Shown one piece after another: positions 1-64,000 of a stretch of DNA of 64,000 nt; positions within the stretch are counted from its first letter, which is position 1; every line of letters begins with the position of its first letter. A model generated the notes under the pieces. It did not search any database. It worked only from the letters and a program-made list of their open reading frames with translations, and was not told the DNA's origin. Source of the stretch: Agrococcus sp. ARC_14 (lineage in GTDB: Bacteria > Actinomycetota > Actinomycetes > Actinomycetales > Microbacteriaceae). The translations under genes were made by a program, and so were the position numbers. Location: positions 1,984,001 through 2,048,000 of the forward strand of contig NZ_JAKUDO010000001.1 in the NCBI RefSeq assembly GCF_022436485.1, given 5' to 3'.

Positions 1-1
1 C

Positions 2-160
2 CGCCTGTCGCAACATGACCTCGTCGACGCAGGGTTGGCTGCGTACATCGAAGGAGCCCCGGGCGACTTCGACTGGGATGGGGACGAGCGTCGACTCGAG
101 CTTGCGTTCCCCGCGATGCGCCGAAACAGTCCACCTCGGGGCTCTGCAAACCAGCGCTAG
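2..160 (+). CDS. 3' end of an unidentified gene, cut by the window edge
   Basis: Only the last 52 codons are present. They read as a plausible acidic tail (FDWDGDERRLELAF) followed by a basic end, in an open frame from the left edge to a TAG. That TAG lies inside the CTAG at which an IS5-type end begins, so the true C-terminus may have been lost and the present stop supplied by the insertion site. The family cannot be recognised from what remains. Confidence 0.45.
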   Translation, partial: RLSQHDLVDAGLAAYIEGAPGDFDWDGDERRLELAFPAMRRNSPPRGSANQR

Positions 161-430
161 GGCGTGTCTGACAATGCCTTGGTCCAGATCGTGATGGCGT
201 GGAGTACGGCGGCGGCGCGGTATGTGATGGCGAGTTTGTCGTAGCGGGTGGCGAGTCCGCGCCATTGCTTCAGCAGCGAGAAGCCGCGCTCGATGACGTT
301 GCGGCCGCGGTAGTCGTCGGCGTCGAACGCGGGCGGCCGACCGCCGCGTGAGCCACGCCGCTTGCGGTGGCCGACCTGGTCCGCCGGCTCCGGGATCACC
401 GCGGTGATGCCACGCCGTCGCAGCTGTCAA
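161..430 (-). pseudogene. IS5-family transposase, C-terminal fragment with one IS end
   Basis: The element begins with GGCGTGTCTGACAA directly after a CTAG target and carries, on the minus strand, the last third of a DDE transposase: RRRGITAVIPEP, then GGRPPAFDADDY, then the conserved RNVIERGFSLLKQWRGLATR block ending KALSDTP. The first two thirds are absent; homology stops where IS21-like terminal repeats begin. The same end sequence and CTAG target recur near 6381, where the complementary N-terminal part of an IS5 transposase is found. Confidence 0.85.
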
Positions 431-545
431 CGGTCAGTAGGAATTGCCCATTGGCGGCCAGCAGAACTGCCCGCTGGTGGCCATGAGAACTGCCCGTACG
501 CGGCCAGGAGTTCTGCCCACCGGGTTGTGGTGGCCTTGGCCGCGT
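431..545. repeat. IS21-type terminal repeats
   Basis: Three spaced copies of a motif close to GGCCANNAGAACTGCCC (the third reads AGGAGTTCTGCCC) lie one after another. Multiple subterminal repeats are typical of IS21-family ends, and an istB remnant follows directly, so this is read as the istB-side end of a decayed IS21-type element. Confidence 0.65.
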
Positions 546-570
546 CGGGCTCGGCATCAGGTCATCGGTG

Positions 571-815
571 TCACCCCGTGCCGGCGAGCGCTTGCGCGAG
601 GCGGATGGAGTCGCCGCTGGTCTGCGCGCGTGGTGGAGGAGCCGGTCGACGGTCGCGGTGGCGAGGGTCTTGGGCATGAGCTCGTCGAAGCCGGCGGGGT
701 GGAGGTTCGAGGAGATCGCGATGGAGCGTTTCTCGTAGGCGGCGTCGACGAGCCGGTAGAGGCCCTCCGCGGCGACGTCGCCGACGCCCAGGAGCCCGAT
801 GTCGTCGACCTATCC
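571..815 (-). pseudogene. istB: istB (IS21 helper ATPase), C-terminal remnant, frameshifted
   Basis: Minus-strand translation gives the conserved C-terminal part of IstB: DIGLLGVGDVAAEGLYRLVD, then AYEKRSIAISSNLHPAGF, then DELMPKTLATATVDRLLHHA. The normal ending SGDSIRLAQALAGTG is present but in another frame, so a frameshift lies near 630-640. The N-terminal AAA+ core with Walker A is missing because homology ends abruptly near 815. It cannot work as a transposition helper. Confidence 0.8.
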
Positions 816-1025
816 AGACATCCACATAGATCGACGTATGCCGAGGCCGTGACGATGCCGAGGATCCCGTTCCTGATCGGGCCAGTTCGCTGCGATGGCA
901 GCGGTTGGACCAGCCTCCGCGAGCCCCGAACTCGGCATAGTCGCGGCGTGGGGAGGAGCCTCGTCGTGGGGGCACCGTGCTGGGCTTCCCCTCGTATCGT
1001 GGAGACATCGCTTTGAGGAGTTGCG

Positions 1026-1175
1026 ATGAACGGGAAGTATCAGAAGTTCGATGAGGACTTCAAGCAAGGCGCAGTGCGGGTGGTGACCGAGACCGGGAAG
1101 CCGATCGCGCAGGTGGCCAGGGATCTGGGTGTCAACGAGGGCACGCTGGGCAACTGGGTCGCGAAGTCATCTGTC
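1026..1175 (+). pseudogene. IS3-type OrfA, N-terminal fragment
   Basis: ATG with an upstream GAGGAG ribosome site begins MNGKYQKFDEDFKQGAVRVV, then a helix-turn-helix typical of HTH_Tnp_1/OrfA (PIAQVARDLGVNEGTLGNWV). Similarity stops after VAKS; the frame then runs into unrelated DNA. The roughly 200 bases upstream look like the non-coding leader of the same element; I see no gene in them. Confidence 0.75.
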
Positions 1176-1362
1176 GCGCTGAACCCCGGTACGTGGGGCG
1201 ATCCACCGCTGCCGCAGACCTCGCAGGCTTCGCCGCGCTGCGTGCGAGCATCGACTCGGCGAGGCTCAGGCGACTGACGTGGGCGCTCGGGTGCTGATCA
1301 CCGCGATCGGCGCGGTTCCCGTGACCTTCCTCGTCACCGTCGCGGTCGCCATCTCTCCCTAG
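1176..1362 (+). pseudogene. possible remnant of a membrane protein C-terminus
   Basis: After the OrfA fragment breaks off, one frame reads ADLAGFAALRASIDSARLRR and another, after a likely one-base slip near 1290, reads VLITAIGAVPVTFLVTVAVAI before a TAG that overlaps the end of the ATPase gene on the opposite strand. A hydrophobic helix closing a protein fits a degraded membrane-protein tail, but no family is recognised. Confidence 0.25.
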
Positions 1363-2141
1363 GTTGCGATCCGCGCGGCAGCCGAGCCCGGCCGCGCGGC
1401 CTCCGACAGCAGCCGATGCAGCCGGTCCTCGAGCCCAGGCACCCGCAGATCGCGCACGAAGCCGTCATCGCGGGGGATGTCGCGGGTCACCGCGATCTCG
1501 CCGGCGATGCGCCCGGGCGCGCCCAGCACGAGCACGCGATCGGCGACCCTGATCGCCTCGCGGATGTCGTGCGTGATGAGCAGGATGCTCCACCGGTGCT
1601 CCGCCCAGATGCCCAGCAGCCAGCGCTGCAGCTCGTCGCGGGTGATCGCGTCGAGCGCTCCGAACGGCTCGTCGAGCAGCAGCACCGGCCGCCCCTGCAC
1701 GACGGTGCGCAAGAAGGAGACGCGCTGACGCATCCCTCCGGAGAGCTGCCGGGGATAGAGGCGCTCGGTCCCTTCCAGCCCGAAGGGCGCCAGCAGCTCG
1801 GATGCCTTCGCTCGAGCCTCGCCTCGCGAGAGCCCTGCGACCTCGAGACCGATCCCGGCATTGTCGAGGATGCGTCGCCACGGCAGGAGCACGTCGCGCT
1901 GCGGCATGAAGGCGAAGGGCCGAGAGCGGCCGTCGATCTGGGCGCCGTCGTAGCGGATCTCGCCCGCGTCGGCCTGCTGCGCGCCGGTCAGCAGCGACAG
2001 CAGCGTCGACTTGCCGCTGCCGCTCGGTCCCACGAGCGCGACGATCTCGCCCGCACCGACCTTGAGCGAGACGTCGTCGAGCACGAGCTTCTCGCCGAAC
2101 GACTTCCGCAAGGCTTGGATCTCGAGCTCACCGCCGTTCAT
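1359..2141 (-). CDS. ABC transporter ATP-binding protein (probable thiamine-precursor import)
   Basis: A 260-residue nucleotide-binding subunit of the SsuB/TauB/ThiZ type. Walker A GPSGSGKST is at residues 38-46, followed by a Q-loop (FMPQRDVLLPW), the signature LSGGMRQR, Walker B LLLDEPFGALD and the H-loop (ITHDI). Its start overlaps the stop of the permease gene by four bases (ATGA), so it is the third gene of a binding protein-permease-ATPase operon behind a TPP riboswitch. It would power uptake of a pyrimidine (HMP/FAMP-like) thiamine precursor; the substrate is inferred from the riboswitch and the binding protein. Confidence 0.9.
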   Translation of the reverse strand: MNGGELEIQALRKSFGEKLVLDDVSLKVGAGEIVALVGPSGSGKSTLLSLLTGAQQADAGEIRYDGAQIDGRSRPFAFMPQRDVLLPWRRILDNAGIGLEVAGLSRGEARAKASELLAPFGLEGTERLYPRQLSGGMRQRVSFLRTVVQGRPVLLLDEPFGALDAITRDELQRWLLGIWAEHRWSILLITHDIREAIRVADRVLVLGAPGRIAGEIAVTRDIPRDDGFVRDLRVPGLEDRLHRLLSEAARPGSAAARIAT

Positions 2142-2944
2142 CGTTCCGCCCCCTGCTCGATGCGATACCAGGGCACGAGCATCCGCTCGAGCAGGATGGC
2201 GAAGCCGTACAGGACCAAGGTCAGCAGGGAGCTGACGACGACGGCGGAGAGCACCAGGTCGGTGCGGAAGACGTTTTTCGCCGACTGCATGAAGACACCG
2301 AGGCCTGCCACCGCACCCGCATACTCCGCGAAGATCGCCCCGACGACCGCGTAGGTGATCGAGATGCGCAGGGAGGAGAAGAACGACGGGGCGCTGGACG
2401 GCAGCCGGATCATCCGGAAGACGGTCACGCGCGACGCCCCCATCGACCGCAGGAGGTGTTCGGCGTCGGGCTCGGCCGAGCCGAAGCCGCGCATGAATCC
2501 GACGACCATCGGGAAGAAGGTCACGAAGGCGACCAGCAGCACCTTCGGCAGCATGCCGAACCCGAACCACAGCACCACGAGCGGCGCGAGGGCGATCATC
2601 GGCAGGGTCTGGCTGACGACAACCAGCGGCAGCACGGCGCGTCGCAGCGGCGGTGAGAAGTCGAGCAGCGTCGCGGTGACGAAGGCGACCGTCACTGACA
2701 GGCTGAAGCCCAGGAGCGTCGCGGTCAGGGTGGGCATGGCGTGCCGCAGCAGCGCTTCGTGCTCGGCCACCCCGACCCGAGCGATGCGCGCCGGGGATGG
2801 CAGCATCTCGGCCGGTACGAGCCCCGCCACCGACACAGCGTGCCACAGGCCCAGCAGCACCAGCACCGCGACGAGCGGCGGGACGACCGCGACGACGGCG
2901 CCTCGGGCCGCAGACGCCGCGCCAGCAGCCGCGCTCGCGCTCAC
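2138..2944 (-). CDS. ABC transporter permease (probable thiamine-precursor import)
   Basis: A 268-residue inner-membrane permease of the BPD_transp_1 family with about six hydrophobic helices. The EAA coupling loop is seen as EHLLRSMGASRVTVFRMIRL. The family serves taurine, alkanesulfonate and HMP importers. It overlaps both neighbours by four bases, which implies translational coupling. The TPP riboswitch ahead of the first gene suggests a ThiX-type role rather than sulfonate uptake. Confidence 0.9.
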   Translation of the reverse strand: MSASAAAGAASAARGAVVAVVPPLVAVLVLLGLWHAVSVAGLVPAEMLPSPARIARVGVAEHEALLRHAMPTLTATLLGFSLSVTVAFVTATLLDFSPPLRRAVLPLVVVSQTLPMIALAPLVVLWFGFGMLPKVLLVAFVTFFPMVVGFMRGFGSAEPDAEHLLRSMGASRVTVFRMIRLPSSAPSFFSSLRISITYAVVGAIFAEYAGAVAGLGVFMQSAKNVFRTDLVLSAVVVSSLLTLVLYGFAILLERMLVPWYRIEQGAER

Positions 2945-4008
2945 GGCAGCAGGTCGTCGGTGTAGTACGCCGACCAGTCGGGCACCTCGGTGACGGTCTC
3001 GCCCGCAGCATCGCCGAGGAAGCCTCCGTCGACCAGGAAGGCACCGAACTCATCCCATGCCTGTGGATCGGCCTCGCCGATCGCGCGCCCCTCGATCGTG
3101 AAGTAGCCGTCGGTCGCCATCAGCCGCGCGCTCGTGCGCACCAGCTCCTCGGCGTTGCCGAGGGTGTCGGGGTTCGCCTCGATCAGGATGTCGGCTGCCG
3201 CATCGGGGTCTTCGGTCGCATAGGCGTAGCCGCGCTGCACCGCCTGCACGAAGGCCGCAGCCTCCTCGGGGTGCTCCGCGAGGTAGGCGTCGCTCGAGAT
3301 GATCCCCGTGGACTGCTGCTGGGGCACGCCGTAGTCCTGGTAGCGGAAGGCGCGGTACGGGTCGCCGTCGAGCTCGGTCTGGATGCCCTCCCAGGTGGCG
3401 ACCGAGAGGGTGAAGTCGATCCGCCCCTGACTGAGCGCCTCGTACGCGCCGGTGTCGAGCACGACCTCGTCGAACTCACCCTCGCCTCCATCGCCGACGA
3501 TCGTCGCCTCCGCCAGCGCCGAGTACAGCGGGGCGCCGAAGCCACCGAAGACGAGCCCGTCGAGGTCGGCGGGCCGCTCGACGTCGTCGCGATCACCGAG
3601 CACGACGAGCCGGCCGGTGTCGGTCTGCGTGATCCGGAAGACCGAGACGACGTCGAGCCCGGCGGTGCGCGCCGTCTGCACGTTCGCCTGGCCCCCGATG
3701 CCGAAGTCGGCCTCGCCGGCGGAGACGAGCTGCGGCGACGAGGCCGAGCCGTAGGGGAGGATCTGGACGTCGAGCCCTGCCTCCTCGAAGTAGCCCAACG
3801 CATCCGCCACATAGACGCCGATGTGGTTCGTGTTCGGCGCCCAGTCGAGCGCGAACGTGACGGGGGAGAGCGCCTCGTCCCCCTCGGATGACGCCGGTTC
3901 AGACGGTGCGGGCGACGCGCATCCCGTGAGCATCACGGCGGATGCGACAGCGGCGATGAGCGTGGAGGTCGCGGCCCTGCGGGCGCGGTCGGTGACGTGA
4001 CGACGCAT
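2941..4008 (-). CDS. NMT1/THI5-like substrate-binding lipoprotein
   Basis: The 355-residue protein starts with a lipoprotein signal (VMLTGC, lipid-modified Cys at residue 30). The mature part opens with VTFALDWAPNTNHIGVYVA, the hallmark of the NMT1/THI5-like family, followed by EAGLDVQILPYGSASSPQLV and GEADFGIGG. Such proteins (ThiY type) capture formyl-aminopyrimidine or HMP outside the membrane. It is the first gene after the TPP riboswitch, with an AAAGGG ribosome site about 10 bases upstream of the ATG. ThiY is a likely equivalent, but the ligand cannot be read from sequence alone. Confidence 0.9.
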   Translation of the reverse strand: MRRHVTDRARRAATSTLIAAVASAVMLTGCASPAPSEPASSEGDEALSPVTFALDWAPNTNHIGVYVADALGYFEEAGLDVQILPYGSASSPQLVSAGEADFGIGGQANVQTARTAGLDVVSVFRITQTDTGRLVVLGDRDDVERPADLDGLVFGGFGAPLYSALAEATIVGDGGEGEFDEVVLDTGAYEALSQGRIDFTLSVATWEGIQTELDGDPYRAFRYQDYGVPQQQSTGIISSDAYLAEHPEEAAAFVQAVQRGYAYATEDPDAAADILIEANPDTLGNAEELVRTSARLMATDGYFTIEGRAIGEADPQAWDEFGAFLVDGGFLGDAAGETVTEVPDWSAYYTDDLLP

Positions 4009-4049
4009 GGTGTGTGCCCTTTCGAATGGGGTCGGGGCACGGGTTGGAA

Positions 4050-4145
4050 GAGCTGCCTCCCTGCGCTGGCATGACCCAGATCAGGTTCGACGGTCGAAGG
4101 TTGGGGGCCTTCCTCTCAGCCCGGCCTACCGGACTCCCGTGTGAC
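4050..4145 (-). promoter_or_regulatory. TPP riboswitch (thi-box)
   Basis: On the minus strand the hallmarks occur in order: ACACGGGAGTCCGGTAGGCC, GGCTGAGAGGAAG, CTGATCTGGGTCATGCCAGC and GCAGGGA. These match the conserved pyrimidine- and pyrophosphate-sensor strands of the TPP aptamer. It ends about 40 bases before the start of the binding-protein gene and close to its ribosome site, which suits translational control. It should shut down the importer when thiamine pyrophosphate is plentiful. Confidence 0.95.
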
Positions 4146-4235
4146 GCCATGCTATCGGAACGACTGCCTTCCGCGCTCGCGGCGAGACGGATGCCCCGCG
4201 CCCGCGGCAAGTGGCCCGCGGCTATCGTTGTGGGC

Positions 4236-4880
4236 GTGACCATGCCGACGGATCAGACCACGACAGCCCCGATGACTCCGCAGCAGTACGGCGTGGGGGC
4301 ACGCTTCACGCTCTCGGTCTACAGCTCCGACTACGTCTCGATCATCCTCGGCGCCCTGGGCGAAGCGGATGCGACCGGTCTCACGGTCGAGACGAACGAC
4401 ATCTCGACCTTCCTCGGCGGTGCCGAGGCGGATGTGCTCCGATACCTGCGCGACGTCGTCGCGGCTGCGGCACGCACCGGCGCGCACATCTCGGTGAGCA
4501 TCCTGCTCTCGCGCGGCTGCCCCGGCGAGCTCGAGTGCGAGCTGCCCGCCGGCGTCGGCGCTCTCGCCGCCGAGCCGATCTCGCTCCGGGCGACCGGCAT
4601 CCGCGCCCGCGCGCACTGGTCGCTGTACCCGCTGCTCGACGGCGCGGCCGGCGGCGATCGAGCACGCGATCACATGACGCCGATCTACGACGTGATCGAG
4701 CGTGCGAAGCAGGATGGCCTCTACTCCGGCTCTGACCACTACGCTACGAGGCTCGACGGCGACCTCGCCGCCGTGCTCGAGACGGCGGCAAACGCCTGGA
4801 TCGAGGTCGGTCGCACGGTGCAGCACGTCGCCACCCACCTCACCGTCTCGCTGAACAGCCCGACGCCCATCCCCGCGTGA
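4236..4880 (+). CDS. YkoF-like thiamine/HMP-binding protein
   Basis: About 212-214 residues; either GTG (4236) or the ATG two codons later may be the start. The sequence QQYGVGARFTLSVYSSDYVS, then AEADVLRYLRDVVAAAARTG and HISVSILLSRGCPGE matches the YkoF family, whose Bacillus member binds thiamine/HMP and is encoded beside a TPP-controlled transporter. No signal peptide or membrane helix is seen, so it should be cytosolic. It is read away from the importer operon, starting about 90 bases beyond the riboswitch, and its stop overlaps the next start (GTGA). Confidence 0.85.
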   Translation: MTMPTDQTTTAPMTPQQYGVGARFTLSVYSSDYVSIILGALGEADATGLTVETNDISTFLGGAEADVLRYLRDVVAAAARTGAHISVSILLSRGCPGELECELPAGVGALAAEPISLRATGIRARAHWSLYPLLDGAAGGDRARDHMTPIYDVIERAKQDGLYSGSDHYATRLDGDLAAVLETAANAWIEVGRTVQHVATHLTVSLNSPTPIPA

Positions 4881-6214
4881 GCCGCATGAGCGAGCGCCGC
4901 ATGCACTTCGTGGGCATGGTGAACCCGCCCACGAGCCAGTACGCCGAGAACTGGCGCCACCCGCTCGGCCGGGGCGACTGGCTGCGGAGCGGCTTCTACG
5001 CCGATCTCGGCCGCACCCTCGAGCGGGGCCTGTTCGACATGGTCTTCTTCGCGGATGCGCTGGCGGTGCCCGAGGATCGTGAGGGCGGCTTCGGCATCAC
5101 CCTGGAGACCGGCGGCAAGGGCAGCATCTACCTCGACCCCGTCGCGACCATCTCGCTCGTCGCCGGCGTGACCTCCCGCATCGGGCTGGGAGCGACGGTG
5201 TCTACGAGCTTCGTGCCCGCCTACGCGATCGCGCGGCAGCTGCTGACCGTCGACCACCTCTCCGGTGGGCGAGCGGCATGGAACATCGTCACCTCGACCA
5301 CGGACGCCGAGGCGCGCAACATGGGGCGGAGCGCCATCGCTGACCCAGCATCCCGCTACGACCACGCCGACCGGGTGGTCGAGACAGTGCGAGAACTCTG
5401 GCATTCCTGGGAGCCGGATGCGCTCGTGCTCGATCACGACGGCCGTCGCTTCGCCGATCCTGCCGGTGTGCACCGCATTGCGGAGCGGCCGGGGGAGCCG
5501 CTCTCGCGCGGGCCCCTCACCCTGCCGCAAAGCCCGCAGGGGCATCCCGTGCTCATGCAGGCGGGCTCGTCGCCGCGCGGCCTCGCCTTCGCCGCCCGGT
5601 GGGCGGAGGTCGTCTTCGCGATCGGCGACACCGAGGAGGGGATGCGCGAGCTGCGCCGGGAGCTGCGCGACCGCGCCCGCATCGACCACGGCCGCGACCC
5701 CGACGAGATCCTCGTGCTGCAAGGCGTGCAGCCGGTCGTGGGCTGGACGGACGTCGACGCAGAGGCGAAGCTCGCGGGCCTGCGGGCCCAGATCGACCTG
5801 CCGGACGCGCTCACGAAGCTCGCCCGGCTGCTGCACGCCGACGCCTCGCAGCTGCGCTCGGACGCGCCGGCGCTCGAGCTCCTCGCCGCCCACCGCGGCG
5901 CCACCGGCAGCGTCGGCTTCGAGGAGATGCTCGCGTCGGTGAGCGCCAGGCGCCGCTTCTCGGTCGCCGACCTGGCGATCGAGCAGTCGCTCAACCAGCT
6001 GCATCCGCAGGTCGTCGGCTCGCCCACGACGGTCGCCGACGACCTGGAGCACCTGTTCCGCAGCGAAGCCGCCGACGGCTTCATCGTCATGCCCGCGCTG
6101 TACCACTCCTCCTTCGAGGACTTCGTCTCGGGCGTGATCCCCGAGCTGCAGCGTCGTGGCCTATTCCGCTCCCGCTACGCGGGCTGGACGCTGCGCGAGC
6201 ACCTGCGCGACTGA
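4877..6214 (+). CDS. NtaA/DszA-family FMN-dependent monooxygenase
   Basis: A 445-residue luciferase-like monooxygenase of the nitrilotriacetate-monooxygenase A class. It opens with RRMHFVGMVNPPTSQYAENWRHP; family features include GLFDMVFFAD, the segment VDHLSGGRAAWNIVTSTTDAE and ARNMGRS. The class uses FMNH2 and O2 to oxidise C-N or C-S bonds in small molecules. Its GTG overlaps the stop of the YkoF-like gene (an ATG three codons in is an alternative), so the two are co-translated. That context suggests oxidation of a thiamine-related compound, which is an inference. Confidence 0.88.
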   Translation: MSRMSERRMHFVGMVNPPTSQYAENWRHPLGRGDWLRSGFYADLGRTLERGLFDMVFFADALAVPEDREGGFGITLETGGKGSIYLDPVATISLVAGVTSRIGLGATVSTSFVPAYAIARQLLTVDHLSGGRAAWNIVTSTTDAEARNMGRSAIADPASRYDHADRVVETVRELWHSWEPDALVLDHDGRRFADPAGVHRIAERPGEPLSRGPLTLPQSPQGHPVLMQAGSSPRGLAFAARWAEVVFAIGDTEEGMRELRRELRDRARIDHGRDPDEILVLQGVQPVVGWTDVDAEAKLAGLRAQIDLPDALTKLARLLHADASQLRSDAPALELLAAHRGATGSVGFEEMLASVSARRRFSVADLAIEQSLNQLHPQVVGSPTTVADDLEHLFRSEAADGFIVMPALYHSSFEDFVSGVIPELQRRGLFRSRYAGWTLREHLRD

Positions 6215-6251
6215 TCGCCTGATCGCCTGACCGGCATGGTCAGGCTGCCTG

Positions 6252-6376
6252 TCACCGCTCCGGGAGCACCCGCTCGAGGAAGGGCGAAGAAGGCGCATGC
6301 ATTCGTCGAACTGCGACTCGAGCAGCCAGTGACCCACGTCGAGTAGGTGCAGCTCGGCATCGAGCAGGTCGCGCTA
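6252..6376 (-). pseudogene. alpha/beta-hydrolase, C-terminal stub
   Basis: Minus-strand translation gives RDLLDAELHLLDVGHWLLES, then QFDECMRLLRPFLERVLPER and a stop. This is the typical last 40 residues of an alpha/beta-hydrolase, including the catalytic-His region (VGHW). Everything upstream has been removed at the CTAG where an IS5-type end begins, so the gene is inactive. Confidence 0.7.
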
Positions 6377-6380
6377 CTAG

Positions 6381-6780
6381 GGCGTGTCTGACAACCGTTG
6401 AGCGCCGCTGGCTGGAGTCTGGTGGAATGTCGCGGTTTCAGTTGCTGTCGGATGCTCAGTGGTCGTTGATCGAGGAGGCGCTGCCTCGTCGGACGGGCCG
6501 GGCGGGGCGGCCGTTCGCTGATGCGCGGACGATGGTCGAGGCGATCATCTACCGCTACCGGTGTGGGATCGCGTGGCGCGACCTGCCCGGGGTGTTCGGG
6601 CCGTGGCAGACGGTCTGGACCTGGCATCGACGGCTCACCGCCGAGGGCACCTGGGACCTGGTGCTGCAGCGGCTGCTCGCGGACGCAGACGCGCGGGGAC
6701 TGATCGACTGGTCCGTGTCGGTCGACTCGACCATCGCTCGCGCGCACCAGCACGCCACGAACCTCACCCGCCCCGCAAGT
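6381..6780 (+). pseudogene. IS5-family transposase, N-terminal fragment with one IS end
   Basis: Immediately after a CTAG the sequence GGCGTGTCTGACAA starts an IS end; 33 bases further the reading frame MSRFQLLSDAQWSLIEEALP begins, with DUF4096-type features (EAIIYRYRCGIAWRDLPGVF, WTWHRR) and the first catalytic Asp in WSVSVDSTIARAHQHATN. Similarity ends there; the middle and C-terminal parts are missing. The missing last third of an equivalent transposase lies at 161-430 in inverted orientation, next to the same IS end. Confidence 0.85.
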
Positions 6781-6873
6781 GTCTGAGGCAGGCGACGTAA
6801 TGGACTGGCCCGCTGTGCCCAGGGGCCCGTCAGCCGCGCTCCATGATGCTCGTGTTCTGAACTATCGGGCAGC

Positions 6874-6912
6874 AGCTCACGACCTATGTTGATATCCCCG
6901 ATATCCAGTCGA
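6874..6912 (+). repeat. island repeat A (GATATC-core element end)
   Basis: First of five same-orientation copies. It reads AGCTCACGACCTATG then TTGATATCCCCGATATCCAG then TC, an imperfect dyad of two GATATC arms three bases apart. Resemblance to the other copies continues 50 or more bases to the right (GATACCGAAGCTC...) but not to the left; a GCTGACCGGGCGTTTTCC motif follows about 70 bases on, as after copies C and D. The rest of the roughly 310 bases between the IS5 fragment and merA holds no gene that I can see. Confidence 0.75.
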
Positions 6913-7098
6913 GTTGATACCGAAGCTCCGGCCCCGCTCTCCCTGAGGCCCAAGTCAGCAAACAAATCCCACCAAAACCTGCTGACCGGGCGTTTTCCGT
7001 GCGTGGTGGACTCTTAACGAGCGCCCACCGCTCATAGGTGATGCAGACAATGCACCAACCCGGCGTCCTGCGGCCCGGCCGGTGCGGCCCGGGTCGGG

Positions 7099-8490
7099 TC
7101 AGGCACAGCAGGAGGTGGGTAGTTCGTTGCGGAACAGCCCGGCGGCGATCCGCAGGCTCTCGGCCATGGTCAAGTAGGGAGCCCAGGTGTCGGCGAGGTC
7201 GTCGACGGTCATCTCGGCCTTGATCGCGTAAGTGGCGGCGAGCATGATCTCGCCCGCTCCGTCGGCGACCGCGTGGACGCCTAGGACCTTGCCGGTGCTG
7301 GCGTCGGCGACCAGTTTCAGCGCGCCGCGAGTGTCGCGGTTCACCAGTGCTCTCGGCACGTCCTCCAAAGCCAAAGTTCGGCAGGCACACGGGTGGCCTT
7401 GCTCAAGCGCTTCTTTCTCAGTGAGCCCTGCCGAGGCCAACTGTGGGCGGGTGAACATCACCGCCGGCAGGCCGGTGTAGTCCACCGTCTCACGCTTTGT
7501 CCCACCGTCGGCGAGTGCGTTGACGGCGGCGACCCGTCCAGAGGCGGCGGCGACGTACACGTACTGCGGAGTGCCCGCAACGTCGCCCGCTGCATACACC
7601 CGCGGGTTGGACGTGGCCTGGTGTTCGTCGATCACGACGAAGCCCCGGGCGTCGGTGTCGACGCCAGCTGCCGCGAGATTCAACGTGATGGTGTCGGAGT
7701 GCCTGCCGGTCGCCACCAACAGTCGCTCCGCAGTCACCTGGTTCCCAGACGCGGTGATCACTCTGACGCCGCCTTCCTCGGCGGTCTCGACGCCGGTCGC
7801 GTGTTCGGCGATCACGGCGATACCGTCATCGGCGAACACACCGGCCATGACCTCGCGCAACTCCGGCTCTGCGCGCGGCGCCAGGCGCCCGATCACAGTC
7901 ACGCGAGCGCCGAGGTGCGCGAACAGCTGGGCCTGCTCCATCCCGACATAGCCGCCACCGATGATCACCAGCGACTCGGGCACCTCGGTCAGTTCCATCG
8001 CAGTCGTCGACGTCAAGTACTCCACGTCCTCGATCCCGTCGATGCCGCGCACCGTGGGCTGCGAACCGGTCGCGATCACGTAGGACCGTGCCCGCAGCGG
8101 CTTCCCGTCGACCTCCACCGTGTCCTTGTCGGCGAATCGAGCCTCACCTGAGATCAGCGGGAACCCCCACGCTTCAGCGACCTCGGTGTACTTGTGCTGC
8201 TTGAGTCGGTCGATCAACTCAGCTTTCTGCGCCACCAGGGCGTCCAGGTCCACGCCGTCCGCGGAGGTGGGAACGCCGTCGAACGGGTTGGTTAGCGCAC
8301 TGTGCCGGGTCCCGGCAGCGGCCAGCAGGGTCTTGGACGGAATACAGCCGACGTTGACACAGGTCCCGCCCAGAGCGCCGCGCTCGATCAGTACGACCTC
8401 GGCGCCCGCCTTGCGGGCCGCGATACCTGCTGCCATCGCGGCCCCTCCCGACCCGATGACGGCCAGGTCAACGTCGTACTCCGCGCTCAT
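7099..8490 (-). CDS. merA: mercuric reductase
   Basis: A 463-residue FAD-dependent disulfide oxidoreductase that reduces Hg(II) to volatile Hg(0) with NADPH in the cytoplasm. The FAD-binding glycine motif (VIGSGGAAMAAG) is at the N-terminus, the redox-active CVNVGC at residues 44-49, and the C-terminal metal-handing Cys pair (CC, residues 461-462) separates MerA from lipoamide dehydrogenase. There is no N-terminal heavy-metal-associated domain, as in many short actinobacterial MerA. A strong GGAGGAGAT site precedes the ATG. It is divergent from merR across a dyad operator. Confidence 0.95.
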   Translation of the reverse strand: MSAEYDVDLAVIGSGGAAMAAGIAARKAGAEVVLIERGALGGTCVNVGCIPSKTLLAAAGTRHSALTNPFDGVPTSADGVDLDALVAQKAELIDRLKQHKYTEVAEAWGFPLISGEARFADKDTVEVDGKPLRARSYVIATGSQPTVRGIDGIEDVEYLTSTTAMELTEVPESLVIIGGGYVGMEQAQLFAHLGARVTVIGRLAPRAEPELREVMAGVFADDGIAVIAEHATGVETAEEGGVRVITASGNQVTAERLLVATGRHSDTITLNLAAAGVDTDARGFVVIDEHQATSNPRVYAAGDVAGTPQYVYVAAASGRVAAVNALADGGTKRETVDYTGLPAVMFTRPQLASAGLTEKEALEQGHPCACRTLALEDVPRALVNRDTRGALKLVADASTGKVLGVHAVADGAGEIMLAATYAIKAEMTVDDLADTWAPYLTMAESLRIAAGLFRNELPTSCCA

Positions 8491-8536
8491 CTCGATCTCC
8501 TCCGGTTTGGTATTCGCCCATCCATCACCCACCATG

Positions 8537-8560
8537 GACCTTCCAGTGCAGTAGAAGGTC
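8537..8560. promoter_or_regulatory. MerR-type operator between merA and merR
   Basis: A perfect 7-base dyad, GACCTTC and GAAGGTC, is separated by ten bases in the merA-merR intergenic space. MerR-family regulators bind such dyads placed between overlong-spaced promoter elements. The position allows control of both divergent genes. Confidence 0.7.
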
Positions 8561-8583
8561 AAGTACCGAGAGCGGAGACCGCC

Positions 8584-8973
8584 ATGCGAATCGGTGAACT
8601 CGCCGAGGCCACTGGCACGACCACCAAGACCCTGCGGTTCTACGAGGACAGCGGACTGCTGCCGCCCCCCGAACGGACCGTCAACGGATACCGCGACTAC
8701 GACCAAGAGGCCATCGCCAGGCTGGATTTCATCCGGCGAGGGCGCGCCGCCGGACTCACACTCGCTCAGATCCGCGAGGTACTCGATATTCGAGATACCG
8801 GGACCGCCCCGTGCCACCACGTCAAGGAGCTCCTCGACATCCGCCTCACTGCCCTCGACCAGCAGATCACCGACCTACAAGCGCTCCGCACCAACGTCGC
8901 CCACCTCCGAGACGGCGCCGCACAAGCCAACCCCTCCGAATGCCAGTCCAAGGACGTATGCCGCTACCTGTGA
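8584..8973 (+). CDS. merR: MerR-family mercury-responsive regulator
   Basis: A 129-residue regulator with the N-terminal winged helix (MRIGELAEATGTTTKTLRFY, GLLPPPERTVNGYRDY) and a long dimerisation helix. Cys77, Cys120 and Cys126 resemble the three metal-binding cysteines of Tn501 MerR in number and order. It is divergent from merA and separated from it by a matching operator. A GGAGA ribosome site precedes the ATG. Confidence 0.9.
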   Translation: MRIGELAEATGTTTKTLRFYEDSGLLPPPERTVNGYRDYDQEAIARLDFIRRGRAAGLTLAQIREVLDIRDTGTAPCHHVKELLDIRLTALDQQITDLQALRTNVAHLRDGAAQANPSECQSKDVCRYL

Positions 8974-9049
8974 GCCCTTCGTGGCCATAAGCCCGCGGCG
9001 GTAGCGCATGACGACCGGTGCGGGCTGCTCGAGGCGACTCTGTGCTCAG

Positions 9050-9085
9050 GTTCACGACCTGGGTTGATATCTCCGATATCCAGTC
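9050..9085 (+). repeat. island repeat B
   Basis: Second same-orientation copy: TTCACGACCTGGG, then TTGATATCTCCGATATCCAG, then TC. The sequence to its right (GATACCGAACTAGTTCGGC, then CTCTCCTG) resembles that after copy A, so A and B belong to one subfamily and bracket the merA/merR module. Confidence 0.75.
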
Positions 9086-9138
9086 GAACACGTGATACCG
9101 AACTAGTTCGGCTCCCCGACCCTCTCCTGTGTGCCGGC

Positions 9139-9399
9139 ATGCAAGGCCGGGTGGATCGCTGGCGCTCGCTGCTCGAGGGCGCCGAGCCCGAAGTGGTCGA
9201 CGGCGGCCTGCAGTAGCTGCTCCCGATCGCGGTCGTCGCGTCGGCGGCACGTGTCGCCGCCGATGAGCAAGCGTGCTGTCCGTTCTTCGCGTTCGATCTC
9301 GCGCTGCGCGGCGAGATGTTTGTGCTCGCGATGCGCACGCCTCCAGAAGGTGCGTCGATGCTCGCGGAGATCACCGGACAGCTCCCCCACACCGGATGA
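9139..9399 (+). pseudogene. small cysteine-pair metal-binding domain gene with an in-frame stop
   Basis: From ATG the frame reads MQGRVDRWRSLLEGAEPEVV, DGGLQ, then a TAG, and continues in frame LLPIAVVASAARVAADEQAC, CPFFAFDLALRGEMF to a TGA. The AADEQACCPFF segment is a domain often seen in actinobacterial metal operons or at the C-terminus of MerR-like regulators. Apart from the single nonsense codon the frame is intact, and its stop overlaps (ATGA) the start of the ACR3 remnant, so it was once the first gene of that pair. Confidence 0.55.
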
Positions 9400-9530
9400 C
9401 GCCGCGTCTGGTGCAGGCCTGGGACCAACACCAGGTTCCGATCTACCTCGCCGCGATCGCCGTCGGCGCAGCGGTCGGACTCATCTCCCGCTCCGTGTCG
9501 TACGAGATCCCCATGATTCCGGGCAAGTCG
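9396..9530 (+). pseudogene. ACR3-type arsenite permease, N-terminal stub
   Basis: MTPRLVQAWDQHQVPIYLAA followed by IAVGAAVGLISRSV matches the first transmembrane segment of ACR3/bile-acid:Na+ symporter-type arsenite exporters (HQVPIYLAA is characteristic). After about 45 residues the sequence leaves the family and no further helices follow. A fragment matching the last 80 residues of the same family lies at 22062-22313 in the same orientation. Confidence 0.65.
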
Positions 9531-9646
9531 CGAGGTCGTTGGGTGCCCGCGATTCTCACGTTAGTGTCGCAATCTTCAATGCACGGCTGGTCGGGCCTCC
9601 CCGCTTGAACTGCCACCCAGGAGATCATCGATCTCCTGGAGGTAGG

Positions 9647-10597
9647 TCAACTCATGACGCTGACCGAGGTAAGTTTCCGGGCAGTGAGGTAGTGCTCCGC
9701 GTCGAGTGCGGCGGCGCAGCCAGTGCCTGCTGCGGTGATGGCCTGCCGGTATCGCTTGTCGACGAGGTCCCCGCAAGCGAAAACCCCGGACAGGTTCGTG
9801 TGCGTGGTGGGGTGGTCGACGAGCACATAGCCGGCGGCATCCAATGCGACCTGATCGGCGACGAGAGCGCTGCGAGGGTCGTGCCCGATCGCGATGAACA
9901 AGCCCTCTGTGCCGAAGTCGCTCTCCGCACCAGTGACCGTGTCACGCAGCGCTAGCCGCTCGACACCGTTGTCGCCTTCAATACAGACGACCTCGCTGTT
10001 CCAGCGGGGCGAGATTTTCGGGTCGGAGAGGGCTCGGTCCTGCATGATCTTTGAGGCGCGGAGCGAGTCGCGGCGGTGGATGAGGGTGACGCTCCGCGCG
10101 AATCGCGTGAGGAAGGTCGCCTCCTCGACCGCGGAGTCGCCGCCGCCGACGACGGCGATGTCCTTGTCGCGGAAGAAGAAGCCGTCGCACGTGGCGCACC
10201 ACGAGACGCCGTGGCCCGTGAGCCGCTGCTCGCCCGGCACGTCGAGCTTGCGGTAGGCGGAGCCCATCGCAAGCACTACTGAGTGTGCCCGGAACTCCTC
10301 GGTCGCAGTCGACACCGTCTTCACCTCGCCGGCGAGCGAGAGTGCGGTCGCGTCGTCGTACAGGATGCGGGCGCCGAAGCGCTCGGCCTGCATGCGCATC
10401 TGCTCCATGAGGTCGGGGCCCATGATGCCGTGCTCGAAGCCGGGGAAGTTCTCGACCTCGGTCGTGTTGACGAGCGCGCCGCCCGGTTCGACGGAGCTGG
10501 CGAGCACGATGGGGTCGAGGCCTGCGCGTGCGAGGTAGACGGCGGCGGTGTAGCCGGCCGGGCCTGAGCCGACGACGATGACGTTCTCGATGCTCAT
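9647..10597 (-). CDS. trxB: thioredoxin reductase
   Basis: A 316-residue FAD/NADPH enzyme with the N-terminal FAD motif [17 protein letters not shown], the redox pair CATC (Cys134, Cys137) and NADPH-binding [15 protein letters not shown]. It ends with the FAD-binding block [10 protein letters not shown] and [13 protein letters not shown]. It overlaps the upstream arsC by four bases, so it is the last gene of the arsC-arsC-trxB operon. It probably supplies reducing power for arsenate reduction; no thioredoxin gene is adjacent. The MSIENVI start is chosen for this overlap. Confidence 0.95.
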
Positions 10598-11244
10598 GCG
10601 GTCGCCACTTCCAACTGCTCGAGCAGCGTGTCGACGTGCTGCGTGATCTCGTCGCGGATGCGACGGATCTGCTCGAGGTTGGCGCGCTCGGGGTCGTCGA
10701 GCTGCCAGTCCTCGTAGCGCTTGCCGGGGTAGATCGGGCATGCATCGCCGCAGCCCATCGTGACGACAACGTCGGCTGCGCGGACGACGTCGTCGGTGAG
10801 CGGCTTCGGGAAGGCAGCGTCGAGGTCGAGCCCGATCTCCCGCATCGCGGTGGCCACGTCCGGGTTGAGTTCATCTGCTGGCATCGACCCCGCGGAGCGG
10901 ACCGTCAGTCGTCCACCCGAGCGCGCGCCGGCGATGGCTGCCGCCATCTGCGAGCGGCCAGCGTTCTGCACGCAGACGAACAGCACGCTGGGTTGGTCGC
11001 GGCCGACTGCGCCCTTCGCTTCTGCGAGCGCTCGGAGGCGGTCCTTCGAGAACCGGCCGACGCGCGTTGCGAGGTGCGCCTTCACCGTGGAGGTGCGAAG
11101 CAGCGCCGTGTAGGACTCGAGCACATATCGCTCGATCGTCTCGGCGGCGAAGATGCCCACGTACAGCTCGCTGAGCTCATCAGTGAGTCTGTGCAGGAAG
11201 CGCTCCGGGTACTGGATGCCTGGCAGCGGCGCTCCAGCACTCAT
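10594..11244 (-). CDS. arsC: arsenate reductase with N-terminal helical extension
   Basis: 216 residues in two parts. Residues 1-80 form a helical extension ([34 protein letters not shown]) found ahead of many actinobacterial ArsC domains. Residues 86-216 are a low-molecular-weight phosphatase-type ArsC with the P-loop CVQNAGRS (Cys91), TMGCGDACP and YEDWQLDDP. It would reduce arsenate to arsenite using thioredoxin or mycothiol chemistry. It overlaps its neighbours by four bases on both sides. Confidence 0.92.
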
Positions 11245-11657
11245 GCCGGATCCTTCTCGGGGACCAGCTCGCCCAGCAGCTGCTCGATGCGCCCGCGGAT
11301 GTCGTCGCGGACGCGCCGGACCGTCTCGATGTCCTTGCCCGCCGGGTCCTCGAGCTCCCAGTCCTCGTAGCGCTTACCCGGGAAGATCGGGCATACGTCA
11401 CCGCAACCCATCGTGATGACCGCGTCGGACTCCCGCACAGCATCGGTCGTCAGCACCTTTGGCGTGTTGCCTGCGATGTCGATTCCGAGCTCTGCCATCG
11501 CCTCGATCGCGATGGGATTGATCTGGTCCTTGGGGGCGCTGCCGGCGGAGAGCACTTCGACGGCCCCGCCGGACAGCGCGGACATGAACCCCGCTGCCAT
11601 CTGCGAGCGGCCAGCGTTGTGGACGCAGACGAACAGGACGGTGGGCTTCTCGGTCAT
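11241..11657 (-). CDS. arsC: arsenate reductase, single-domain
   Basis: A 138-residue LMW-PTPase-fold arsenate reductase: P-loop CVHNAGRS with Cys11, then [20 protein letters not shown]. It has the length of single-domain ArsC enzymes such as the mycothiol-dependent ones of Corynebacterium. It is read just before the 216-residue arsC with a four-base overlap and about 100 bases after a small 52-codon gene. The GAAGGAACGAGAAGCGAG stretch upstream of the ATG supplies a ribosome site. Confidence 0.93.
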   Translation of the reverse strand: MTEKPTVLFVCVHNAGRSQMAAGFMSALSGGAVEVLSAGSAPKDQINPIAIEAMAELGIDIAGNTPKVLTTDAVRESDAVITMGCGDVCPIFPGKRYEDWELEDPAGKDIETVRRVRDDIRGRIEQLLGELVPEKDPA

Positions 11658-11756
11658 CTCGCTTCTCGTTCCTTCTCAGTGGCGCGCGGCACGCGCCTGC
11701 CGTTCGTTCGACGGCGATCTATAGATACCGCAGTTCGGTGAACGGCAGGTAGCAGA

Positions 11757-11915
11757 TCAAGCGACCCAACCCCGCGGGTTACCGAGCGAGACGGGTCGCG
11801 CTTCGCACGAGCAGTCGTCCGGAAGGGAGACCTCTAGTTGCAGCTTCACAGTGATGGGCTCGGTCGCGCTCTCCGTGGGGAGCGTGACCTCGTGCTCGAT
11901 GATCTGGATTGTCAT
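11757..11915 (-). CDS. small 52-residue protein heading the arsC operon
   Basis: ATG with a GAGAGGTAGCC ribosome site opens MTIQIIEHEVTLPTESATEP, then ITVKLQLEVSLPDDCSCEAR, then PVSLGNPRGWVA and a stop. It is the first frame after a promoter with TTGACA/TGTACT boxes and lies ahead of two arsC genes in the same direction. A CSC motif could bind a thiophilic metal. No family is recognised; alternating polar and hydrophobic residues suggest a small beta-rich protein. Confidence 0.6.
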   Translation of the reverse strand: MTIQIIEHEVTLPTESATEPITVKLQLEVSLPDDCSCEARPVSLGNPRGWVA

Positions 11916-11956
11916 TGGCTACCTCTCGTGCATCATCGATGGAGTTCGATGCAGTC

Positions 11957-11985
11957 AGTACATCGCATACATCGATGCTTGTCAA
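11957..11985 (-). promoter_or_regulatory. predicted ars promoter with ArsR-like operator
   Basis: On the minus strand TTGACA and TGTACT are separated by exactly 17 bases, ahead of the small gene and arsC-arsC-trxB. The spacer contains GCATCGATGTATGCGATG. The CATCGAT motif recurs in the two other ars promoters of the island, and TTGACA-17-xxxACT is repeated at 19122-19150, so a shared ArsR is a sensible repressor. Confidence 0.65.
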
Positions 11986-12027
11986 TGAACGGGGATAAGT
12001 AGACGCGTTGATCTATGGATGGCTTGC

Positions 12028-12045
12028 GTTCACCGGCCGTTCACA
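12028..12045 (+). promoter_or_regulatory. Pho box upstream of pstS
   Basis: GTTCACCGGCCGTTCACA is a direct repeat of GTTCACN units spaced 11 bases apart, the arrangement of PhoP-binding PHO boxes known from Streptomyces. It lies about 80 bases before the pstS start and predicts induction on phosphate starvation. Confidence 0.7.
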
Positions 12046-12122
12046 TAGATCATCTTCTATGGGTTTGTCGCTGTCCGGCGGCATCGTTACGCGCGGAGCC
12101 CCCGCCTACGAGAGGACAATCA

Positions 12123-13085
12123 GTGCCCAAGCCCTTCACCAAGCCCGCAGTGGCCGCCGCGGCGCTCGCAACCATGCTGCTGCTCTCCGCTTGCGGTGGA
12201 CAGCAGGACACCGCAGCGCCGGATGGTGGCGACGCGAGCTCGTCCGGCCTCTCCGGCGCCGTCGTCGCCGACGGCTCATCGACCGTCGCGCCGCTCAGCG
12301 AGGCAGCCGCCGACCTCTTCCGCGACGCCGAACCGGAGATCAACGTCACCGTCGCGACGAGCGGCACCGGCGGTGGCTTCCAAGCGTTCTGCGCTGGAGA
12401 GACCGACATCTCCAACGCCTCGCGCGAGATCAAGGACGAGGAGGCCGAGGCCTGCGCCGCCGCCGGCATCGAGTTCACCGAGCTCGTGGTCGCGAACGAC
12501 GGTCTCTCGGTCGTCGTGAACCCGGAGAACGACTGGGCCGACGATCTCACGCTCGAGCAGCTGCAGACGATCTGGGCCCCGGAGTCGGAGGGTGTGGTGA
12601 TGAACTGGAACCAGGTCGACCCGTCGTTCCCCGATCAGCCGCTGACGCTCTTCGGCGCGGGCACCGACTCGGGCACGTTCGACTACTTCACCGAGGCCGT
12701 GAACGGCGAGGAAGGCGCGATTCGCGCGGACTACAGCCCATCGGAGGACGACAACATCACGGTGCAGGGCGTCTCCGGCGATGTCGGCGCGCTCGGCTTC
12801 TTCGGGCTGAGCTACGTCGAGGAGAATGCCGACGCCATCCGCGCGGTCTCCGTCGACGGCGTCATGCCGAGCACCGAGACGGTGCAGGACGGCTCGTACA
12901 CGCCGCTCGGCCGTGAGCTGTTCATCTACGTCAATAACGCTTCCTACACGGACGAGGCGCAGGTCGCCGCGTTCGTCGATTTCTCGATCGAGAACCACGC
13001 GGAGATCGCCGAAGCAGCACTCTTCGTGCCGCTGACCGAGGAGCAGGTGCAGGTCGCGCAAGACGAGCTGGCATCGCTCGGCTGA
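12123..13085 (+). CDS. pstS: phosphate ABC transporter binding lipoprotein PstS
   Basis: 320 residues from a GTG preceded by GAGAGGA. The signal peptide ends in LLLSACGG (lipobox). The mature protein has the PstS ligand loops DGSSTVAPLSEAAADLF, TSGTGGGFQAFCAGETDISN and GAGTDSGTFDYFTEA. It captures phosphate outside the membrane for PstCAB. A Pho box lies upstream. Its location inside an arsenic island invites the idea of a phosphate-selective binding protein that excludes arsenate, which sequence alone cannot prove. Confidence 0.94.
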   Translation: MPKPFTKPAVAAAALATMLLLSACGGQQDTAAPDGGDASSSGLSGAVVADGSSTVAPLSEAAADLFRDAEPEINVTVATSGTGGGFQAFCAGETDISNASREIKDEEAEACAAAGIEFTELVVANDGLSVVVNPENDWADDLTLEQLQTIWAPESEGVVMNWNQVDPSFPDQPLTLFGAGTDSGTFDYFTEAVNGEEGAIRADYSPSEDDNITVQGVSGDVGALGFFGLSYVEENADAIRAVSVDGVMPSTETVQDGSYTPLGRELFIYVNNASYTDEAQVAAFVDFSIENHAEIAEAALFVPLTEEQVQVAQDELASLG

Positions 13086-13099
13086 GGACGCGTTCATCC

Positions 13100-14056
13100 A
13101 TGACGAGCACCATCGCACGGAAGGGTGGCCCGGGTCTGGACCCGGGCCACCCGCCCGCGCCGTCGCTCCGCGGCCGCCGCCGTCCCGGCGAGGCGCTCGC
13201 CAAGCTCGCACTGCGCATCGCAGCCGCCGTCACCGTCGTCACGACGCTCGGCATCGTGGTGGCGCTGCTCGTGCCCTCGCTTGGCTTCTTCGCAGAGGTT
13301 CCGCTGGGCGACTTCCTGTTCGGCGATCGCTGGGCACCCCGATTCGCCGACGCATCCTTCGGCGTACTGCCGCTCGTGACGGCGACACTCTGGACCACGG
13401 TCATCGCACTCGCTGTCGCGGTGCCGCTGGGGCTCGGCGCTGCGATCCTGCTCTCCGAGTACGCGGGCCCGAGGCTGCGCAAAGTGCTGAAGCCGCTGCT
13501 CGAGATTCTCGCAGGCGTGCCCACCGTCGTCTACGGCTTCTTTGCCCTGCAATTCGTGCAGTCGACCGTCCTGCGGGAGTGGCTGCAGCTGCCGACCGGA
13601 GCATTCAGCGTGCTTGCCGCGGGCCTCGTGATGGGCGTCATGATCATCCCCACGATCGCCTCGATCTCGGAGGACGCAATGTCGGCTGTTCCGCAGGCGC
13701 TGCGCCAGGGCTCCGCGGCGCTCGGAGCGAACCGCATGCAGACGACGCTCCGCGTGGTGTTTCCCGCGGCGTTCTCGGGCATCGTTGCTGCAGTCGTCCT
13801 CGGCATCTCTCGCGCTGTGGGCGAGACGATGATCGTTGCCATCGCCGCGGGCAATCAGGCGGTCATCGTGACCGACCCGCTGCAGCAGGGGCAGACGATG
13901 ACCGGCTTCATCGCGAACGCGGCGCTGGGCGATTCGCGCGTCGGCTCGCTTGAGTACGACACCCTCTTCGCGGTCGGCCTGCTGCTGTTCTGCATCACGC
14001 TGGCGATCAACGCGATCAGCATCGCGCTCGTCCGACGATTCCGAGAGGCGTACTGA
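13100..14056 (+). CDS. pstC: phosphate ABC transporter permease PstC
   Basis: A 318-residue permease. After a basic N-terminus come six helices, the periplasmic loop [26 protein letters not shown] (family motif for PstC) and the coupling loop [21 protein letters not shown]. It follows pstS by 14 bases and overlaps pstA by one base. Codons about 8-18 encode the stretch [14 protein letters not shown] from a perfect DNA palindrome not expected in the family, which suggests a short palindromic insertion in the flexible N-terminus. Confidence 0.92.
13123..13152. repeat. perfect 14-bp inverted repeat inside the start of pstC
   Basis: GGGTGGCCCGGGTC, two bases, then GACCCGGGCCACCC: 30 bases of perfect palindrome, all G/C apart from two bases per arm and the loop. 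In the mRNA it would make a very stable hairpin about eight codons into pstC. It could act as an attenuator that sets the PstS:PstC ratio, or be a REP/RPE-like insertion. Confidence 0.8.
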
Positions 14057-14955
14057 TGACGACGCTGCAGTCCGCGATCCGGGGCATCCGCCCCCTCACC
14101 GGCCGAGGCGGCGAGCGCCGAGCAGGCCCCGTGGTCTTCCTCATCCTGCTGTGGCTCTCGCTCGTCATAGCTTTCGGCGTGCTTGCGACTCTCATCGTCA
14201 CGATCGTGCTCGATGGCATGCCGCAGTTCACCAGCCGGCTCTTCACCGAGTACCCGGACTCCTCACCAGACGAGGCCGGCGCCCGCCCGGCGATCCTCGG
14301 ATCGATCTGGGTGATCGTGACGACAGCGGTGATGACCGTGCCCCTCGGCATCGCGGCGGCCGTGCATCTCGAGGAGTTCGCCGATCGGCGCCGCTGGTTC
14401 AACCGCCTCGTCGAGCTCAACGTGCAGAATCTGGCCGCCGTGCCGTCGATCGTCTACGGTCTCCTTGCCCTCGCGTTCCTGTCCCTGCTCGGCGTCGAGA
14501 ACAAGAACATCGTCATCGGCGGTGCGCTCGCCCTGTCGTTGCTTATCCTCCCTGTCGTCATCATTGCCACGCGCGAGGCGCTTCGCGCCGTGCCGGCGGA
14601 GATCCGGGATGGATCCCTCGCGCTCGGCGCGACACCGCTGCAGACGACCTGGCGCCAGACGCTGCCGGCAGCTGTCCCTGGCATCGCAACGGGCACGATC
14701 CTGGCACTCTCACGCGCGCTGGGCGAGGCAGCGCCGCTCCTGGTGCTCGGTGCCCTCGTATTCGTGAGCTTCGACCCCAACGGCCTGCTCTCGGGCTACA
14801 CGACCCTGCCGATCCAGATCTTCGGCTGGACCGGCCGGCCACAGGAGGGCTTCCACGAGCTCGCTGCCGCGACGAGCGTGCTCCTGCTCGGCGTGCTACT
14901 GGCGATGAACGCCGTCGCGATCCTCATCCGCAACCGATTCCAGAAGCGTTGGTAA
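14056..14955 (+). CDS. pstA: phosphate ABC transporter permease PstA
   Basis: A 299-residue permease with six hydrophobic segments and the coupling loop [20 protein letters not shown]. The segment [20 protein letters not shown], then [11 protein letters not shown] is typical of PstA. It pairs with PstC to form the membrane channel. It overlaps pstC by one base and is followed by pstB within five bases. Confidence 0.93.
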
Positions 14956-14960
14956 TTCCC

Positions 14961-15812
14961 ATGACGAACCGCTCCGAGACCCCTACCATGCACATCCGCG
15001 CACGCAACCGCGTCGAGCTCGACGACCGCCCGACCCAGGCTGTGCTGAGCTGCGAGGACGTCGACGTCAGCTACGGCGACTTCCGCGCCGTCCGCGGCAT
15101 CAACCTCGACTTCGGCCTCAACGAGATCACCGCACTCATCGGGCCATCCGGTTGCGGCAAATCGACGCTGCTGCGCTCGCTCAACCGCATGAACGACCTC
15201 ATCGAAGGAGCGCGCGTCGAGGGCAAGGTGCTGTTCCACCAGCAAGACCTCTACGCGCGCGACGTCGATCCGATCGAGGTGCGCCGACGGATCGGCATGG
15301 TGTTCCAGAAGCCCAACCCCTTCCCGAAGTCGATCTACGACAACATCGCCTACGGCCCCCGCGTGACCGGCATGCGCGTGAGCTCGATGGACGACCTGGT
15401 CGAAGAGGCACTGACGCGCGCAGCGCTGTGGGATGAGGTGAAGGACAAGCTTCGCGACTCCGCACTCGGTCTCTCGGGCGGTCAGCAGCAGCGGCTCTGC
15501 ATCGCCCGCACGATCGCGGTGAAGCCCGATGTCATCCTCATGGATGAGCCGTGCTCGGCGCTCGACCCGATCGCGACGTCACGCATCGAAGACCTCATGC
15601 AGTCGCTACGCGACGACTACACGATCGTGATCGTCACGCACAACATGCAGCAGGCAGCCCGCGTCGCGGACCGCACCGCCTTCCTCACCGCATCCGTCGA
15701 CGAGAAAGGCCAGCGATTCGGCGCACTGGTCGAGTTCGCGCGGACGTCGCAGATCTTCGAGCGGCCCGCCGACGAGCGCACCGCCGACTACATCTCGGGC
15801 AAGTTCGGATGA
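14961..15812 (+). CDS. pstB: phosphate ABC transporter ATPase PstB
   Basis: 283 residues. Walker A is GPSGCGKST, with the PstB-specific [20 protein letters not shown] nearby, then [20 protein letters not shown], signature LSGGQQQR and Walker [14 protein letters not shown]. It ends DYISGKFG, the usual PstB ending. The length is slightly above the family norm because of an N-terminal extension; the ATG five bases after pstA is preferred over internal ones. Confidence 0.95.
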
Positions 15813-16498
15813 CGCTCGCCGCGACCGGCCACGCGACAGTCGTCGCCCTCGCCGCGGATCTGGTGCGAGGGCGCCCGTCCGAGCACCGCTTCCATCACTT
15901 CCACGTCGTGACGAGGACGAGCCCGGTGGCGGCACTCGCCGAGGCCGCGCGCAACGCCGACTCGGTACTGCTCGTGCCCTCCGAACTGGCAGGCGGATGC
16001 CTCGACGAGGTTCTGGAGCTGGCCACCGGCGCGATGTCAGTGCCGGTACTGCTGGCGCTGACACCAGGTTGGACGCAGGAGGCAGCCTCGATCGCGGTGA
16101 ACCGCGGGGTACGCGGCCTTCTCCTCGCACCATCCGCGCCGGTCGAACTCGGAGACGCCGCGCACCGCGCCCTCGCCGGGTCGAGAGGCCGCGCGTCAGA
16201 GGTTCTGCGCGTCGGCGCGCTGACGCTCGACGTCGGACAGCATCTGCTCGCATGGCAGGACGAGCCGATCGATGCTCGCCCCCAGCACCTTTCCACCCTC
16301 CGGAGGCTCATGCTCGCGCACCCGGGTCCGGTGCCGCTATCGGATCTTCGCAGCCGGCCTGGCTTGCGCGATGCGGGTGTGACGACCGTGCGCTCCACGA
16401 TCAGTCAGCTGCGCCGGATGCTGCACACGGCGACCGCATCGAGGATCTCGATCGACGTGACTCCGCGGGTCGGCTACCGCGTGCGGGTCAACGGCTGA
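15809..16498 (+). CDS. orphan winged-helix regulator fused to a degenerate N-terminal domain
   Basis: 229 residues, start overlapping the pstB stop (ATGA). Residues 1-125 have an alternating alpha/beta pattern like a response-regulator receiver but without the usual phosphorylatable Asp context or the Lys motif. Residues 130-229 resemble an OmpR/PhoB-type winged helix ([50 protein letters not shown]). It is encoded as the last gene of pstSCAB where PhoU is often found. It could regulate the pst or ars genes without phosphorylation. No kinase gene is nearby. Confidence 0.7.
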
Positions 16499-17426
16499 GA
16501 CCGAGCTCGTCGATCAGCTGTTCGACGCGATGGCGAATCTCGTCGCGCACGCGCTGCTGCTCGTGCCGCGGCAGTCCGACCGGGTCATCGAGCTGCCAGT
16601 CGAGGTAGCGCCGGCCGGGGAAGACCGGGCACGCGTCGCCGCACCCCATGGTGATGACGACGTCAGCGGCCTTCACGACCTCGTCGGTGAGCGGCTTCGG
16701 GAACTCCGCCGCGATCGGGATGCCGACCTCATCGAGGACGTCCACGATCTCCGGATGCACGCGTGCGGCCGGCGCGGACCCCGCCGTGCGCACGTTGACG
16801 CGCCGGCCCACGAGGTGCCGCAGCACGGCAGCGGCGATCTGCGAGCGGCCAGCGTTCTGCACGCACACGAACAGCACCTCCGGCGCGCTGGTGAACGTGC
16901 GCCCCTCGGCGGTCGCCAGCGCGCCCAGGCGCTCGGCGGCGAAGCGTGCCGTGAGTGAGGGCACGTGCATCTCGATGCGTGAGCGGTTCAGCAGCAGCGT
17001 GTAGCTCTCGGCCACGTAGCGCTGCACCGTCTCGGCGGCGAAGACGCTGCTGAAGCGGTAGGCCAGGTCCGCTGCGACCTTCGCGATGGCTGGGGGGACG
17101 TCGCCGGCGGGAGGAGCTGCGGCTGAGCTCGCCGTGGCATCGTCGGCGACGAGCAATCGGCCGAAGCGCATGAGGGCGTCGGCGGAGGCGGTCGGCCGAC
17201 CGTTGTGGAACTCGATGAGGCCGACGGTCCGGAGCGCGGCGATCCCCGATCGCATCCCGGCGTCGTCGAGCCCGAGCTCGGGGCCATCGATTGCAGCGGC
17301 CGTCGCGACGGCGCTGAGCAGTCGTAGCAGCACCGGGTCGGAGAGCGTGCGCAGCTGCGCCACGCGAGTCGTCGCCGATGCGGCGTCGAGCGTCGGGCCG
17401 ACGATCGATCGATCGGGACGCGTCAT
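16488..17426 (-). CDS. arsC: three-part arsenate reductase (winged-helix - helical domain - ArsC)
   Basis: 312 residues. Residues about 20-95 (RVAQLRTLSDPVLLRLLSAV ... AALRTVGLIEFHNGRPTAS) look like a winged-helix module; 115-175 match the helical extension seen in the 216-residue ArsC (FSSVFAAETVQRYVAESYTL); 183-312 are the ArsC domain with P-loop CVQNAGRS (Cys188), [15 protein letters not shown] and YLDWQLDDP. It overlaps the upstream arsR by four bases, so it is the last gene of arsO-arsR-arsC. The extra domain could bind DNA or the reductase partner. Confidence 0.88.
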   Translation of the reverse strand: MTRPDRSIVGPTLDAASATTRVAQLRTLSDPVLLRLLSAVATAAAIDGPELGLDDAGMRSGIAALRTVGLIEFHNGRPTASADALMRFGRLLVADDATASSAAAPPAGDVPPAIAKVAADLAYRFSSVFAAETVQRYVAESYTLLLNRSRIEMHVPSLTARFAAERLGALATAEGRTFTSAPEVLFVCVQNAGRSQIAAAVLRHLVGRRVNVRTAGSAPAARVHPEIVDVLDEVGIPIAAEFPKPLTDEVVKAADVVITMGCGDACPVFPGRRYLDWQLDDPVGLPRHEQQRVRDEIRHRVEQLIDELGLSR

Positions 17427-17743
17427 CGCAGGAGGTCGTTCACGTCGTCGCGGCGATCGGGCGCGAGCGACAGCCACACCTGGCGGCCGCGCTGCTCGCG
17501 TACGAGCACGCCCTCGCCGACCAGGATGCGGACGTGGTGGGTGACCGTCGGCTGGGTCAGTTCCAGCGATTCTGCGAGTGCGCCGACGGTCACCTCCCCG
17601 ATGGGCGACTGTGCGATCACGCTGAGCACCTGGAGGCGGGTCGGATCGGCGAGGGCGCGCAGGGTGTGCGCGATGCGCTCAGCCCCCGAGCGATCAAGGG
17701 GCGCGCGGTGGTCGCGCGGACGCTCGATCGCCGGCTCACCCAT
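17423..17743 (-). CDS. arsR: ArsR-family regulator without cysteines
   Basis: A 106-residue winged-helix repressor from the ATG that follows the flavoprotein gene by 37 bases; a longer start reaching into that gene is less likely. Family blocks are AHTLRALADPTRLQVLSVIA, SLELTQPTVTHHVRILVGEG and RQVWLSLAP. The metal-binding position usually ELCVCDL here reads EVTVGALAES and the whole protein contains no Cys, so it cannot bind As(III) in the classical way. It sits between arsO-like and arsC genes. Confidence 0.88.
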   Translation of the reverse strand: MGEPAIERPRDHRAPLDRSGAERIAHTLRALADPTRLQVLSVIAQSPIGEVTVGALAESLELTQPTVTHHVRILVGEGVLVREQRGRQVWLSLAPDRRDDVNDLLR

Positions 17744-17780
17744 GCAGCGGAGTCTATCTGTCGGGCTGCAGCCCGGCCGC

Positions 17781-19091
17781 TCATGCGCAGCAGCCCGACC
17801 CGCCGACATCGGTCGAGCACACGCCGGTCGCCGGCAGGCCGAGCTCCCGCGCCGCGACGGCAGCGCTGTCGCCAGCCATCCACGCCGCTACGGAGCGCAC
17901 CTGCTCGTGACCGGTGGCCAACAGGAAGGTCGGCGCTCGACCGTAGCTCTTCATGCCCAGGATGAAGAATCCCTCCTCCGGCTGCCGGAGCTCGCCGAAG
18001 CCGTGCGCCTCGACAGTGCCGCAGGTGTGCTCGTTCGGATCGATGAGGGGTGCGAGCAGACGCGGTGCCTCGACGATGTCGTCGAGGTCGAGGCGGATCT
18101 CGCGCAGCATCGCGAGATCCGGGCGGTAGCCGGTCGCGTTCACGACCCGGTCCACCTCGATGCGCATCGGCTCGCCGCCGCGGCGGCCGATGAGCTCGAC
18201 TCCCTCGGCAGTCCGCTCGAGGCGCGCGATCTCGAACCGGTCGAGCCGTTCGATCCGGCCCTGGCGGACGAGCTCCTCCACACGTCCGTCGAGCGCGGCG
18301 CGTGCGATCAGCTCGTCGTCTTCGGACGTCGTCACGCGCACGGCGCTCGCGTTCCGGATGCACCAGAGCACGCGCGTAGAAGGCTCCTCTTCGGCGAGCT
18401 GCGCGAGGGCCAGCAGCGTGTTGGCTGCCGAGTGGCCCGCGCCGACCACCGCCACCGTGCGGCCCGCGAAGCGTTCGCGGTCAGAGCCGAGCACATCCGG
18501 CATCGCGCGCTCGATGCGGTCGGCCGCAGCCTCGGCGCCGATGGGCTCGAGGCCGTCGGAGGAGAGGCTGTTCGGCGAGCGGTACGTGCCCGAGGCATCG
18601 ATGACGAAGCGTGCGCGCTCTTCGACGATGTCGCCCTCAGGCGTTCGGAAGCGGATCGTGAAGGGTGCACCCGAGCGCCCCTGCGTCCGCGTGCGGTCCA
18701 TCCCTGCGCGAGCGATGCCGACGACCTCGGCGCCGAGCACGAGGCCGTCGGCGATCGACGGCGTCGAAGCCAGCGGGATCAGGTACTGGTCGATCAGCTC
18801 GTGGCCGGTGGGCAGCACGGACGGATCGGGGACCTGCCAGCCGCTGGGCTCGAGCAGGCGCCGCGCGCTGTCGTCGACGAGGTAGCGCCACGGTGAGAAG
18901 AGTCGCACGTGGCCCCACTGCCGCATGCTGTCCGCGACCGTCTCGCCGGCCTCATAGATGCGCACCGCGATGCCGCGCTCGATCAGGTGCGCTGCTGCCG
19001 CGAGACCTATCGGGCCTGCGCCGATGATCGCCACCGGCAGGCTTTCGGTTCGGTGCTGCACCGGCGGGGGAGTGAGTGTGATGAGCGTCAT
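17781..19091 (-). CDS. ArsO-like flavin monooxygenase with cysteine-rich tail
   Basis: 436 residues. FAD motif IIGAGPIGLAAAAHLIERG near residue 22, a second nucleotide motif VVGAGHSAANTLLALAQL in the middle, and ATGYRPDLAMLREI near the C-terminal third. The protein ends VCSTDVGGSGCCA, a cysteine cluster that could bind arsenite. Flavoproteins of this type accompany ars operons (ArsO) but the reaction is not established. It is the first gene of a leftward operon with arsR and arsC; its promoter has TTGACA/GACACT boxes. Confidence 0.8.
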   Translation of the reverse strand: MTLITLTPPPVQHRTESLPVAIIGAGPIGLAAAAHLIERGIAVRIYEAGETVADSMRQWGHVRLFSPWRYLVDDSARRLLEPSGWQVPDPSVLPTGHELIDQYLIPLASTPSIADGLVLGAEVVGIARAGMDRTRTQGRSGAPFTIRFRTPEGDIVEERARFVIDASGTYRSPNSLSSDGLEPIGAEAAADRIERAMPDVLGSDRERFAGRTVAVVGAGHSAANTLLALAQLAEEEPSTRVLWCIRNASAVRVTTSEDDELIARAALDGRVEELVRQGRIERLDRFEIARLERTAEGVELIGRRGGEPMRIEVDRVVNATGYRPDLAMLREIRLDLDDIVEAPRLLAPLIDPNEHTCGTVEAHGFGELRQPEEGFFILGMKSYGRAPTFLLATGHEQVRSVAAWMAGDSAAVAARELGLPATGVCSTDVGGSGCCA

Positions 19092-19121
19092 GGCGCCTCC
19101 TTCATCGACATCGATCGATCC

Positions 19122-19165
19122 AGTGTCATCGATGGATCGACATATGTCAATGCAACCGCTAACCT
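19122..19165. promoter_or_regulatory. divergent ars promoter region
   Basis: Leftward: TTGACA (19145-19150), 17 bases, GACACT, driving arsO-arsR-arsC. Rightward: TCGACA (19137-19142), 17 bases, TAACCT (19160-19165), ending six bases before the arsR ATG, so that transcript is probably leaderless. The shared segment holds CATCGATGGATCGACATATG plus further CATCGAT/ATCGATCGAT copies, fitting an ArsR operator that covers both promoters. Confidence 0.65.
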
Positions 19166-19171
19166 GGCCGT

Positions 19172-19513
19172 ATGACCACCGCGATCCCGGCCGAGCAGGC
19201 TGTGTGCCGCACCTCGATCACGAGCGAGCCGATCTCGGCGCAGGATGCTGTGGCGCTCGCGAGGCAGCTGAAGGCGCTCGCGGACCCCACTCGTCTGCGG
19301 CTGGTGTCCATGGTCGCGGCGTCTGAGAGCGGCGAGGCGTGCGTGTGCGATCTGACGGAGCCTTTGGATCTCGCCCAGCCGACGATCTCGCACCACCTGC
19401 GACTCCTCACGGACGCGGGCATCCTCTCGCGCACGAAGCGGGGGACCTGGTCGTACTACCGCCTCGTGCCTGGGGCGCTGCAAGGCATCGCCACTCCGCT
19501 CGCTGCCGGCTGA
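19172..19513 (+). CDS. arsR: ArsR-family arsenite-responsive repressor
   Basis: 113 residues. Winged-helix blocks are ALARQLKALADPTRLRLVSM, DLAQPTISHHLRLLTDAGIL and GTWSYYRLVPGAL. The sequence EACVCDLTEP supplies Cys57 and Cys59 in the classical alpha-3 arsenite site, with Cys12 as a possible third ligand. It is divergent from the other ars operon and starts two more genes, arsO-like and arsB. The absence of a ribosome site and the -10 box six bases upstream indicate a leaderless message. Confidence 0.93.
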   Translation: MTTAIPAEQAVCRTSITSEPISAQDAVALARQLKALADPTRLRLVSMVAASESGEACVCDLTEPLDLAQPTISHHLRLLTDAGILSRTKRGTWSYYRLVPGALQGIATPLAAG

Positions 19514-19514
19514 C

Positions 19515-20594
19515 GTGACGGAGGTCGTCGTCGTCGGTGGCGGTCAAGCCGGTCTCGCCATCGGCTACCACCTGGCTCGGATGCAGCGCGATGCACGGCG
19601 GGGCCGACGCTCTGCCGCCCCCGAGTTCATCATCCTCGACGAGCGCAACGAGCCAGGCGGAGCATGGAGTGAGCTCTGGCCGAGCATGCGCCTGTTCTCA
19701 CCTGCGAGCTCGTCGTCCCTTCCCGGCATGCGCATGTCGCCTAGCGCGGAGGAGACGGCGACTGCGTCAGAAGTGGTGCAGTACCTGCGCGACTACGCGG
19801 AACGCTATGCGCTGCCGATCTCCTGGGGCACACGCGTCGATCGGGTGGCACGCGAGACAGACGGATCCTTCATCCTGCACGCGGCAAGGCACGAGCAACG
19901 CGCGCAGGCAGTGGTGATGGCTACGGGCTCGTGGCGGCGGCCATTCGTGCCGACAGCCCCGGGCCTCGCCGAGTATTGCGGCGAGCAGCTGCACACCATC
20001 GACTATGCAGGCCCCGAGCATTTCGTCGGGCGCCGCGTGGCGGTCGTCGGAGGCGGCAACAGCGGAGCGCAGATCGCCGCAGACCTGGATGGCGTTGCTG
20101 CCGTCACCTGGGTGACGCGTCGTCCCCCGAAGTTCCTGCCCGACGAGATCGACGGGCGAGCGCTCTTCGAGGCGGCCTCGAAGCAGGCGATCGAGGGTGG
20201 CCGGGGTGTCGGGGAGCTCGGAGACATCGTGGCGGTGCCGTCTGTCCGGGCGGCGCGCGATCGCGGGCTTCGGGCGCGATGGGATCTGGAGCACTTCACC
20301 TCTCGTGGCGTCGCCTGGCGCGATGGCTCCGAGACCGAACTGGACGCGGTGATCTGGTGCACCGGATTCCGTCCTGATCTTGGAACGCTCAGCGCGATCG
20401 ATCTCGCTCGCAGCGGAGGCATTCCCGCGACTCGACCCGAGCTGCCGACCGCATCCGCATCGATTCCGGGACTCTACTTCCTCGGCTATGGCGATTGGTG
20501 CGGCGCGGCGTCTGCGACGCTCGTCGGCGTCGGACGCATGGCGCGCGCCACCGCCGAGCACCTCGATTTGATGCATCGACAGACATCGATATAA
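19515..20594 (+). CDS. arsO: ArsO-like flavin-binding monooxygenase
   Basis: 359 residues from GTG one base after the arsR stop. It contains VVVGGGQAGLAIGYHLARM (FAD), NEPGGAWSELWPSMRLFSPA and a second dinucleotide motif VAVVGGGNSGAQIAADLDG, then WCTGFRPDLG, as in flavin-containing monooxygenase-like ArsO proteins. Its context, arsR before and arsB after, supports an arsenic-related redox role. It is only distantly similar to the 436-residue flavoprotein across the divergent promoter and lacks its cysteine tail. Confidence 0.82.
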   Translation: MTEVVVVGGGQAGLAIGYHLARMQRDARRGRRSAAPEFIILDERNEPGGAWSELWPSMRLFSPASSSSLPGMRMSPSAEETATASEVVQYLRDYAERYALPISWGTRVDRVARETDGSFILHAARHEQRAQAVVMATGSWRRPFVPTAPGLAEYCGEQLHTIDYAGPEHFVGRRVAVVGGGNSGAQIAADLDGVAAVTWVTRRPPKFLPDEIDGRALFEAASKQAIEGGRGVGELGDIVAVPSVRAARDRGLRARWDLEHFTSRGVAWRDGSETELDAVIWCTGFRPDLGTLSAIDLARSGGIPATRPELPTASASIPGLYFLGYGDWCGAASATLVGVGRMARATAEHLDLMHRQTSI

Positions 20595-20615
20595 CGTAAG
20601 ACATCGACGCGCATC
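20568..20615 (+). promoter_or_regulatory. internal ars promoter before arsB
   Basis: TTGATG, 16 bases, TATAAC spans the end of the arsO-like gene, with CATCGA copies in the spacer (GCATCGACAGACATCGATAT) and two more just downstream. These match the half-sites of the other ars promoters, so arsB may be expressed both with arsR-arsO and separately. Confidence 0.5.
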
Positions 20616-20653
20616 GATCTGTGCGCATCTCGAACCCCGCACGGAAGCAGCCC

Positions 20654-22060
20654 ATGATCTACGTCGCGCTCGCCATCTTCGCCATCACCCTGATCCTCGT
20701 CATCTGGCAGCCGAAAGGGCTTGGCATCGGATGGACGGCGCTGGGCGGCGCGGTGCTGGCCCTACTGACGGGTGTCGTGAGCCTGTCGGATGTGCCCGTG
20801 GTCTGGGATCTCGTGTGGAACGCGACGTTCGCGTTCGTGGCGATCGTCATCATCTCGCTCGTGCTCGACGAGGCAGGCTTCTTCGAGTGGGCAGCGCTGC
20901 ACGTCGCCCGGTGGGGCCGCGGCAACGGCCGCCTGCTATTCGCGCTCATCGTGCTGCTCGGAGCTGGCATCGCCGCCGTCTTCGCGAACGACGGCGCAGC
21001 CCTGATCCTCACCCCGATCGTCATCCAGATGCTTGTCGCCCTGCGGTTCCCGGCAGCCGCGTCTCTGGCGTTCGTCATGGCATGCGGGTTCATCGCGGAC
21101 GCGGGCAGCCTGCCGCTCGTCGTCTCGAACCTCGTCAACATCGTCACGGCCGACTTCTTCGACATCGGCTTCGCACGCTACGCGCAGGTCATGGTGCCGG
21201 TCGGCATCATCGCGGTGCTCGCCAGCCTCGCCATGCTGCTGCTGTACTTCCGACGCTCAATCCCTCGCACGTACGATCTCTCCGCGCTCGCCGCCCCGCG
21301 CTCCGCGGTGCGTGACGAACTGACCTTCCGCGCCGGATGGGTCGTGCTCGCCGTGCTGCTCGTCGGCTACTTCCTGGCCGAGCCTCTCCACATACCGCTC
21401 TCGGCCGTCGCCGGCGTCGGCGCGATCGCGCTCATGCTCGTCGCCGCGCGCCAGCCCGCGTTCGTGTTCGCGTCGGTGCGGCGCCGGGAGACGGTCGTCG
21501 TCGCCGCCGGAACGTCGTCGCTGGATGTCGTCGACTCGCCGAACGGCGGCGAGCGAGATGCCTCGCAGGGCGTGTCGGTGCGCCGGGTGCTGCGCGAAGC
21601 GCCCTGGCAGATCGTGCTCTTCTCGATCGGCATGTACCTCGTGGTCTACGGGCTGCGCAACGAGGGCATCACCGCCCAGCTCTCGTTAGTGTTCGCGGGC
21701 ATCGCCGACGAGGGGGTCGTCGTCACAGCGCTGGGTGTCGGCGTCATCGTCGCTGTCCTGGCGTCGCTGATGAACAACATGCCGACGGTGCTGATCGCCG
21801 CGCTTGCGGTCGCAGGCGCCGGCACGACGGGGCTCGCCCATGAGACCATGGTCTACGCGACCGTCATCGGCGCTGACCTCGGCCCGAAGATCACGCCGAT
21901 CGGCAGCCTCGCGACGCTCTTGTGGCTGCACGTGCTTGCCCGGAAGGGCATCGTGATCACCTGGGGCCAGTACTTCCGCACCGGCATCGTCCTTACGATC
22001 CCCGTGCTCATCGTCACACTGCTCGCGCTCGCGGGTTGGCTTCTGCTCCTCAGCGCCTGA
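20654..22060 (+). CDS. arsB: arsenite efflux permease ArsB
   Basis: A 468-residue integral membrane protein with about 11-12 hydrophobic segments. ArsB/ArsADF-superfamily features are [49 protein letters not shown] and the C-terminal [15 protein letters not shown] ... [20 protein letters not shown]. It expels As(III)/Sb(III) by proton antiport. A central hydrophilic insert ([15 protein letters not shown]) makes it longer than typical ArsB. The ATG at MIYVALAIF, with GGAAGC upstream, is preferred over a GTG 11 codons earlier. Confidence 0.93.
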
Positions 22061-22061
22061 T

Positions 22062-22313
22062 CGCCTCGGCACCCGTATGCTCGGCCTGCTCGCGGGCCGC
22101 ATGGCCCGGCTCGACGTCCCTGGAACGCGGGCGGTCGCCTTCTCGCTTGCGACCAGGAACTCGCTCGTCGTCCTCCCGCTCGCACTGGCATTGCCCGCGA
22201 CACTCGGCATCGCCCCGCTCGCCGTCGTCACCCAAACCCTCGTCGAGCTGGTGGCCATGGTGGTGCTCGTGCGGCTGGTGCCACGCTTCATCCCAGAGCG
22301 TGTCAATCGTGGG
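22062..22313 (+). pseudogene. ACR3-type arsenite permease, C-terminal fragment
   Basis: GLLAGRMARLDVPGTRAVAF, then SLATRNSLVVLPLALALP and VVTQTLVELVAMVVLVRLVP match the last two or three helices of ACR3-type permeases (TRNSLVVLPLALALP is diagnostic). There is no N-terminal half upstream; arsB ends directly before it. The frame then runs into island repeat C and stops inside it, so the true C-terminus is also lost. Together with the stub at 9396-9530 it probably represents an older ars operon split by the arsenic/pst island. Confidence 0.7.
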
Positions 22314-22333
22314 CGCGGCTCATCGTCGCGTGG

Positions 22334-22370
22334 AGCTCACGACGTACGTTGATATCCCCGGTATCCAGTC
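22334..22370 (+). repeat. island repeat C
   Basis: Third same-orientation copy: AGCTCACGACGTACG, then TTGATATCCCCGGTATCCAG, then TC. The following 45 bases (AGGTGGGTAGTACCCCCACT...) closely resemble those after copy E, and CCTGACCGGTGCTTTC occurs about 75 bases on, as after D. Upstream sequence is unrelated to the other copies: it is the ACR3 remnant, which the repeat truncates. Confidence 0.78.
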
Positions 22371-22515
22371 AAGGTGGGTAGTACCCCCACTCGCACACTT
22401 GGTGTCACTCCCGTGCGGGCCGCAAGCTTGTCCGAAATCAGTGCCTGACCGGTGCTTTCTCCAGTTCAACTCCGCGCGACCCTCCTCCACGTCCTCGTAA
22501 CGTCAGTGCCTGCTG

Positions 22516-22521
22516 TATATT
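22516..22521 (+). promoter_or_regulatory. -10 box of a probable leaderless cmtR transcript
   Basis: TATATT ends six bases before the GTG of cmtR; no ribosome site fits between them. The surrounding CAGTGCCTGCTGTATATTCA could overlap the CmtR operator. Confidence 0.5.
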
Positions 22522-22527
22522 CAGTGT

Positions 22528-22881
22528 GTGCTGACTATTACGAATCAACTGGACGTGATGCATCGGCTCGGGCGCGCCATGGCGGATCCGTCACGCTCGC
22601 GCATCTTGCTGACCTTGCTGCAGGGGCCGAACTATCCCGCTGTCCTTGCGCGCGAGCTCGAGCTGACACGCTCGAACGTATCGAACCATCTCGCCTGCCT
22701 GCGTGACTGCGGCATCGCCGTGGCCGAGCCTGAGGGCCGCCAGACGCGGTACGAGATCGCCGACCCGCACCTCGCGCGGGCGCTTACTGCGCTGGTCGAG
22801 GTGACGTTGGCTATCGACGAGCAAGCGCTATGCCTCGATCCGGAGTGCCCGGTCCCCGGCTGCTGCGAGTCGGCCCGATGA
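22528..22881 (+). CDS. cmtR: CmtR-type Cd(II)/Pb(II)-sensing ArsR-family repressor
   Basis: 117 residues. LTRSNVSNHLACLRDCGIAV carries Cys57 and Cys61 in the DNA-recognition helix and LCLDPECP carries Cys102, the three ligands and positions known for Mycobacterium tuberculosis CmtR. Metal binding would release it from its operator and induce the following exporter genes. The start codon is GTG, probably leaderless. Its stop overlaps the CDF gene start (ATGA). Confidence 0.93.
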   Translation: MLTITNQLDVMHRLGRAMADPSRSRILLTLLQGPNYPAVLARELELTRSNVSNHLACLRDCGIAVAEPEGRQTRYEIADPHLARALTALVEVTLAIDEQALCLDPECPVPGCCESAR

Positions 22882-23531
22882 GCGCGGAGACGCTGACCGC
22901 GGCACGACGGAGCACTCTGCATCGCCGAGTGCGGTTCATCGTCGGCTTCACGATCACCTACAACGTCATCGAGGCGATTGTCGCGATCTGGGCGGGCTCG
23001 ATGGCCTCCTCGGCCGCGCTGATCGGGTTCGGGCTCGATTCGATCGTCGAGGTGCTCTCTGCGGCAGCGGTCGCGTGGCAGTTCACGCGCAAGGATCCGG
23101 AACGGTGGGAGAAGGTGACTGTCCGAGCGATCGGCATCGCGTTCTTTGCTCTCGCCGCGTACGTCATCATCGACGCGGTGCTCACGCTGACCGGAGTGGA
23201 AGAGGTCGATCACAGCCCGCTCGGTATCGGCATCGCCACCCTCAGCCTGCTCGTCATGCCGGCTCTAGCCTGGTTCGAGTTCCGCACCGGTCGCGAGCTG
23301 GGTTCGCGCAGCGTGCAGGCGGACGCCAAGCAGCTGCTCCTGTGCATCTACCTGTCGGGCACGGTGCTCATCGGCCTGTTGCTCAACCTGCTCTTCGGCT
23401 GGATGTGGGCAGATTCCGTGGCTGCACTCATCGTCGCCGGGCTCGCGATCCGCGAAGGGGTCGAGGCGTGGCGCGGCGATGTCGAATCGCCCTTCGAAGT
23501 CCTGGGCGAGCTCGAGGCGAAGGACAACTAG
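22878..23531 (+). CDS. cation-diffusion-facilitator-like metal exporter
   Basis: 217 residues with about six hydrophobic segments: RFIVGFTITYNVIEAIVAIW, AALIGFGLDSIVEVLSAAAV and MWADSVAALIVAGLAIREGV. The paired acidic residues (FGLDSIVE; WADSVAAL) are the CDF metal-transport site. Its place after cmtR suggests Cd/Zn/Pb export. A close paralogue, also behind a cmtR-like gene, is at 54959-55633. The start is chosen at the ATGA overlap with cmtR, not at the earlier frame-open ATG inside it. Confidence 0.88.
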   Translation: MSAETLTAARRSTLHRRVRFIVGFTITYNVIEAIVAIWAGSMASSAALIGFGLDSIVEVLSAAAVAWQFTRKDPERWEKVTVRAIGIAFFALAAYVIIDAVLTLTGVEEVDHSPLGIGIATLSLLVMPALAWFEFRTGRELGSRSVQADAKQLLLCIYLSGTVLIGLLLNLLFGWMWADSVAALIVAGLAIREGVEAWRGDVESPFEVLGELEAKDN

Positions 23532-24140
23532 ATGCTCGCGACCATTGCCTCCGCGATCGGCATGTTCGCGGCAACCAACATCGACGACATCGTCATACTC
23601 ACCGTGCTCTTCCTCGCTTCATCCCGCGGCGGGCCGCGGCCCTGGCAGATCATCCTCGGCCAGTACCTGGGATTCGCGACGCTCGTTGCGATCAGCGTTG
23701 TCGCGGCACTCGGGCTCACGATCATCCCGGACGAGTGGGTCGGCTTCCTCGGCCTCATCCCGCTGCTGATCGGTGTAATCGGACTCATCCGGGGACTGCG
23801 CGAGCGCGACGATGCAGATCCTGACGAGTCGGCGATGAAGAACCTCGGCCTGCTCGGCATCGCCGGAATCACCATCGCGAATGGGGCGGACAACATCAGC
23901 CTCTACACGCCGGTGTTCCGAACCATCTCGCCCGCCGACACCGCGATCACCATCGTCGTGTTCCTCGCTCTGGTGAGCGTCTGGTGCCTCTTCGGGAAGC
24001 TCATCGGCACGCACAAGGCCGTCACCGAGACCCTCGAGCGGATCGAGCACTGGCTGGTCCCCGCCGTGTTCATCGGCCTCGGCCTGTTCATCCTGATCGA
24101 ATCCGGCGTCACCCCCCGCCTATTCGAAGCACTGGCCTGA
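23532..24140 (+). CDS. cadD: CadD-like cadmium-resistance transporter
   Basis: 202 residues, five or six hydrophobic helices, with the family signature FAATNIDDIVILTVLFLAS at the N-terminus and ITIANGADNISLYTPVF in the middle. CadD proteins give cadmium resistance by efflux or sequestration. The gene begins directly after the CDF stop and overlaps lspA by one base, so the four genes form one transcript. Confidence 0.9.
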   Translation: MLATIASAIGMFAATNIDDIVILTVLFLASSRGGPRPWQIILGQYLGFATLVAISVVAALGLTIIPDEWVGFLGLIPLLIGVIGLIRGLRERDDADPDESAMKNLGLLGIAGITIANGADNISLYTPVFRTISPADTAITIVVFLALVSVWCLFGKLIGTHKAVTETLERIEHWLVPAVFIGLGLFILIESGVTPRLFEALA

Positions 24141-24700
24141 TGTCGACGACTGGCAACAGCTCACCAAGTCCCTCGGCGGCACAGACAGCCGTCGCGGGGG
24201 GCGCCGCCTCGCCGCACACGAGACCTCGACTATGGAGGGTGACCCTGCTCGGCTACGTCTCCGCGCTCGCCGCCGTGGCGATCGATCAACTCAGCAAGGT
24301 CTGGGCAGAGGCGACCCTCGCTGTCGGCGAGCGTCATCCGGTGCTGGGCGACATGCTCGCGATGCAGCTCACCTACAACCCGGGGGCGGCATTCTCGCTC
24401 GGCGCCAGCGCAACGCCGCTCATCACCGTCCTCGCCGCTGCGGGCACGATGTTCGCGGCTTGGCTCACCTGGAGAACCACGTCGCTGCCGTGGGCGCTCA
24501 GCCTTGGCCTCATCCTCGGCGGCGCCCTCGGGAACATCATCGACCGCCTGGCACGACACCCCGGTCCCGGCCGAGGCCACGTCGTGGACTTCATCGCCTA
24601 CGCCGACTGGTTCATCGGAAATGTCGCAGACGTGTTCGTATTCGGTGGTTTGGCGCTCTGCATCGCCTTCGCCTTCATGGGTAAGCCCATGCGGCCCTAG
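24140..24700 (+). CDS. lspA: signal peptidase II (lipoprotein), mobile metal-resistance copy
   Basis: 186 residues with four transmembrane segments and the LspA blocks AIDQLSKVWAE, LTYNPGAAFSLG, GGALGNIIDRL and VVDFIAYADW ... NVADVFVF, which hold the catalytic Asp pair. It cleaves lipid-modified signal peptides. A poorly conserved 30-residue hydrophilic N-terminus is present. It ends the cmtR-CDF-cadD operon. LspA copies recur in metal-resistance mobile DNA, but their role there is unclear. Confidence 0.93.
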   Translation: MSTTGNSSPSPSAAQTAVAGGAASPHTRPRLWRVTLLGYVSALAAVAIDQLSKVWAEATLAVGERHPVLGDMLAMQLTYNPGAAFSLGASATPLITVLAAAGTMFAAWLTWRTTSLPWALSLGLILGGALGNIIDRLARHPGPGRGHVVDFIAYADWFIGNVADVFVFGGLALCIAFAFMGKPMRP

Positions 24701-24746
24701 CCCTGAGCACGTGGCTGTGGTGCGCGCGGGCGAGTCCGAGCGCGGG

Positions 24747-24783
24747 AGCTCACGACCTGAGTTGATATCCCCGGTATCCAGTC
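24747..24783 (+). repeat. island repeat D, next to a recombinase gene
   Basis: Fourth copy: AGCTCACGACCTGAG, then TTGATATCCCCGGTATCCAG, then TC. Rightwards are a further half site (CTGATATCCC), GCTGACCGGTGCTTTCCC and CCTGACCGGCACTTTCGC, then a truncated tyrosine recombinase read away from the repeat. This arrangement makes D look like the genuine left terminus of the element that spread these repeats. Confidence 0.75.
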
Positions 24784-25018
24784 GAATAGGGTACGAAGCC
24801 CTCACGCCCGTCTGATATCCCCCGCGCGCCCAGGCGAGCCTCGCTCCAATCTGGTCGCTGACCGGTGCTTTCCCAGCGCGAACCCGGCCCGTGACAGTCG
24901 AGGGTCGCTCCGATTGGTGCAAATCCTGCACCACCACGGATGCGCTCCTGACCGGCACTTTCGCGCTCGTTGTTGCATTTTCTGACCGAATGGTGCAGAT
25001 TCTGGTACGGAGGTCACC

Positions 25019-25535
25019 ATGGAGTCCTCGGGTCGAGTGCACCTGCTTCGGGCCTCCGGCGCGCCCGTCGATCAGGACGCGCTGGTCACATCGATGCTCG
25101 ACGGCTGGGCGCGAGCGCAACTCGCACAGGCCTTCCAGCAGCGCACTATCAATCGCCGCTCGCGCTCGGTGCAGCGCCTGATCGACTGGTCCGGGAAGTA
25201 CCCCTGGCAATGGACACAGCTCGAGGCCGAAGACTTCTTCGCCGAGCTGCGCGGGATCCACCACCTGGCACACTCCACGATCCGGGCGATCCAGACCGAC
25301 ATCGCCCTGTTCCTCGGCTACGCGGCAGACCCTACCTACCCTCGGGCCCGGCACTGCTCCGAACTGCTGGGCGCGCCATTCAACCCGATCGCAGCCCGAC
25401 GCATGGTGCATCGTCAGGAGGGCCCAGCGAACCCCTCCAAACGCCCCTTCTCCCCCGCCGAGCTGCAGGCATTCTTCGACTACGCCGACGACGAGGTCGA
25501 ACGCATCCTGCGCTCCGGCAAGCACGGCGCCCTGG
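25019..25535 (+). pseudogene. tyrosine recombinase (trio-type), N-terminal part only
   Basis: 172 residues from ATG with a GGAGG site: SMLDGWARAQLAQAFQQRTI, TINRRSRSVQRLIDWSGKYP and SKRPFSPAELQAFFDYADDE resemble the SAM-like N-terminal domain and domain junction of phage-integrase-type recombinases found in recombinase-in-trio elements. The catalytic C-terminal domain (R..H-x-x-R..Y) is absent because an IS256-type fragment replaces it. No second or third recombinase gene follows. Confidence 0.7.
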
Positions 25536-25900
25536 CTTCGGGATCGCGACATCGACGGTGCCGACGCGCGTGTCGAGCGGGCGGTGCCGGTAGCCGTTGC
25601 GATGCGTCGTGCGGTCGGGGCTGGGCTGGCCCCATTCGGCGCCGACGACCGTGTCGGCGTCGGCGTTGATCATCGTCTGCAACAGCGAGCGCATCAGATC
25701 CGGCGATGCGTCGGTCAGGGCTTCTGCCAGCACGCCGGCAGGGTCGACAATATGAGGAGCGGTCATCGTGATGACTCCATTCGAGTGGGTTGTAGGAGAT
25801 TCCTCGAAGGATCACACGGTGACCGCGTCTACGTCATCGTGACGAGCCGCGCCACCGGCGTTACACCACTATGCGGGACTCAACTCAGATGGTCGGGCCA
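25536..25900 (-). mobile_element. IS256-family fragment (5' end and transposase N-terminus)
   Basis: Minus-strand sequence encodes MTAPHIVDPAGVLAEALTDA ... SPDLMRSLLQTMINADADTV through VDVAIPKP, almost identical to the start of the complete IS256-type transposase at 38480-39727, with three codons missing. The terminal inverted repeat (GGCGTTACACCACTATGCGG, then GACTC) is at its right side. Only the first ~75 codons remain; the left edge is the junction with the recombinase gene. The two IS256 copies are in opposite orientation and flank the hxl-uvrA region. Confidence 0.88.
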
Positions 25901-26285
25901 TCGGTGTGTCGTGAGCACGACGTTCGCTCCAACGGACTGACTTGTTCGAGGTGCGGTCGCTGTGTTCCAGGAGCGAAGATGGGATGCACGGCCCGTGTCG
26001 TTGGGCGCGGACGGCGGCGAGCGCTCTCCACATCATCGTGACTCGCTAAGGGATCGGCTTACGGGCCGTGAGTCACGGCAGCACCCACCTAAAGTTGAAA
26101 CCGCCACGGAGCATCCACAGCACCCCGCCACTTAACGGCGAAAGCCACAAACTACGACTCTTTTCGCGTCCACAACGCGTCTCAGAATTAATCGCGCGTC
26201 CGCAGGTTCTGCGACCCTTTCTGACACACCGGATCGTGCGTTACTCCATACCGTCTAGGCGCCGCGTTCCCCGGTGCACCGTCGT
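25901..26285. other. non-coding gap, partly A/T-richer
   Basis: No gene with convincing coding character is found. About 26060-26250 has visibly lower G+C than its neighbours (stretches such as AGAATTAATC and CACAAACTACGACTCTTTTC), suggesting foreign DNA or an element remnant. It may also contain the terminator of the regulator gene that ends at its right side. Confidence 0.5.
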
Positions 26286-27092
26286 TCAGGCAGGGTTGCC
26301 TCCACTGGCGGCGAGTGCGGCCAGTTCGCTGCGGCGAGACGCACCGAGGTGCCGCATGGCCTGCCGCACGTGGAACTTCACCGTGTTGGCACTGATCCCG
26401 AGATGATCGGCGACCTCAGGGTTCGTCATGCCTTGGGCGATCAGGACGACGACCTGCCGCTGCCGGGGGGTGAGATCCTCGAGAGCGGTCCCGGTCGCTG
26501 GCGCGGGCGGGTCTAGGGGGAAGACGATCTGCAGGTGCGATCCCCAGCCGGGCGTGGAGTCGAGGTCCCAGGTGCCGCCGGCGGACTCGACGTGCTCGGC
26601 GACGGGTCGTAGCGCGTCATCCTCGCGCCGCACCTGCCCGGGACCGTCGTCGTGCATATTGACCAGCAGGTTGGTGCCGTCGCAGGCCCACTCGATGCGC
26701 TCACGTGTGACGTCGCCGGCGTCGAGATGTACCAGCAGCGCGTTCCGGACCGCCGCCCGGGCGGCGCGCGCGGTCGGGGCCGGGACCGCGCGGCCCGTGG
26801 CGGGCGGTGGGATGAACTCAATCGCCATGTCGCCGAACCGGTTCAGCGGGGCCAGCTCGTCCTTCAGCTTCTCGAACGCACCGACCGCCGGCTCGAACGC
26901 CTCGGCCTGCTCCGCCTCGACCGTCTCGCGCAGCGCGATCATCGTTCGGGTCGCCAGCTGCTCGGCCTCGACACGGGCCACGCGGTCGGTCAGCCGGTCG
27001 GAGCGCAGGATCGCGAGCAGGGACCGGATCGCGACGGCGAACCGGTCCGGATCCCTTCCGGTCTCGGAACGGTCACTCTGGGGCGCCTCCAT
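26286..27092 (-). CDS. one-component regulator: histidine-kinase-like ATPase domain plus LuxR-type HTH
   Basis: 268 residues from ATG (an in-frame GTG lies ten codons upstream). The middle part resembles the N, G1 and G2 boxes of a GHKL ATPase (ARAAVRNALLVHLDAGDVTR, LLVNMHDDGPGQV, STPGWGSHLQIVFPLD). The C-terminus is a LuxR/GerE helix-turn-helix (LEDLTPRQRQVVVLIAQGMT, NPEVADHLGISANTVKFHVR). No transmembrane segment or receiver domain is seen. It is divergent from hxlB and so probably controls formaldehyde fixation. Confidence 0.75.
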   Translation of the reverse strand: MEAPQSDRSETGRDPDRFAVAIRSLLAILRSDRLTDRVARVEAEQLATRTMIALRETVEAEQAEAFEPAVGAFEKLKDELAPLNRFGDMAIEFIPPPATGRAVPAPTARAARAAVRNALLVHLDAGDVTRERIEWACDGTNLLVNMHDDGPGQVRREDDALRPVAEHVESAGGTWDLDSTPGWGSHLQIVFPLDPPAPATGTALEDLTPRQRQVVVLIAQGMTNPEVADHLGISANTVKFHVRQAMRHLGASRRSELAALAASGGNPA

Positions 27093-27175
27093 CCGCCCGA
27101 GCCTACCCGGACGGGTGGGCACCCTCCGCCTCCGGGTAGAGGTGCGGACCGCCCCGCGCTCCTACCGTGAAGGGC

Positions 27176-27772
27176 ATGAGCACCACAGTTCAAACCGCCC
27201 CCTGTGCGTCATCGAGCACCTCCACAGTTGTGCAGATCGCCGAGGAGATCAGCGGCGTTGCGGCTCGGATCCAGCACGACGAGACAGCCGCCCTGGAAGC
27301 TGCCGCGGACCGCATCCGCGGTGCCCGGCGCGTCTTCGTACACGGCGCCGGACGCTCCGGCATCGCGCTGCGGATGGTCGCGATGCGGTTGATGCACCTG
27401 GGCCTCGAGGCCCACGTGGTCGGTGAGGCGACCGCCCCCGCCCTCGGCGAGGGCGACCTGCTGATCGCCGCCAGCGGCTCCGGCACCACCGGCTCCGTGG
27501 TGCGCGTCGCCGAGGCAACACGCTCGGCCGGAGGTGAGGTCCTGGCGCTGACCACGGACGACGCCTCCCCGCTGGCCGCGCTCGCCACGACCACGGTCGT
27601 CGTCCCGGCGGCCGCCAAGTCCGACCGCAGCAGCCGCGTCACCGCCCAGTACGCCGGCTCGCTGTTCGAGCAGAGCGTGCTGGTCGTCGGCGACGCACTC
27701 TTCGCCGTCTTGTGGCACCGCTCGGGGCAGGACCGCGACCAGCTCAAGGCCCGCCACGCGAACCTCGAGTGA
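27176..27772 (+). CDS. hxlB: 6-phospho-3-hexuloisomerase
   Basis: 198 residues of the SIS-domain PHI family. RVFVHGAGRSGIALRMVAMR LMHLG, HVVGEATAPALGEGDLLIAA SGSGTTGSVV and the C-terminal FEQSVLVVGDALFAVL are typical. It converts 3-hexulose-6-phosphate to fructose-6-phosphate, completing formaldehyde fixation in the ribulose-monophosphate route. hxlA follows after 43 bases. The ATG is preferred over a GTG three codons earlier; a normally spaced ribosome site is not obvious. Confidence 0.92.
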   Translation: MSTTVQTAPCASSSTSTVVQIAEEISGVAARIQHDETAALEAAADRIRGARRVFVHGAGRSGIALRMVAMRLMHLGLEAHVVGEATAPALGEGDLLIAASGSGTTGSVVRVAEATRSAGGEVLALTTDDASPLAALATTTVVVPAAAKSDRSSRVTAQYAGSLFEQSVLVVGDALFAVLWHRSGQDRDQLKARHANLE

Positions 27773-27815
27773 TGCTCCACCGCCGACTTCTCACACTCCA
27801 CCGAAAGGAATCCCC

Positions 27816-28442
27816 ATGAAGATCCAGTTCGCCATCGACACCACCACTACCCAGAAGGCGCTGGAGCTTGCGGCCGCCGCAGCCCCCAGCGTCGACATCC
27901 TGGAGCTGGGCACCCCCCTGATCAAGTCCGAGGGTACCGCCGCGATCACCGCGCTGAAGAACGCGCACCCGGACAAGCAGATCTTCGCCGACCTGAAGAT
28001 CATGGACACCGGCGACCTCGAGGCCAACCTCGCGTTCGAGGCCGGCGCCGACCTGGTCACCGTCCTCGGAGTCGCCGACAACAGCACCATCAAGGGCGCC
28101 GTCGGCGCCGGGCGCGCCCACGGCAAGAGCGTCGTGGTCGACCTCATCGGCGTCAAGGACAAGGTGACCCGCGCCCGCGAGGTCACCGAGCTGGGCGCGA
28201 CCTTCGTCGAGATCCACGCCGGGCTGGACGAACAGGCCCAGGACGGGTACTCCCTGGACACCCTGCTGACCGCGGGCAAGGAGGCCGGCGTCCCGTTCTC
28301 GGTCGCCGGAGGCGTCTCACCCAGCACGATCGGCGCCGTCCAGTCCGCCGGTGCCCAGGTCGCCGTCGTCGGCAGCGCAATCTACTCCGCCGAGGACCCG
28401 GCGTCCGCCGCCGCAGCCGTGCGCCAGGCAGTCACCGCCTGA
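27816..28442 (+). CDS. hxlA: 3-hexulose-6-phosphate synthase
   Basis: 208 residues with GAAAGGAAT as ribosome site. The orotidine-decarboxylase-like barrel motifs are MKIQFAIDTTTTQKALELAA, IFADLKIMDTGDLEANLAFE AGAD, VVDLIGVKD and FSVAGGVSPSTIGAVQ. The DxKxxD site (DLKIMD) is intact. It joins formaldehyde to ribulose-5-phosphate. Together with hxlB it gives formaldehyde detoxification or assimilation. No methanol dehydrogenase is seen nearby. Confidence 0.94.
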   Translation: MKIQFAIDTTTTQKALELAAAAAPSVDILELGTPLIKSEGTAAITALKNAHPDKQIFADLKIMDTGDLEANLAFEAGADLVTVLGVADNSTIKGAVGAGRAHGKSVVVDLIGVKDKVTRAREVTELGATFVEIHAGLDEQAQDGYSLDTLLTAGKEAGVPFSVAGGVSPSTIGAVQSAGAQVAVVGSAIYSAEDPASAAAAVRQAVTA

Positions 28443-28540
28443 GGAAGCCTCCGACCCGCTGACCTGTGGGTCGAGCTCCCGCCTGAAGGACGACTCTGCG
28501 AGGTTCGTGGTGATCTTGCCGGTCGCGTCGTGACGCATGA

Positions 28541-28602
28541 GGGCTCGTGGCCCGGCTGAGACTTGCGTCCTAAGACATTCAGAATCAGAGGGCCACGAGC
28601 CC
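28541..28602. repeat. 13-bp perfect inverted repeat downstream of hxlA
   Basis: GGGCTCGTGGCCC and GGGCCACGAGCCC are separated by 36 bases. It may be the hxlA terminator or a pair of IS-end-like arms. A short minus-strand frame (MRHDATGKITTNLAESSFRR) starts just left of it but is not recognised. Confidence 0.55.
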
Positions 28603-28717
28603 AGTGCGGAGCCAAGGTGCTGCCCACGAAAACTCGTGTCGACACCCCCCCCCGGGACAGACCACCGCAACGAAAGGCAACGTCGGGACGACCTGGAGCA
28701 TCCTGCACGCTCGCCTT

Positions 28718-28807
28718 GTCTCCACGACGGCGGGGCTCCTTCGATTTCGGATGGCTGGTCCTCCCAGACCACCGTCGTCGAAGGAGCCCCGCCGTCCTGG
28801 TGGAGAC
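28718..28807. repeat. ~27-bp inverted repeat with 33-base centre
   Basis: The arm GTCTCCACGACGGCGGGGCT CCTTCGA is repeated inverted at 28778-28807, differing by a short insertion. The 33-base centre is non-coding. The structure resembles a MITE or two IS ends brought together; as RNA it would be a strong hairpin. The remaining ~420 bases between hxlA and the next remnant contain no gene that I can support. Confidence 0.6.
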
Positions 28808-28860
28808 ACACGGATGGGGAATCTCAGCGAGCAGGTCCGCGGACGTGTACCTGAGCGCCG

Positions 28861-29127
28861 TCAACGTCGGCGCTGCCCCCTCCTTTCGTCGAGGGCGCCG
28901 GCCGCCGGTCCGAGGGCCGGCGGGCGACGCCCACCACGGATGTCACGGAAGGCTTGGCCGCCAGGGCGGGCAGCAAGGGCCGTGCCGGCGTTGGCCGGGA
29001 TGGTGGGGTCGAGGACGACCTTGATCGCGCCGTCCTGCGTCTTCTGGAAGGCCTCGTACGCCCCGGGCCCGTCCTCCAGCGAGAGCCGGTGGGTGCGCAG
29101 GTCCAGCACGCCGAGTGGGTAGCCGGG
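28861..29127 (-). pseudogene. zinc alcohol/formaldehyde dehydrogenase, C-terminal fragment
   Basis: LDLRTHRLSLEDGPGAYEAF QKTQDGAIKVVLDPT matches the end of zinc-dependent formaldehyde/alcohol dehydrogenases. The N-terminal 90% (zinc ligands, Rossmann domain) is missing; at about 29130 the sequence joins the broken ltrA. The frame then extends into unrelated arginine-rich residues to a stop. Its presence beside hxlA suggests that the formaldehyde module was once larger. Confidence 0.65.
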
Positions 29128-29135
29128 TCCGCTCT

Positions 29136-29913
29136 AGCCCGTGGGTGGACACAAGTCGTGCCTGGGCAGCGTCGGTGAGGCCGAAGTAGGACCACCAGAG
29201 CTGGCCGGCGATGAGCACCGCCAGGATGACCGCTGTAAGTACGCCCGGTTGACTCAGGCCTCGGGGTTGGCGCCGGTCCCGACCTGGACGATGGTCTCGC
29301 CAAGGGCGATGATGATGATCAGCCCGTGCCGGTCGACGAAGTAGCGGGGCAGCACGCGAAGTCCCCCGACTCCGACAACCAGCGGGCCGCCGAGGTCGAT
29401 CAGCGCGGCGAGGATCCACACCAGCTCCCGGTACGGCGCATCGAGGAACGCCGCGAGCAGGACGAGGCAGGGTCCGGCCAACAGGCTGGGCATCAGATGG
29501 ATGGCCGCTGATCGCTGCTCGCGGCTGTGCCAGGTCTCGAGTGCCAGGAGCACCAGGTGCACGAGCCGCACACACAGGAAGGCCACCGCGAAGACCAGAG
29601 CCCGATCGCCGAAAGCATCTGGTAGCGCGATGCCGGCGACCAGCATCGCTGCCATGGCGGCAATAGTCAGGACCCGCGCCGCCACTCCGGCATCGCCGGT
29701 GCTGTTGGTCAGCCAGGCGTAGCAGACCCAGGTCCACCACACTGCTGTCAACGCCAACGCGCCTCGTCCGAGTCCCAGCCACGAACTCTCGGCAAGCATC
29801 AGTTGGGTGACCTGGGACATCGGGAACACGAAGACCAGGTCGAAGAACAGCTCCAGGGCGTCTGTGGTCCGGTCGTCCTTCTCGGTGCCCGGCTCGGCGC
29901 TATTCACATCCAT
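29136..29913 (-). pseudogene. ltrA-family membrane protein, frameshifted and truncated
   Basis: From ATG the frame gives 219 residues: RTTDALELFFDLVFVFPMSQ VTQLM is the LtrA signature, then multiple helices up to FVDRHGLIIIIALGETIVQV GTGANPEA and a stop. A second frame carries on with SQPGVLTAVILAVLIAGQLW WSYFGLTDAAQARLVSTHG, the expected next helix, so a frameshift lies near 29260. About half of the usual ~390 residues are gone where the sequence meets the dehydrogenase fragment. Confidence 0.75.
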
Positions 29914-30142
29914 CGATGCCCTTCTGACGGGATCGGGACGGCGCAGGAGCAGCGTCGTTGCCCTCAGTCGATCACCGGGGTCCTCCGACCGCAAGGCACG
30001 GGCGCAGCCCAGGAGTCAGCGCATCTCGGCCAGTGACCCTCGCAGTCTTGCCCACCGACCCTTTCTCGACTCGGTCAAGAGCTGCGGCGTAGCGCGTCGC
30101 CGTACGCGTACATTCCCTCGGCGCCCTCGATGGCGAACGTTG

Positions 30143-30319
30143 TCAGTCGAGCAGCGGACCCGCCCAGCGCCAGTCGTCCTGCGGCCCGAGGTACTCGACC
30201 CGCTGCACGTCCTCGTCGTGGTCGCCGTCCCTCGCCCAGGCGAGCGCGGCCGCGTGGTCCTCGAAGTCACCCTCCTCGACGACGTCACCCATGGCGTCCA
30301 GGAACCGGTAGGAGGTCAT
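30143..30319 (-). CDS. small hypothetical protein (58 residues)
   Basis: MTSYRFLDAMGDVVEEGDFE DHAAALAWARDGDHDEDVQR VEYLGPQDDWRWAGPLLD starts at an ATG preceded by GGAG-like sequence and is acidic with two conserved-looking tryptophans near the end. The pattern F/L-D-x-x-G then a helix then a strand resembles small actinobacterial hypothetical proteins. It is divergent from the UvrA-like gene with a 44-base gap. No function is proposed. Confidence 0.6.
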   Translation of the reverse strand: MTSYRFLDAMGDVVEEGDFEDHAAALAWARDGDHDEDVQRVEYLGPQDDWRWAGPLLD

Positions 30320-30363
30320 GTCCCGGGATTCTCCTCCACGCGCGCAGCGTGTCAAGATGGATC

Positions 30364-32814
30364 GTGACCTACGACCCGAGCGACACCTTCGTGCACGTGC
30401 GGGGCGCCAGCGAGCACAACCTGCGCGACGTCGACGTCGACATCCCCCGCGACGCCATGGTCGCCTTCACCGGGGTCTCCGGATCCGGCAAGTCGTCGCT
30501 TGCTTTCGGCACGCTGTACTCCGAGGCGCAGCGCCGCTACTTCGAGTCGGTTGCGCCGTACGCCCGTCGGCTGCTGCAACAGGTCGGTGCGCCGCACGTG
30601 CAGGAGATCACCGGACTCCCGCCGGCCGTGGCCCTCCAGCAGCGGCGTGGTGCGCCCAGCTCGCGGTCGACGGTCGGCACGATCACGACGCTGTCGAACC
30701 TGCTCCGGATGCTCTACTCACGAGCGGGGAGCTACCCGTCGGGTGCCGCGCACCTGGCCGCCGAAGCCTTCTCGCCGAACACCGCCGCCGGTGCCTGCCT
30801 GCGCTGCCACGGGCTGGGCGTCGTGCACGACGTGGCCGAGGACCTCCTCGTCCCGGACCCGTCGCTGAGCATCCGCGACGGCGCGATCGCGGCCTGGCCC
30901 GGTGCCTGGCAGGGTGCCAACCTCCGCAGCATCGTGAGTGGTCTCGACATCGACATCGAGAAGCCCTGGAGCAGGCTGAGGAAGCAGGACCGGGACTGGC
31001 TGCTCTTCACCGACGAGCAGCCATCGGTGCTGATCAAACCCCAACGGGACCGCATCGACCACGGCTACTACGGGAAGTTCTGGAGCGCCCGCAAGCACGT
31101 CATGCACGTGCTCTCCGACTCCACGAGCGAGCGGATGCGCGAACGGGCGCTGCGGTTCGTGCGCAGCGTGGCCTGTCCTGAGTGTCACGGCAGCGGGCTG
31201 CGGCCGGAGGCGCTCGCGGTCACCGTTGCCGGGTGCTCCATCGCCGAGGTCAACGCGATGTCGTTCGCCGACGTGGTCGCTGTCCTGCGGCCCGTCGCCG
31301 AGCTGCCCGAGGAGACCAACGAGGTGGCGGTACGGATCTGCGCCGACCTGGTCGCGCGCGTCGAGGTGCTGCTCGACCTCGGCCTGGGCTACCTCAGCCT
31401 CGGGCGCTCCTCGACGACCCTGTCGCCCGGCGAGGCCCAGCGCCTGCGCATCGCGACCCAGCTGCGGTCCGGCCTGTTCGGGGTCGTCTACGTGCTGGAC
31501 GAGCCCTCGGCCGGCCTGCACCCGGCCGATGCCGAGCCCCTGCTCGACGTGCTGGCCCGGCTCAAGGCGTCGGGCAACTCACTCTTCGTGGTCGAGCACG
31601 ACATGGACGTCGTACGCCGCGCGGACTGGGTCATCGACATCGGGCCGGGCGCCGGGGAGGGCGGTGGTCGGGTGCTCTACAGCGGCCCGGTGGCCGGCCT
31701 GGAGGACGTCGAGGAGTCCGCCACGAGCAAGTACCTGTTCGGGCGCGCCGAGCCCCTCGACCACACCCCGCGGTCCCCGCACGGCCACCTGCACCTGCGC
31801 GGCGTCTCCCGCCACAACCTCACCGACGTCTCGGTCGACATCCCGCTCCGCGTGCTGACGGCGGTCACCGGCGTCTCCGGGTCGGGGAAGTCGACGCTGG
31901 TCACGCAGGTGCTCGCCGAGCTCGTGCGCTGCCATCTGGGCCTGGCGCCCGAGGACCCCGACCAGGCCGACCTCGAGGTCGACGTGGAGGACGCGTCGGG
32001 ACTCGAGTCGTTCGACCGTCTCGTCCTGGTCGACCAGCGCCCCATCGGGCGTACGCCGCGGTCCAACCTGGCGACGTACACGGGGATGTTCGACGCGGTG
32101 CGCAAGCTGTATGCAGCGACGGACGAGGCGAAGGCCCGCGGCTATGGCGCCGGTCGGTTCTCCTTCAACGTCGCCGAGGGCCGGTGCGAGACCTGTCAGG
32201 GCGAGGGCTTCGTTGCTGTCGAGCTGTTGTTCCTGCCAGGCACCTACGCGGCGTGCCCGACCTGTCATGGCTCCCGTTACAACGCCGAGACGCTGGAGGT
32301 GACCTACGAGGGCAGGACCATCGCCGACGTGCTGGCGATGACGGTCGACGACGCGGCGAGGTTCCTTGCGGACGTCCCCGCGGCCTCCCGGAGCCTCGAG
32401 ACGCTGCGCGAGGTGGGGCTGGGGTACTTGCGGCTGGGCCAACCCGCGACGGAGCTCAGCGGCGGTGAGGCGCAGCGCATCAAGCTGGCCACCGAGCTGC
32501 AGCGCGCTCGCCGCGGCCACGCGCTGTACCTGCTCGACGAACCGACGGCGGGCCTCCACCCTGCCGACATCGCCCTGCTGCTGCGACAGCTGCACCTGCT
32601 CGTCGAGGCCGGCAACACCGTCGTCCTCGTCGAGCACGACCTCGACACGATCGCCACCGCAGACTGGGTCATCGACCTCGGCCCCGGCGGCGGCGACGCG
32701 GGTGGAAGGGTGGTCGCTACCGGCACCCCGACCGACGTCGCCTCGGCCGAGGGCAGTGCCACGGCGCCGTACCTTGCGCGCCGGCTGACTCATCGACCAC
32801 GAGCAGACTCATGA
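30364..32814 (+). CDS. UvrA2-type excision-repair ATPase
   Basis: 816 residues from GTG (a second GTG lies six codons upstream). Two ABC modules: Walker A FTGVSGSGKSSLAFGTLYSE AQRRYFES in the first, VTGVSGSGKSTLVTQVL in the second; signatures LSPGEAQRLRIA and LSGGEAQRIKLA. Zinc-finger Cys pairs (CLRCHG/CPECHG and CETCQGEG/CPTCHG) are present. It is clearly shorter than housekeeping UvrA (~950), as in class II UvrA/DrrC-like proteins linked to drug tolerance. No uvrB or uvrC is adjacent. Confidence 0.9.
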   Translation: MTYDPSDTFVHVRGASEHNLRDVDVDIPRDAMVAFTGVSGSGKSSLAFGTLYSEAQRRYFESVAPYARRLLQQVGAPHVQEITGLPPAVALQQRRGAPSSRSTVGTITTLSNLLRMLYSRAGSYPSGAAHLAAEAFSPNTAAGACLRCHGLGVVHDVAEDLLVPDPSLSIRDGAIAAWPGAWQGANLRSIVSGLDIDIEKPWSRLRKQDRDWLLFTDEQPSVLIKPQRDRIDHGYYGKFWSARKHVMHVLSDSTSERMRERALRFVRSVACPECHGSGLRPEALAVTVAGCSIAEVNAMSFADVVAVLRPVAELPEETNEVAVRICADLVARVEVLLDLGLGYLSLGRSSTTLSPGEAQRLRIATQLRSGLFGVVYVLDEPSAGLHPADAEPLLDVLARLKASGNSLFVVEHDMDVVRRADWVIDIGPGAGEGGGRVLYSGPVAGLEDVEESATSKYLFGRAEPLDHTPRSPHGHLHLRGVSRHNLTDVSVDIPLRVLTAVTGVSGSGKSTLVTQVLAELVRCHLGLAPEDPDQADLEVDVEDASGLESFDRLVLVDQRPIGRTPRSNLATYTGMFDAVRKLYAATDEAKARGYGAGRFSFNVAEGRCETCQGEGFVAVELLFLPGTYAACPTCHGSRYNAETLEVTYEGRTIADVLAMTVDDAARFLADVPAASRSLETLREVGLGYLRLGQPATELSGGEAQRIKLATELQRARRGHALYLLDEPTAGLHPADIALLLRQLHLLVEAGNTVVLVEHDLDTIATADWVIDLGPGGGDAGGRVVATGTPTDVASAEGSATAPYLARRLTHRPRADS

Positions 32815-32840
32815 GTTGCCCTGTGTCAACCCCTGTAGCG

Positions 32841-32932
32841 TCAGGCGGCCTTGGGGGTGTGTTCGTTGAGGATGCGTTGGAGGGCGTTGTGGCGGTCGGG
32901 GTCGTAGGCGAGGTGGTCTTGCCAGCAGCGCC
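32841..32932 (-). pseudogene. DDE transposase, C-terminal piece displaced by an IS3 insertion
   Basis: Minus-strand frame RCWQDHLAYDPDRHNALQRI LNEHTPKAA and a stop. It ends exactly at the IS3 left end; the preceding part of the same protein (... LTRRIVDIQTRLIHLAAAKTG) is found on the other side of that IS at 34265-34632, so the two are halves of one interrupted gene. Confidence 0.65.
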
Positions 32933-32975
32933 TGAATCGCCCCGGTTCTGGTGGAGGGTCTGATTCCCCGAGAGG

Positions 32976-33311
32976 ATGATGGCCATGCCAGCACCGAAGA
33001 AGTACCCGCAGGAGTTGCGGGAGCGGGCCATGCGGCTCGTGCAGGAGGCGCGCAAGGAGGATCCGGAGCTGTCGCTGAACGCGGCGGTGGTGCGGATCGG
33101 ACAGCGCACGGGCGTGAACCCCGACACGCTCCGCGGTTGGATGAAGCAGGCCGCGATCGATTCGGGCGAGCGCCCCGGCGTGACCGCCACGGATGCGAAG
33201 CGCATCAAGGATCTTGAGGCTGAGGTGCGCGAGCTCAAGCGTGCGAACGAGATCCTGTTGGCGGCCTCGAGTTTCTTCGCGCGGGAGCTCGACCCGCGTT
33301 TGCCCTGGTAG
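32976..33311 (+). CDS. IS3-family OrfA
   Basis: 111 residues: an N-terminal helix-turn-helix (YPQELRERAMRLVQEARKED ... VVRIGQRTGVNPDTLRGWMK) followed by a leucine-zipper-like coil (IKDLEAEVRELKRANEILLA ASSFFARELDP). It binds the IS ends and regulates transposition. It stops nine bases before the GTG of orfB. I see no A-rich slippery heptamer at the junction, so the fusion OrfAB signal is uncertain. Confidence 0.93.
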   Translation: MMAMPAPKKYPQELRERAMRLVQEARKEDPELSLNAAVVRIGQRTGVNPDTLRGWMKQAAIDSGERPGVTATDAKRIKDLEAEVRELKRANEILLAASSFFARELDPRLPW

Positions 33312-33319
33312 TCGCGTTC

Positions 33320-34249
33320 GTGGACGACCACCGAGACCGGTTCGGCGTCGCGCCGATCTGCCGCGTGCTCACCGAGCACGGCGTGCCGATCGCGCCGTCC
33401 GGCAACTACGCCTTCAAACAGCGACCGCCCTCGCAGCGGGCGCTGCGCGATGCGGAACTGCTGGTCGCGATCGAGCGGGTCTTCTGGGATCGCACGCTCG
33501 GCCGCGGCATCTCCGGCGCCAGGAAGATCTGGCGCCTGTTGGTCCGCGAGGGCCACGTCGTCGCGCGCTGCACGGTCGAGCGGCTCATGCGGCAGGCGGG
33601 CCTGCAGGGCGTGCGACGCGGTAAGCGGTTCGTCACCACCCGCCCCGACGAGGCGGCCGTGCGGCCGCCGGATCACGTGCAGCGCGTCTTCCACGCCGAG
33701 CGGCCGAACGCGCTCTGGGTGGTGGACTTCACGTACGTGCCGACCTGGTGCGGCATGGCGTTCACCGCGTTCGTCACCGACGTGTTCTCCCGCCGCATCG
33801 TCGGCTGGCGGACGATGGGCCGCATGCCCACCGAACTGCCGCTGGACGCGCTGGAGATGGCGCTCTGGGTGCGCGACCGCGCCGGCGAAGTCGTCGAGGG
33901 CGTCGTGCAGCACTCGGACGCCGGGTCGCAATACACAGCGATTCGCTACGCCGAGCGGCTCGCCGATGCCGGTGCGATCGCCTCGATCGGCACGGTAGGC
34001 GACTCGTACGATAACGCCCTGGCCGAGTCGGTCGTAGGGCTCTACAAGACCGAGTGCGTGAAGCTCGACGGCCCGTTCCGGACCGTCGACGAGCTCGAGC
34101 TCGCGACGCTCTCCTGGGTCCACTGGTTCAACGAGAACCGGCTCCACTCATCGATCGGATACCTCACGCCGATCGAGATGGAGAACGCGTACTACCGTGA
34201 GATCAACTACCAGCGTCAGCCGATGCTGGGAGAACTCGCCCTCCACTGA
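33320..34249 (+). CDS. IS3-family OrfB transposase (rve/DDE)
   Basis: 309 residues, intact. HTH_21-like N-terminus (FGVAPICRVLTEHGVPIAPS, RKIWRLLVREGHVVARCTVE RLMRQAGLQGVRRG), then the integrase core with DDE residues in LWVVDFTYVPTW, VVQHSDAGSQYT and DNALAESVVGLYKTE. It ends NYQRQPMLGELALH. A GTG is used as start; the expected OrfAB frameshift product would begin in orfA. Confidence 0.93.
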   Translation: MDDHRDRFGVAPICRVLTEHGVPIAPSGNYAFKQRPPSQRALRDAELLVAIERVFWDRTLGRGISGARKIWRLLVREGHVVARCTVERLMRQAGLQGVRRGKRFVTTRPDEAAVRPPDHVQRVFHAERPNALWVVDFTYVPTWCGMAFTAFVTDVFSRRIVGWRTMGRMPTELPLDALEMALWVRDRAGEVVEGVVQHSDAGSQYTAIRYAERLADAGAIASIGTVGDSYDNALAESVVGLYKTECVKLDGPFRTVDELELATLSWVHWFNENRLHSSIGYLTPIEMENAYYREINYQRQPMLGELALH

Positions 34250-34264
34250 ACCCGGGGCGATTCA

Positions 34265-34632
34265 CCGGTCTTGGCTGCGGCGAGGTGGATGAGGCGGGTC
34301 TGGATGTCGACGATCCGGCGGGTCAACTCGGCCGGGTTGGTGGCTTCGAAGATCGCCTCGAGCTCGGCCCGCTTCTGGTCGCTGAGGATGCCGCTTTCGA
34401 TCACGCGCTGGAACGGGGTGCGGGGCGCGTCGTAGACGCGGGTGGCCTTGCCGTTGCGGTTGACGCGCCAGCCGATCGCCTTGGTGGTGGCGGTGAACAT
34501 GTTGAAGCGGATCCGCACCAGGTCGTAGAGCTCGTTCAGCAGCCGCAGCTCCATCGCGGTGTCGTAGCGGTAGTGGAACGCGAATCGGCGCACGATGTCG
34601 GCGTTCTTCTGCTCCACGTGCGCGTTTCCCAG
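34265..34632 (-). pseudogene. DDE transposase, middle/C-terminal piece
   Basis: Minus strand: GNAHVEQKNADIVRRFAFHY RYDTAMELRLLNELYDLVRI RFNMFTATTKAIGWRVNRNG KATRVYDAPRTPFQRVIESG resembles the region after the catalytic core of IS481/integrase-type transposases in actinobacteria. It is cut by the IS3 insertion on its C-terminal side and by an ISL3 end on the other. The catalytic domain itself is missing. Confidence 0.65.
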
Positions 34633-34790
34633 ATGAGGGTGTAGGTCGGCCGGGCGCGTCGGTCCGCAGATAGACGTCGAGGTCTCCCGACGATGGAGGT
34701 TCCTACGCCATCCATCCGAAAGACCTCGACGTGCCCGTCGCTACCCCGCCGGCCGGCTTCGGCCGCCCTGACCTAACCGCCTTCGCGGCT
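34633..34790 (+). mobile_element. ISL3-type left end with first codons of the transposase
   Basis: The sequence GGTGTAGGTCGGCCGGGCGC to TTCCTACGCCATCCAT and the coding start VATPPAGFGRPDLTAF are nearly identical to 38093-38260. After TAFA the similarity stops. This is a truncated second copy of the ISL3 left end, in the same orientation as the other, with the GlxA-HbpS region between them. Confidence 0.75.
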
Positions 34791-35013
34791 CATCCCAATC
34801 GGCTCTGATCGGGTCTGCTGACCCTCTCGACGAGAACGCAGCGACATCACAGCCACCCAACCCCGACCGTCCGGGAAGCCGGGGCACGTCACATGGGCTG
34901 TGCTGCGGGCGTGTCGAGTGGGTAGTCCAGGGGCGACGCAGGAGCGTCGACGCGACGTGCTGAGAGGTGGTTCCAACCGAGCGCTAGGACACAAGCTACA
35001 GGCATGCGATAGG

Positions 35014-35955
35014 TCAGGAACGGCGTCGCTCCCTGCGCAGGAGGGAGCGCAGAGTCTCGGCGTTTGCGTAGCCGACCCGTAGCGCGATCTCGGCGGAGGT
35101 GAGGTCCGTGGTTGCTGAGAGGTGTCGAGCTCGTTCGGTGCGAAGCCGTTGGACGAAGCCGAGCGGAGTGAGGTTGAGCGCCGCACGGACTCGTCGTTCG
35201 AGGGTGCGCCGGCTGGTGCCGAGCGACTGCGCGACGAAGGCGACGTTGAACGGTTCGTCCAGGCGGGCGCGCACGAAGCGTTCGAACTCGACGACGATCG
35301 GGTCCTCGTGCCGGAGATGTTCGTAGGCGACGAAAGCCGCCTGCGACGGGCGCTCGTCGATGATGAGGAGCTTGGCGACATGTTGGGCCAGGTCGGGGCT
35401 GATCGATCGCACGAGTGAGAGCGCGAGGTCGATGTGGGCGAAGGCGGCGCCGGCGGTGACGAGGTTCCCGTCGACCACGACCATGGTGTCGAGATCGAGG
35501 GCGACGGTCGGATAGCGCTTCCGGAACTCCGGCCCCAGGAACCAGCTGGTCGTCGCCCGCCGATGATGCATCCGTCCGGTCTCGGCGACGGCGAACACGC
35601 CGGTGCACGCCGCGGCGATCCGGGTGGTCGCGTCGTCGAGGCGCCCGAGTGAGGCGATGACCGAACGAGCATCTCGACTCTGGAGGGCGTCGTGGGTCGC
35701 GGCGGCCGTGAGGGTTCCAAGCGCAGGGACGACGACCACGTCGAACTCTCCGGACTCCGGCAGCGGGTGGTCCACCGACAGGGTCATCGATGCCGTCGTG
35801 GTCACTCGCCGTTTCGGTCCGAGGATGGCGAGTTCGATCGGGTCGATCCGCGGGTCGACATCGCCGCGGGCTCCGTCGGCCACCCGCACGATGTCGATGA
35901 TCGACGCGATAGCCGAACCGAAGCAGCCGTCGATCGCGATCAGTCCGATACGCAT
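35014..35955 (-). CDS. GlxA-type AraC-family regulator (DJ-1/PfpI domain + AraC HTH)
   Basis: 313 residues. The N-terminal GATase1/DJ-1-like domain has RIGLIAIDGCFGSAIASIID, DVVVVPALGTL and the nucleophile-elbow-like IAAACTGVFAVAETG; the C-terminal AraC HTH has LDEPFNVAFVAQSLGTSRRT, LERRVRAALNLTPLGFVQRL and EIALRVGYANAETLRSLLRR. It is divergent from an ABM monooxygenase gene, a common pairing for regulators of reactive-carbonyl or antibiotic responses. Confidence 0.88.
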   Translation of the reverse strand: MRIGLIAIDGCFGSAIASIIDIVRVADGARGDVDPRIDPIELAILGPKRRVTTTASMTLSVDHPLPESGEFDVVVVPALGTLTAAATHDALQSRDARSVIASLGRLDDATTRIAAACTGVFAVAETGRMHHRRATTSWFLGPEFRKRYPTVALDLDTMVVVDGNLVTAGAAFAHIDLALSLVRSISPDLAQHVAKLLIIDERPSQAAFVAYEHLRHEDPIVVEFERFVRARLDEPFNVAFVAQSLGTSRRTLERRVRAALNLTPLGFVQRLRTERARHLSATTDLTSAEIALRVGYANAETLRSLLRRERRRS

Positions 35956-36062
35956 GACGTAAACAATAGCAATACTGCCGTATACGCCACTCCCCATCGG
36001 CCCTCGCTCGTCATACGCTGAACTCGCCCCACGAAGAACCCCGACACCTAGGAGAACCCCTC

Positions 36063-36374
36063 ATGTCCACACCCGCATCACTTCCGTATGCCTTCGTCGC
36101 CAAGATCGTCGCGGCCGATGGACAGCACGCCGCGGTCGCCGATCTGCTCGCCGGCGCTGTCGCACTCGCCAACGAAGAAGTAGGAACGATTGTCTGGTTC
36201 GCGGTCAGGACCCACGCCGACACCTTCTGGATCTTCGATGCATTCCCCGACGAGGCCGCTCGCGACGCCCACGCCAACGGCGCCATCGTCGCAGCCCTGA
36301 TGGCCAACCAGCACCTCCTCGGCGCAGCACCCGAGATCCTGGCGGCCGACGTCCTCGCGTCCAAGCTCCCGTAG
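36063..36374 (+). CDS. antibiotic-biosynthesis-monooxygenase (ABM) domain protein
   Basis: 103 residues, start ATG with TAGGAG upstream. LPYAFVAKIVAADGQHAAVA DLLAGAVALANEEVGTIVWF, then TFWIFDAFPDEAARDAHANG AIVAAL is the ferredoxin-like ABM fold with the usual W/F-x-x-D-x-F-P/D-D-E-A pattern. The function is probably a small-molecule monooxygenase or quinone-stress protein. It is divergent from the GlxA-type regulator. Confidence 0.88.
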   Translation: MSTPASLPYAFVAKIVAADGQHAAVADLLAGAVALANEEVGTIVWFAVRTHADTFWIFDAFPDEAARDAHANGAIVAALMANQHLLGAAPEILAADVLASKLP

Positions 36375-36529
36375 TCCGCCAACGCACGAGACGATCGCGC
36401 CCCGCCGAGCCGTCGGACCCGACCGCCTCGACGCCCGCACCACGTTGACGATCCCCGACGGGCCGATCACGAGGGGGGGCCAGGCAACACCAGGCGCAAG
36501 CCTGGAGCGGCACTGGTTCACCGGTGGTC

Positions 36530-36699
36530 ATCGAGAGAGCCAGCGCATGATGGCGATCTTGCACGACAAGGTAAATATTGCCGACGCCGTCGACGCCACC
36601 CCCATCACCTTGGAGGACGCCCCCCTTGGGTATGCGGAGTTCGACGCTGGAGCAGCGACCAAGTACGTCCTTAATCCTCACGGCTACGTCTCGGCATGA
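36530..36699 (+). pseudogene. glutathione-independent formaldehyde dehydrogenase, C-terminal fragment
   Basis: MMAILHDKVNIADAVDATPI TLEDAPLGYAEFDAGAATKY VLNPHG matches the last 50 residues of FdhA-type zinc dehydrogenases. The preceding ~150 bases after the ABM gene are non-coding in character. It is the second broken formaldehyde/alcohol dehydrogenase end in the island, different in sequence from the one at 28861-29127. Confidence 0.75.
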
Positions 36700-36741
36700 G
36701 ACGCCTGCCTACTCAACAGCAACCAACTAGGAGCCATCAAC

Positions 36742-37143
36742 ATGTCAGCACTCACCCTCGCCGATGCGCGCACGATCATCACCGCAGCCGAGAAAAAGGC
36801 GGATGAACTCGGTCAGCCGATGAACATCGCCGTTGTCGACGCCGGCGGGAACCTAATCGCCCACGTACGTCAGGACGGTGCCTGGATCGGGAGCATTGAC
36901 ATCTCGATCAACAAGGCGTGGACCTCCAAGGCTTTTGACATCCAGACCAAGGACCTGGGCGACAACTCGCAGCCCACCCAGCAGTTCTTCCGGATTCACG
37001 CCACCAACGAAGGACGCGTTGCGATCTTCGCTGGCGGTGTCCCACTGTCGCGCGATGGCGTTGTCGTAGGCGGCGTGGGAGTCAGCGGTGGCTCCGGTGA
37101 ACAAGACCAGAGCGTCGCCCTTGCGGCCCAGGCCGCTCTGTAG
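36742..37143 (+). CDS. HbpS/GlcG-family (DUF336) protein
   Basis: 133 residues, ATG with AGGAG upstream. LADARTIITAAEKKADELGQ PMNIAVVDAGGNLIAHVRQD GAWIGSIDISINKAWTSKAF, then GGVPLSRDGVVVGGVGVSGG SGEQD is the classic HbpS/GlcG pattern. Family members bind haem or act in oxidative-stress sensing or glycolate use. No secretion signal is seen, so it is probably cytosolic. Confidence 0.92.
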   Translation: MSALTLADARTIITAAEKKADELGQPMNIAVVDAGGNLIAHVRQDGAWIGSIDISINKAWTSKAFDIQTKDLGDNSQPTQQFFRIHATNEGRVAIFAGGVPLSRDGVVVGGVGVSGGSGEQDQSVALAAQAAL

Positions 37144-37185
37144 TCCAGCGCGCACAACACGTCACCGGGCGCGACCCTCTGGAGA

Positions 37186-37533
37186 GTGGTCGCGCCCGGT
37201 CACTACTTCGCCGATGGCACCGCCAAGGTCCTCACCACCGACGGCCACGAGGGCAAGGTCTACGAGTTCACCGGCGACACGGCGTTGTCCTACGCCGACA
37301 TCGCCGACGCGTTCGGGCAGGTCACTGGCAGCGAGGTCGTCTACCAGCCGGTTGCGGCGGCCGACGTGGTTGCCGCGATGGTGCAAGCCGGCCTCGACGA
37401 GGAGACCGCGGGCTTCGTCGCGGCGATCGACACCAGTATCGCCGAAGGCCCGCTCGACCTGGTCGACCCGATTCTGGGCCAGCTCATCGGCCGGCCCACC
37501 ACAACGCTGGTCGACGTCCTCAGGGCGGCCTGA
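37186..37533 (+). pseudogene. NmrA/QOR2-like NAD(P)-binding reductase, C-terminal half
   Basis: APGHYFADGTAKVLTTDGHE GKVYEFTGDTALSYADIADA, then AADVVAAMVQAGLDEETAGF VAAIDTSIAEGPLDL and LIGRPTTTLVDVLRAA match the second half of YtfG-like quinone reductases. The Rossmann half with GxxGxxG is absent; sequence before the GTG looks unrelated. It is probably a 5'-truncated gene, although translation of the remainder from GTG is possible. Confidence 0.7.
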
Positions 37534-37597
37534 GGCGCGACCCTGGCGAGTTCTGGGTCACGTCGCCACGCCATGGAGCGACAGCGCAAGGGGCCCG

Positions 37598-37685
37598 TCA
37601 GGCCCAGATGTACTCCTCGGCGATCGCGCCGTCGCGCCACTTGGCCACAGTGACCATGCGGTCACCGTTCTCGAACTCGCCAATG
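37598..37685 (-). pseudogene. SnoaL-like protein, C-terminal stub
   Basis: Minus strand: VIGEFENGDRMVTVAKWRDG AIAEEYIWA and a stop, the usual ending of SnoaL/NTF2-like small proteins. Upstream coding is absent. Confidence 0.45.
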
Positions 37686-37831
37686 ACACTTCGGGCTTAA
37701 GGAGCGACAGGGTCAAGGTATCGGCCAGAGCGCCCCGGATAGGGATCGGCAAGTGGGGACGTCCGGACATAGCCGATGAGCGGACGCCCCTCGGTCCGCA
37801 ACCTGTCCAGATCACTGCGTAGGGTTCCGGC

Positions 37832-38083
37832 GTGCGTTGCCTGCTTGTGTCCCTCGTGGTCGTCTCCCTCCTGTGCTCTTGCTCCCCGGAGAAGGGGTTC
37901 GGAGAGTCGAAGGAAGTCAGCGCCGGTGACTACGGGTCTACGTGGCCGCTGACCGTGGACTCGGTCCTGCTGAACTGCAACGAGGACTTCGTCCTAGTGC
38001 AGGTAGTGGGCCATGCGTTCCGCATCGACGGCCTCACCGACCCGCAACACGCACACCGCAAGTTCCTGCGCCTTTGGGGGGTC
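37832..38083 (+). pseudogene. DUF2511-like lipoprotein cut by an ISL3 end
   Basis: GTG start; VSLVVVSLLCSCS is a lipoprotein signal with lipobox. The mature part KEVSAGDYGSTWPLTVDSVL LNCNEDFVLVQVVGHAFRID GLTD resembles YebY/DUF2511 proteins. The expected ending (DIDPIWKDD..., second Cys) is missing because the ISL3-type end begins near 38084. The protein made would have a foreign tail. Confidence 0.6.
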
Positions 38084-38360
38084 TTCCCAGATGACGGTGT
38101 AGGTCGGCCGGGCGCGTCGGTCCGCAGATAGACGTCGAGGTCTCCCGACGACGGAGGTTCCTACGCCATCCATCGGAAAGACCTCGACGTGTCCGACGCT
38201 ACCCCGCCGGCCGGCTTCGGCCGCCCTGACCTGACCGCCTTCGCTCGACTCGACGGCCTCGGTCTGAGCGTGACCGGGCAACGACTTGAACCGGATCGTG
38301 CGGTCCTCGCGTGCCGCGTGGTGGAACCAGATCAGTGGTGCCGACGGTGCGGCAGCGAAG
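38084..38360 (+). mobile_element. ISL3-family left end and transposase N-terminus, interrupted by IS256
   Basis: After the end GGGTCTTCCCAGATGACGGT the transposase starts at 38189: SDATPPAGFGRPDLTAFARL DGLGLSVTGQRLEPDRAVLA CRVVEPDQWCRRCGSEVK, including the N-terminal zinc-binding CRRCG of ISL3 transposases. It is broken at codon ~58 by the IS256 element; the rest is not found on the other side. Confidence 0.8.
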
Positions 38361-39770
38361 TTAAGTCCCGCATAGTGGTGTAACGCTCGGTGACCGGGCT
38401 CGTCGCTACCGACGTGAGCGCGGTCACCGTGTGATCCTTCGAGGAATCTCCTACAACCCACTCGAAAGGCATCAACACGATGACCGCTCCTCATATTGTC
38501 GACCCTGCCGGCGTGCTGGCAGAAGCCCTAACCGACGCGTCGCCGGATCTGATGCGCTCGCTGCTGCAGACGATGATCAACGCGCTGCTGTCCGCCGACG
38601 CCGACGCGGTCGTCGGCGCCGAATGGGGCCAGCCCAGCCCCGACCGCGCGACGCATGGCAACGGCTACCGGCACCGCCCGCTCGACACGCGCGTCGGCAC
38701 CGTCGATGTCGCGATCCCGAAGCTGCGGCAGGGCACCTACTTCCCTGACTGGCTGCTCGAGCGGCGCAAGCGTGCCGAGACCGCGCTGATCACCGTCGTC
38801 GCCGACTGCTACCTCGCCGGCGTCTCCACCCGGCGGATGGACAAGCTGGTGAAGACGCTCGGCATCCACTCGCTGTCGAAGTCGCAGGTCTCGCGCATGG
38901 CGGCCGATCTCGACGAGCACGTCGAGCAGTTCCGGCACCGGCCGCTGGATGAGGCGGGACCATTCACGTTCGTCGCCGCCGACGCGCTCACGATGAAGGT
39001 CCGCGAAGGCGGGCGCGTGATCAATGCCGTCGTGCTGGTCACTACCGGCGTCAACGCCGACGGGCGCCGCGATGTGCTCGGCATGCGCGTGGCCACCAGC
39101 GAGACCGGGCCGGCCTGGAACAGCTTCTTCGCCGACCTTGTCGCCCGCGGGCTGACCGGCGTGCGACTGGTCACCTCCGACGCCCACCAGGGCCTGGTGG
39201 AGGCGATCGCCGCGAACCTCCCAGGGGCCAGCTGGCGGCGCTGCAGAACGCACTACGCGGTGAACCTCATGTCCGTCACGCCCAAGAACCTCTGGCCAGC
39301 CGTGAAGGCGATGCTGCACTCCGTCTACGATCAGCCAGACCGAGACGCCGTCCACGCTCAGTTCGATCGACTGCTCGACTACCTCGACGGGAAGCTGCCC
39401 GACGCGTTCGAGCACCTCGACGCGGCGCGCGCCGACATCCTCGCCTTCGCGCAGTTCCCCGAAGGCCTCTGGCAGCAGATCTGGTCGAACAACCCGAACG
39501 AGCGCCTGAACCGCGAGATCCGTCGCCGCACCGACTCCGTCGGCATCTTCCCAAACCGCGACGCCATCACCCGCCTGGTCGGCGCGGTCCTGGCGGAGCA
39601 GACCGACGAATGGGCCGAAGGGCGCCGCTACCTCGGCCTCGAGATGCTCGCCAAGAGCCGCCTCACACTCGTGGCCGACACCGGTAGCGAGGTGACTACC
39701 GAACCCGCCCTCCAGCTCTCCGCCTAACCAGCCAGAACGAAGGACACCGCTACACCACTACCGGGGACTT
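38360..39770 (+). mobile_element. complete IS256-family insertion sequence
   Basis: Ends are inverted repeats: GTTAAGTCCCGCATAGTGGT GTA at left and TACACCACTACCGGGGACTTGAC at right. It contains one intact transposase. It landed inside an ISL3 transposase on its left, and its right end abuts a kinase-like gene that lacks its N-terminus, so flanking DNA was deleted. A partial copy in inverse orientation is at 25536-25900. Confidence 0.9.
38480..39727 (+). CDS. IS256-family transposase
   Basis: 415 residues, intact. Features include NGYRHRPLDTRVGTVDVAIP KLRQGTYFP, STRRMDKLVKTLGIHSLSKS QVSRMAADLDEHV, catalytic Asp in FVAADALTMKVREGG, VTSDAHQGLVEAI, WRRCRTHYAVNLM and the Glu in WSNNPNERLNREIRRRTDSVG IFPN. 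The ATG follows a GAAAGG ribosome site. Confidence 0.96.
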   Translation: MTAPHIVDPAGVLAEALTDASPDLMRSLLQTMINALLSADADAVVGAEWGQPSPDRATHGNGYRHRPLDTRVGTVDVAIPKLRQGTYFPDWLLERRKRAETALITVVADCYLAGVSTRRMDKLVKTLGIHSLSKSQVSRMAADLDEHVEQFRHRPLDEAGPFTFVAADALTMKVREGGRVINAVVLVTTGVNADGRRDVLGMRVATSETGPAWNSFFADLVARGLTGVRLVTSDAHQGLVEAIAANLPGASWRRCRTHYAVNLMSVTPKNLWPAVKAMLHSVYDQPDRDAVHAQFDRLLDYLDGKLPDAFEHLDAARADILAFAQFPEGLWQQIWSNNPNERLNREIRRRTDSVGIFPNRDAITRLVGAVLAEQTDEWAEGRRYLGLEMLAKSRLTLVADTGSEVTTEPALQLSA

Positions 39771-40452
39771 GACCCTCGCGGGAGACCTCGTGCTGAAGCC
39801 TCACCGCTCTGCCGTCGAGTTGGAATGGCTGGAGTCGCTACCGGTTACGACGTCCGTGCGCACCGCTCGCCCTATCCGAGCAGCAGACGGTCGCATCCTC
39901 GTTGACGGGTGGTCGGCGATGCCGTTTCTGGCCGGAACCCACCGCCACGGACGATGGGCCGACATCGCGGCGGCCGGACGGTCCCTCCGCCATGAACTCG
40001 AACGGGTCACTGAGCCCGCGTGGGTGCAGGCGAGAGTCGATCCCTGGGCGGCGGCGGATCGGATCGCATGGGAGGAAGACGGGTTGCCGAGGGGCGCGCC
40101 CCGCTGGTTGCAGGCGTTAGCCGGGCGGCGCGCGCGACCGGACGGGACAAGAACGCTGATACATGGCGACCTCACCGGAAACGTCCTTCTTGAACCATGC
40201 CAGCCGCCAGCGATCATCGACCTGAGTCCCTATTTCCGACCCGTCGAGTACGCCACCGCGATCTTGGTCGTGGACGCGGTGTGCTTCGAAAAGGCGTCAC
40301 CGCATACGGCAAGGCTGGTCACCGACGAAGACGCGCACCAGCTGCTGCTTCGCGCGATCCTCTTTCGAGCTGCCACCGACCTCCTGCGCGACCACACTGT
40401 CGCCCAAGCGCGCTACGGGCCCGCGATTGCCCTCCTCGATGTGGCACGCTGA
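39769..40452 (+). pseudogene. aminoglycoside-phosphotransferase-like kinase, N-terminally truncated
   Basis: The frame carries GDLVLKPHRSAVELEWLESL, then the catalytic loop TLIHGDLTGNVLLEP and the metal site AIIDLSPYFRPVEYATAILV VDAV. This is the TIGR02569-like actinobacterial APH-fold family. The N-terminal nucleotide-binding lobe (about 30-40 residues) is missing because the IS256 right end stands immediately before it. An ATG within the junction could still allow translation, but activity is doubtful. Confidence 0.75.
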
Positions 40453-40519
40453 CGGATCCCCTCACGAGACGCCGCCCGCCGCCTCCGCCGGCACGCCGAG
40501 CCGGGCATAGCGTGGAGTC

Positions 40520-41011
40520 ATGCTGCGCATTTCTCCTTTCTCATCGGACGACCGAGAGGATCTGCTCGCTCTGGCGCTGCGGGCGTGGGAGCCGGTCCTC
40601 CCACTGACCGAGGAAGCGGTGTCGCCGTTCGTCTATCGGGCTTTCTACCCGAATGGCTGGCGCGTGCGGCAGTACGCCGACCTTGCAGCGGTCCTCGATG
40701 AGGAGCCGGGGAACGTCGACGTCGGCTTCCTCAACTCCCGAGTGGCGGGTTGGGTGTGTACGCGGACGCATCCGGAGGACAGCATGGGCGAGGTCTACGT
40801 GCTCGCCGTCGAACCGGACCTGCAACGGCGCGGCGTCGGCCGGGCTCTCCTCGATCACTCGATCGAGCGGTCGAGGGCCGCGGGGATGAGCATGGTGATG
40901 GTCGAGACCGGTGACGATCCCGGTCACGAACCGGCGCGCCGGGCGTACGAAGCGGACGGCTTCGAGCGGTGGCCGGTCGCCCGCTACTTCAAGGACCTGT
41001 CGAACGAGTAG
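40520..41011 (+). CDS. GNAT-family N-acetyltransferase
   Basis: 163 residues. Acetyl-CoA-binding motif A is seen as VYVLAVEPDLQRRGVGRALL DHSIERSRAAG, then MVMVETGDDPGHEPARRAYE ADGFERWPVARYFK. The substrate is not predictable. It is followed by the last island repeat and may be the end of the mobile region. Confidence 0.9.
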   Translation: MLRISPFSSDDREDLLALALRAWEPVLPLTEEAVSPFVYRAFYPNGWRVRQYADLAAVLDEEPGNVDVGFLNSRVAGWVCTRTHPEDSMGEVYVLAVEPDLQRRGVGRALLDHSIERSRAAGMSMVMVETGDDPGHEPARRAYEADGFERWPVARYFKDLSNE

Positions 41012-41126
41012 AGCGATCGCGCAGTTGGGACCGCCCCGAATCCGCGACCGAGAGCCGTACCGTCAGCCTGTTGGCGCGCCATCAAGCCGACCGACAATCC
41101 GACCACCGTTCCCCCAGCGGCGCCAG

Positions 41127-41161
41127 CACACGACGCGAGTTGGTATCCCCGATATCCAGTC
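41127..41161 (+). repeat. island repeat E
   Basis: Fifth and last same-orientation copy: ACACGACGCGAG, then TTGGTATCCCCGATATCCAG, then TC. The next 45 bases (AGGTGAGTAGTACCCCCAGT, then a segment ending TTTCACTCCC) match those after copy C closely, whereas the sequence to the left does not. To its right the gene content becomes chromosome-like. Apart from it, the 255 bases between the GNAT and hydrolase genes hold nothing evident. Confidence 0.75.
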
Positions 41162-41266
41162 AGGTGAGTAGTACCCCCAGTCGTACGGCTGGTTTCACTC
41201 CCCGCCCGTGGTCGATGTGCCTGCGTTCCGAAGCGACCCACGGTCGCCGCCCGATCCGTCGACGGG

Positions 41267-42082
41267 TTACTGGTTGAAGAACGTCTTCAGTACACGGGCC
41301 ATGACTTCGTGGCCGACGACGTGTCCCTGCCCGTCGAGCGCGTGTCGTTCGGTCTGAGGGATGGCAGCGGCTATCGCTTTCGCGGCGCGGTCGAAGAAGT
41401 CGGTCGGCATGCCTGCCAACTGGGGGTCGGTGATCTGACCCTCGGTGATCACCAGGACCGACTGAGTGATGCGGGCAAGTCGGTTCGTGGGGATCTTGTA
41501 GTCATTGAGGACCATGGCGTCCTTGACGAGCGTGTGGGCGAGCGCGACGGACGAGGCCCAGAGCGGGTGCTGTTTGTCAGCCGTGATGTCCGCGTCGGGT
41601 CCGCCGGTAAGCCTCATGAACAGTTCCAGGAGCTCCTCGTCCCGGCCGGCTTTGTATGCCTCGTGGGTGTCCGCGAGATACTGGTTGAACCTCGGCCGCA
41701 GGTCCTCCCCGATCGCGTACGGCGTATCCCACACCGCGATCTTGTCGATCGCCGAACCTGCCGCTGCTGCCTCTAGCGCGAGCGCGCCGCCAGATGAGGC
41801 ACCGTAGACGTGAGCTGAGCCGCCGGCTGTCGCAATCAGCGCGTCAAGGTCTTCCAACTCCCGCGCCAAGGCGTACGGCGGCGTATTGCCGCTGGCACCC
41901 CGGCCGCGTCGTGCGTAATTGTAGACCGTGAAGTGGTTGGCAAGGAGCCGGGCCAGCGGCGCGTTCTCAGCGCCATCGTCTAGGGTGCCGCCGACGAGGA
42001 TCACCGCCGGGCCAGCGCCTTTCCGGTCGTAGGCGATCCTCGTACCGTCGGCGGACGTCACACGAAGTGTCATCTCGTTCAT
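41267..42082 (-). CDS. alpha/beta-hydrolase
   Basis: 271 residues. The oxyanion region is VILVGGTLDDGAEN, the nucleophile elbow GASSGG (Ser), and the catalytic His is in ALDGQGHVVGHEVMARVLKT. The family acts on esters or similar bonds in the cytosol. It is divergent from the HxlR-type regulator, which probably controls it. Confidence 0.9.
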   Translation of the reverse strand: MNEMTLRVTSADGTRIAYDRKGAGPAVILVGGTLDDGAENAPLARLLANHFTVYNYARRGRGASGNTPPYALARELEDLDALIATAGGSAHVYGASSGGALALEAAAAGSAIDKIAVWDTPYAIGEDLRPRFNQYLADTHEAYKAGRDEELLELFMRLTGGPDADITADKQHPLWASSVALAHTLVKDAMVLNDYKIPTNRLARITQSVLVITEGQITDPQLAGMPTDFFDRAAKAIAAAIPQTERHALDGQGHVVGHEVMARVLKTFFNQ

Positions 42083-42204
42083 TGCTTCTCTCCGTTTCTC
42101 GATGCGTGATCGTCACCGTCGGAGCAAGTCGACCAGGATTGTCGATGTGCCGCGTCTAGCCGAGGTGCCGGCGGCGGAGGTCACATTGCCGATACTCCCA
42201 AATT

Positions 42205-42220
42205 AGGAGCATGCACTCCT
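42205..42220. promoter_or_regulatory. dyad between hydrolase and hxlR-type genes
   Basis: AGGAG, CATGCA, CTCCT: a perfect dyad with a self-complementary centre, 23 bases before the regulator ATG in the divergent intergenic region. It is a likely operator for the HxlR-type protein. Confidence 0.5.
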
Positions 42221-42243
42221 GTTGTCAACAGTACGCTGGGTGC

Positions 42244-43062
42244 ATGAGCAAGAAGCGGCTGTTCGACGACCCATGCGGCATCGCGCGAGCGCTGAACGCG
42301 GTCGGCGAGCGGTGGGCGTTGCTCGTCGTGCGGGAGCTGGTCTTCGGCCCGAAGCGCTACTCCGACCTGCATCGCGGGCTGCCGCAGATGAGCCAGAACG
42401 TCCTCGCGCAGCGGTTGCGCGAGCTCGAAGCCGACGGCCTTGTGCGGCGAAAGCGCCTGGGACCGCCTGCGCCCGCCGCCGTGTACGAACTGACCGAGCG
42501 CGGGGAGGAACTGGAGCCCGTGCTCCGCGCGCTCGCCCAGTGGGGCAGCCGCGCACCGCTGCCCGAGGACGGCGCGGCGGAACTGAGCGTCGACGCGCTC
42601 CTGTTCGCCCTGCGCGCCACCTTCGATCCGGCACTGGCGGGTGAGTTGTCGCTGCGCTGCCAGCTGGACGTCGCGGGCGATCGGTTCCGTATCACCGTTG
42701 CGGGCGGGCGCCTCGAGTTGGACCGCGGTGAGCACGCCGCACCAGATGCGTGGCTGACCGTGCCGGAGGCGGCGACGTTGCGCGATCTGGTGTTCGCTGG
42801 TGCGGCGCTGCATGACGTCGTCGAGCGGGCAGACACCGAGGCGGCGGGCGATACCTCGCGGCTCGCCCGACTGCTGCATTGCTTTCCCGCAGCCGTGCGG
42901 TATCCGGCGCCACAGGACCCCGCGTCGCCGGGCCCCGGGTCACCGAACGCCGAACTCCCGGATCCCGCTGTCAGCGCGGGAGTCGTCGGGGGTGAGCGGG
43001 ACGCACCGATAACGGCAGCTGTGCGAGCGCCTGACGCAGGCAACGTGCTGGATGGATCGTGA
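42244..43062 (+). CDS. HxlR-family regulator with SCP2-like C-terminal domain
   Basis: 272 residues. The winged helix CGIARALNAVGERWALLVVR ELVFGPKRYSDLHRGLPQMS QNVLAQRLRELEADGLVRRK is classical HxlR. Residues ~110-220 form a sterol-carrier-like ligand domain (LELDRGEHAAPDAWLTVPEA ATLRDLVFAG). The normal end is near AAVRYPAPQ; the last ~45 residues look like read-through into the deletion junction with the truncated aldo/keto reductase, whose start it overlaps. Confidence 0.82.
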   Translation: MSKKRLFDDPCGIARALNAVGERWALLVVRELVFGPKRYSDLHRGLPQMSQNVLAQRLRELEADGLVRRKRLGPPAPAAVYELTERGEELEPVLRALAQWGSRAPLPEDGAAELSVDALLFALRATFDPALAGELSLRCQLDVAGDRFRITVAGGRLELDRGEHAAPDAWLTVPEAATLRDLVFAGAALHDVVERADTEAAGDTSRLARLLHCFPAAVRYPAPQDPASPGPGSPNAELPDPAVSAGVVGGERDAPITAAVRAPDAGNVLDGS

Positions 43063-43490
43063 CGTCCGGACGCTCGTGCGCCTGCAGCAGCAAGGGTTGA
43101 TCCGACACCTCGGCGTGAGCAACGCCACTGCTGAGCAGGTGGCCCAGGCGCAGTCGATCGCACCGATCGTGTCGGTGCAGAACATGTACAACCTGGCGAA
43201 CCGGTGGGACGACACGCTCATCGATCGTCTCTCCGGCGAAGGCGTCGCCTACATCCCGTTCTTCCCTCTCGGCGGGTTCACCCCGCTGCAGGCCGACGCG
43301 CTCTCCGCTGTGGCCGCCCGCCTCGGCGCGTCCTCGATGTCGGGTGCGCTCGCGTGGCTGATACAGCGGTCACCGAACATCCTGCTGATCCCCGGCACGT
43401 CATCCGTGGCGCACCTGCACGAGAACATCGCTGGAGCTGCGCTCACACTTGCCGACGACGACCTCGCACAGCTCAAACGAAATCGCCGGG
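43052..43490 (+). pseudogene. aldo/keto reductase, C-terminal half
   Basis: LVRLQQQGLIRHLGVSNATA EQVAQAQSIAPIVSVQNMYN LANR, FFPLGGF and NILLIPGTSSVAHLHENIAG AALTLADDDLAQL match the second half of the AKR barrel, including the NADP-binding IPGTSS. The N-terminal half with the Asp/Tyr/Lys catalytic residues is missing. After DDLAQL the frame continues into unrelated residues. Confidence 0.8.
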
Positions 43491-43622
43491 TAGTCTCGCA
43501 TCTCGCATGGTGCGTGCATCGGCAGCACCCACCGTGCGCCCGGTGAGGGATCGGCAATCGGTGATCGGCTGGCTGGGCCGCGACCGGCGTGTTAGCGAGG
43601 GCTTCGGACTACAGTCGCGGTC

Positions 43623-44069
43623 GTGACGCGAGTTCTTGTGACCGGCATGTCAGGTGCAGGGAAGTCGACCGTCCTCGACGAACTCCAGCGGCGCGGCCAC
43701 GTCGTGGTCGACACCGACCACGACGGTTGGACGCTCCCGAACGGCATGTGGGATGAACCGCGGATGGCCCGGCTCCTGGCCGATCGTCGCGATGTCGTCG
43801 TGTCCGGCACCGTAGAGAACCAAGGCCGGTTCTATGACCGCTTCGACCACGTGGTGTTGCTCAGCGCGCCGCTCGAGGTGCTGCTGCAGCGACTGAAGAC
43901 CCGTGTGAACAACCCCTATGGCAAGTCGGAAGAAGAAGCGGTGGAGGTAGCGAGCTACGTCGATACGGTCGAGCCGTTGCTGCGCCGGGGCGCGACGGTC
44001 GAACTGGATGGTCGGCGCTCGGTGTCGGAGCTGGCAGACGCGGTTCAGCGCCTCGCACTGCAGCCCTGA
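43623..44069 (+). CDS. P-loop kinase-like protein
   Basis: 148 residues from GTG. Walker A GMSGAGKST at residues ~8-16, then RRGHVVVDTDHDGWTLPNGM and DRFDHVVLLSAPLEVLLQRL, resembling small adenylate/shikimate-kinase-fold proteins of actinobacteria. The phosphate acceptor is unknown. Confidence 0.82.
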   Translation: MTRVLVTGMSGAGKSTVLDELQRRGHVVVDTDHDGWTLPNGMWDEPRMARLLADRRDVVVSGTVENQGRFYDRFDHVVLLSAPLEVLLQRLKTRVNNPYGKSEEEAVEVASYVDTVEPLLRRGATVELDGRRSVSELADAVQRLALQP

Positions 44070-44204
44070 TAGGCGGCGAGCGCGGGCGGAACGATGCGGT
44101 TCCGAACGGCGATCGACTGCCGGACTGGGTCTGAGGCGACGAGCTCGACCTTGAACCGCTCGGCGTCTCCAAGCAGGTCGCCTTGAAGTCGCTGCGGGGC
44201 CCGC

Positions 44205-44516
44205 CTACTGCTCATCGGCGAAGAGCGCCGCCAGCTTCGGCACCGACTCCATGCCATACATAGCCACTCCGACCGGCACCCGCCCACCCGTGGCTGCCAG
44301 AATCGCTGACGCGTCGGCCGGCCCGAACGCGCCGCACAGCTCCAAGGACTGCGCGCCGTCAGCGACCAGGTCGACCGCGACCGTGACGGCTGCCGCCCGA
44401 TCAGGTACCGCGACGAACGTGGTCCGGAGACCGCCGTGCTCGATCACAGCACATTGCCGCGACGGGTCCTCGGTGCCGGAGCCAAGGTAGATGAATCCCC
44501 ACTGATGGAATGCCAC
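44205..44516 (-). CDS. DUF6506-like protein
   Basis: 103 residues: WGFIYLGSGTEDPSRQCAVI, VADGAQSLELCGAFGPADAS AILAATGGRVPVGVAMYGME SVPKLAALF. The periodic G-A-F-G-P and VGVAMYGMES segments resemble a small conserved family of unknown function. No signal peptide. It is an isolated gene between a kinase-like gene and a reductase-like gene. Confidence 0.7.
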   Translation of the reverse strand: MAFHQWGFIYLGSGTEDPSRQCAVIEHGGLRTTFVAVPDRAAAVTVAVDLVADGAQSLELCGAFGPADASAILAATGGRVPVGVAMYGMESVPKLAALFADEQ

Positions 44517-44680
44517 GATCGGCCCCGACTCGCCGCCATCCCACGCCTCTGCATTCGCCTCCCCGCACGTCAGCAGATCGTCCTACTGTTGGTGCGATCG
44601 AGGCACGAGAAGGCATGGCGCTGACGGTCGGCGCCGTACCGTTCCGGTGCGCTCGGCGCGCGTCAGAGGAGAGCCACGAG

Positions 44681-45250
44681 ATGAGACCACTTCGATACTC
44701 GATCAACGTCACGCTCGACGGCTGCTGCCATCACGAGGCGGGGCTCCCCCCGGACGAGGAGTCGATGCGCTACTGGACCGCCGAGATGGAGCGAGCCGAT
44801 GCCCTGCTCTTCGGCCGGGTGACCTACGAGATGATGGAGTCGGCGTGGCGGAAGCCGGCGGCGGGCACGTGGCCCGACTGGATGGGTGCGTCCGAGATCG
44901 CCTTCGCTGAGGCCATGGACCGGGCGAAGAAGCACGTCGTGTCGAGCACGCTGAGCGGCGTCGATTGGAATGCCGAGCAGGTGCAGGGCGACTTGGGGGC
45001 AGCGGTTCAGCGGCTCAAGCAGGAGTCGGGCGAAGGACTGTGGGTGGGCGGCGTGACGCTCCCCCTGGCGTTGGCAGATCTGGGACTGATCGACGAGTAC
45101 GAGTTCCTTGTGCAGCCGGTGATCGCCGGACACGGGCCGACGTTGCTCGCCGGTCTGCGCGAGCGCATCCAGCTCGAGCTCGTGGACCGCCGTGAGTTCC
45201 GGTCGGGAGCGGTCGCCATGCGATTCCGGCCCACGCGAGCTGCGGCTTGA
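44681..45250 (+). CDS. dihydrofolate-reductase-like (RibD C-terminal family) protein
   Basis: 189 residues, ATG preceded by GAGGAGAG. RPLRYSINVTLDGCCHHEAG, ALLFGRVTYEMMESAW, HVVSSTLSGVDWNAEQVQGD and LWVGGVTLPLALADLGLIDE YEFLVQPVIAGHGPTLLAGL are RibD_C landmarks. It probably reduces a pteridine- or flavin-like substrate with NADPH; the substrate is unknown. The in-frame extension upstream is not supported by a ribosome site. A paralogue is at 53394-53993. Confidence 0.88.
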   Translation: MRPLRYSINVTLDGCCHHEAGLPPDEESMRYWTAEMERADALLFGRVTYEMMESAWRKPAAGTWPDWMGASEIAFAEAMDRAKKHVVSSTLSGVDWNAEQVQGDLGAAVQRLKQESGEGLWVGGVTLPLALADLGLIDEYEFLVQPVIAGHGPTLLAGLRERIQLELVDRREFRSGAVAMRFRPTRAAA

Positions 45251-45307
45251 TCTGATTGCCTTGGCCCTCCGCGCCACATGGATCGACGCGGCCCGCGAGC
45301 GGCATGT

Positions 45308-45931
45308 TCAGCCCTGTCCAGGCCCGCCGAATGCGACGCCGGGCGGCGGCGTCGGGCAGACAGTCGTGTCACCGAATGCTCCCACCTCAGCGCGGACCAC
45401 GACACCCTCGTCTGCGCGCGCGACCGTGATCGCGATGCCCTCCAGCGCATCCAGATCCGGCACGTTCCCAATCGTGGTCGCGTCGATCAGAGCACTCTCC
45501 TCGATCGGGACGGCGACCGGAACGAGGAGACCGTCGACCGGATGCAGCATCAGCCAGTTGGCAGCCTCGGCGACCGTCGTGTCGGGGATCGCCCAGTAGC
45601 CGGTCGCCAACCCCATCGGTTCGCACCACCAGGCGGAGTGCGAACCCACGAGCGCCGTCGGTCCGGTGGGTAGCCCCTCCTCGCGCACGGCGCCCGGCGG
45701 CAGCTGGACGGCTTGGAGCCAAGCGTCAGCACGCGCCTGCCCCGCCGCATCCGCAGGGGGCATCGCGGCGGGAGCCACCGGGTTGGGCTCCGATGCTGTT
45801 GCATCGGCACCGACCTCATCGACCGTCGGCGCCGGAGGAGCTGAGACCGACGCGCCCGCGCCTCCCGTGGCGCAGCCGGTGAGTGCGGCGGCCAGCACGA
45901 ACCCGAGGATGAGGACGCCTGATCGCCGCAT
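45308..45931 (-). CDS. putative lipoprotein
   Basis: 207 residues: VLILGFVLAAALTGCATGGA is a lipoprotein signal; an Ala/Pro-rich linker follows; then DAWLQAVQLPPGAVREEGLP and WWCEPMGLATGYWAIPDTTV AEAANWLMLHPVDGLLV form a conserved-looking core with a Cys pair (WWCE... TVCPTPP). An alternative ATG lies six codons upstream. No family name can be given. Confidence 0.75.
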   Translation of the reverse strand: MRRSGVLILGFVLAAALTGCATGGAGASVSAPPAPTVDEVGADATASEPNPVAPAAMPPADAAGQARADAWLQAVQLPPGAVREEGLPTGPTALVGSHSAWWCEPMGLATGYWAIPDTTVAEAANWLMLHPVDGLLVPVAVPIEESALIDATTIGNVPDLDALEGIAITVARADEGVVVRAEVGAFGDTTVCPTPPPGVAFGGPGQG

Positions 45932-45975
45932 GGCTTCACCCTTCGTCATCCGCCCAGTCACCTGGGGCGGCCGGC

Positions 45976-46683
45976 TCATGCCTGGCTCGCAGCCGACACG
46001 TCGACGCAGACCACTCCCCTGTTGCCGTCCTGGTCGGCGATGACCGTGAGCCCAGGCACGCCGCTGTCGTCGACGATGGTCCCGCCCGCGGCAAGCGCAG
46101 CGGCGATACGTTCCCCGAGCGCCTCGGGTGCGAGGTAGACCTCGACATGGAACCGCTGACGCGGGGCGTCGTGCTCGTCGGCGTCCCCGAACCAGAGATT
46201 CGGAACCCGGCCCGTGGCGTCGCGGATCTCGTCGCTGGGCGACCCTCGGCCCTGCGACTCGGGGCTTCCGGTCAACAGGGCGGCCCACACGGGGGCGATG
46301 GTCGCGGAGCGCGTCGTGTCGAGCCCGAGCTCGATCTCGCTCACCGAAGCCGCATCGGCGACGAGGGTGTGGTCGGCGGCGATCTCCGTGATCTGCCGCG
46401 CGAGGTCGAGGTCCTGCTGGGTCACCCATTCGACGACGTGCTCGGTGCCTTCGTTGTCGCGGTAGATGGCATCGTCGCTGACCAGCTTGAGGTCGACGCA
46501 CCCCCTGCCGAGCGAGACGCGAGGGTGATGGTCGAGCGCGTCGCCCGCCTCACCCACCGCAACGACGAACCGCGCGCCAGCGGCGAAGTCGTCGACCAGG
46601 TAGCGGGCGTGCAGTCCCTGCGCCAGCTTGCGCCAGTCCGTCAGGTTGGCCGCGGCGATCCGATCGCCACTCAGCATGTCCAT
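45976..46683 (-). CDS. fused pterin-dehydratase-like and VOC-domain protein
   Basis: 235 residues. The N-terminal ~95 resemble pterin-4a-carbinolamine dehydratase (ANLTDWRKLAQGLHARYLVD DFAAGARFVVAVGEAGDALD HHPRVSLGRGCVDLKLVSDD), including the DHHP motif. The C-terminal ~120 are glyoxalase/VOC-like (IAPVWAALLTGSPESQG ... QRFHVEVYLAPEALGERIAA). The combination occurs in actinobacteria; the reaction is unknown. ATG at MDMLSG is chosen, with MLSG also possible. Confidence 0.8.
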   Translation of the reverse strand: MDMLSGDRIAAANLTDWRKLAQGLHARYLVDDFAAGARFVVAVGEAGDALDHHPRVSLGRGCVDLKLVSDDAIYRDNEGTEHVVEWVTQQDLDLARQITEIAADHTLVADAASVSEIELGLDTTRSATIAPVWAALLTGSPESQGRGSPSDEIRDATGRVPNLWFGDADEHDAPRQRFHVEVYLAPEALGERIAAALAAGGTIVDDSGVPGLTVIADQDGNRGVVCVDVSAASQA

Positions 46684-46753
46684 GGAACGGGAACCTATCC
46701 GCGATACGGCGCGCACCGCCAGCATCGCCACTGCCAGCATCACCGCCGCCGGG

Positions 46754-47368
46754 TCAAGCCGGTTCGACGATGCGGCGCATCACCGTGTTCTTCAGGCCCT
46801 TCGGTCGGATGAAGTCGAAGCCGGCGCGCTCGTACACGGCCCGGGTGCCGTTGTAGAGGAACGACGACGAGAGCCGCTTCTCCCCCGGGATGTGCGGGTA
46901 GCCCTCCACCACGCCACCGCCTGCCTGTGCGATCAGGCTGAGCGCGCCGTGCAGCGCGACGGTCACCAGTCCGTGCTGGCGGAAGCGCTTGTCGACGAAG
47001 ATGCAGGTGATGCGAAAGTGCGGCTCGGCCTCCTCCGACGCCGCCAGTTCGGCCAGGTACTGCTTCCGGTGGTGGAGGTTGGGCAGGTCCTCCGGCGTGC
47101 CGTACTCCGCCCAGGCGATCGCCTCCTCGCCGTCGTCGCCGACGCGGACGACGAGCGCGGCGTGCGCGACGCCGTCTGCCATCAGCCGCCGCTTGAACGC
47201 CCGGTTGCCCTCGTAGCTGCGGTCACGCTCCTCGCAGACGGGATGGAAGTACGTGCACCAGCATCCGCCGAAGATGCCGTTGTGTCGCTCGACGAGGGCT
47301 TCGAACAGCCCCCAGGTCTCCTCGGTGAGCGGCTTGATCTCCGTCGCGCCGGGGTCCTCGGTCGTCAT
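46754..47368 (-). CDS. GNAT-family acetyltransferase
   Basis: 204 residues. ETWGLFEALVERHNGIFGGC WCTYFHP at the N-terminus and ITCIFVDKRFRQHGLVTVAL HGALSLIAQAGGG (acetyl-CoA site), then NGTRAVYERAGFDFIRP. This longer GNAT subgroup with a WCxxF motif is common in actinobacteria; the substrate is unknown. Confidence 0.85.
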   Translation of the reverse strand: MTTEDPGATEIKPLTEETWGLFEALVERHNGIFGGCWCTYFHPVCEERDRSYEGNRAFKRRLMADGVAHAALVVRVGDDGEEAIAWAEYGTPEDLPNLHHRKQYLAELAASEEAEPHFRITCIFVDKRFRQHGLVTVALHGALSLIAQAGGGVVEGYPHIPGEKRLSSSFLYNGTRAVYERAGFDFIRPKGLKNTVMRRIVEPA

Positions 47369-47401
47369 GCCAAGGACGGTACACCGCCCATCGAGCCCGG
47401 C

Positions 47402-48049
47402 TCAGCCCCTCCAGTCCGCCACCGCGTCGCTCTCGTCCCACCGGCCGTCGCGCTCCGGTGTCTGCGATGCCCACGCGTAGGCGGCCTCATCCGACCAGTG
47501 CGATGGCGTGCGACCCAGCAGCCGGTCTGCGGCCGAGTCGGCTGCGATCGTGGCGCGGCGAGTGAGCAGCGACGAGAGCCCCCGGCTGCGGACCTCGCCG
47601 GAGATCGGCCGCGTGACGACTGCGGGCGCCGTGACCGCGCTGTGCACGATCGCCAGGGCGATCTCGAGCACCTCTTCGTCGGTCAACGCGCCGAACCCTC
47701 GAGCATCCTGCTCTTCCCTCGCCTGCGCCTGCCGCTCCCACGGCGAGATGGTGCGCTGCGCCATCGCGGCGAGCCAGTCGTAGTCGCCGTCGACATCGAG
47801 CTGTCGGAGTCGCGGGAGCACCAGCTCTGCTGGCAGGTGGCGCTCATCCAGAGGGAGGAGACGACGCAGCTGACTCCGCATCCCCGCCACGGTGCGTCCG
47901 ATGCGAGCAGCGATCTGCTCGGCAGCGCAGCCGTCTCGGCACCCCTGCATGATGCCGACGAAGTCCTCCTCCGTCCAGAGCTGTCGATGCCGGAAGGGAG
48001 TGCCCTCCGGCCGTTCGTCGTCGCGTGCGGTCTCGTTGGCGATTGTCAT
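47402..48049 (-). CDS. hypothetical protein with N-terminal HTH-like region
   Basis: 215 residues. FRHRQLWTEEDFVGIMQGCR DGCAAEQIAARIGRTVAGMR SQLRRLLPL looks like a Myb/SANT- or HTH-type DNA-binding segment; the rest is helical with an RSRGLSSLLTRR stretch. A longer start seven codons upstream is possible. No family is recognised. Confidence 0.65.
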   Translation of the reverse strand: MTIANETARDDERPEGTPFRHRQLWTEEDFVGIMQGCRDGCAAEQIAARIGRTVAGMRSQLRRLLPLDERHLPAELVLPRLRQLDVDGDYDWLAAMAQRTISPWERQAQAREEQDARGFGALTDEEVLEIALAIVHSAVTAPAVVTRPISGEVRSRGLSSLLTRRATIAADSAADRLLGRTPSHWSDEAAYAWASQTPERDGRWDESDAVADWRG

Positions 48050-48154
48050 GCGGCGAGTGTGGGCCAGCATCCCCGCACGCGTCGCCGGGCACTCCCCCTG
48101 CTGTGGAGAATCTGTTGCGCGGCGATCCAGTTGGCTCAGGCGAGCGGCATCGAC

Positions 48155-49111
48155 CTACGGATGCGACGCCACCGTGACGCGCTGCGCCAGGTCGGTGCCG
48201 GGCGCCGCGAGCCGGTCGACCGTCTCGAAGACGATCTGCTGCATGGCGGCCGCTGCCGCAGAGGGCCCGACGTCGGTGCGTCGCGCCAGGTTGACCGTGC
48301 GCCTCAGCTGCGGACGCACGAGCCTGGTGCTCCGCAGCCGCGGCCGGTCGATGACGACCATCGCCGGCACCACCGCGACGCCGATCCCGCGCTCGACGAA
48401 GCGCAGCACCGCATCCATCTCGGCGCCCTCGACCGCGATCGTCGGCGTCAGCCCGGCGGCGGCGAACGCGGCATCCGTCGCGACGCGCAGGTCATAGCTG
48501 CGGCTGAACGCCACCTGCGGCATGCGCGCCAGCTGCGCCAGCGTGCACTGGTGCTGCAGGGAGTCGCCCCGCGCCTCCGCGCCGGAGGCCGAGACCACCA
48601 CGAGCTCCTCAGACAGGAGTGGGATGAGCTCGGTCGCCGGTGCGGTCGGCTGGGCCCCGCGCGCCACCACGAGCGCAAGGTCCAGCGCCCCCTCGTTCAG
48701 CGCATCCACCAGGAAGCGGGAGCCGCCCTCGGTGATGTGCAGCTCGACACCCGGATGCGCGGCACGGTAGGCCGCGACCACGTCGGCCACCAGCGACACG
48801 CACAGCGTCGGCGGGGCGCCCAGGCGCACCCGTCCGCGGCGGAGGCCGGCGAGCTCGTCGAGCTGCTCGCGAGCGGTGCGCGCGTCACCGAGCATGCGCC
48901 GCGCGATCGGCAGCAGCACCTCCCCCGCTGCTGTCAGCGTCACCCCGGCCGGCGCGCGGCGGAACAGCTCGGTGCCGAGCTCGGTCTCGAGCGCACCGAT
49001 CTGGCGGCTCAGCGACGGCTGCGCGACGAAGAGCTCGTCGGCGGCGCGGGTGAAGTTGCCGATGCGGGCGACGGCCTCGAAGGAGCGCAGCTGGTCGAGC
49101 TTCATGGCCAT
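48155..49111 (-). CDS. LysR-family regulator
   Basis: 318 residues. The HTH KLDQLRSFEAVARIGNFTRA ADELFVAQPSLSRQIGALET ELGTELFRR is typical, followed by the periplasmic-binding-like effector domain (GRVRLGAPPTLCVSLVADVV AAYRAAHPGVELHI). It is divergent from the flavoprotein gene at 49182 and is its likely regulator. Confidence 0.93.
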   Translation of the reverse strand: MAMKLDQLRSFEAVARIGNFTRAADELFVAQPSLSRQIGALETELGTELFRRAPAGVTLTAAGEVLLPIARRMLGDARTAREQLDELAGLRRGRVRLGAPPTLCVSLVADVVAAYRAAHPGVELHITEGGSRFLVDALNEGALDLALVVARGAQPTAPATELIPLLSEELVVVSASGAEARGDSLQHQCTLAQLARMPQVAFSRSYDLRVATDAAFAAAGLTPTIAVEGAEMDAVLRFVERGIGVAVVPAMVVIDRPRLRSTRLVRPQLRRTVNLARRTDVGPSAAAAAMQQIVFETVDRLAAPGTDLAQRVTVASHP

Positions 49112-49181
49112 ACAGTATCGACATCGCGTTCAGTCAGACAATGCATTGGACGCATGGTGAGCGCGTCCGTACGTTGGCACC

Positions 49182-50930
49182 ATGACCGCACCGCACGCAT
49201 CCGAGCGTCTCCTGTCCACCTCCGTCCTCGTCATCGGCACCGGCGGCGCCGGGCTGCGCGCCTCGATCGAGCTGGCGCAGCGCGGCGTGCAGGTGCTCGC
49301 GGTGGGCAAGCGCCGCAAGCACGACGCCCACACGACACTGGCGGCAGGCGGCATCAACGCTGCGCTCGCGACCATGGACCCCGAAGACACCTGGCAGCAG
49401 CACGCGGCCGACACCCTGCGAGAGTCGTACTTCCTGGCCGAACCCGCCATCGTCGAGACGGTGGCGAAGGGCGCCGCCCGCGGCATCGAGGAGCTCGAGG
49501 AGTGGGGCATGCCGTTCGCCCGCGAGGACGACGGCCGCATCTCGCAGCGCTTCTTCGGCGCCCATACCTACCGGCGCACCGCCTACGCGGGCGACTACAC
49601 CGGGCTCGAGCTGCAGCGCACGCTCATGCGCCGTGCGGCGGCACTGCACGTGGAGATCGTCGACACGATCTACATCACCCGCCTGCTCGTCGCCGACGGC
49701 ACCGTCTTCGGCGCATACGGCTTCGACATCGTCGACGGCACGCCCTTGCAGATCCACGCCGACGCCGTCATCCTCGCGGCCGGCGGCCACACCCGCATCT
49801 GGCGGCACACGTCCTCCCGTCGCGACGAGAACACCGGCGACGCCTTCCGGCTGGCCGCGCTGGCGGGCGCGCGGATCCGCGACGCCGAGCTCGTGCAGTT
49901 CCACCCCTCCGGACTGCTGGAGCCCGACGACGCCGCCGGCACGCTGGTGTCGGAGGCCGCACGCGGTGAAGGCGGGATCCTCACGAACGCGCTCGGCGAG
50001 CGCTACATGGAGCGCTACGACCCCGAGCGCATGGAGCTCTCCACCCGCGACCGGGTGGCGCTCGCAGGCTTCACCGAGATCGCCGAGGGGCGCGGCACGG
50101 AGAAGGGCGGGGTCTTCCTCGATGTCTCGCACCTGCCGCGCGAGCAGATCCTGCAGCAGCTGCCGCGGGTCTACCGCACGCTCATCGACCTGCAGATGCT
50201 CGACATCACCACCACCAAGATGGAGATCGCGCCGACCGCCCACTACTCCATGGGCGGCATCTGGGTCTCCCCCGACGACCACGGCACGGGCGTCGATGGG
50301 CTCTACGCGATCGGCGAGGCCTCCTCCGGTCTGCACGGCGCGAACCGCCTGGGCGGCAACTCGCTCATCGAGCTGCTGGTCTACGGGCGCATCACCGGCG
50401 AGCACGCCGCCGCCTACGCGAGCTCCCGCACCGAGGTGCGCCGCGACCCAGCCGCAGTCGCTGCCGCCCGCGACGAGATGCAGTCGCTGCTGCAAGAGCG
50501 CGGCACCGAGTCGGCCCGTCGCCTGCAGCGCGAGGTTCGCAACGTGATGAGCGAGCACGCCGGCGTCGTCCGCACCGCGGAGGGCCTCGAGGAAGGGCTG
50601 CGCTCGCTGGCCGAGCTTGAGGCACGCGCCGAGCGCGTCACCGCGCATCCGGACATCGCCGGGTTCGACGACCTGGCCCATGCCTACGACCTGCTCGGAT
50701 CGCTGCTGGCGGCCAGGGCCACGCTCGAGAGCGCGCTGGCGCGACGCGAGAGCCGTGGCTGCCACAACCGCGCTGACTTCCCCGAGACGGATCCCGCCAT
50801 GCAGGGCAACTTCGTCTGGTCGCCGGGCGAGGGCATCAGCTTCGAGCCGCTCGCCCCCGCGCCCGAGAGCTTCCGCGAGCTCGCATCGGCCCACGCCGAC
50901 GACGCCGTGGCCGGCAAGCTCGTCGAGTAG
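49182..50930 (+). CDS. succinate dehydrogenase/L-aspartate oxidase-family flavoprotein
   Basis: 582 residues. FAD motif VLVIGTGGAGLRASIELAQR G, the His-FAD region THTTLAAGGINAALA (here DAHTTLAAGGINA), AELVQFHPSGLLEPDDAAGT LVSEAARGEGGILTNALGER, IAPTAHYSMGGIWVSPDDHG and GANRLGGNSLIELLVYGRIT G. The length fits an SdhA/FrdA/NadB-type enzyme. No iron-sulfur or membrane partner follows and no nadA/nadC, so the physiological substrate is open. LysR gene divergent. Confidence 0.88.
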   Translation: MTAPHASERLLSTSVLVIGTGGAGLRASIELAQRGVQVLAVGKRRKHDAHTTLAAGGINAALATMDPEDTWQQHAADTLRESYFLAEPAIVETVAKGAARGIEELEEWGMPFAREDDGRISQRFFGAHTYRRTAYAGDYTGLELQRTLMRRAAALHVEIVDTIYITRLLVADGTVFGAYGFDIVDGTPLQIHADAVILAAGGHTRIWRHTSSRRDENTGDAFRLAALAGARIRDAELVQFHPSGLLEPDDAAGTLVSEAARGEGGILTNALGERYMERYDPERMELSTRDRVALAGFTEIAEGRGTEKGGVFLDVSHLPREQILQQLPRVYRTLIDLQMLDITTTKMEIAPTAHYSMGGIWVSPDDHGTGVDGLYAIGEASSGLHGANRLGGNSLIELLVYGRITGEHAAAYASSRTEVRRDPAAVAAARDEMQSLLQERGTESARRLQREVRNVMSEHAGVVRTAEGLEEGLRSLAELEARAERVTAHPDIAGFDDLAHAYDLLGSLLAARATLESALARRESRGCHNRADFPETDPAMQGNFVWSPGEGISFEPLAPAPESFRELASAHADDAVAGKLVE

Positions 50931-51078
50931 GCGGGCGGGCGGGCCGGCTCCTGCCGTTCCTGCACCCAGCTGCCGGCTCCCGCGCATCCGTGATCGTCCA
51001 TGCATCCGATCGCATCGAACCGCGATCGTCGGGTGCAAGGCTGGGCCGACGGACACAGTGGATGTGGAAGGGAGCACC

Positions 51079-51954
51079 GTGATCGCAGCGCTCAATCGGG
51101 TCGTCGGCTTCATCGACGATCACCTCACCGAGGAGATCGACGTCGCGGCACTGACGAGCGAGCTCGGCACGACGGAGTACCACCTCCGTCGGATGTTCTC
51201 GTCGCTGTCGGGCATGCCGCTGTCGGAGTACATCCGTCGCCGCCGCATGACCGTCGCGGCGGCCGAGGTGCTCACGGGCGATGCCGAGCTGCTCGGCATC
51301 GCGGTGCGCTACGGCTACGGCTCCACCGAGGCGTTCGGACGAGCGTTCCGGGCGGTGCACGGCGTCAGCCCCGGCGACGCGCGCCGAGCCGGCGGCCCCC
51401 TTCGCACACAACCGCAGCTCAGGTTCCGCCTGACCGTAGAAGGGAACTCCCCGATGGACACCCGCATCGCAGATCGACCGACCTTCCGCCTCATCGGCCA
51501 CGCCGCTCGCGTGCCGCTCATCTACGAAGGCGCCAACCCCCACATCCAGGCACACATCGCGGCATTGCCGGTGTCGGAGCACGACCGCCTCAAGGCGTTG
51601 AGCGACACCGAGCCGGCGGGCCTGCTCCAGGTCAGCGATGATGTCGATCCCGACAGCACCGAGGGCAGCGAGCTCACCTACCTGCACGGCGTCGCGATCA
51701 CCGAGGGGACGCCTGCTCCTTCGGATCTCGATGCGATCGAGGTGCCCGCGGGCACCTGGGCGGTGTTCCGCATCCAGGGTGCCTACCCCGCCGCGCTGCA
51801 GACGACGTGGGCGGCGACCGCCACCGACTGGTTCCCCTCGAACCCGTGGCGGCTGCGACCCGGTCCCTCGATCGTGGCCGTGCTCGACCGGGCCGCAGAC
51901 TTCAGCACGGCGACGTGCGAGCTGTGGCTGCCGGTGGAGCGTGAGGCGAGCTGA
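51079..51954 (+). CDS. AraC-type HTH fused to GyrI-like effector domain
   Basis: 291 residues from a GTG with GGAAGGGAG ahead of it. HTH: VVGFIDDHLTEEIDVAALTS ELGTTEYHLRRMFSSLSGMP LSEYIRRRRMTVAAAEVLTG. Effector part: MDTRIADRPTFRLIGHAARV PLIYEGANPHIQAHIAALPV, then AGTWAVFRIQGAYPAALQTT WAATATDWFPSNPWRLRPGP. Such SoxS/Rob-like fusions bind small drugs. Confidence 0.92.
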   Translation: MIAALNRVVGFIDDHLTEEIDVAALTSELGTTEYHLRRMFSSLSGMPLSEYIRRRRMTVAAAEVLTGDAELLGIAVRYGYGSTEAFGRAFRAVHGVSPGDARRAGGPLRTQPQLRFRLTVEGNSPMDTRIADRPTFRLIGHAARVPLIYEGANPHIQAHIAALPVSEHDRLKALSDTEPAGLLQVSDDVDPDSTEGSELTYLHGVAITEGTPAPSDLDAIEVPAGTWAVFRIQGAYPAALQTTWAATATDWFPSNPWRLRPGPSIVAVLDRAADFSTATCELWLPVEREAS

Positions 51955-51975
51955 CGTTGCTCGACACCGGGCCCG

Positions 51976-52836
51976 TCACCAGGTGATGCCGAGCATGCGC
52001 GCGCTCTGCTCCCAGTGGCTGCGCACCAGCTCGGGGTCGGAGGCCTGCGGGTTGGTGCGCCCGATGCGGCCCGGCGAGCGGTAGTACTCTCCCGACTGCC
52101 AGGCTTCGCCGGGCGCTCCCGCGATGAAGTACGACAGCGCCGCTCCCCCACCCTCGGGCGAGGTCAGGAACCGTCTGAGCGCGCCGAAGTACAGGCGTCG
52201 GAGCGGGCTCGTCGTGTCGGACGCGAAGCTCGTGGCGACCACGCCGGGGTGGAACGCCACCGCAGACAGACCCTGGGCGTGGAACCGCTCGTGCAGGCCC
52301 TTCGCGAAGAGCACGTTGGCCAGCTTCGCGTTGCCGTAGGCACGATTGGGCGAGAACCCCTTCCAGCCGTCGAGGTCGTCGAGGTCGACGTGCCCGAACA
52401 GCCGTGCTGCTGCGCTGCTCGTGTTGACGACGGATGCCCTGCTCGCGATGAGTCGGTCGAGCAGCAGGTTGGTCAGCAGCACTGGCGCGAGGTGATTGAC
52501 CTGGAAGGTTCGTTCGAAGCCGTCGTCGGTGCGGATCGGGCCCGAGAAGAGGCCGCCGGCGTTGTTCGCGAGCACGTCGATGTGCTCGCACTCGGCCAGC
52601 AGCGTGCTCGCGAGCTCGCGCACCTCACTGAGCCGCGCGAAGTCCGCGACATGATGCTCCGCGCCGATCCGCCGCGCGACCGCTCTGGTCTTCTCGGGCG
52701 ACCGGCCGATGACGACGATCCGATCCCCCGCGCTCGCGAGCTGTTCGCTCGCCGCGGCGCCGATGCCGTCGCTGGCGCCGGTGATCACGACGGTGCGTGC
52801 TCGCTCGTGCGGCTGCGCCGCGATCGGATCGCTCAT
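51976..52836 (-). CDS. short-chain dehydrogenase/reductase
   Basis: 286 residues. NADP motif TVVITGASDGIGAAASEQLA, then HIDVLANNAGGLFSGPIRTD DGFERTFQVNHLAP and catalytic YGNAKLANVLFAKGLHERF (YxxxK as Y-GNA-K). It belongs to the retinol-dehydrogenase-like SDR group. Substrate unknown. Confidence 0.92.
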   Translation of the reverse strand: MSDPIAAQPHERARTVVITGASDGIGAAASEQLASAGDRIVVIGRSPEKTRAVARRIGAEHHVADFARLSEVRELASTLLAECEHIDVLANNAGGLFSGPIRTDDGFERTFQVNHLAPVLLTNLLLDRLIASRASVVNTSSAAARLFGHVDLDDLDGWKGFSPNRAYGNAKLANVLFAKGLHERFHAQGLSAVAFHPGVVATSFASDTTSPLRRLYFGALRRFLTSPEGGGAALSYFIAGAPGEAWQSGEYYRSPGRIGRTNPQASDPELVRSHWEQSARMLGITW

Positions 52837-52927
52837 CACCGGCAACCTAGCGCGCTCGCTATCCTGGGCGGCTGAGCGCGCCGATCGGCGTCGCGCTCGC
52901 GATCGATCACCGTGCGTGCGGAGGAAC

Positions 52928-53401
52928 GTGACCGTCGAACCCTGTCCTGAGTGCGGCACCACGCTGCCCGCGAGCAGCGAGTGCTGGAGCCGCCTCCACG
53001 AGCTGCTCGAGATCGAGAGCCGCGTGCTGCCGGGGCTCGGGCCAGCGGTGGGCAAGCGCGCGCACTTCTTCGCCGTGGCGACCTACCAGCTGCAGCATCC
53101 GTCGCGGCTGACGCGCGAGTCGGTGGACTGGCTGCGCACGGGTGTCCGCGAGATGCTCGAGCCCACGGGCACGACGACCGATCGACTGCGACGCCGCGCC
53201 GGAGACTTCGCCAAGGGATCGCGGCGGGTCTCCAGCGCTGCCCCGGAGGGCGATCGCTCGCACATCGACCCGCGGTGGCCGACCGCGTGGTCGATCACCG
53301 CCCGCGACGTGGCCTCGCAGCCCGACTCGGCCTACCCCGAAGCTGTCGAGCGCTGGGCGGCCGCGGCCCTCGCCGACGTCGACGCCGCGACGCTCAGCTG
53401 A
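52928..53401 (+). CDS. DUF5946-like protein
   Basis: 157 residues from GTG with GGAGG four bases upstream. CPECGTTLPASSECWSRLHE LLEIESR, then HFFAVATYQLQHPSRLTRES VDWLRTG and WSITARDVASQPDSAYPEAV ERWAAAALADVD. The N-terminal CPECG plus a later Cys may bind zinc. Conserved actinobacterial protein of unknown role. Its 3' end overlaps the convergent gene by eight bases. Confidence 0.78.
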   Translation: MTVEPCPECGTTLPASSECWSRLHELLEIESRVLPGLGPAVGKRAHFFAVATYQLQHPSRLTRESVDWLRTGVREMLEPTGTTTDRLRRRAGDFAKGSRRVSSAAPEGDRSHIDPRWPTAWSITARDVASQPDSAYPEAVERWAAAALADVDAATLS

Positions 53402-53993
53402 ACGACGCCGTCTGCGGCTCGCCCTCGAGTCGTCGGTACAGCATCCGCGTGACACCCGCCGGGTAGGGCGTCGGGGGTTCGATGAGCTCGAAGCGGGCGG
53501 GCGGCGTGCCCTCCGGCCAGATGCGCTTGCCGGTGCCGAGCACGATGGGGCACACCCACAGGTTCAGCCGGTCGACCAGCCGCTCCGCGAACAGGGTCTG
53601 CAGCAGCGCGCCGCTCCCCCAGGTATGGATCAGGCGATGCCGCTCGCGCAGCGCCGGCACCTCGGCCGCCGCATCCCTGACCTGCTCGCTGTGCTCCCAG
53701 GTGAGTGCGGGCGTGCCGCGCGAGGCCACATACTTCGGCACCCGGTCGAAGTTGCGCCCGATCACCGTCGTGTTGCCGGGCCAGAAGCCGCGGAAGATCT
53801 CGTACGTCGTGTGGCCGAGCAGCATGGCGTCGTTCTCCTGCACGTCGGCGTCCATCTGCGCGCCCGCCTCGTCATCCCAGTACGGCACCTCCCAGCCGGC
53901 ATAGGGGTAGTCGCCGTCATGCTCGTTCGCACCGCCGTTGGCCTGGATCACGCCGTCGAGCGTGATGATCATGTTGACGTGCAGCTCACCCAT
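53394..53993 (-). CDS. dihydrofolate-reductase-like (RibD C-terminal family) protein
   Basis: 199 residues: MGELHVNMIITLDGVIQANG, DAMLLGHTTYEIFRGFWPG, YVASRGTPALTWEHSEQVRD and LIHTWGSGALLQTLFAERLV DRLNLWVCPIVLGTGKRIWP EGTPPARFELIE. Same family as the protein at 44681-45250, but with a clearly different sequence. NADPH-dependent reductase of unknown substrate. Confidence 0.9.
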   Translation of the reverse strand: MGELHVNMIITLDGVIQANGGANEHDGDYPYAGWEVPYWDDEAGAQMDADVQENDAMLLGHTTYEIFRGFWPGNTTVIGRNFDRVPKYVASRGTPALTWEHSEQVRDAAAEVPALRERHRLIHTWGSGALLQTLFAERLVDRLNLWVCPIVLGTGKRIWPEGTPPARFELIEPPTPYPAGVTRMLYRRLEGEPQTASFS

Positions 53994-54087
53994 CGCATCA
54001 TCCCTTCGTCGACGTCAGTATCGGCTGGGGCAAGTCCATAGGCAATGGAGCATCTGCAGCCGGAGGCGCGGGGCTACACTCAGCCGC

Positions 54088-54573
54088 ATGTCACGCACCC
54101 GACCGGCCATCGCCGCCGCCCTCCTCATCGCAGGCCTCGTCCTCACGGGATGCGCGGGCGCCGAGCCCGAGGCACCAGCCGACACGCAGCCGGTCGACGA
54201 GGCGCCCGCCGACACCACCGATGCCGGCGAAGACTCCGGCGAGTCCGACGAGTCCGACGACCCTGCAACGGCGGCCGGCGAGCTCATCGGCATGGTCGGC
54301 ACCGCCGACGACCCCGAGGCCTACGAGATCGCGCTGCTCGACGGTGACGGGAATCCGGTCACCTCGCTCCCCGCGGGCGACTACACGCTCACGTTCGCCG
54401 ATCAGTCGCAGATGCACAACTTCCGCCTCACCGGCGAAGGCGTCGACGAGGCGACGGATGTTGCGGGCACGGATGAGACGACGGTCGAGATCACGCTCGT
54501 GGCCGGCACGTACGAATTCGTCTGCGACCCGCACGTGAGCACCATGAGCGGCCAGCTCGAGGTCACCGGCTAA
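54088..54573 (+). CDS. cupredoxin-like lipoprotein
   Basis: 161 residues. Lipobox LVLTGC with Cys22, a long acidic linker (DTTDAGEDSGESDESDD), then a beta-sandwich with potential type-1 copper ligands: His in DQSQMHNFRL and Cys, His, Met in YEFVCDPHVSTMSGQLEV. It could bind copper or pass electrons outside the membrane. It precedes a metal-sensor/exporter pair. Confidence 0.85.
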   Translation: MSRTRPAIAAALLIAGLVLTGCAGAEPEAPADTQPVDEAPADTTDAGEDSGESDESDDPATAAGELIGMVGTADDPEAYEIALLDGDGNPVTSLPAGDYTLTFADQSQMHNFRLTGEGVDEATDVAGTDETTVEITLVAGTYEFVCDPHVSTMSGQLEVTG

Positions 54574-54626
54574 CCCACCCGGGCGTCGCTCTCGCGACAG
54601 TACAGGCATCTATGTACTATCGCAGG

Positions 54627-54962
54627 ATGGCCTCCCCCACGACGCTCACGCACACCGATGCGCTCGCACGTCTCGGCTTCGCGCTCTCCGACCCGACTCG
54701 CGCGCGCATCCTGCTGGCCCTGCGCGACGACAGCGCGCAGCCGTCGCACCTCGCCGATGAGCTCGGCGTCAGCCGCCAGGTGATGTCCAACCACCTCGCA
54801 TGCCTGCGGGGCTGCGGACTCGTGGAGACTGAGCGCGCTGGCCGCACCACGAGCTACCGCCTCGCCGATCCGAGCCTCGCACCTGCGCTCAACGACCTCA
54901 TGCAGCTCGTGCTCACCGTCGATCCCGCGTGCTGCTCGCGCGATGACTGCACCTGCGCATGA
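54627..54962 (+). CDS. CmtR-like metal-sensing repressor (second copy)
   Basis: 111 residues. VSRQVMSNHLACLRGCGLVE has the two recognition-helix cysteines (59, 63) of CmtR, and the tail PACCSRDDCTCA adds five more. The -10 box TACTAT ends six bases before this ATG, so the transcript is probably leaderless; the ATG five codons upstream lies in the promoter and is rejected. Its stop overlaps the exporter gene. It parallels the cmtR-CDF pair at 22528-23531. Confidence 0.88.
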   Translation: MASPTTLTHTDALARLGFALSDPTRARILLALRDDSAQPSHLADELGVSRQVMSNHLACLRGCGLVETERAGRTTSYRLADPSLAPALNDLMQLVLTVDPACCSRDDCTCA

Positions 54963-55633
54963 GCAGCACGAGCACCTCCACCGTCACGCCCGAGCGCAGA
55001 AGGGTGCTGCAGCGCCGAATCCGCTGGATCGTCGGCGCCACCATCGGCTACAACGTCATCGAGGCGATCATCGCGCTCTCGGCCGGCGCCGCGGCGTCAT
55101 CCGCTGCGCTGATCGGCTTCGGGCTCGACTCGATCGTCGAGGTGCTCTCCGCCGCGGCCGTCGCGTGGCAGTTCGCGGCGCCCGATCCCCAGCGACGAGA
55201 ACGCATCGCGCTGCGCGTCATCGCGCTCTCGTTCTTCGGTCTCGCGCTCGTCGTCACGATCGAGGCCGGGCGCGCGCTGCTCGGCGTCACCGCGCCCGAC
55301 CACTCGCCCGTCGGCATCGTGCTCGCCGCCGTCAGCGTGGCCATCATGCCGGCCTTCTCCTGGTTTGAGCGCCGCACGGGCACGGAGCTCGGCTCGGCAT
55401 CGGCGATCGCCGACTCGAAGCAGACCCTCCTCTGCGCCATGCTGTCGGCCGCCGTGCTCGTGGGCCTCGTGCTGCACAGCACGTTCGGGTGGGCATGGGC
55501 GGATGCGGTGGCCGCCCTGGTGATCGCGGGCTTCGCGGTGCGAGAGGGGTTGGAGGCGTGGCGCGGCGATGCCTGCAAGCAGCCGATCTCGTCGCTCACG
55601 AGCGAGAACGACGACGCCTGCGACTGCTGCTGA
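54959..55633 (+). CDS. cation-diffusion-facilitator-like exporter (second copy)
   Basis: 224 residues, about six hydrophobic segments: IVGATIGYNVIEAIIALSAG, AALIGFGLDSIVEVLSAAAV and AWADAVAALVIAGFAVREGL EAWRGDACKQ. Highly similar to the protein at 22878-23531 but with a cysteine tail DACDCC. It probably exports Cd, Zn or Pb under the preceding sensor. Confidence 0.9.
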   Translation: MSSTSTSTVTPERRRVLQRRIRWIVGATIGYNVIEAIIALSAGAAASSAALIGFGLDSIVEVLSAAAVAWQFAAPDPQRRERIALRVIALSFFGLALVVTIEAGRALLGVTAPDHSPVGIVLAAVSVAIMPAFSWFERRTGTELGSASAIADSKQTLLCAMLSAAVLVGLVLHSTFGWAWADAVAALVIAGFAVREGLEAWRGDACKQPISSLTSENDDACDCC

Positions 55634-55673
55634 CCGGCGAACGGTGCTGAGCTGCGAACGGTGCTGACTCTCG

Positions 55674-56870
55674 TCACCGACTGAGGCCGTGCAGGCCTCG
55701 CCGCATGAGGAAGGCGAGTGCGATCAGCGAGAGCGCCGCTGCCCCGACGACGACGATGCCGTGGCCGACGGCGACCTGCGTGACGGTGAAGATGTCGGCG
55801 ACGGCGCTCGCCGCGAGGCCGGGGATCGCGGCAGAGGCGTACGAGATCAGGTACATCGTCGAGAGCAGGCCCGCTCGCTGATGCGGGGCCGCGGTCGGCA
55901 GCACCAGTCGGTTGGCCGCAGTCGCGATCGCCCCGGCGGCGACGCCGGAGATGAGGGCGGCGACGAAGTAGCCCGGCACGGAGCCGAGCCCGACCGACGC
56001 CACGATGCCGGCGATGGCGGCAGTGAAGATCGCCAGGCCGATGACGAGCGTCGGGGCGACCCGCCCCCGACCCGCGATCGGGCCTCCGAGCGCAGCGGGC
56101 AGGATGCCGGCGGCGAAGACCAGCCCGACGACCACGGCGCTGTTCGTGCCGAACTGCTCGACGGCGACCGAGGGGCCGAAGGCCTGGAAGAACGAGCCCA
56201 TCGACCAGGTCGAGCCGATCGCTGCACCGGCGGCGAGCACGATCAGGCCTGCGTCCTGCGGGACCACCAGCTTCGGCACGAGCGAGCTGAGCGCGCCCGG
56301 CCTGCGCTCCCCCGTCTCGTGCGCGAGCCCGACGAGCACGGCAGCGCTGGCGAGCAGCGCCGCGATGATCGCGTAGGGCAGCACCTGCGGCGCCGGCCCG
56401 AAGTCGACCAGCACGCTCGCGGCGAGCGCACCGACCGGGCCACCGAGCGCAGGCACGTTGCCCGTCACGAGCGGCGCGAGCCAGCGCGGCTGCGCGGGCG
56501 CGGCGTCGACGATGATCGCGCCGAGGCTGCCGGTCGCGATGCCGCACGCGATGCCCTGCAGCAGACGGCCGGTGAGCAGCTGCCACTCCTCGCCGACGGT
56601 CATGAGCACGAGCACGCCAGCGGCCGACAGCAGCAGCGCGGTGATCGCCACGGGCTTGCGGCCGAGATGGTCGGCGAGCCGCCCGAGCACCAGCAGCGCG
56701 ACCGCGGCGGCGAGCAGGTAGACGACGGCGGCCGCCGCGATCGTCGAGTCGGCCATGCCCGTGTCGCGATAGCCGTTCAACTGCGGGATGGGGCTGCCCG
56801 AGGACACGAAGACGAGCAGCAGCGCGACGGTCGCGACGACGAACGCGTACCTGCGTCGAGCGCGGGTCAC
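55674..56870 (-). CDS. major-facilitator-superfamily exporter
   Basis: 398 residues with about 12 hydrophobic segments; the loop LGRLADHLGRKPVAI is the MFS motif between helices 2 and 3, and LLTGRLLQGIACGIATGSLG follows. It is probably a drug or metabolite exporter; nothing in the context names a substrate. Confidence 0.9.
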   Translation of the reverse strand: MTRARRRYAFVVATVALLLVFVSSGSPIPQLNGYRDTGMADSTIAAAAVVYLLAAAVALLVLGRLADHLGRKPVAITALLLSAAGVLVLMTVGEEWQLLTGRLLQGIACGIATGSLGAIIVDAAPAQPRWLAPLVTGNVPALGGPVGALAASVLVDFGPAPQVLPYAIIAALLASAAVLVGLAHETGERRPGALSSLVPKLVVPQDAGLIVLAAGAAIGSTWSMGSFFQAFGPSVAVEQFGTNSAVVVGLVFAAGILPAALGGPIAGRGRVAPTLVIGLAIFTAAIAGIVASVGLGSVPGYFVAALISGVAAGAIATAANRLVLPTAAPHQRAGLLSTMYLISYASAAIPGLAASAVADIFTVTQVAVGHGIVVVGAAALSLIALAFLMRRGLHGLSR

Positions 56871-56967
56871 GAGCGGGGCCGTCGGGGGTGCATGCCCCCA
56901 GTCTCGCCCACTGGTCGCAGGATGTCAGACATGGTCGGCTGCGGGGCGAGCGCGTGCGCGAGCCCGC

Positions 56968-57765
56968 TCACCACCGGATCGCCGCGAGCCTCTCGATCCT
57001 GCGGGGCGCCTGCTCGCGCGCCGAAGCCTCGGCCGCGCCCGGGAGCCCTGCGAAGTCGAGCCCCGTGCGTGCGGCGAGGTCGTCGAGGCTGAGCTCGAAC
57101 GTGTCGAACGCGTCGAGGTAGGCCGTGCGGAGCCCGTCGAGATCCTGCGTGAGCAGGAACGCCTTCGACCGCAGCGCATCCCCCACCCGGTAGACGACCG
57201 CCTTCCAGTGATCGCGCGGCACCTGCACGAGGTCTCGGTAGTGCGGATCGTCGTCGGCAAGCACAGGGCCGCCGAAGACGCTGATCCGGCGGTCGACGAG
57301 CTCCTCCATGTCGAGCACGCCGTCTTCGAGCTCGCCCCACACGCCGCCGCGGCTCGACTGGTTGAAGCCGGCCATCTGCGGCGAGATGTTCGTGAAGCAG
57401 AAGGAGTCGAGGTTGGCCTGCTTCGCGTCGGCGAGCGTGCCCCAGAGCAGATCGGCGCGGCGCGCCAGGTGACCGCGGTCGAGGTCGTTGTCGGCGTAGA
57501 CCGCCTCGGTCGTCTGCTCGTCGAGCGGCAGTCGGTCGTCGGCGAAGAAGCGGCGGGCGCGCGGGATGTTGGGGAAGAAACGCAGGCCGTCGACGTTCCA
57601 GGCGACCGACCAGGCGAGTCGGCGCTCGGTGTGCATCGTCACGGTGAAGTGCATGGAGTCGAGCACGGGCGCATCGGCGTCGCGCACCGGGGTCGGCGCT
57701 GCCACCTGCTCGCCGAGGAAGGCGGGGTCGTAGCCGAGCGCACCGCGCGCCCGCGCCGCGCTCAT
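56968..57765 (-). CDS. DNA/RNA non-specific endonuclease (NUC family)
   Basis: 265 residues. The His-Me finger active site is DLDRGHLARRADLLWGTLAD AKQANLDSFCFTNISPQMAG FNQ (DRGH and the N..N residues). No secretion signal is visible and no immunity gene stands beside it. The start is chosen at the ATGA overlap with the cupin gene read in the same direction. Confidence 0.9.
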   Translation of the reverse strand: MSAARARGALGYDPAFLGEQVAAPTPVRDADAPVLDSMHFTVTMHTERRLAWSVAWNVDGLRFFPNIPRARRFFADDRLPLDEQTTEAVYADNDLDRGHLARRADLLWGTLADAKQANLDSFCFTNISPQMAGFNQSSRGGVWGELEDGVLDMEELVDRRISVFGGPVLADDDPHYRDLVQVPRDHWKAVVYRVGDALRSKAFLLTQDLDGLRTAYLDAFDTFELSLDDLAARTGLDFAGLPGAAEASAREQAPRRIERLAAIRW

Positions 57766-58106
57766 TCGAGCCACTCCGTCTCGAACGCCTCGGCCGCGTG
57801 GATGTGCACGGCCTCGTAGCCCGCCGGCCCGGTGCGGAAGGTGTGCGCGACCCCGGCCGGCACGATCAGCACCTGGCCCGCGTGCGCATCCGTCGTCACT
57901 TCGCCGATCGTGAACGTGGCCCAGCCACGCCGGATGAAGAACGTCTCTGCGTAGGGGTGGCGATGCAGCCGTGGGCCGACGCCCGGCTCGGTGGTCGACT
58001 CGAGGATGACCGAGACGCCCGCCGCACCCGGCAGCCGCTCGTAGTTCTGCGCCCAGTCGTCGCCGTCGTCGCGCCCGTCGTCTCGTTCGAGGATGTAGCC
58101 CAGCAT
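57762..58106 (-). CDS. small cupin-domain protein
   Basis: 114 residues. VGPRLHRHPYAETFFIRRGW ATFTIG (cupin motif 1 with His, His, Glu) and GQVLIVPAGVAHTFRTGPAG (motif 2 with His). It could bind a divalent metal. It is followed with a four-base overlap by the nuclease gene. Confidence 0.88.
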   Translation of the reverse strand: MLGYILERDDGRDDGDDWAQNYERLPGAAGVSVILESTTEPGVGPRLHRHPYAETFFIRRGWATFTIGEVTTDAHAGQVLIVPAGVAHTFRTGPAGYEAVHIHAAEAFETEWLE

Positions 58107-58186
58107 GGCGCCGAGACTAGTGGCCGCCGGTGACGCCCCGGTGGGCGTGGCAGGCTCCCCGGGAGCAGCGTCGGGTGAGGTCGAGC

Positions 58187-59521
58187 TCAGTCGTGCAGCA
58201 CGACCTCGAGCACCGCCCAGCCGCGCGGCGGCAGCGTGAGCTCGCCATCGCCCAGTTCGCACGCCCCCGCGACGACCGCGGACGCATCCGCCGCCGGCAC
58301 CGTGACCGGCTCGTCGTCGAGGTTGAGCGCGGTGACCAGCCCGGCATCGCCGATCGCCGTGCGCAGCACCAGGGCACCGTTCGCGACGTGCACGGCATCG
58401 GTGTGCGCGCGCGTCAGCCACGGGTTGCGCCTGCGCAGCGCCAGCAGCTCGCGATGCACGTCGAGGACGTGACGAGCGGATGGGTCGAGGGTGTCGGGCG
58501 CGGGCGGGTCGGCAGGGAACTCGGGCCGGATCGCGTCGTCGCCACCCTCGCGCTCCTCCTTGAGTGCCTGCCAGCCGAACTCGTCGCCGGCGAAGATCGC
58601 GGGAGTGCCGGCGACCGTGCAGAGCACTGCGAGCGCGTGGGGCACGAAGTCGGTGCCGACGGCGGAGGCGATGCGCGTCACGTCGTGGTTGCCGACGAAG
58701 GTGTAGGGCACGAAGTCGCGCAGCAGCTCGTTGCCGCGCCCGATGGCGTGCTCGAGCTCGAACAGGTTGCGCTCGGCGATGCTGTGCCAGATGCCCTGCC
58801 AGAGCTCGTACTGCGTCACGGCGTCCATGGTCGACTCGCGCACGATCTCGGCGTAGTCGCCGTGGATCACCTCGCCGAGGAACCAGGCGTCCGGATGCTG
58901 CTCGCGCACGCGCGGCAGCACCTTCGCCCAGAAGGCGCTCGGCACGGCGTATGCGGCGTCGAGCCGCCAGCCGTCGGCGCCGCGGGCGAGCCAATGGCCC
59001 ATCACGTCGACCACGAGCTGCTCGACCGCTGGCGAGTCGTGATCGAGCTCCACCAGGCCGCCGTGGCCCTCGAAGACCTCGGCCTCGCCACCTTCGCCCA
59101 GGCGGAAGAGCGCGGCCTCGGGAGCCGACGGGTCTGCCTGGGCAGCGAGGAAGGCGGGATGCTCGCTGCCGACGTGGTTGAAGACGCCGTCGAGCAGCAC
59201 GCGGATGCCGCGCTCGTGCGCCGCGGTGATGAGGCGGCCGAAGTCGGCGTCGTCGCCGAGCCGCGGGTCGAGCGCCAGGTGGTCGATGGTGTCGTAGCCG
59301 TGCGTGCTGCTGGCGAACACCGGGCCGAGCGCGATGCCGTTGAGGCCGAGCTCGATCACGTGGTCGAGCCATGCCTCGATGTGCGGCAGTCGATGCACGA
59401 CGGCGCTGTCTCCGGATTCGGCCCGGTCGCGGATCGGCGCCCCCGTGAAGCCCAGCGGGTAGACGTGCCACCACATCGCACTCGCGGACCAGTGCTCGCC
59501 ACCGTTCGTGTCATCACCCAT
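58187..59521 (-). CDS. alpha-amylase-family glycoside hydrolase (GH13)
   Basis: 444 residues. GH13 landmarks are LDGVFNHVG (region I), GWRLDAAYAVPSAFWAK (region II, nucleophile Asp), WFLGEVIHGDY (region III, Glu) and FVGNHDVTRI (region IV, Asp). No signal peptide is seen, so it probably acts on intracellular oligosaccharides. Short compared with many GH13 enzymes. A start three codons earlier (MAAMGDD) is equally possible. Confidence 0.92.
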   Translation of the reverse strand: MGDDTNGGEHWSASAMWWHVYPLGFTGAPIRDRAESGDSAVVHRLPHIEAWLDHVIELGLNGIALGPVFASSTHGYDTIDHLALDPRLGDDADFGRLITAAHERGIRVLLDGVFNHVGSEHPAFLAAQADPSAPEAALFRLGEGGEAEVFEGHGGLVELDHDSPAVEQLVVDVMGHWLARGADGWRLDAAYAVPSAFWAKVLPRVREQHPDAWFLGEVIHGDYAEIVRESTMDAVTQYELWQGIWHSIAERNLFELEHAIGRGNELLRDFVPYTFVGNHDVTRIASAVGTDFVPHALAVLCTVAGTPAIFAGDEFGWQALKEEREGGDDAIRPEFPADPPAPDTLDPSARHVLDVHRELLALRRRNPWLTRAHTDAVHVANGALVLRTAIGDAGLVTALNLDDEPVTVPAADASAVVAGACELGDGELTLPPRGWAVLEVVLHD

Positions 59522-59552
59522 GGCAGCCATCCTGCCCTGTCGACGCGGTGGG

Positions 59553-59912
59553 CTACTGCGCGGCCCACACCCCGAGCTCGTTGCCGCTGGGGTCGGCGAA
59601 GTGCAGGCGACGCCCGCCCGGGAAGTCGTAGGGCTGCTGCAGGATCTCGCCGCCGGCCGCCACGATCGCCTCCGCGGTCGCGTCGAGGTCGTCGGAGTAG
59701 AGCAGCACGAGGGGGCCGCCGGCGGGTCGCGCCTCCGTGGCAGCGGCGAGGCCGCCCACCTCACCATCGCCCGTCGGCGAGGCGATGCCGGCGTACTCGG
59801 GGCCGTAGTCGACGAAGCTCCAGCCGAAGGCGCCGGAGTAGAAGGCCTTCGCGGCCGCGAGATCGGTGACGGTCAGCTCGACGTAGTCGAGCGCATGGTG
59901 TGTGGAGGTCAT
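59553..59912 (-). CDS. VOC/glyoxalase-family protein
   Basis: 119 residues. HALDYVELTVTDLAAAKAFY SGAFGWSFVDYGPEYAGIA and PGGRRLHFADPSGNELGVWA form the paired beta-alpha-beta units of the family with conserved metal-site Glu. GGTC-type ribosome site precedes the ATG. Substrate unknown. Confidence 0.9.
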   Translation of the reverse strand: MTSTHHALDYVELTVTDLAAAKAFYSGAFGWSFVDYGPEYAGIASPTGDGEVGGLAAATEARPAGGPLVLLYSDDLDATAEAIVAAGGEILQQPYDFPGGRRLHFADPSGNELGVWAAQ

Positions 59913-60011
59913 GGACGCACCGTAGCGACGACCACCGACAGCCGCCACCGCACCCGCGAGGAACATCCGCTGCGGCGGTCGACTCCCAGGCTCGGCGTGC
60001 AGACTCCGCGC

Positions 60012-60212
60012 ATGTCGTACACCTGCGAGTCCTGCAGCAAGCGGAAGCCCGGCGAGCCGGTCGTGACGGTGATCGGGCGGCGCATCTGCCCCGACTGCGA
60101 CCGCGGCATCCTGGGCCTCGCGACTGGCATGACCGCATCCGGAGGCGACGTGGGCACGTCAGCCGGCATCGCGAGCTGGTTCAGGAACCGCACCCGCAAG
60201 CGCGACGAGTGA
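60012..60212 (+). CDS. small zinc-ribbon-like protein
   Basis: 66 residues: MSYTCESCSKRKPGEPVVTV IGRRICPDCDRGILG with two CxxC pairs that should bind zinc, then a Gly/Ser stretch and a basic tail FRNRTRKRDE. It may bind nucleic acid. It stands 24 bases before the RES-domain gene in the same direction. Confidence 0.75.
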   Translation: MSYTCESCSKRKPGEPVVTVIGRRICPDCDRGILGLATGMTASGGDVGTSAGIASWFRNRTRKRDE

Positions 60213-60236
60213 GGTGCACCTGGCATGCTGAACGGC

Positions 60237-60824
60237 ATGGCAGGCACTCCCGGCGGAACCGCGAAGCTCCTGCACGACGTCGAGCGCGGCGACCCGCAGC
60301 ACAGCCCCATCGAGGCGCAGGTGAGCGTGACGCGCGTCGATGCGCTCACCTCGCGTGTCGTCGGGCGATGCTTCCGGGCGGTTGACCCGGCCCACCGAGA
60401 CGCGGCGCTCTCCGGCTCGCGCGCCCCGGGGCGCTACTCGCGCGCCGACACCGCCACCCTCTATCTCAGCTCCACTCCCGAAGGCGTGGCCGCTGCGATG
60501 ATCGCCCACGCCTCGGCGCGCACGCCGCAGCTCGAGATCGTCGATGTCGAGGTGGATGCGCACGGCATCGTCGACCTCCGCGATCACGATGCGCTCGCGG
60601 CCATCGGCATCGACCCCGCCGACGCCGCCGCGCCCTGGCAGGAGGCGCTCGCCGCGGGCGCGGAACCGCCCTCGTGGCGGGTGCGCGATCGGCTGATCGA
60701 GCTCGGCGCACACGGCCTGATCGACCCCTCTCGCAAGCGTCCCGGCCTGTGGCACCTGACTCTCTTCCAATGGAACTCGCCCGGCATGCCCCGGGCGGAG
60801 CTGCAGCCGCATGGCGGCGCCTGA
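60237..60824 (+). CDS. RES-domain protein
   Basis: 195 residues. GRCFRAVDPAHRDAALSGSR APGRYSRADTATLYLSSTPE GVAAAM and LIELGAHGLIDPSRKRPGLW HLTLFQWN are the R, E/Y and S elements of RES domains. Studied RES toxins consume NAD+ and pair with an Xre-type antitoxin; here no such gene is adjacent. Its end overlaps the next gene by 14 bases. An ATG four codons upstream is also possible. Confidence 0.72.
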   Translation: MAGTPGGTAKLLHDVERGDPQHSPIEAQVSVTRVDALTSRVVGRCFRAVDPAHRDAALSGSRAPGRYSRADTATLYLSSTPEGVAAAMIAHASARTPQLEIVDVEVDAHGIVDLRDHDALAAIGIDPADAAAPWQEALAAGAEPPSWRVRDRLIELGAHGLIDPSRKRPGLWHLTLFQWNSPGMPRAELQPHGGA

Positions 60825-61332
60825 CGACATCGCGGCGGTCGAGCGCGCTCTCGAGACGCTGCGCGCGACGGCCGAGGTGCTCGCAGCAGCCGGTGCCCGC
60901 GACGAGGCCCTGGCTCGCTACGAGGAGCCGAAGCCGGTGCTCGGCATGATCCCTCGCCGGCCGACGATGCGCCCGATCGGCAGAGCGTGGCGGATGGGCG
61001 CAGTGCTGCTGGCGAGGGACGGCTCGGTGTGGGCGACGGGCGTCTCGACCCGCGTGGCCGAGCCCGGGCGACCTCAGCACCACACCGCATCCGTCGAGAT
61101 CCGCCGCGCCTACCGGGCCGCCGCGATCCAGGGCGGCTTCCCGGTCGGCGAGACCGTCAACCACGGCATCGAGCCGATCGCGATCGACGAGCGTCTCATC
61201 GGCGGCCACGGGCCGCTGTTCGTGCGCGACGGCGAGGCGTGGGTGCGCTGGGGCACCGACGCACCGGTGTCGCTCGCGCGCTATCTCGATGACCTTGCCG
61301 ACCTGCTGGTGCATCCGCCCGCCGGAACCTAG
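60811..61332 (+). CDS. hypothetical protein coupled to the RES-domain gene
   Basis: 173 residues: a helical N-terminus (DDIAAVERALETLRATAEVL AAAGARDEALARYEEP) followed by a beta-rich region (RAWRMGAVLLARDGSVWATG, GHGPLFVRDGEAWVRWGTDA). Conserved-looking but not recognised. The 14-base overlap implies translational coupling with the RES-domain gene. Confidence 0.7.
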   Translation: MAAPDDIAAVERALETLRATAEVLAAAGARDEALARYEEPKPVLGMIPRRPTMRPIGRAWRMGAVLLARDGSVWATGVSTRVAEPGRPQHHTASVEIRRAYRAAAIQGGFPVGETVNHGIEPIAIDERLIGGHGPLFVRDGEAWVRWGTDAPVSLARYLDDLADLLVHPPAGT

Positions 61333-61375
61333 GCATCGGCACGGCGCCACGGGTGGGGCTGGCAGGATCGGAGGC

Positions 61376-62176
61376 ATGACTGCCGCCGCCCAGCCCACCT
61401 CGTACTTCATCGCGCTCGGCGACGGCCGCTATCAGCCGACCGAGCACGCGAGCGGGGCATGGCAGCCGGGCGAGATGCACTTCTCGCCGCTCGGCGGGCT
61501 GCTCACGCATGCGATCGAGCGCCACAGAGCCGCGGCGGGCGCCGCTCCCCTGCTGCTGGCGCGCATGACGTTCGACATCCTCGGCTTCCTCGCGCTGGAC
61601 GAGACGACGGTGCGGGTCGAGACCCGTCGGCCGGGACGCACGATCGAGCTCACGGAAGCCACTGCATCCATCGCCGGGCGAGATGTGGCCGTCGCGCGCG
61701 CATGGCACAGCGTCGCGGTCGACACCACGAGCGTGACCGGCGGCGCGTCCGAGCCGATGCCCGGGCCCGATGCGATGCCGCACGCCGAGTTCGCCGTCGA
61801 GTGGGGCGGCGGCTACGTGCGCTCGGTGGAGCTGCGCGAGGGAGGGGACCGTGCGCCTGGCCGCAACCGCGCGTGGCAGCGCACCGCGCATCCGCTCGTC
61901 GAGGGCGAGGAGGTCGCGCCCATCGCGCGCTGGATCGGGCTGATCGACGGGGCGAACGGCATCGCCGTGCGCGAGCGGCCCGACGAGTGGATGTTCCCGA
62001 ACCTCGACCTGACGATCCACCTGCACCGCCAGCCGGAGGGTGCATGGGTCGGCTACGACACGACCGTCATCTTCGGGCCCAGCGGCCAGGGCACCACGAG
62101 CACCGAGCTGCACGATCAGCGGGGCCATGTCGGCCGGGCGTCGCAGACGCTGACGGTGCGGCCAGCGCAGCGCTGA
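61376..62176 (+). CDS. acyl-CoA thioesterase-like (double hotdog) protein
   Basis: 266 residues, ATG preceded by GGAGG-like sequence. SYFIALGDGRYQPTEHASGA WQPGEMHFSPLGGLLTHAIE RH and MFPNLDLTIHLHRQPEGAWV GYDTTVIFGPSGQGTTSTEL HDQRGHVGRASQTLTVRP match the TesB-like family used in actinobacteria. Probable thioester hydrolase. Confidence 0.88.
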   Translation: MTAAAQPTSYFIALGDGRYQPTEHASGAWQPGEMHFSPLGGLLTHAIERHRAAAGAAPLLLARMTFDILGFLALDETTVRVETRRPGRTIELTEATASIAGRDVAVARAWHSVAVDTTSVTGGASEPMPGPDAMPHAEFAVEWGGGYVRSVELREGGDRAPGRNRAWQRTAHPLVEGEEVAPIARWIGLIDGANGIAVRERPDEWMFPNLDLTIHLHRQPEGAWVGYDTTVIFGPSGQGTTSTELHDQRGHVGRASQTLTVRPAQR

Positions 62177-62185
62177 GCGCTGCGA

Positions 62186-62716
62186 TCAGTGCGCGTCCGC
62201 GTGCTCCGGCGGCCACACCACGGTGAAGCGCTCGAAGACGATCTCGTCGTCCTCCGACCAGCTCGCGCCGCGCGCCGCGGTGGTGCGCTGCCAGTAGCGG
62301 CGATGCTCCGCCCGCCACGACGCGATCGAGCCGTCGTCCTCGCCCTCGTCTGCGGCGAACGCCGGGTCGACGCTGTCGAACGGTCCGATACGCAGCTCGG
62401 TGCTGCGGATGATGATGCGCGGCACGCCGCGGCCGTCGCAGGCGATCCAGTGCGAGCCGACGCGGGGCAGCTGCTCTCCTCCCGCGAGGAACTCGGAGAC
62501 GAGCTCGGCGGTCGCCCGCTTGCGCCCGCTCAGCACGATCTCGAGCAGCTGATCGGCGAGCTGCTCCGAGTCGCCGAAGCGCTCGACGGTGTGCTCGGCG
62601 CCGGCTGCGACGGCCGCGGGATGCGCGATCGCGTAGGACTCCCACATGGCGGCAGCAGCCGCGAGATCGGGGGCGCCCGCGGGCGTCGTCGTCGGCGAGG
62701 CGCTCACGTCTGACAT
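62186..62716 (-). CDS. ASCH-domain protein
   Basis: 176 residues. LLEIVLSGRKRATAELVSEF (GxKxxT-like ASCH motif), then WIACDGRGVPRIIIRSTELR and WSEDDEIVFERFTVVWPP. ASCH domains bind RNA or nucleosides (YqfB-like). Its stop faces the thioesterase gene's stop at nine bases. Confidence 0.88.
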   Translation of the reverse strand: MSDVSASPTTTPAGAPDLAAAAAMWESYAIAHPAAVAAGAEHTVERFGDSEQLADQLLEIVLSGRKRATAELVSEFLAGGEQLPRVGSHWIACDGRGVPRIIIRSTELRIGPFDSVDPAFAADEGEDDGSIASWRAEHRRYWQRTTAARGASWSEDDEIVFERFTVVWPPEHADAH

Positions 62717-62801
62717 CGTGCCACGACCCGGTCGAGCAGCGCATCGCGCTGCGCCTCTGGCGACCCAGACCTGCAGCGACTCGATGCGGCTCCCGCGCTG
62801 G

Positions 62802-63449
62802 CTACTCGTCGAGCGCTGCCTGGATCGCCGTCTCGAGGTCGTCGTAGTTCTGCAGCTCGAGCAGCGTGCCGTCGACGAAGAACGTCGGCGTCGACTCCAC
62901 GCCGGCCTCGACGCCCGCGGTGTAGTCGAGCGCGATGCGGTCGGCGGTCGCCTCGGCGGTCACGGCCTCGTCGTAGGCGGCCATGTCGAGCCCGAGCTCC
63001 TCGGCGAATCCTCGGAAGGTCGCCGCGGCATCATCGGTGCCCGTCCATTCGGCCTGCGTCTCGAAGATGCGGCTGTGCATCGCCTCGAACTGATCCTGCT
63101 GCGCGGCGGCCTCCGCTGCTGCGGCGGCGGGCACGGCGTTGGCGTGCATCTGCAGCGGGAAGTAGCGCACCGCGAACGTCACCTGACCCTCGTAGCGCTC
63201 GCGCAGATCCTCCACCACCGGGTGGAACTGCCCGCACGCGGGGCACTCGTAGTCGAAGAACTCCACCACCACCGGGGCGCCCTCCCCCGCGTCGTCCAGC
63301 ACGTGCGTGCTCTCCTCGACCAGCTGCACGTCACCGCCGGCCTCGGGCTGGGCACGTTCCCAGGGGCGCACGACGAGCAGGGCGACGGCGACGATCAGCA
63401 CGAACGCCCCCACGACGGCGGCGATGCTGGCTGCAGCGTTCTTCGACAT
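62802..63449 (-). CDS. DsbA-like membrane-anchored thiol oxidoreductase
   Basis: 215 residues. One N-terminal membrane anchor (AAVVGAFVLIVAVALLVV), then a thioredoxin fold with VVVEFFDYECPACGQFHPVV (CPAC active site) and cis-Pro loop VESTPTFFVDG. It would form or isomerise disulfides outside the membrane. A GTG two codons upstream is an alternative start. Confidence 0.92.
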   Translation of the reverse strand: MSKNAAASIAAVVGAFVLIVAVALLVVRPWERAQPEAGGDVQLVEESTHVLDDAGEGAPVVVEFFDYECPACGQFHPVVEDLRERYEGQVTFAVRYFPLQMHANAVPAAAAAEAAAQQDQFEAMHSRIFETQAEWTGTDDAAATFRGFAEELGLDMAAYDEAVTAEATADRIALDYTAGVEAGVESTPTFFVDGTLLELQNYDDLETAIQAALDE

Positions 63450-63555
63450 GCGTACCAGGCTACCGACGACACGGGCCTTACCTCGCGCATCCCACCTGTG
63501 GATTCGGCCTGGAGTCGGGCCGCGCAGCCTCGGTCGACCGGAGTAGCCTCGCCGG

Positions 63556-63843
63556 GTGGAGTTCGAGTTCCGTGCCGTCGCGATCGAATGGCGCGGGCCC
63601 GCGCCCTTCGTCTTCGCGCCGGTGCCATCCGACGAAGCCGAGATCATCCGCGACAGCGCGTCGGAGCTCACATACGGCTGGGGCGTCATCCCCGCCGAGG
63701 CGACGATCGGCGGCACGACCTTCACGACCTCGCTCTTCCCGCGCGATGGCGGCTACCTGCTGCCCATCAAGGTCGCGGTGCAACGGGCAGAGGGCGTCGC
63801 CATCGGCGACGAGGTGACGGTGCGGATGCGACTCGGCCGCTGA
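63556..63843 (+). CDS. DUF1905 protein
   Basis: 95 residues from GTG: EFEFRAVAIEWRGPAPFVFA PVPSDEAEIIRDSASELTYG WGVIPAEATIGGTTFTTSLF PRDGGYLLPIKVAVQRAEGV is a complete DUF1905 beta-barrel domain. Function unknown. Confidence 0.88.
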   Translation: MEFEFRAVAIEWRGPAPFVFAPVPSDEAEIIRDSASELTYGWGVIPAEATIGGTTFTTSLFPRDGGYLLPIKVAVQRAEGVAIGDEVTVRMRLGR

Positions 63844-63946
63844 TGAGGCGGGGCACAGTCGGCGCATGCCCGGCAGTCAGTCCCGACGAGTAGCATCGCC
63901 CGCGCCCGGTGCCGCGCACCGCGGGGCACCTCGACGAAGGGATCGC

Positions 63947-64000
63947 ATGGACATCGCAGCACGGATCGGCCGCATCACGGCATCCGCTTCGACGGCCGCC
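63947..64000 (+). CDS. start of a probable pyridoxal-phosphate aminotransferase, cut by the window edge
   Basis: MDIAARIGRITASASTAA with GACGAAGGG upstream resembles the first residues of class-I aspartate-type aminotransferases (R-I-x-x-I-x-x-S-x-T). Only 18 codons are visible, so this is a weak inference. Confidence 0.35.
   Translation, partial: MDIAARIGRITASASTAA

Follow-up and report, generated by a model that had tools for sequence, protein, structure and literature searches.

Organization of the locus

The analysed window of 64,000 nt belongs to the 3.27-Mb genome of Agrococcus sp. ARC_14 (G000) and contains five short repeats (sites A to E), located by pattern match and by comparison of their conserved unit, with groups of genes lying between them:

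6878..6910, +: site A
6911 to about 7003: mer-type 5′ arm, directly right of site A
6911..9085: module A-B (MerA and MerR-family regulator), ending in site B
7099-8490, −: MerA, above the curated cut-off
8584-8973, +: MerR-family regulator
9053..9085, +: site B, closing the mer module on its 3′ side
9086..22370: module or modules B-C, ending in site C; also with ArsR regulators and a flavoprotein
9647-11657, −: thioredoxin-reductase-like and arsenate-reductase-like genes
12123-15812: phosphate-type ABC transporter
20621-22060, +: ArsB, above the curated cut-off
22338..22370, +: site C
22371..24783, +: module C-D, ending in site D
22558-22881, +: CmtR-type regulator, CmtR above the curated cut-off
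22929-23531, +: cation efflux protein
23532-24140, +: CadD family, over the Pfam but under the NCBIfam cut-off
24239-24700, +: LspA
24751..24783, +: site D
24784..41161: module or modules D-E, ending in site E; also with a LuxR-type regulator, LtrA and an AraC-type gene
25019..25540, +: truncated tyrosine recombinase, right of site D and an arm
27230-28442: SIS-domain protein and 3-hexulose-6-phosphate synthase, the synthase above the curated cut-off
30364-32814: UvrA-like
32976-34249: IS3-type element
38552-39727: Mutator-family transposase
40520-41011: GNAT
41129..41161, +: site E, with a cad-type 5′ arm to its right
48155..50930: chromosomal DNA bordering the array locus on the right
48155-49111, −: LysR regulator
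49182-50930, +: FAD-binding protein

The contents that the earlier note had given to the modules (mercury, arsenic/phosphate, cadmium and formaldehyde) are confirmed by the profile scores of MerA, ArsB, CmtR and 3-hexulose-6-phosphate synthase. The five same-orientation repeats were also recovered: with up to three mismatches the pattern GTTGATATCCCCGRTATCCA has five matches in the window, all on the forward strand (6888, 9063, 22348, 24761 and 41139), and none in 100 dinucleotide shuffles of the window. Across the whole G000 genome the same five copies are the only ones, with no match on the opposite strand or for a reversed-pattern control. The conserved unit is 33 nt long (consensus CACGACcTanGTTGATATCCCCGaTATCCAGTC), and single-strand folds of 74 nt (five sites on two strands, n=10) were unexceptional, with z between −1.37 and +1.23. 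Left flanks within the window are unrelated, as had been claimed. By eye, the proposed right-flank subfamilies hold for C and E, which are alike after a one-base gap, and only weakly for A and B. Nor is the likeness limited to 45-60 bases rightward, since 9 of 25 Agrococcus sites, A, C and D among them, have a TGACCGG-N-TTT motif 72-77 nt to their right.

The chromosomal dif as anchor

Just outside the window, 4.7 kb to its left, lies the chromosomal dif, and its role as anchor of the array is an addition to the earlier reading. With at most one mismatch, dif is present in a single copy in each of the 24 genomes of the genus, and its 20-mer falls inside the dif suggested for Frankia alni (PMC3025954). 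Wherever a site match shares a contig with dif (23 cases), it is to the right of dif and on its strand. The right flank of dif is a module 5′ arm in G002, G010, G014, G018 and G019; the G000 dif flank matches none of the site arms at 70%. In G009, sequence homologous to the right chromosomal flank begins about 40 nt to the right of dif; in G000 this distance is 52.9 kb.

An empty site, which the earlier note had proposed looking for, is exact in one pair of genomes only: the array-free G022 aligns with G014 up to dif+GGAT and resumes, at 91% over 1355 nt, with the very base that follows the last site, which fixes the insertion point of the G014 array to within one base, the two halves of G014 being on separate contigs. 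G016 shows the same against G014 less fully. The right flanks of the last known sites in six other arrays had no match among 15 array-free dif flanks, perhaps due to divergence or to lost sites. Degenerate sites exist, and in G006 dif and the flank gene are 14 kb apart, yet there is no site at up to three mismatches. The comparisons show that the target is dif, which is kept intact as the left border of the array, and that modules enter behind the last bases of its XerD arm (...TTATGTCGGAT), ahead of the right chromosomal flank.

Exchange of flanks and module borders

In order to compare flanks, 25 Agrococcus sites were taken in all 300 pairs: the left flank alone is common to 10 pairs, the right alone to 18, and both to none (10, 24 and none with small shifts allowed). 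This set omits one three-mismatch match in G002 (1441306) as not site-like, adds one degenerate G008 site and keeps a degenerate G018 site, the latter being left out of a separate comparison of 24 sites; a second weak G008 match (22912) was not used. The right flank of site A is common to sites of G018, G019 and G002 and is also seen to the right of dif in G010 and G019, and that of site E is similar to what stands right of dif in G018 (0.87) and G002 (0.82). The left flank of site B has 95-97% identity to sites of G002, G010 and G019 whose right flanks differ, and that of site C is 100% identical to the left flank of G018_27585, against 28% for the right flanks.

In most module comparisons the common stretch stops at the repeat or within a few bases of it. 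The mer module A-B shows 97-98% nucleotide identity in G002 and G010, with alignments stopping at 9086 and 9085, and the mer alignments (G002, G010 and G019) and two of the cad alignments (G010 and G014) end at the last base of the site or one base beyond. Stretches of the cad module C-D are 91-94% identical in G010, G014, G019 and G023; the alignments for G010 and G014 end at 24783, that for G019 at 24728 (55 nt short of the site edge) and that for G023 at 24806 (23 nt beyond it). Positions 22077-22376 of the window have 98% identity at a G018 site, the match extending 6 nt beyond site C. At dif, G010 and G019 have cad genes behind a mer-type arm, and arm and genes must therefore also have been reshuffled by something else.

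These comparisons show that modules recur in other Agrococcus genomes with changed order and neighbours, and that the between-species likeness of the mer and cad modules exceeds that of the adjacent core DNA. They define the module as a 5′ arm, genes and the 33-nt site, and place the crossovers at the 3′ end of the site.

A recombinase operon beside dif

About 240 bp right of dif, G000 and G018 carry an operon for a tyrosine recombinase, a Cro/C1-type regulator and a zinc-ribbon, degenerate recombinase-like protein (dif start to recombinase start, 264 and 262 nt, respectively); in G018 the operon sits behind a module-type 5′ arm. The recombinase has 370 aa and a full set of catalytic residues, R, K, HxxR, H and Y being invariant in six homologues. 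Its best models are XerD and XerC, with scores far under their cut-offs, and XerD is also its closest solved structure by sequence. An integron integrase was ruled out (TIGR02249, 35.8 bits against a cut-off of 265), and NF011946 gave 21.5 against 435. The second protein (112 aa) is of the XRE, or Cro/C1, type with an HTH_26 domain. The third (493-516 aa) combines a zinc ribbon with degenerate catalytic motifs, HxxR, H and Y being absent by eye from the alignment; its AlphaFold model is modest (pLDDT 68, pTM 0.39), and among the 50 Foldseek matches listed all are tyrosine recombinases, with E down to 9e-5. This protein is apparently a catalytically dead zinc-ribbon recombinase.

The truncated recombinase right of site D retains the N-terminal 174 aa, 76% identical to the dif-linked protein, without the catalytic domain, and its upstream region resembles, by eye, that of the full-length genes. 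Arrays exist, and probably persist, without the operon: a close copy of the recombinase is absent from seven of the nine site-bearing genomes, the single-contig G002 and G023 included, and the role of the operon is therefore assigned by association. Other enzymes were rejected as the agent: of the serine recombinases, resolvases are close to the array in no genomes but G000 and G018, and the site-bearing G001, G008 and G014 gave no match at all; phage-type integrases, present 170 kb from dif in G002 and on another contig in G019, are unlike the dif-linked recombinase.

Outside Agrococcus, homology places the operon next to dif in several actinobacterial groups. Of the 11 loci that have 400 nt or more of upstream sequence, nine show the link (G018 itself being one of the nine, and three of 14 loci being left out for too short an upstream sequence), as do six of the seven plasmid records fetched, yet only six of 27 class-level homologues having enough upstream sequence. 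Mycolicibacterium sp. P1-18 has dif, the operon and four related sites, all on the strand of dif, with two operons in succession. A direct-repeat search within the relatives' loci did not reveal diverged sites. Read as one platform, the Agrococcus and Mycolicibacterium arrays would cover at least two actinobacterial orders, plasmids having it as operon plus dif-like site. A plasmid or phage origin was rejected: site A with its flanks gave three blastn matches against plasmids at E = 5, and tblastn of the recombinase against phages gave none at E up to 1e-10.

Interpretation and alternatives

We interpret the repeats, with a probability of roughly 0.7, as the attachment sites that modules contribute to a cassette array whose anchor is the chromosomal dif. 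The modules are probably stacked there by the dif-adjacent operon. Its recombinase would join circular modules to 'dif|' or 'site|' junctions, and arrays would thereby extend to the right of dif with a single orientation; both the XRE protein and the degenerate partner may serve as architectural or regulatory factors. Sparing dif would keep dimer resolution and so allow repeated insertion. The earlier reading of the repeats as termini of modules stacked in one direction by site-specific recombination is supported by the flank pairs, the edges at the repeat and the exact empty site, and the repeats are linked to module borders and, via dif, to a recombinase operon.

The closest competitor, which we consider possible but tentative, is ordinary tandem accretion of one family of dif-specific integrative elements, in which the operon element would be parental and the modules decayed relatives of it that are mobilised passively. 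The recombinase at dif behind a module-type arm in G018, its truncated copy behind site D, the successive Mycolicibacterium operons and the degenerate sites are all consistent with it. However, mer and cad modules are compact, have 91-98% identity from species to species and occur in operon-free genomes (both of them in G010, mer also in G002 and cad also in G023). The mechanism would be the same as for the cassette array, and the difference is partly one of wording.

Movement of modules by the host XerC/XerD, through an IMEX or a pdif-like system whose dif mimics are strongly altered, seems unlikely. It would fit dif as anchor, the arrays without an operon, and a Rhodococcus site that, by eye, over 24 ungapped nt has 12 bases equal to dif and a XerC-like YYGATA arm; known IMEX sites also diverge in the XerD arm (PMC5357621). 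On the other hand, IMEX exchange takes place inside dif, whereas here dif and site retain their right arms, the junction is at the outer edge, and the centres are unlike (TGCACA versus CCCCGA). The G018 operon itself lies behind a module arm, and the link of the operon to dif-like sites recurs across genera and plasmids. We infer movement of the modules by the operon and not by XerCD.

That neighbouring genes are shuffled by homologous recombination at scattered copies of a short repeat is very improbable: the reshuffling of arms and genes near the TGACCGG motif suits exchange there, but neither the single orientation nor the one-base-precise entry at dif, which lacks the repeat, is explained. 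That the repeats are operators of a regulator or ordinary intergenic motifs, which the earlier note had itself weighed, can practically be dismissed, since, despite the imperfectly palindromic core (GATATC-CCC-GATATC), the genome holds five copies only, at one locus and in one orientation, the next predicted gene to the right, for A, B and E, has minus-strand orientation and reads toward the site, and no pair of sites has both flanks in common. An operator would not be a breakpoint.

Comparison with known systems

Integrons share with the cassette array one-orientation modules, each with a 3′-terminal site, beside a primary site that adjoins the recombinase gene, and CALINs are integron arrays without a recombinase, as are the operon-free arrays here without their operon. 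Unlike in integrons, the primary site is dif, the recombinase lacks an IntI-type score and reads away from dif, along the array, and modules hold several genes on both strands.

IMEX (GGI, LME-1 and the CTX, VGJ and TLC phages) likewise insert at the chromosomal dif; they carry a dif mimic and use the host Xer (PMC9765430, PMC5357621), and GGI or LME-1 insertion leaves one intact and one altered dif. The Agrococcus locus differs in its dedicated dif-linked operon, its many small stacked modules, and a junction at the outer edge of dif rather than within the 28-bp site. Clustered modules bordered by Xer-type sites are also known from the Acinetobacter pdif/dif islands, with resistance and toxin-antitoxin modules between alternating C/D and D/C sites, the chromosomal island lying away from the main dif (PMC12907356), whereas here the sites start at the main dif and all 23 matches on its contig follow its orientation without alternation.

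Tn554-like and RIT elements resemble the operon in having more than one tyrosine-recombinase-like protein, and the former occur in actinobacterial chromosomes and plasmids; the passages of PMC3414803 on these elements make no mention of a dif link. Tn554-like elements pair a recombinase of 611-828 aa with one of about 350 aa, and RITs have three with possible catalytic motifs (PMC3414803). In the operon there is neither a second recombinase of more than 600 aa nor TnpC, but an HTH_26 second protein and a degenerate third one, so that three catalytic recombinases are likewise not found.

Significance

On balance we lean towards regarding the 33-36 nt module sites, the primary site dif and the three-gene operon as a further cassette-capture platform, unlike integrons in enzyme and site. 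Integrons are rare in actinobacteria, which would then have a cassette platform of their own. The exact substrates are defined (the dif edge, the module site and three proteins), and the pairing of an active with an apparently dead recombinase raises the question of asymmetric Xer-like reactions. If true, this would account for the passage of metal-resistance modules between species, and would mean that DNA can be acquired horizontally at dif, a site kept by nearly every circular chromosome, without breaking it.

Repeats and their distribution

The five repeats described in the earlier note are real: all lie on the plus strand, none is expected by chance, and the conserved unit measures 33 nt.

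Sites and other features of the window
1359-4008 (-), genes for an NMT1/THI5-like binding protein, a permease and an ATPase (thiamine precursor uptake), behind a TPP riboswitch and with a Ykof-type protein divergent to them
4040-4150 (-), the TPP riboswitch, above the gathering score
6878-6910 (+), site A
9053-9085 (+), site B, 3' end of the mer module
20621-22060 (+), ArsB, with a family match in two stretches and exceeding the model length by about 50 aa, which suggests an internal insertion
22338-22370 (+), site C
24751-24783 (+), site D, 3' end of the cad module
32976-34249, IS3-type element, with an ALIL pseudoknot (33270-33397, +) at its frameshift region
41129-41161 (+), site E

On both strands of the 3.27-Mb ARC_14 genome (G000, where the window is C1:1984001-2048000), no copy besides these five was found at up to 3 mismatches. 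Among 149 genomes searched, 24 of the genus (G000 included) and 125 of other genera, the repeat occurred in nine, all Agrococcus (9/24), and in none of the 125. Within each repeat-bearing genome the copies on a contig share one strand.

Anchoring of the array at dif

A tyrosine recombinase lies 3.4 kb left of the window, and the sequence CCGATAATGCACATTATGTC was seen upstream of it; the dif suggested for Frankia alni (PMC3025954) contains this sequence. All 24 Agrococcus genomes carry this chromosome dimer-resolution site in a single copy at up to 1 mismatch (G003 and G015 show additional matches at 3 mismatches). Of the 25 repeat matches, 23 are on dif's contig, and every one of these has dif's strand and is right of dif; the remaining two (G019 C12 and G014 C13) are on contigs apart from dif. 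The right flank of dif matches module 5' arms, the stretches directly right of a site, at 70% or more in G002, G010, G014, G018 and G019, and in G023 it matches one of that genome's own sites; the G000 flank matched no site arm at 70%. On sequence grounds, the anchor of the array is dif. Left of dif in G000, a Doc/Fic-like reading frame (L083:13889-14254) ends in a TAA stop that is part of dif, and the G018 gene there resembles a PIN-domain toxin (both named by eye).

Module boundaries and empty sites

The earlier note had proposed modules stacked in one direction and ending at the repeats, and the flanks bear this out. Among the 300 pairs formed by 25 sites from nine genomes, with sharing defined as at least 70% of 40 nt, 10 shared the left flank only, 18 the right only and none both (10, 24 and 0 when shifts of up to 3 nt were permitted). 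This set leaves out a 3-mismatch G002 match (1441306) judged not site-like and takes in one degenerate site each from G008 and G018. The left flank of site B is 95-97% identical to those of G010, G002 and G019 sites, where the right flanks reach 30-40%, and that of site C is 100% identical to one G018 site with a right flank at 28%. Most module alignments end at a site edge: those of the mer module (97-98% identity in G002 and G010) stop at 9085 or 9086 in G010, G002 and G019, the last base of site B or one beyond, and those of the cad module stop at 24783, the last base of site D, in G010 and G014. Other ends were less neat: the cad alignments stop at 24728 (G019) and 24806 (G023), and in G018 the match to the end of module B-C extends 6 nt beyond site C. 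The cad stretches are 91-94% identical, whereas core segments (about 600 nt or more) are 70-86% identical across the genomes compared. The flank sharing and the alignment ends thus define the module unit as [5' arm - genes - site] and place the crossover at the site's 3' edge.

An empty site, which the earlier note had asked for, was found in G022. This array-free genome aligns to G014 from the left across dif as far as base 1524 (dif plus GGAT), with one additional 1.9-kb difference left of dif, and the alignment resumes at base 1526, which corresponds to the base directly following the last site of G014 (91% identity across 1355 nt), the two G014 halves sitting on two contigs. In G009, homology to G000 starts at the 3' end of a LysR gene (window 48155), some 40 nt to the right of dif, a point lying 52.9 kb from dif in G000; part of this distance is not array, since the genes at 45.99-47.34 kb of the window, between site E and LysR, are common to other genomes. 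The distance between dif and the gene after LysR is 1.1 kb in G009, 1.6 kb in G004, 5 kb in G001, 11.6 kb in G010, 20.7 kb in G018 and 53.9 kb in G000. Two results count against the model: the last sites of six other arrays matched none of 15 array-free dif flanks, and in G006 the 14 kb that separate dif from the flank gene (C2:333156-347172) contain no recognisable site, which would point either to a different type of insertion at dif or to an array that has decayed.

The recombinase operon beside dif

In G000 and G018 an operon lies 262-264 nt from the start of dif, encoding a tyrosine recombinase (370 aa, 82% identical between the two), a 112-aa Cro/C1-type protein (HTH_26) and a protein of about 500 aa. 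Residues R190, K223, H298, R301, H325 and Y334 of the recombinase, which we take to be catalytic from what is known of the family, are invariant in six homologues. The third protein carries repeated CxxC pairs, and the predicted model of its C-terminal half resembles tyrosine recombinases (Foldseek, best E 9e-5; model pLDDT 68), with the expected HxxR, H and Tyr replaced (motifs by eye). Behind site D the window holds the N-terminal 174 aa of the recombinase at 76% identity. A close copy is absent from seven of the nine site-bearing genomes, so arrays would outlive the recombinase or receive it in trans; two further Agrococcus genomes carry more distant copies (G015, 43% identity; G003, 39%).

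One scan of species genomes returned 14 recombinase loci, 11 of them with at least 400 nt upstream, and in 9/11 a dif site (at most 2 mismatches) precedes the recombinase match by 261-322 nt: Agrococcus (G018 itself), Mycolicibacterium (three, two of them M. rhodesiae), Mycolicibacter, Rhodococcus, Skermania, Subtercola and Arthrobacter. None was found upstream in Rhodococcoides (L158) or Mycobacterium sp. AT1 (L163). A homologue at E up to 1e-60 was present in 37 of the 394 genomes sampled across the class; 30 loci were returned, 27 of them with sufficient upstream sequence, and six of these 27 were linked to dif, all within the nine best-ranked and two being G000 and G018. The dif pattern used here was loose (181 of 3000 random 700-nt windows, 6%), and the six matches, five perfect and one with 1 mismatch, all lie at 262-290 nt. 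This indicates that linkage to dif is a trait of one part of the family and that the wider family has other habits. Plasmids also carry homologues, with 191 records at E up to 1e-20. The seven plasmid records examined all keep the three-gene order, and in six of them a dif-like site, its centre varying, lies 266-286 nt upstream. In loci L150-L163 and the plasmid loci, palindromes rich in TGCAG/ATGCA precede the recombinase start codon and ATTCGC..GCGAATA palindromes lie right of dif; their appearance suggests operators or accessory sites, which the Cro/C1-type (XRE) protein might use.

Related arrays outside Agrococcus

Mycolicibacterium sp. P1-18 has dif and the operon and, 17-35 kb to the right, four AATACGACC..ATCGAATATGGCGGGTTACCAGTA sites on the strand of dif, with no site on the opposite one; this pattern gave 2 matches in 40 first-order Markov sequences of 39 kb (both strands) and none in the mirrored sequence. 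A second P1-18 contig (L182, G149 C1) carries two related sites right of another dif-like site, and a third, at about 131.2 kb, whose strand is opposite to that of these two neighbours. In Skermania a dif-like site is followed 0.7 kb to the right by one site of this type. A Rhodococcus site can be aligned by eye to dif without gaps, 12 of 24 nt being equal.

Proposed mechanism and known systems

The array works like that of an integron, but the enzyme is not that of integrons; with integrative mobile elements exploiting Xer (IMEX) the target is common and the point of exchange differs. Among the papers that searches of open-licence literature listed, including PMC9765430, PMC3414803, PMC5357621, PMC12907356, PMC8138268 and PMC3025954, we found no description of such a dif-anchored array or operon, and novelty is provisional within this scope.

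In mycobacteria GTAGTAAG is common to dif and some sites across the junction, and Agrococcus dif and sites read roughly RTYRAR there (exceptions include dif of G000 and G019); judged by eye, this stretch could be the overlap region. A TGACCGG-N-TTT motif, which may be an accessory binding site, lies 72-77 nt right of 9/25 sites and also right of six of nine dif copies. In the G010 and G019 arrays (L035/L036 and L040) a mer-type 5' arm adjoins dif and is followed by cad genes, the switch falling near this motif, about 75 nt from the site; the proposed model leaves this reshuffling unexplained. On the best reading, the 'dif|' or 'site|' edge is where the recombinase of the operon would join circular modules. 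Since dif retains its whole 28 bp, dimer resolution would not be lost and the process could repeat, giving one-way growth of the array.
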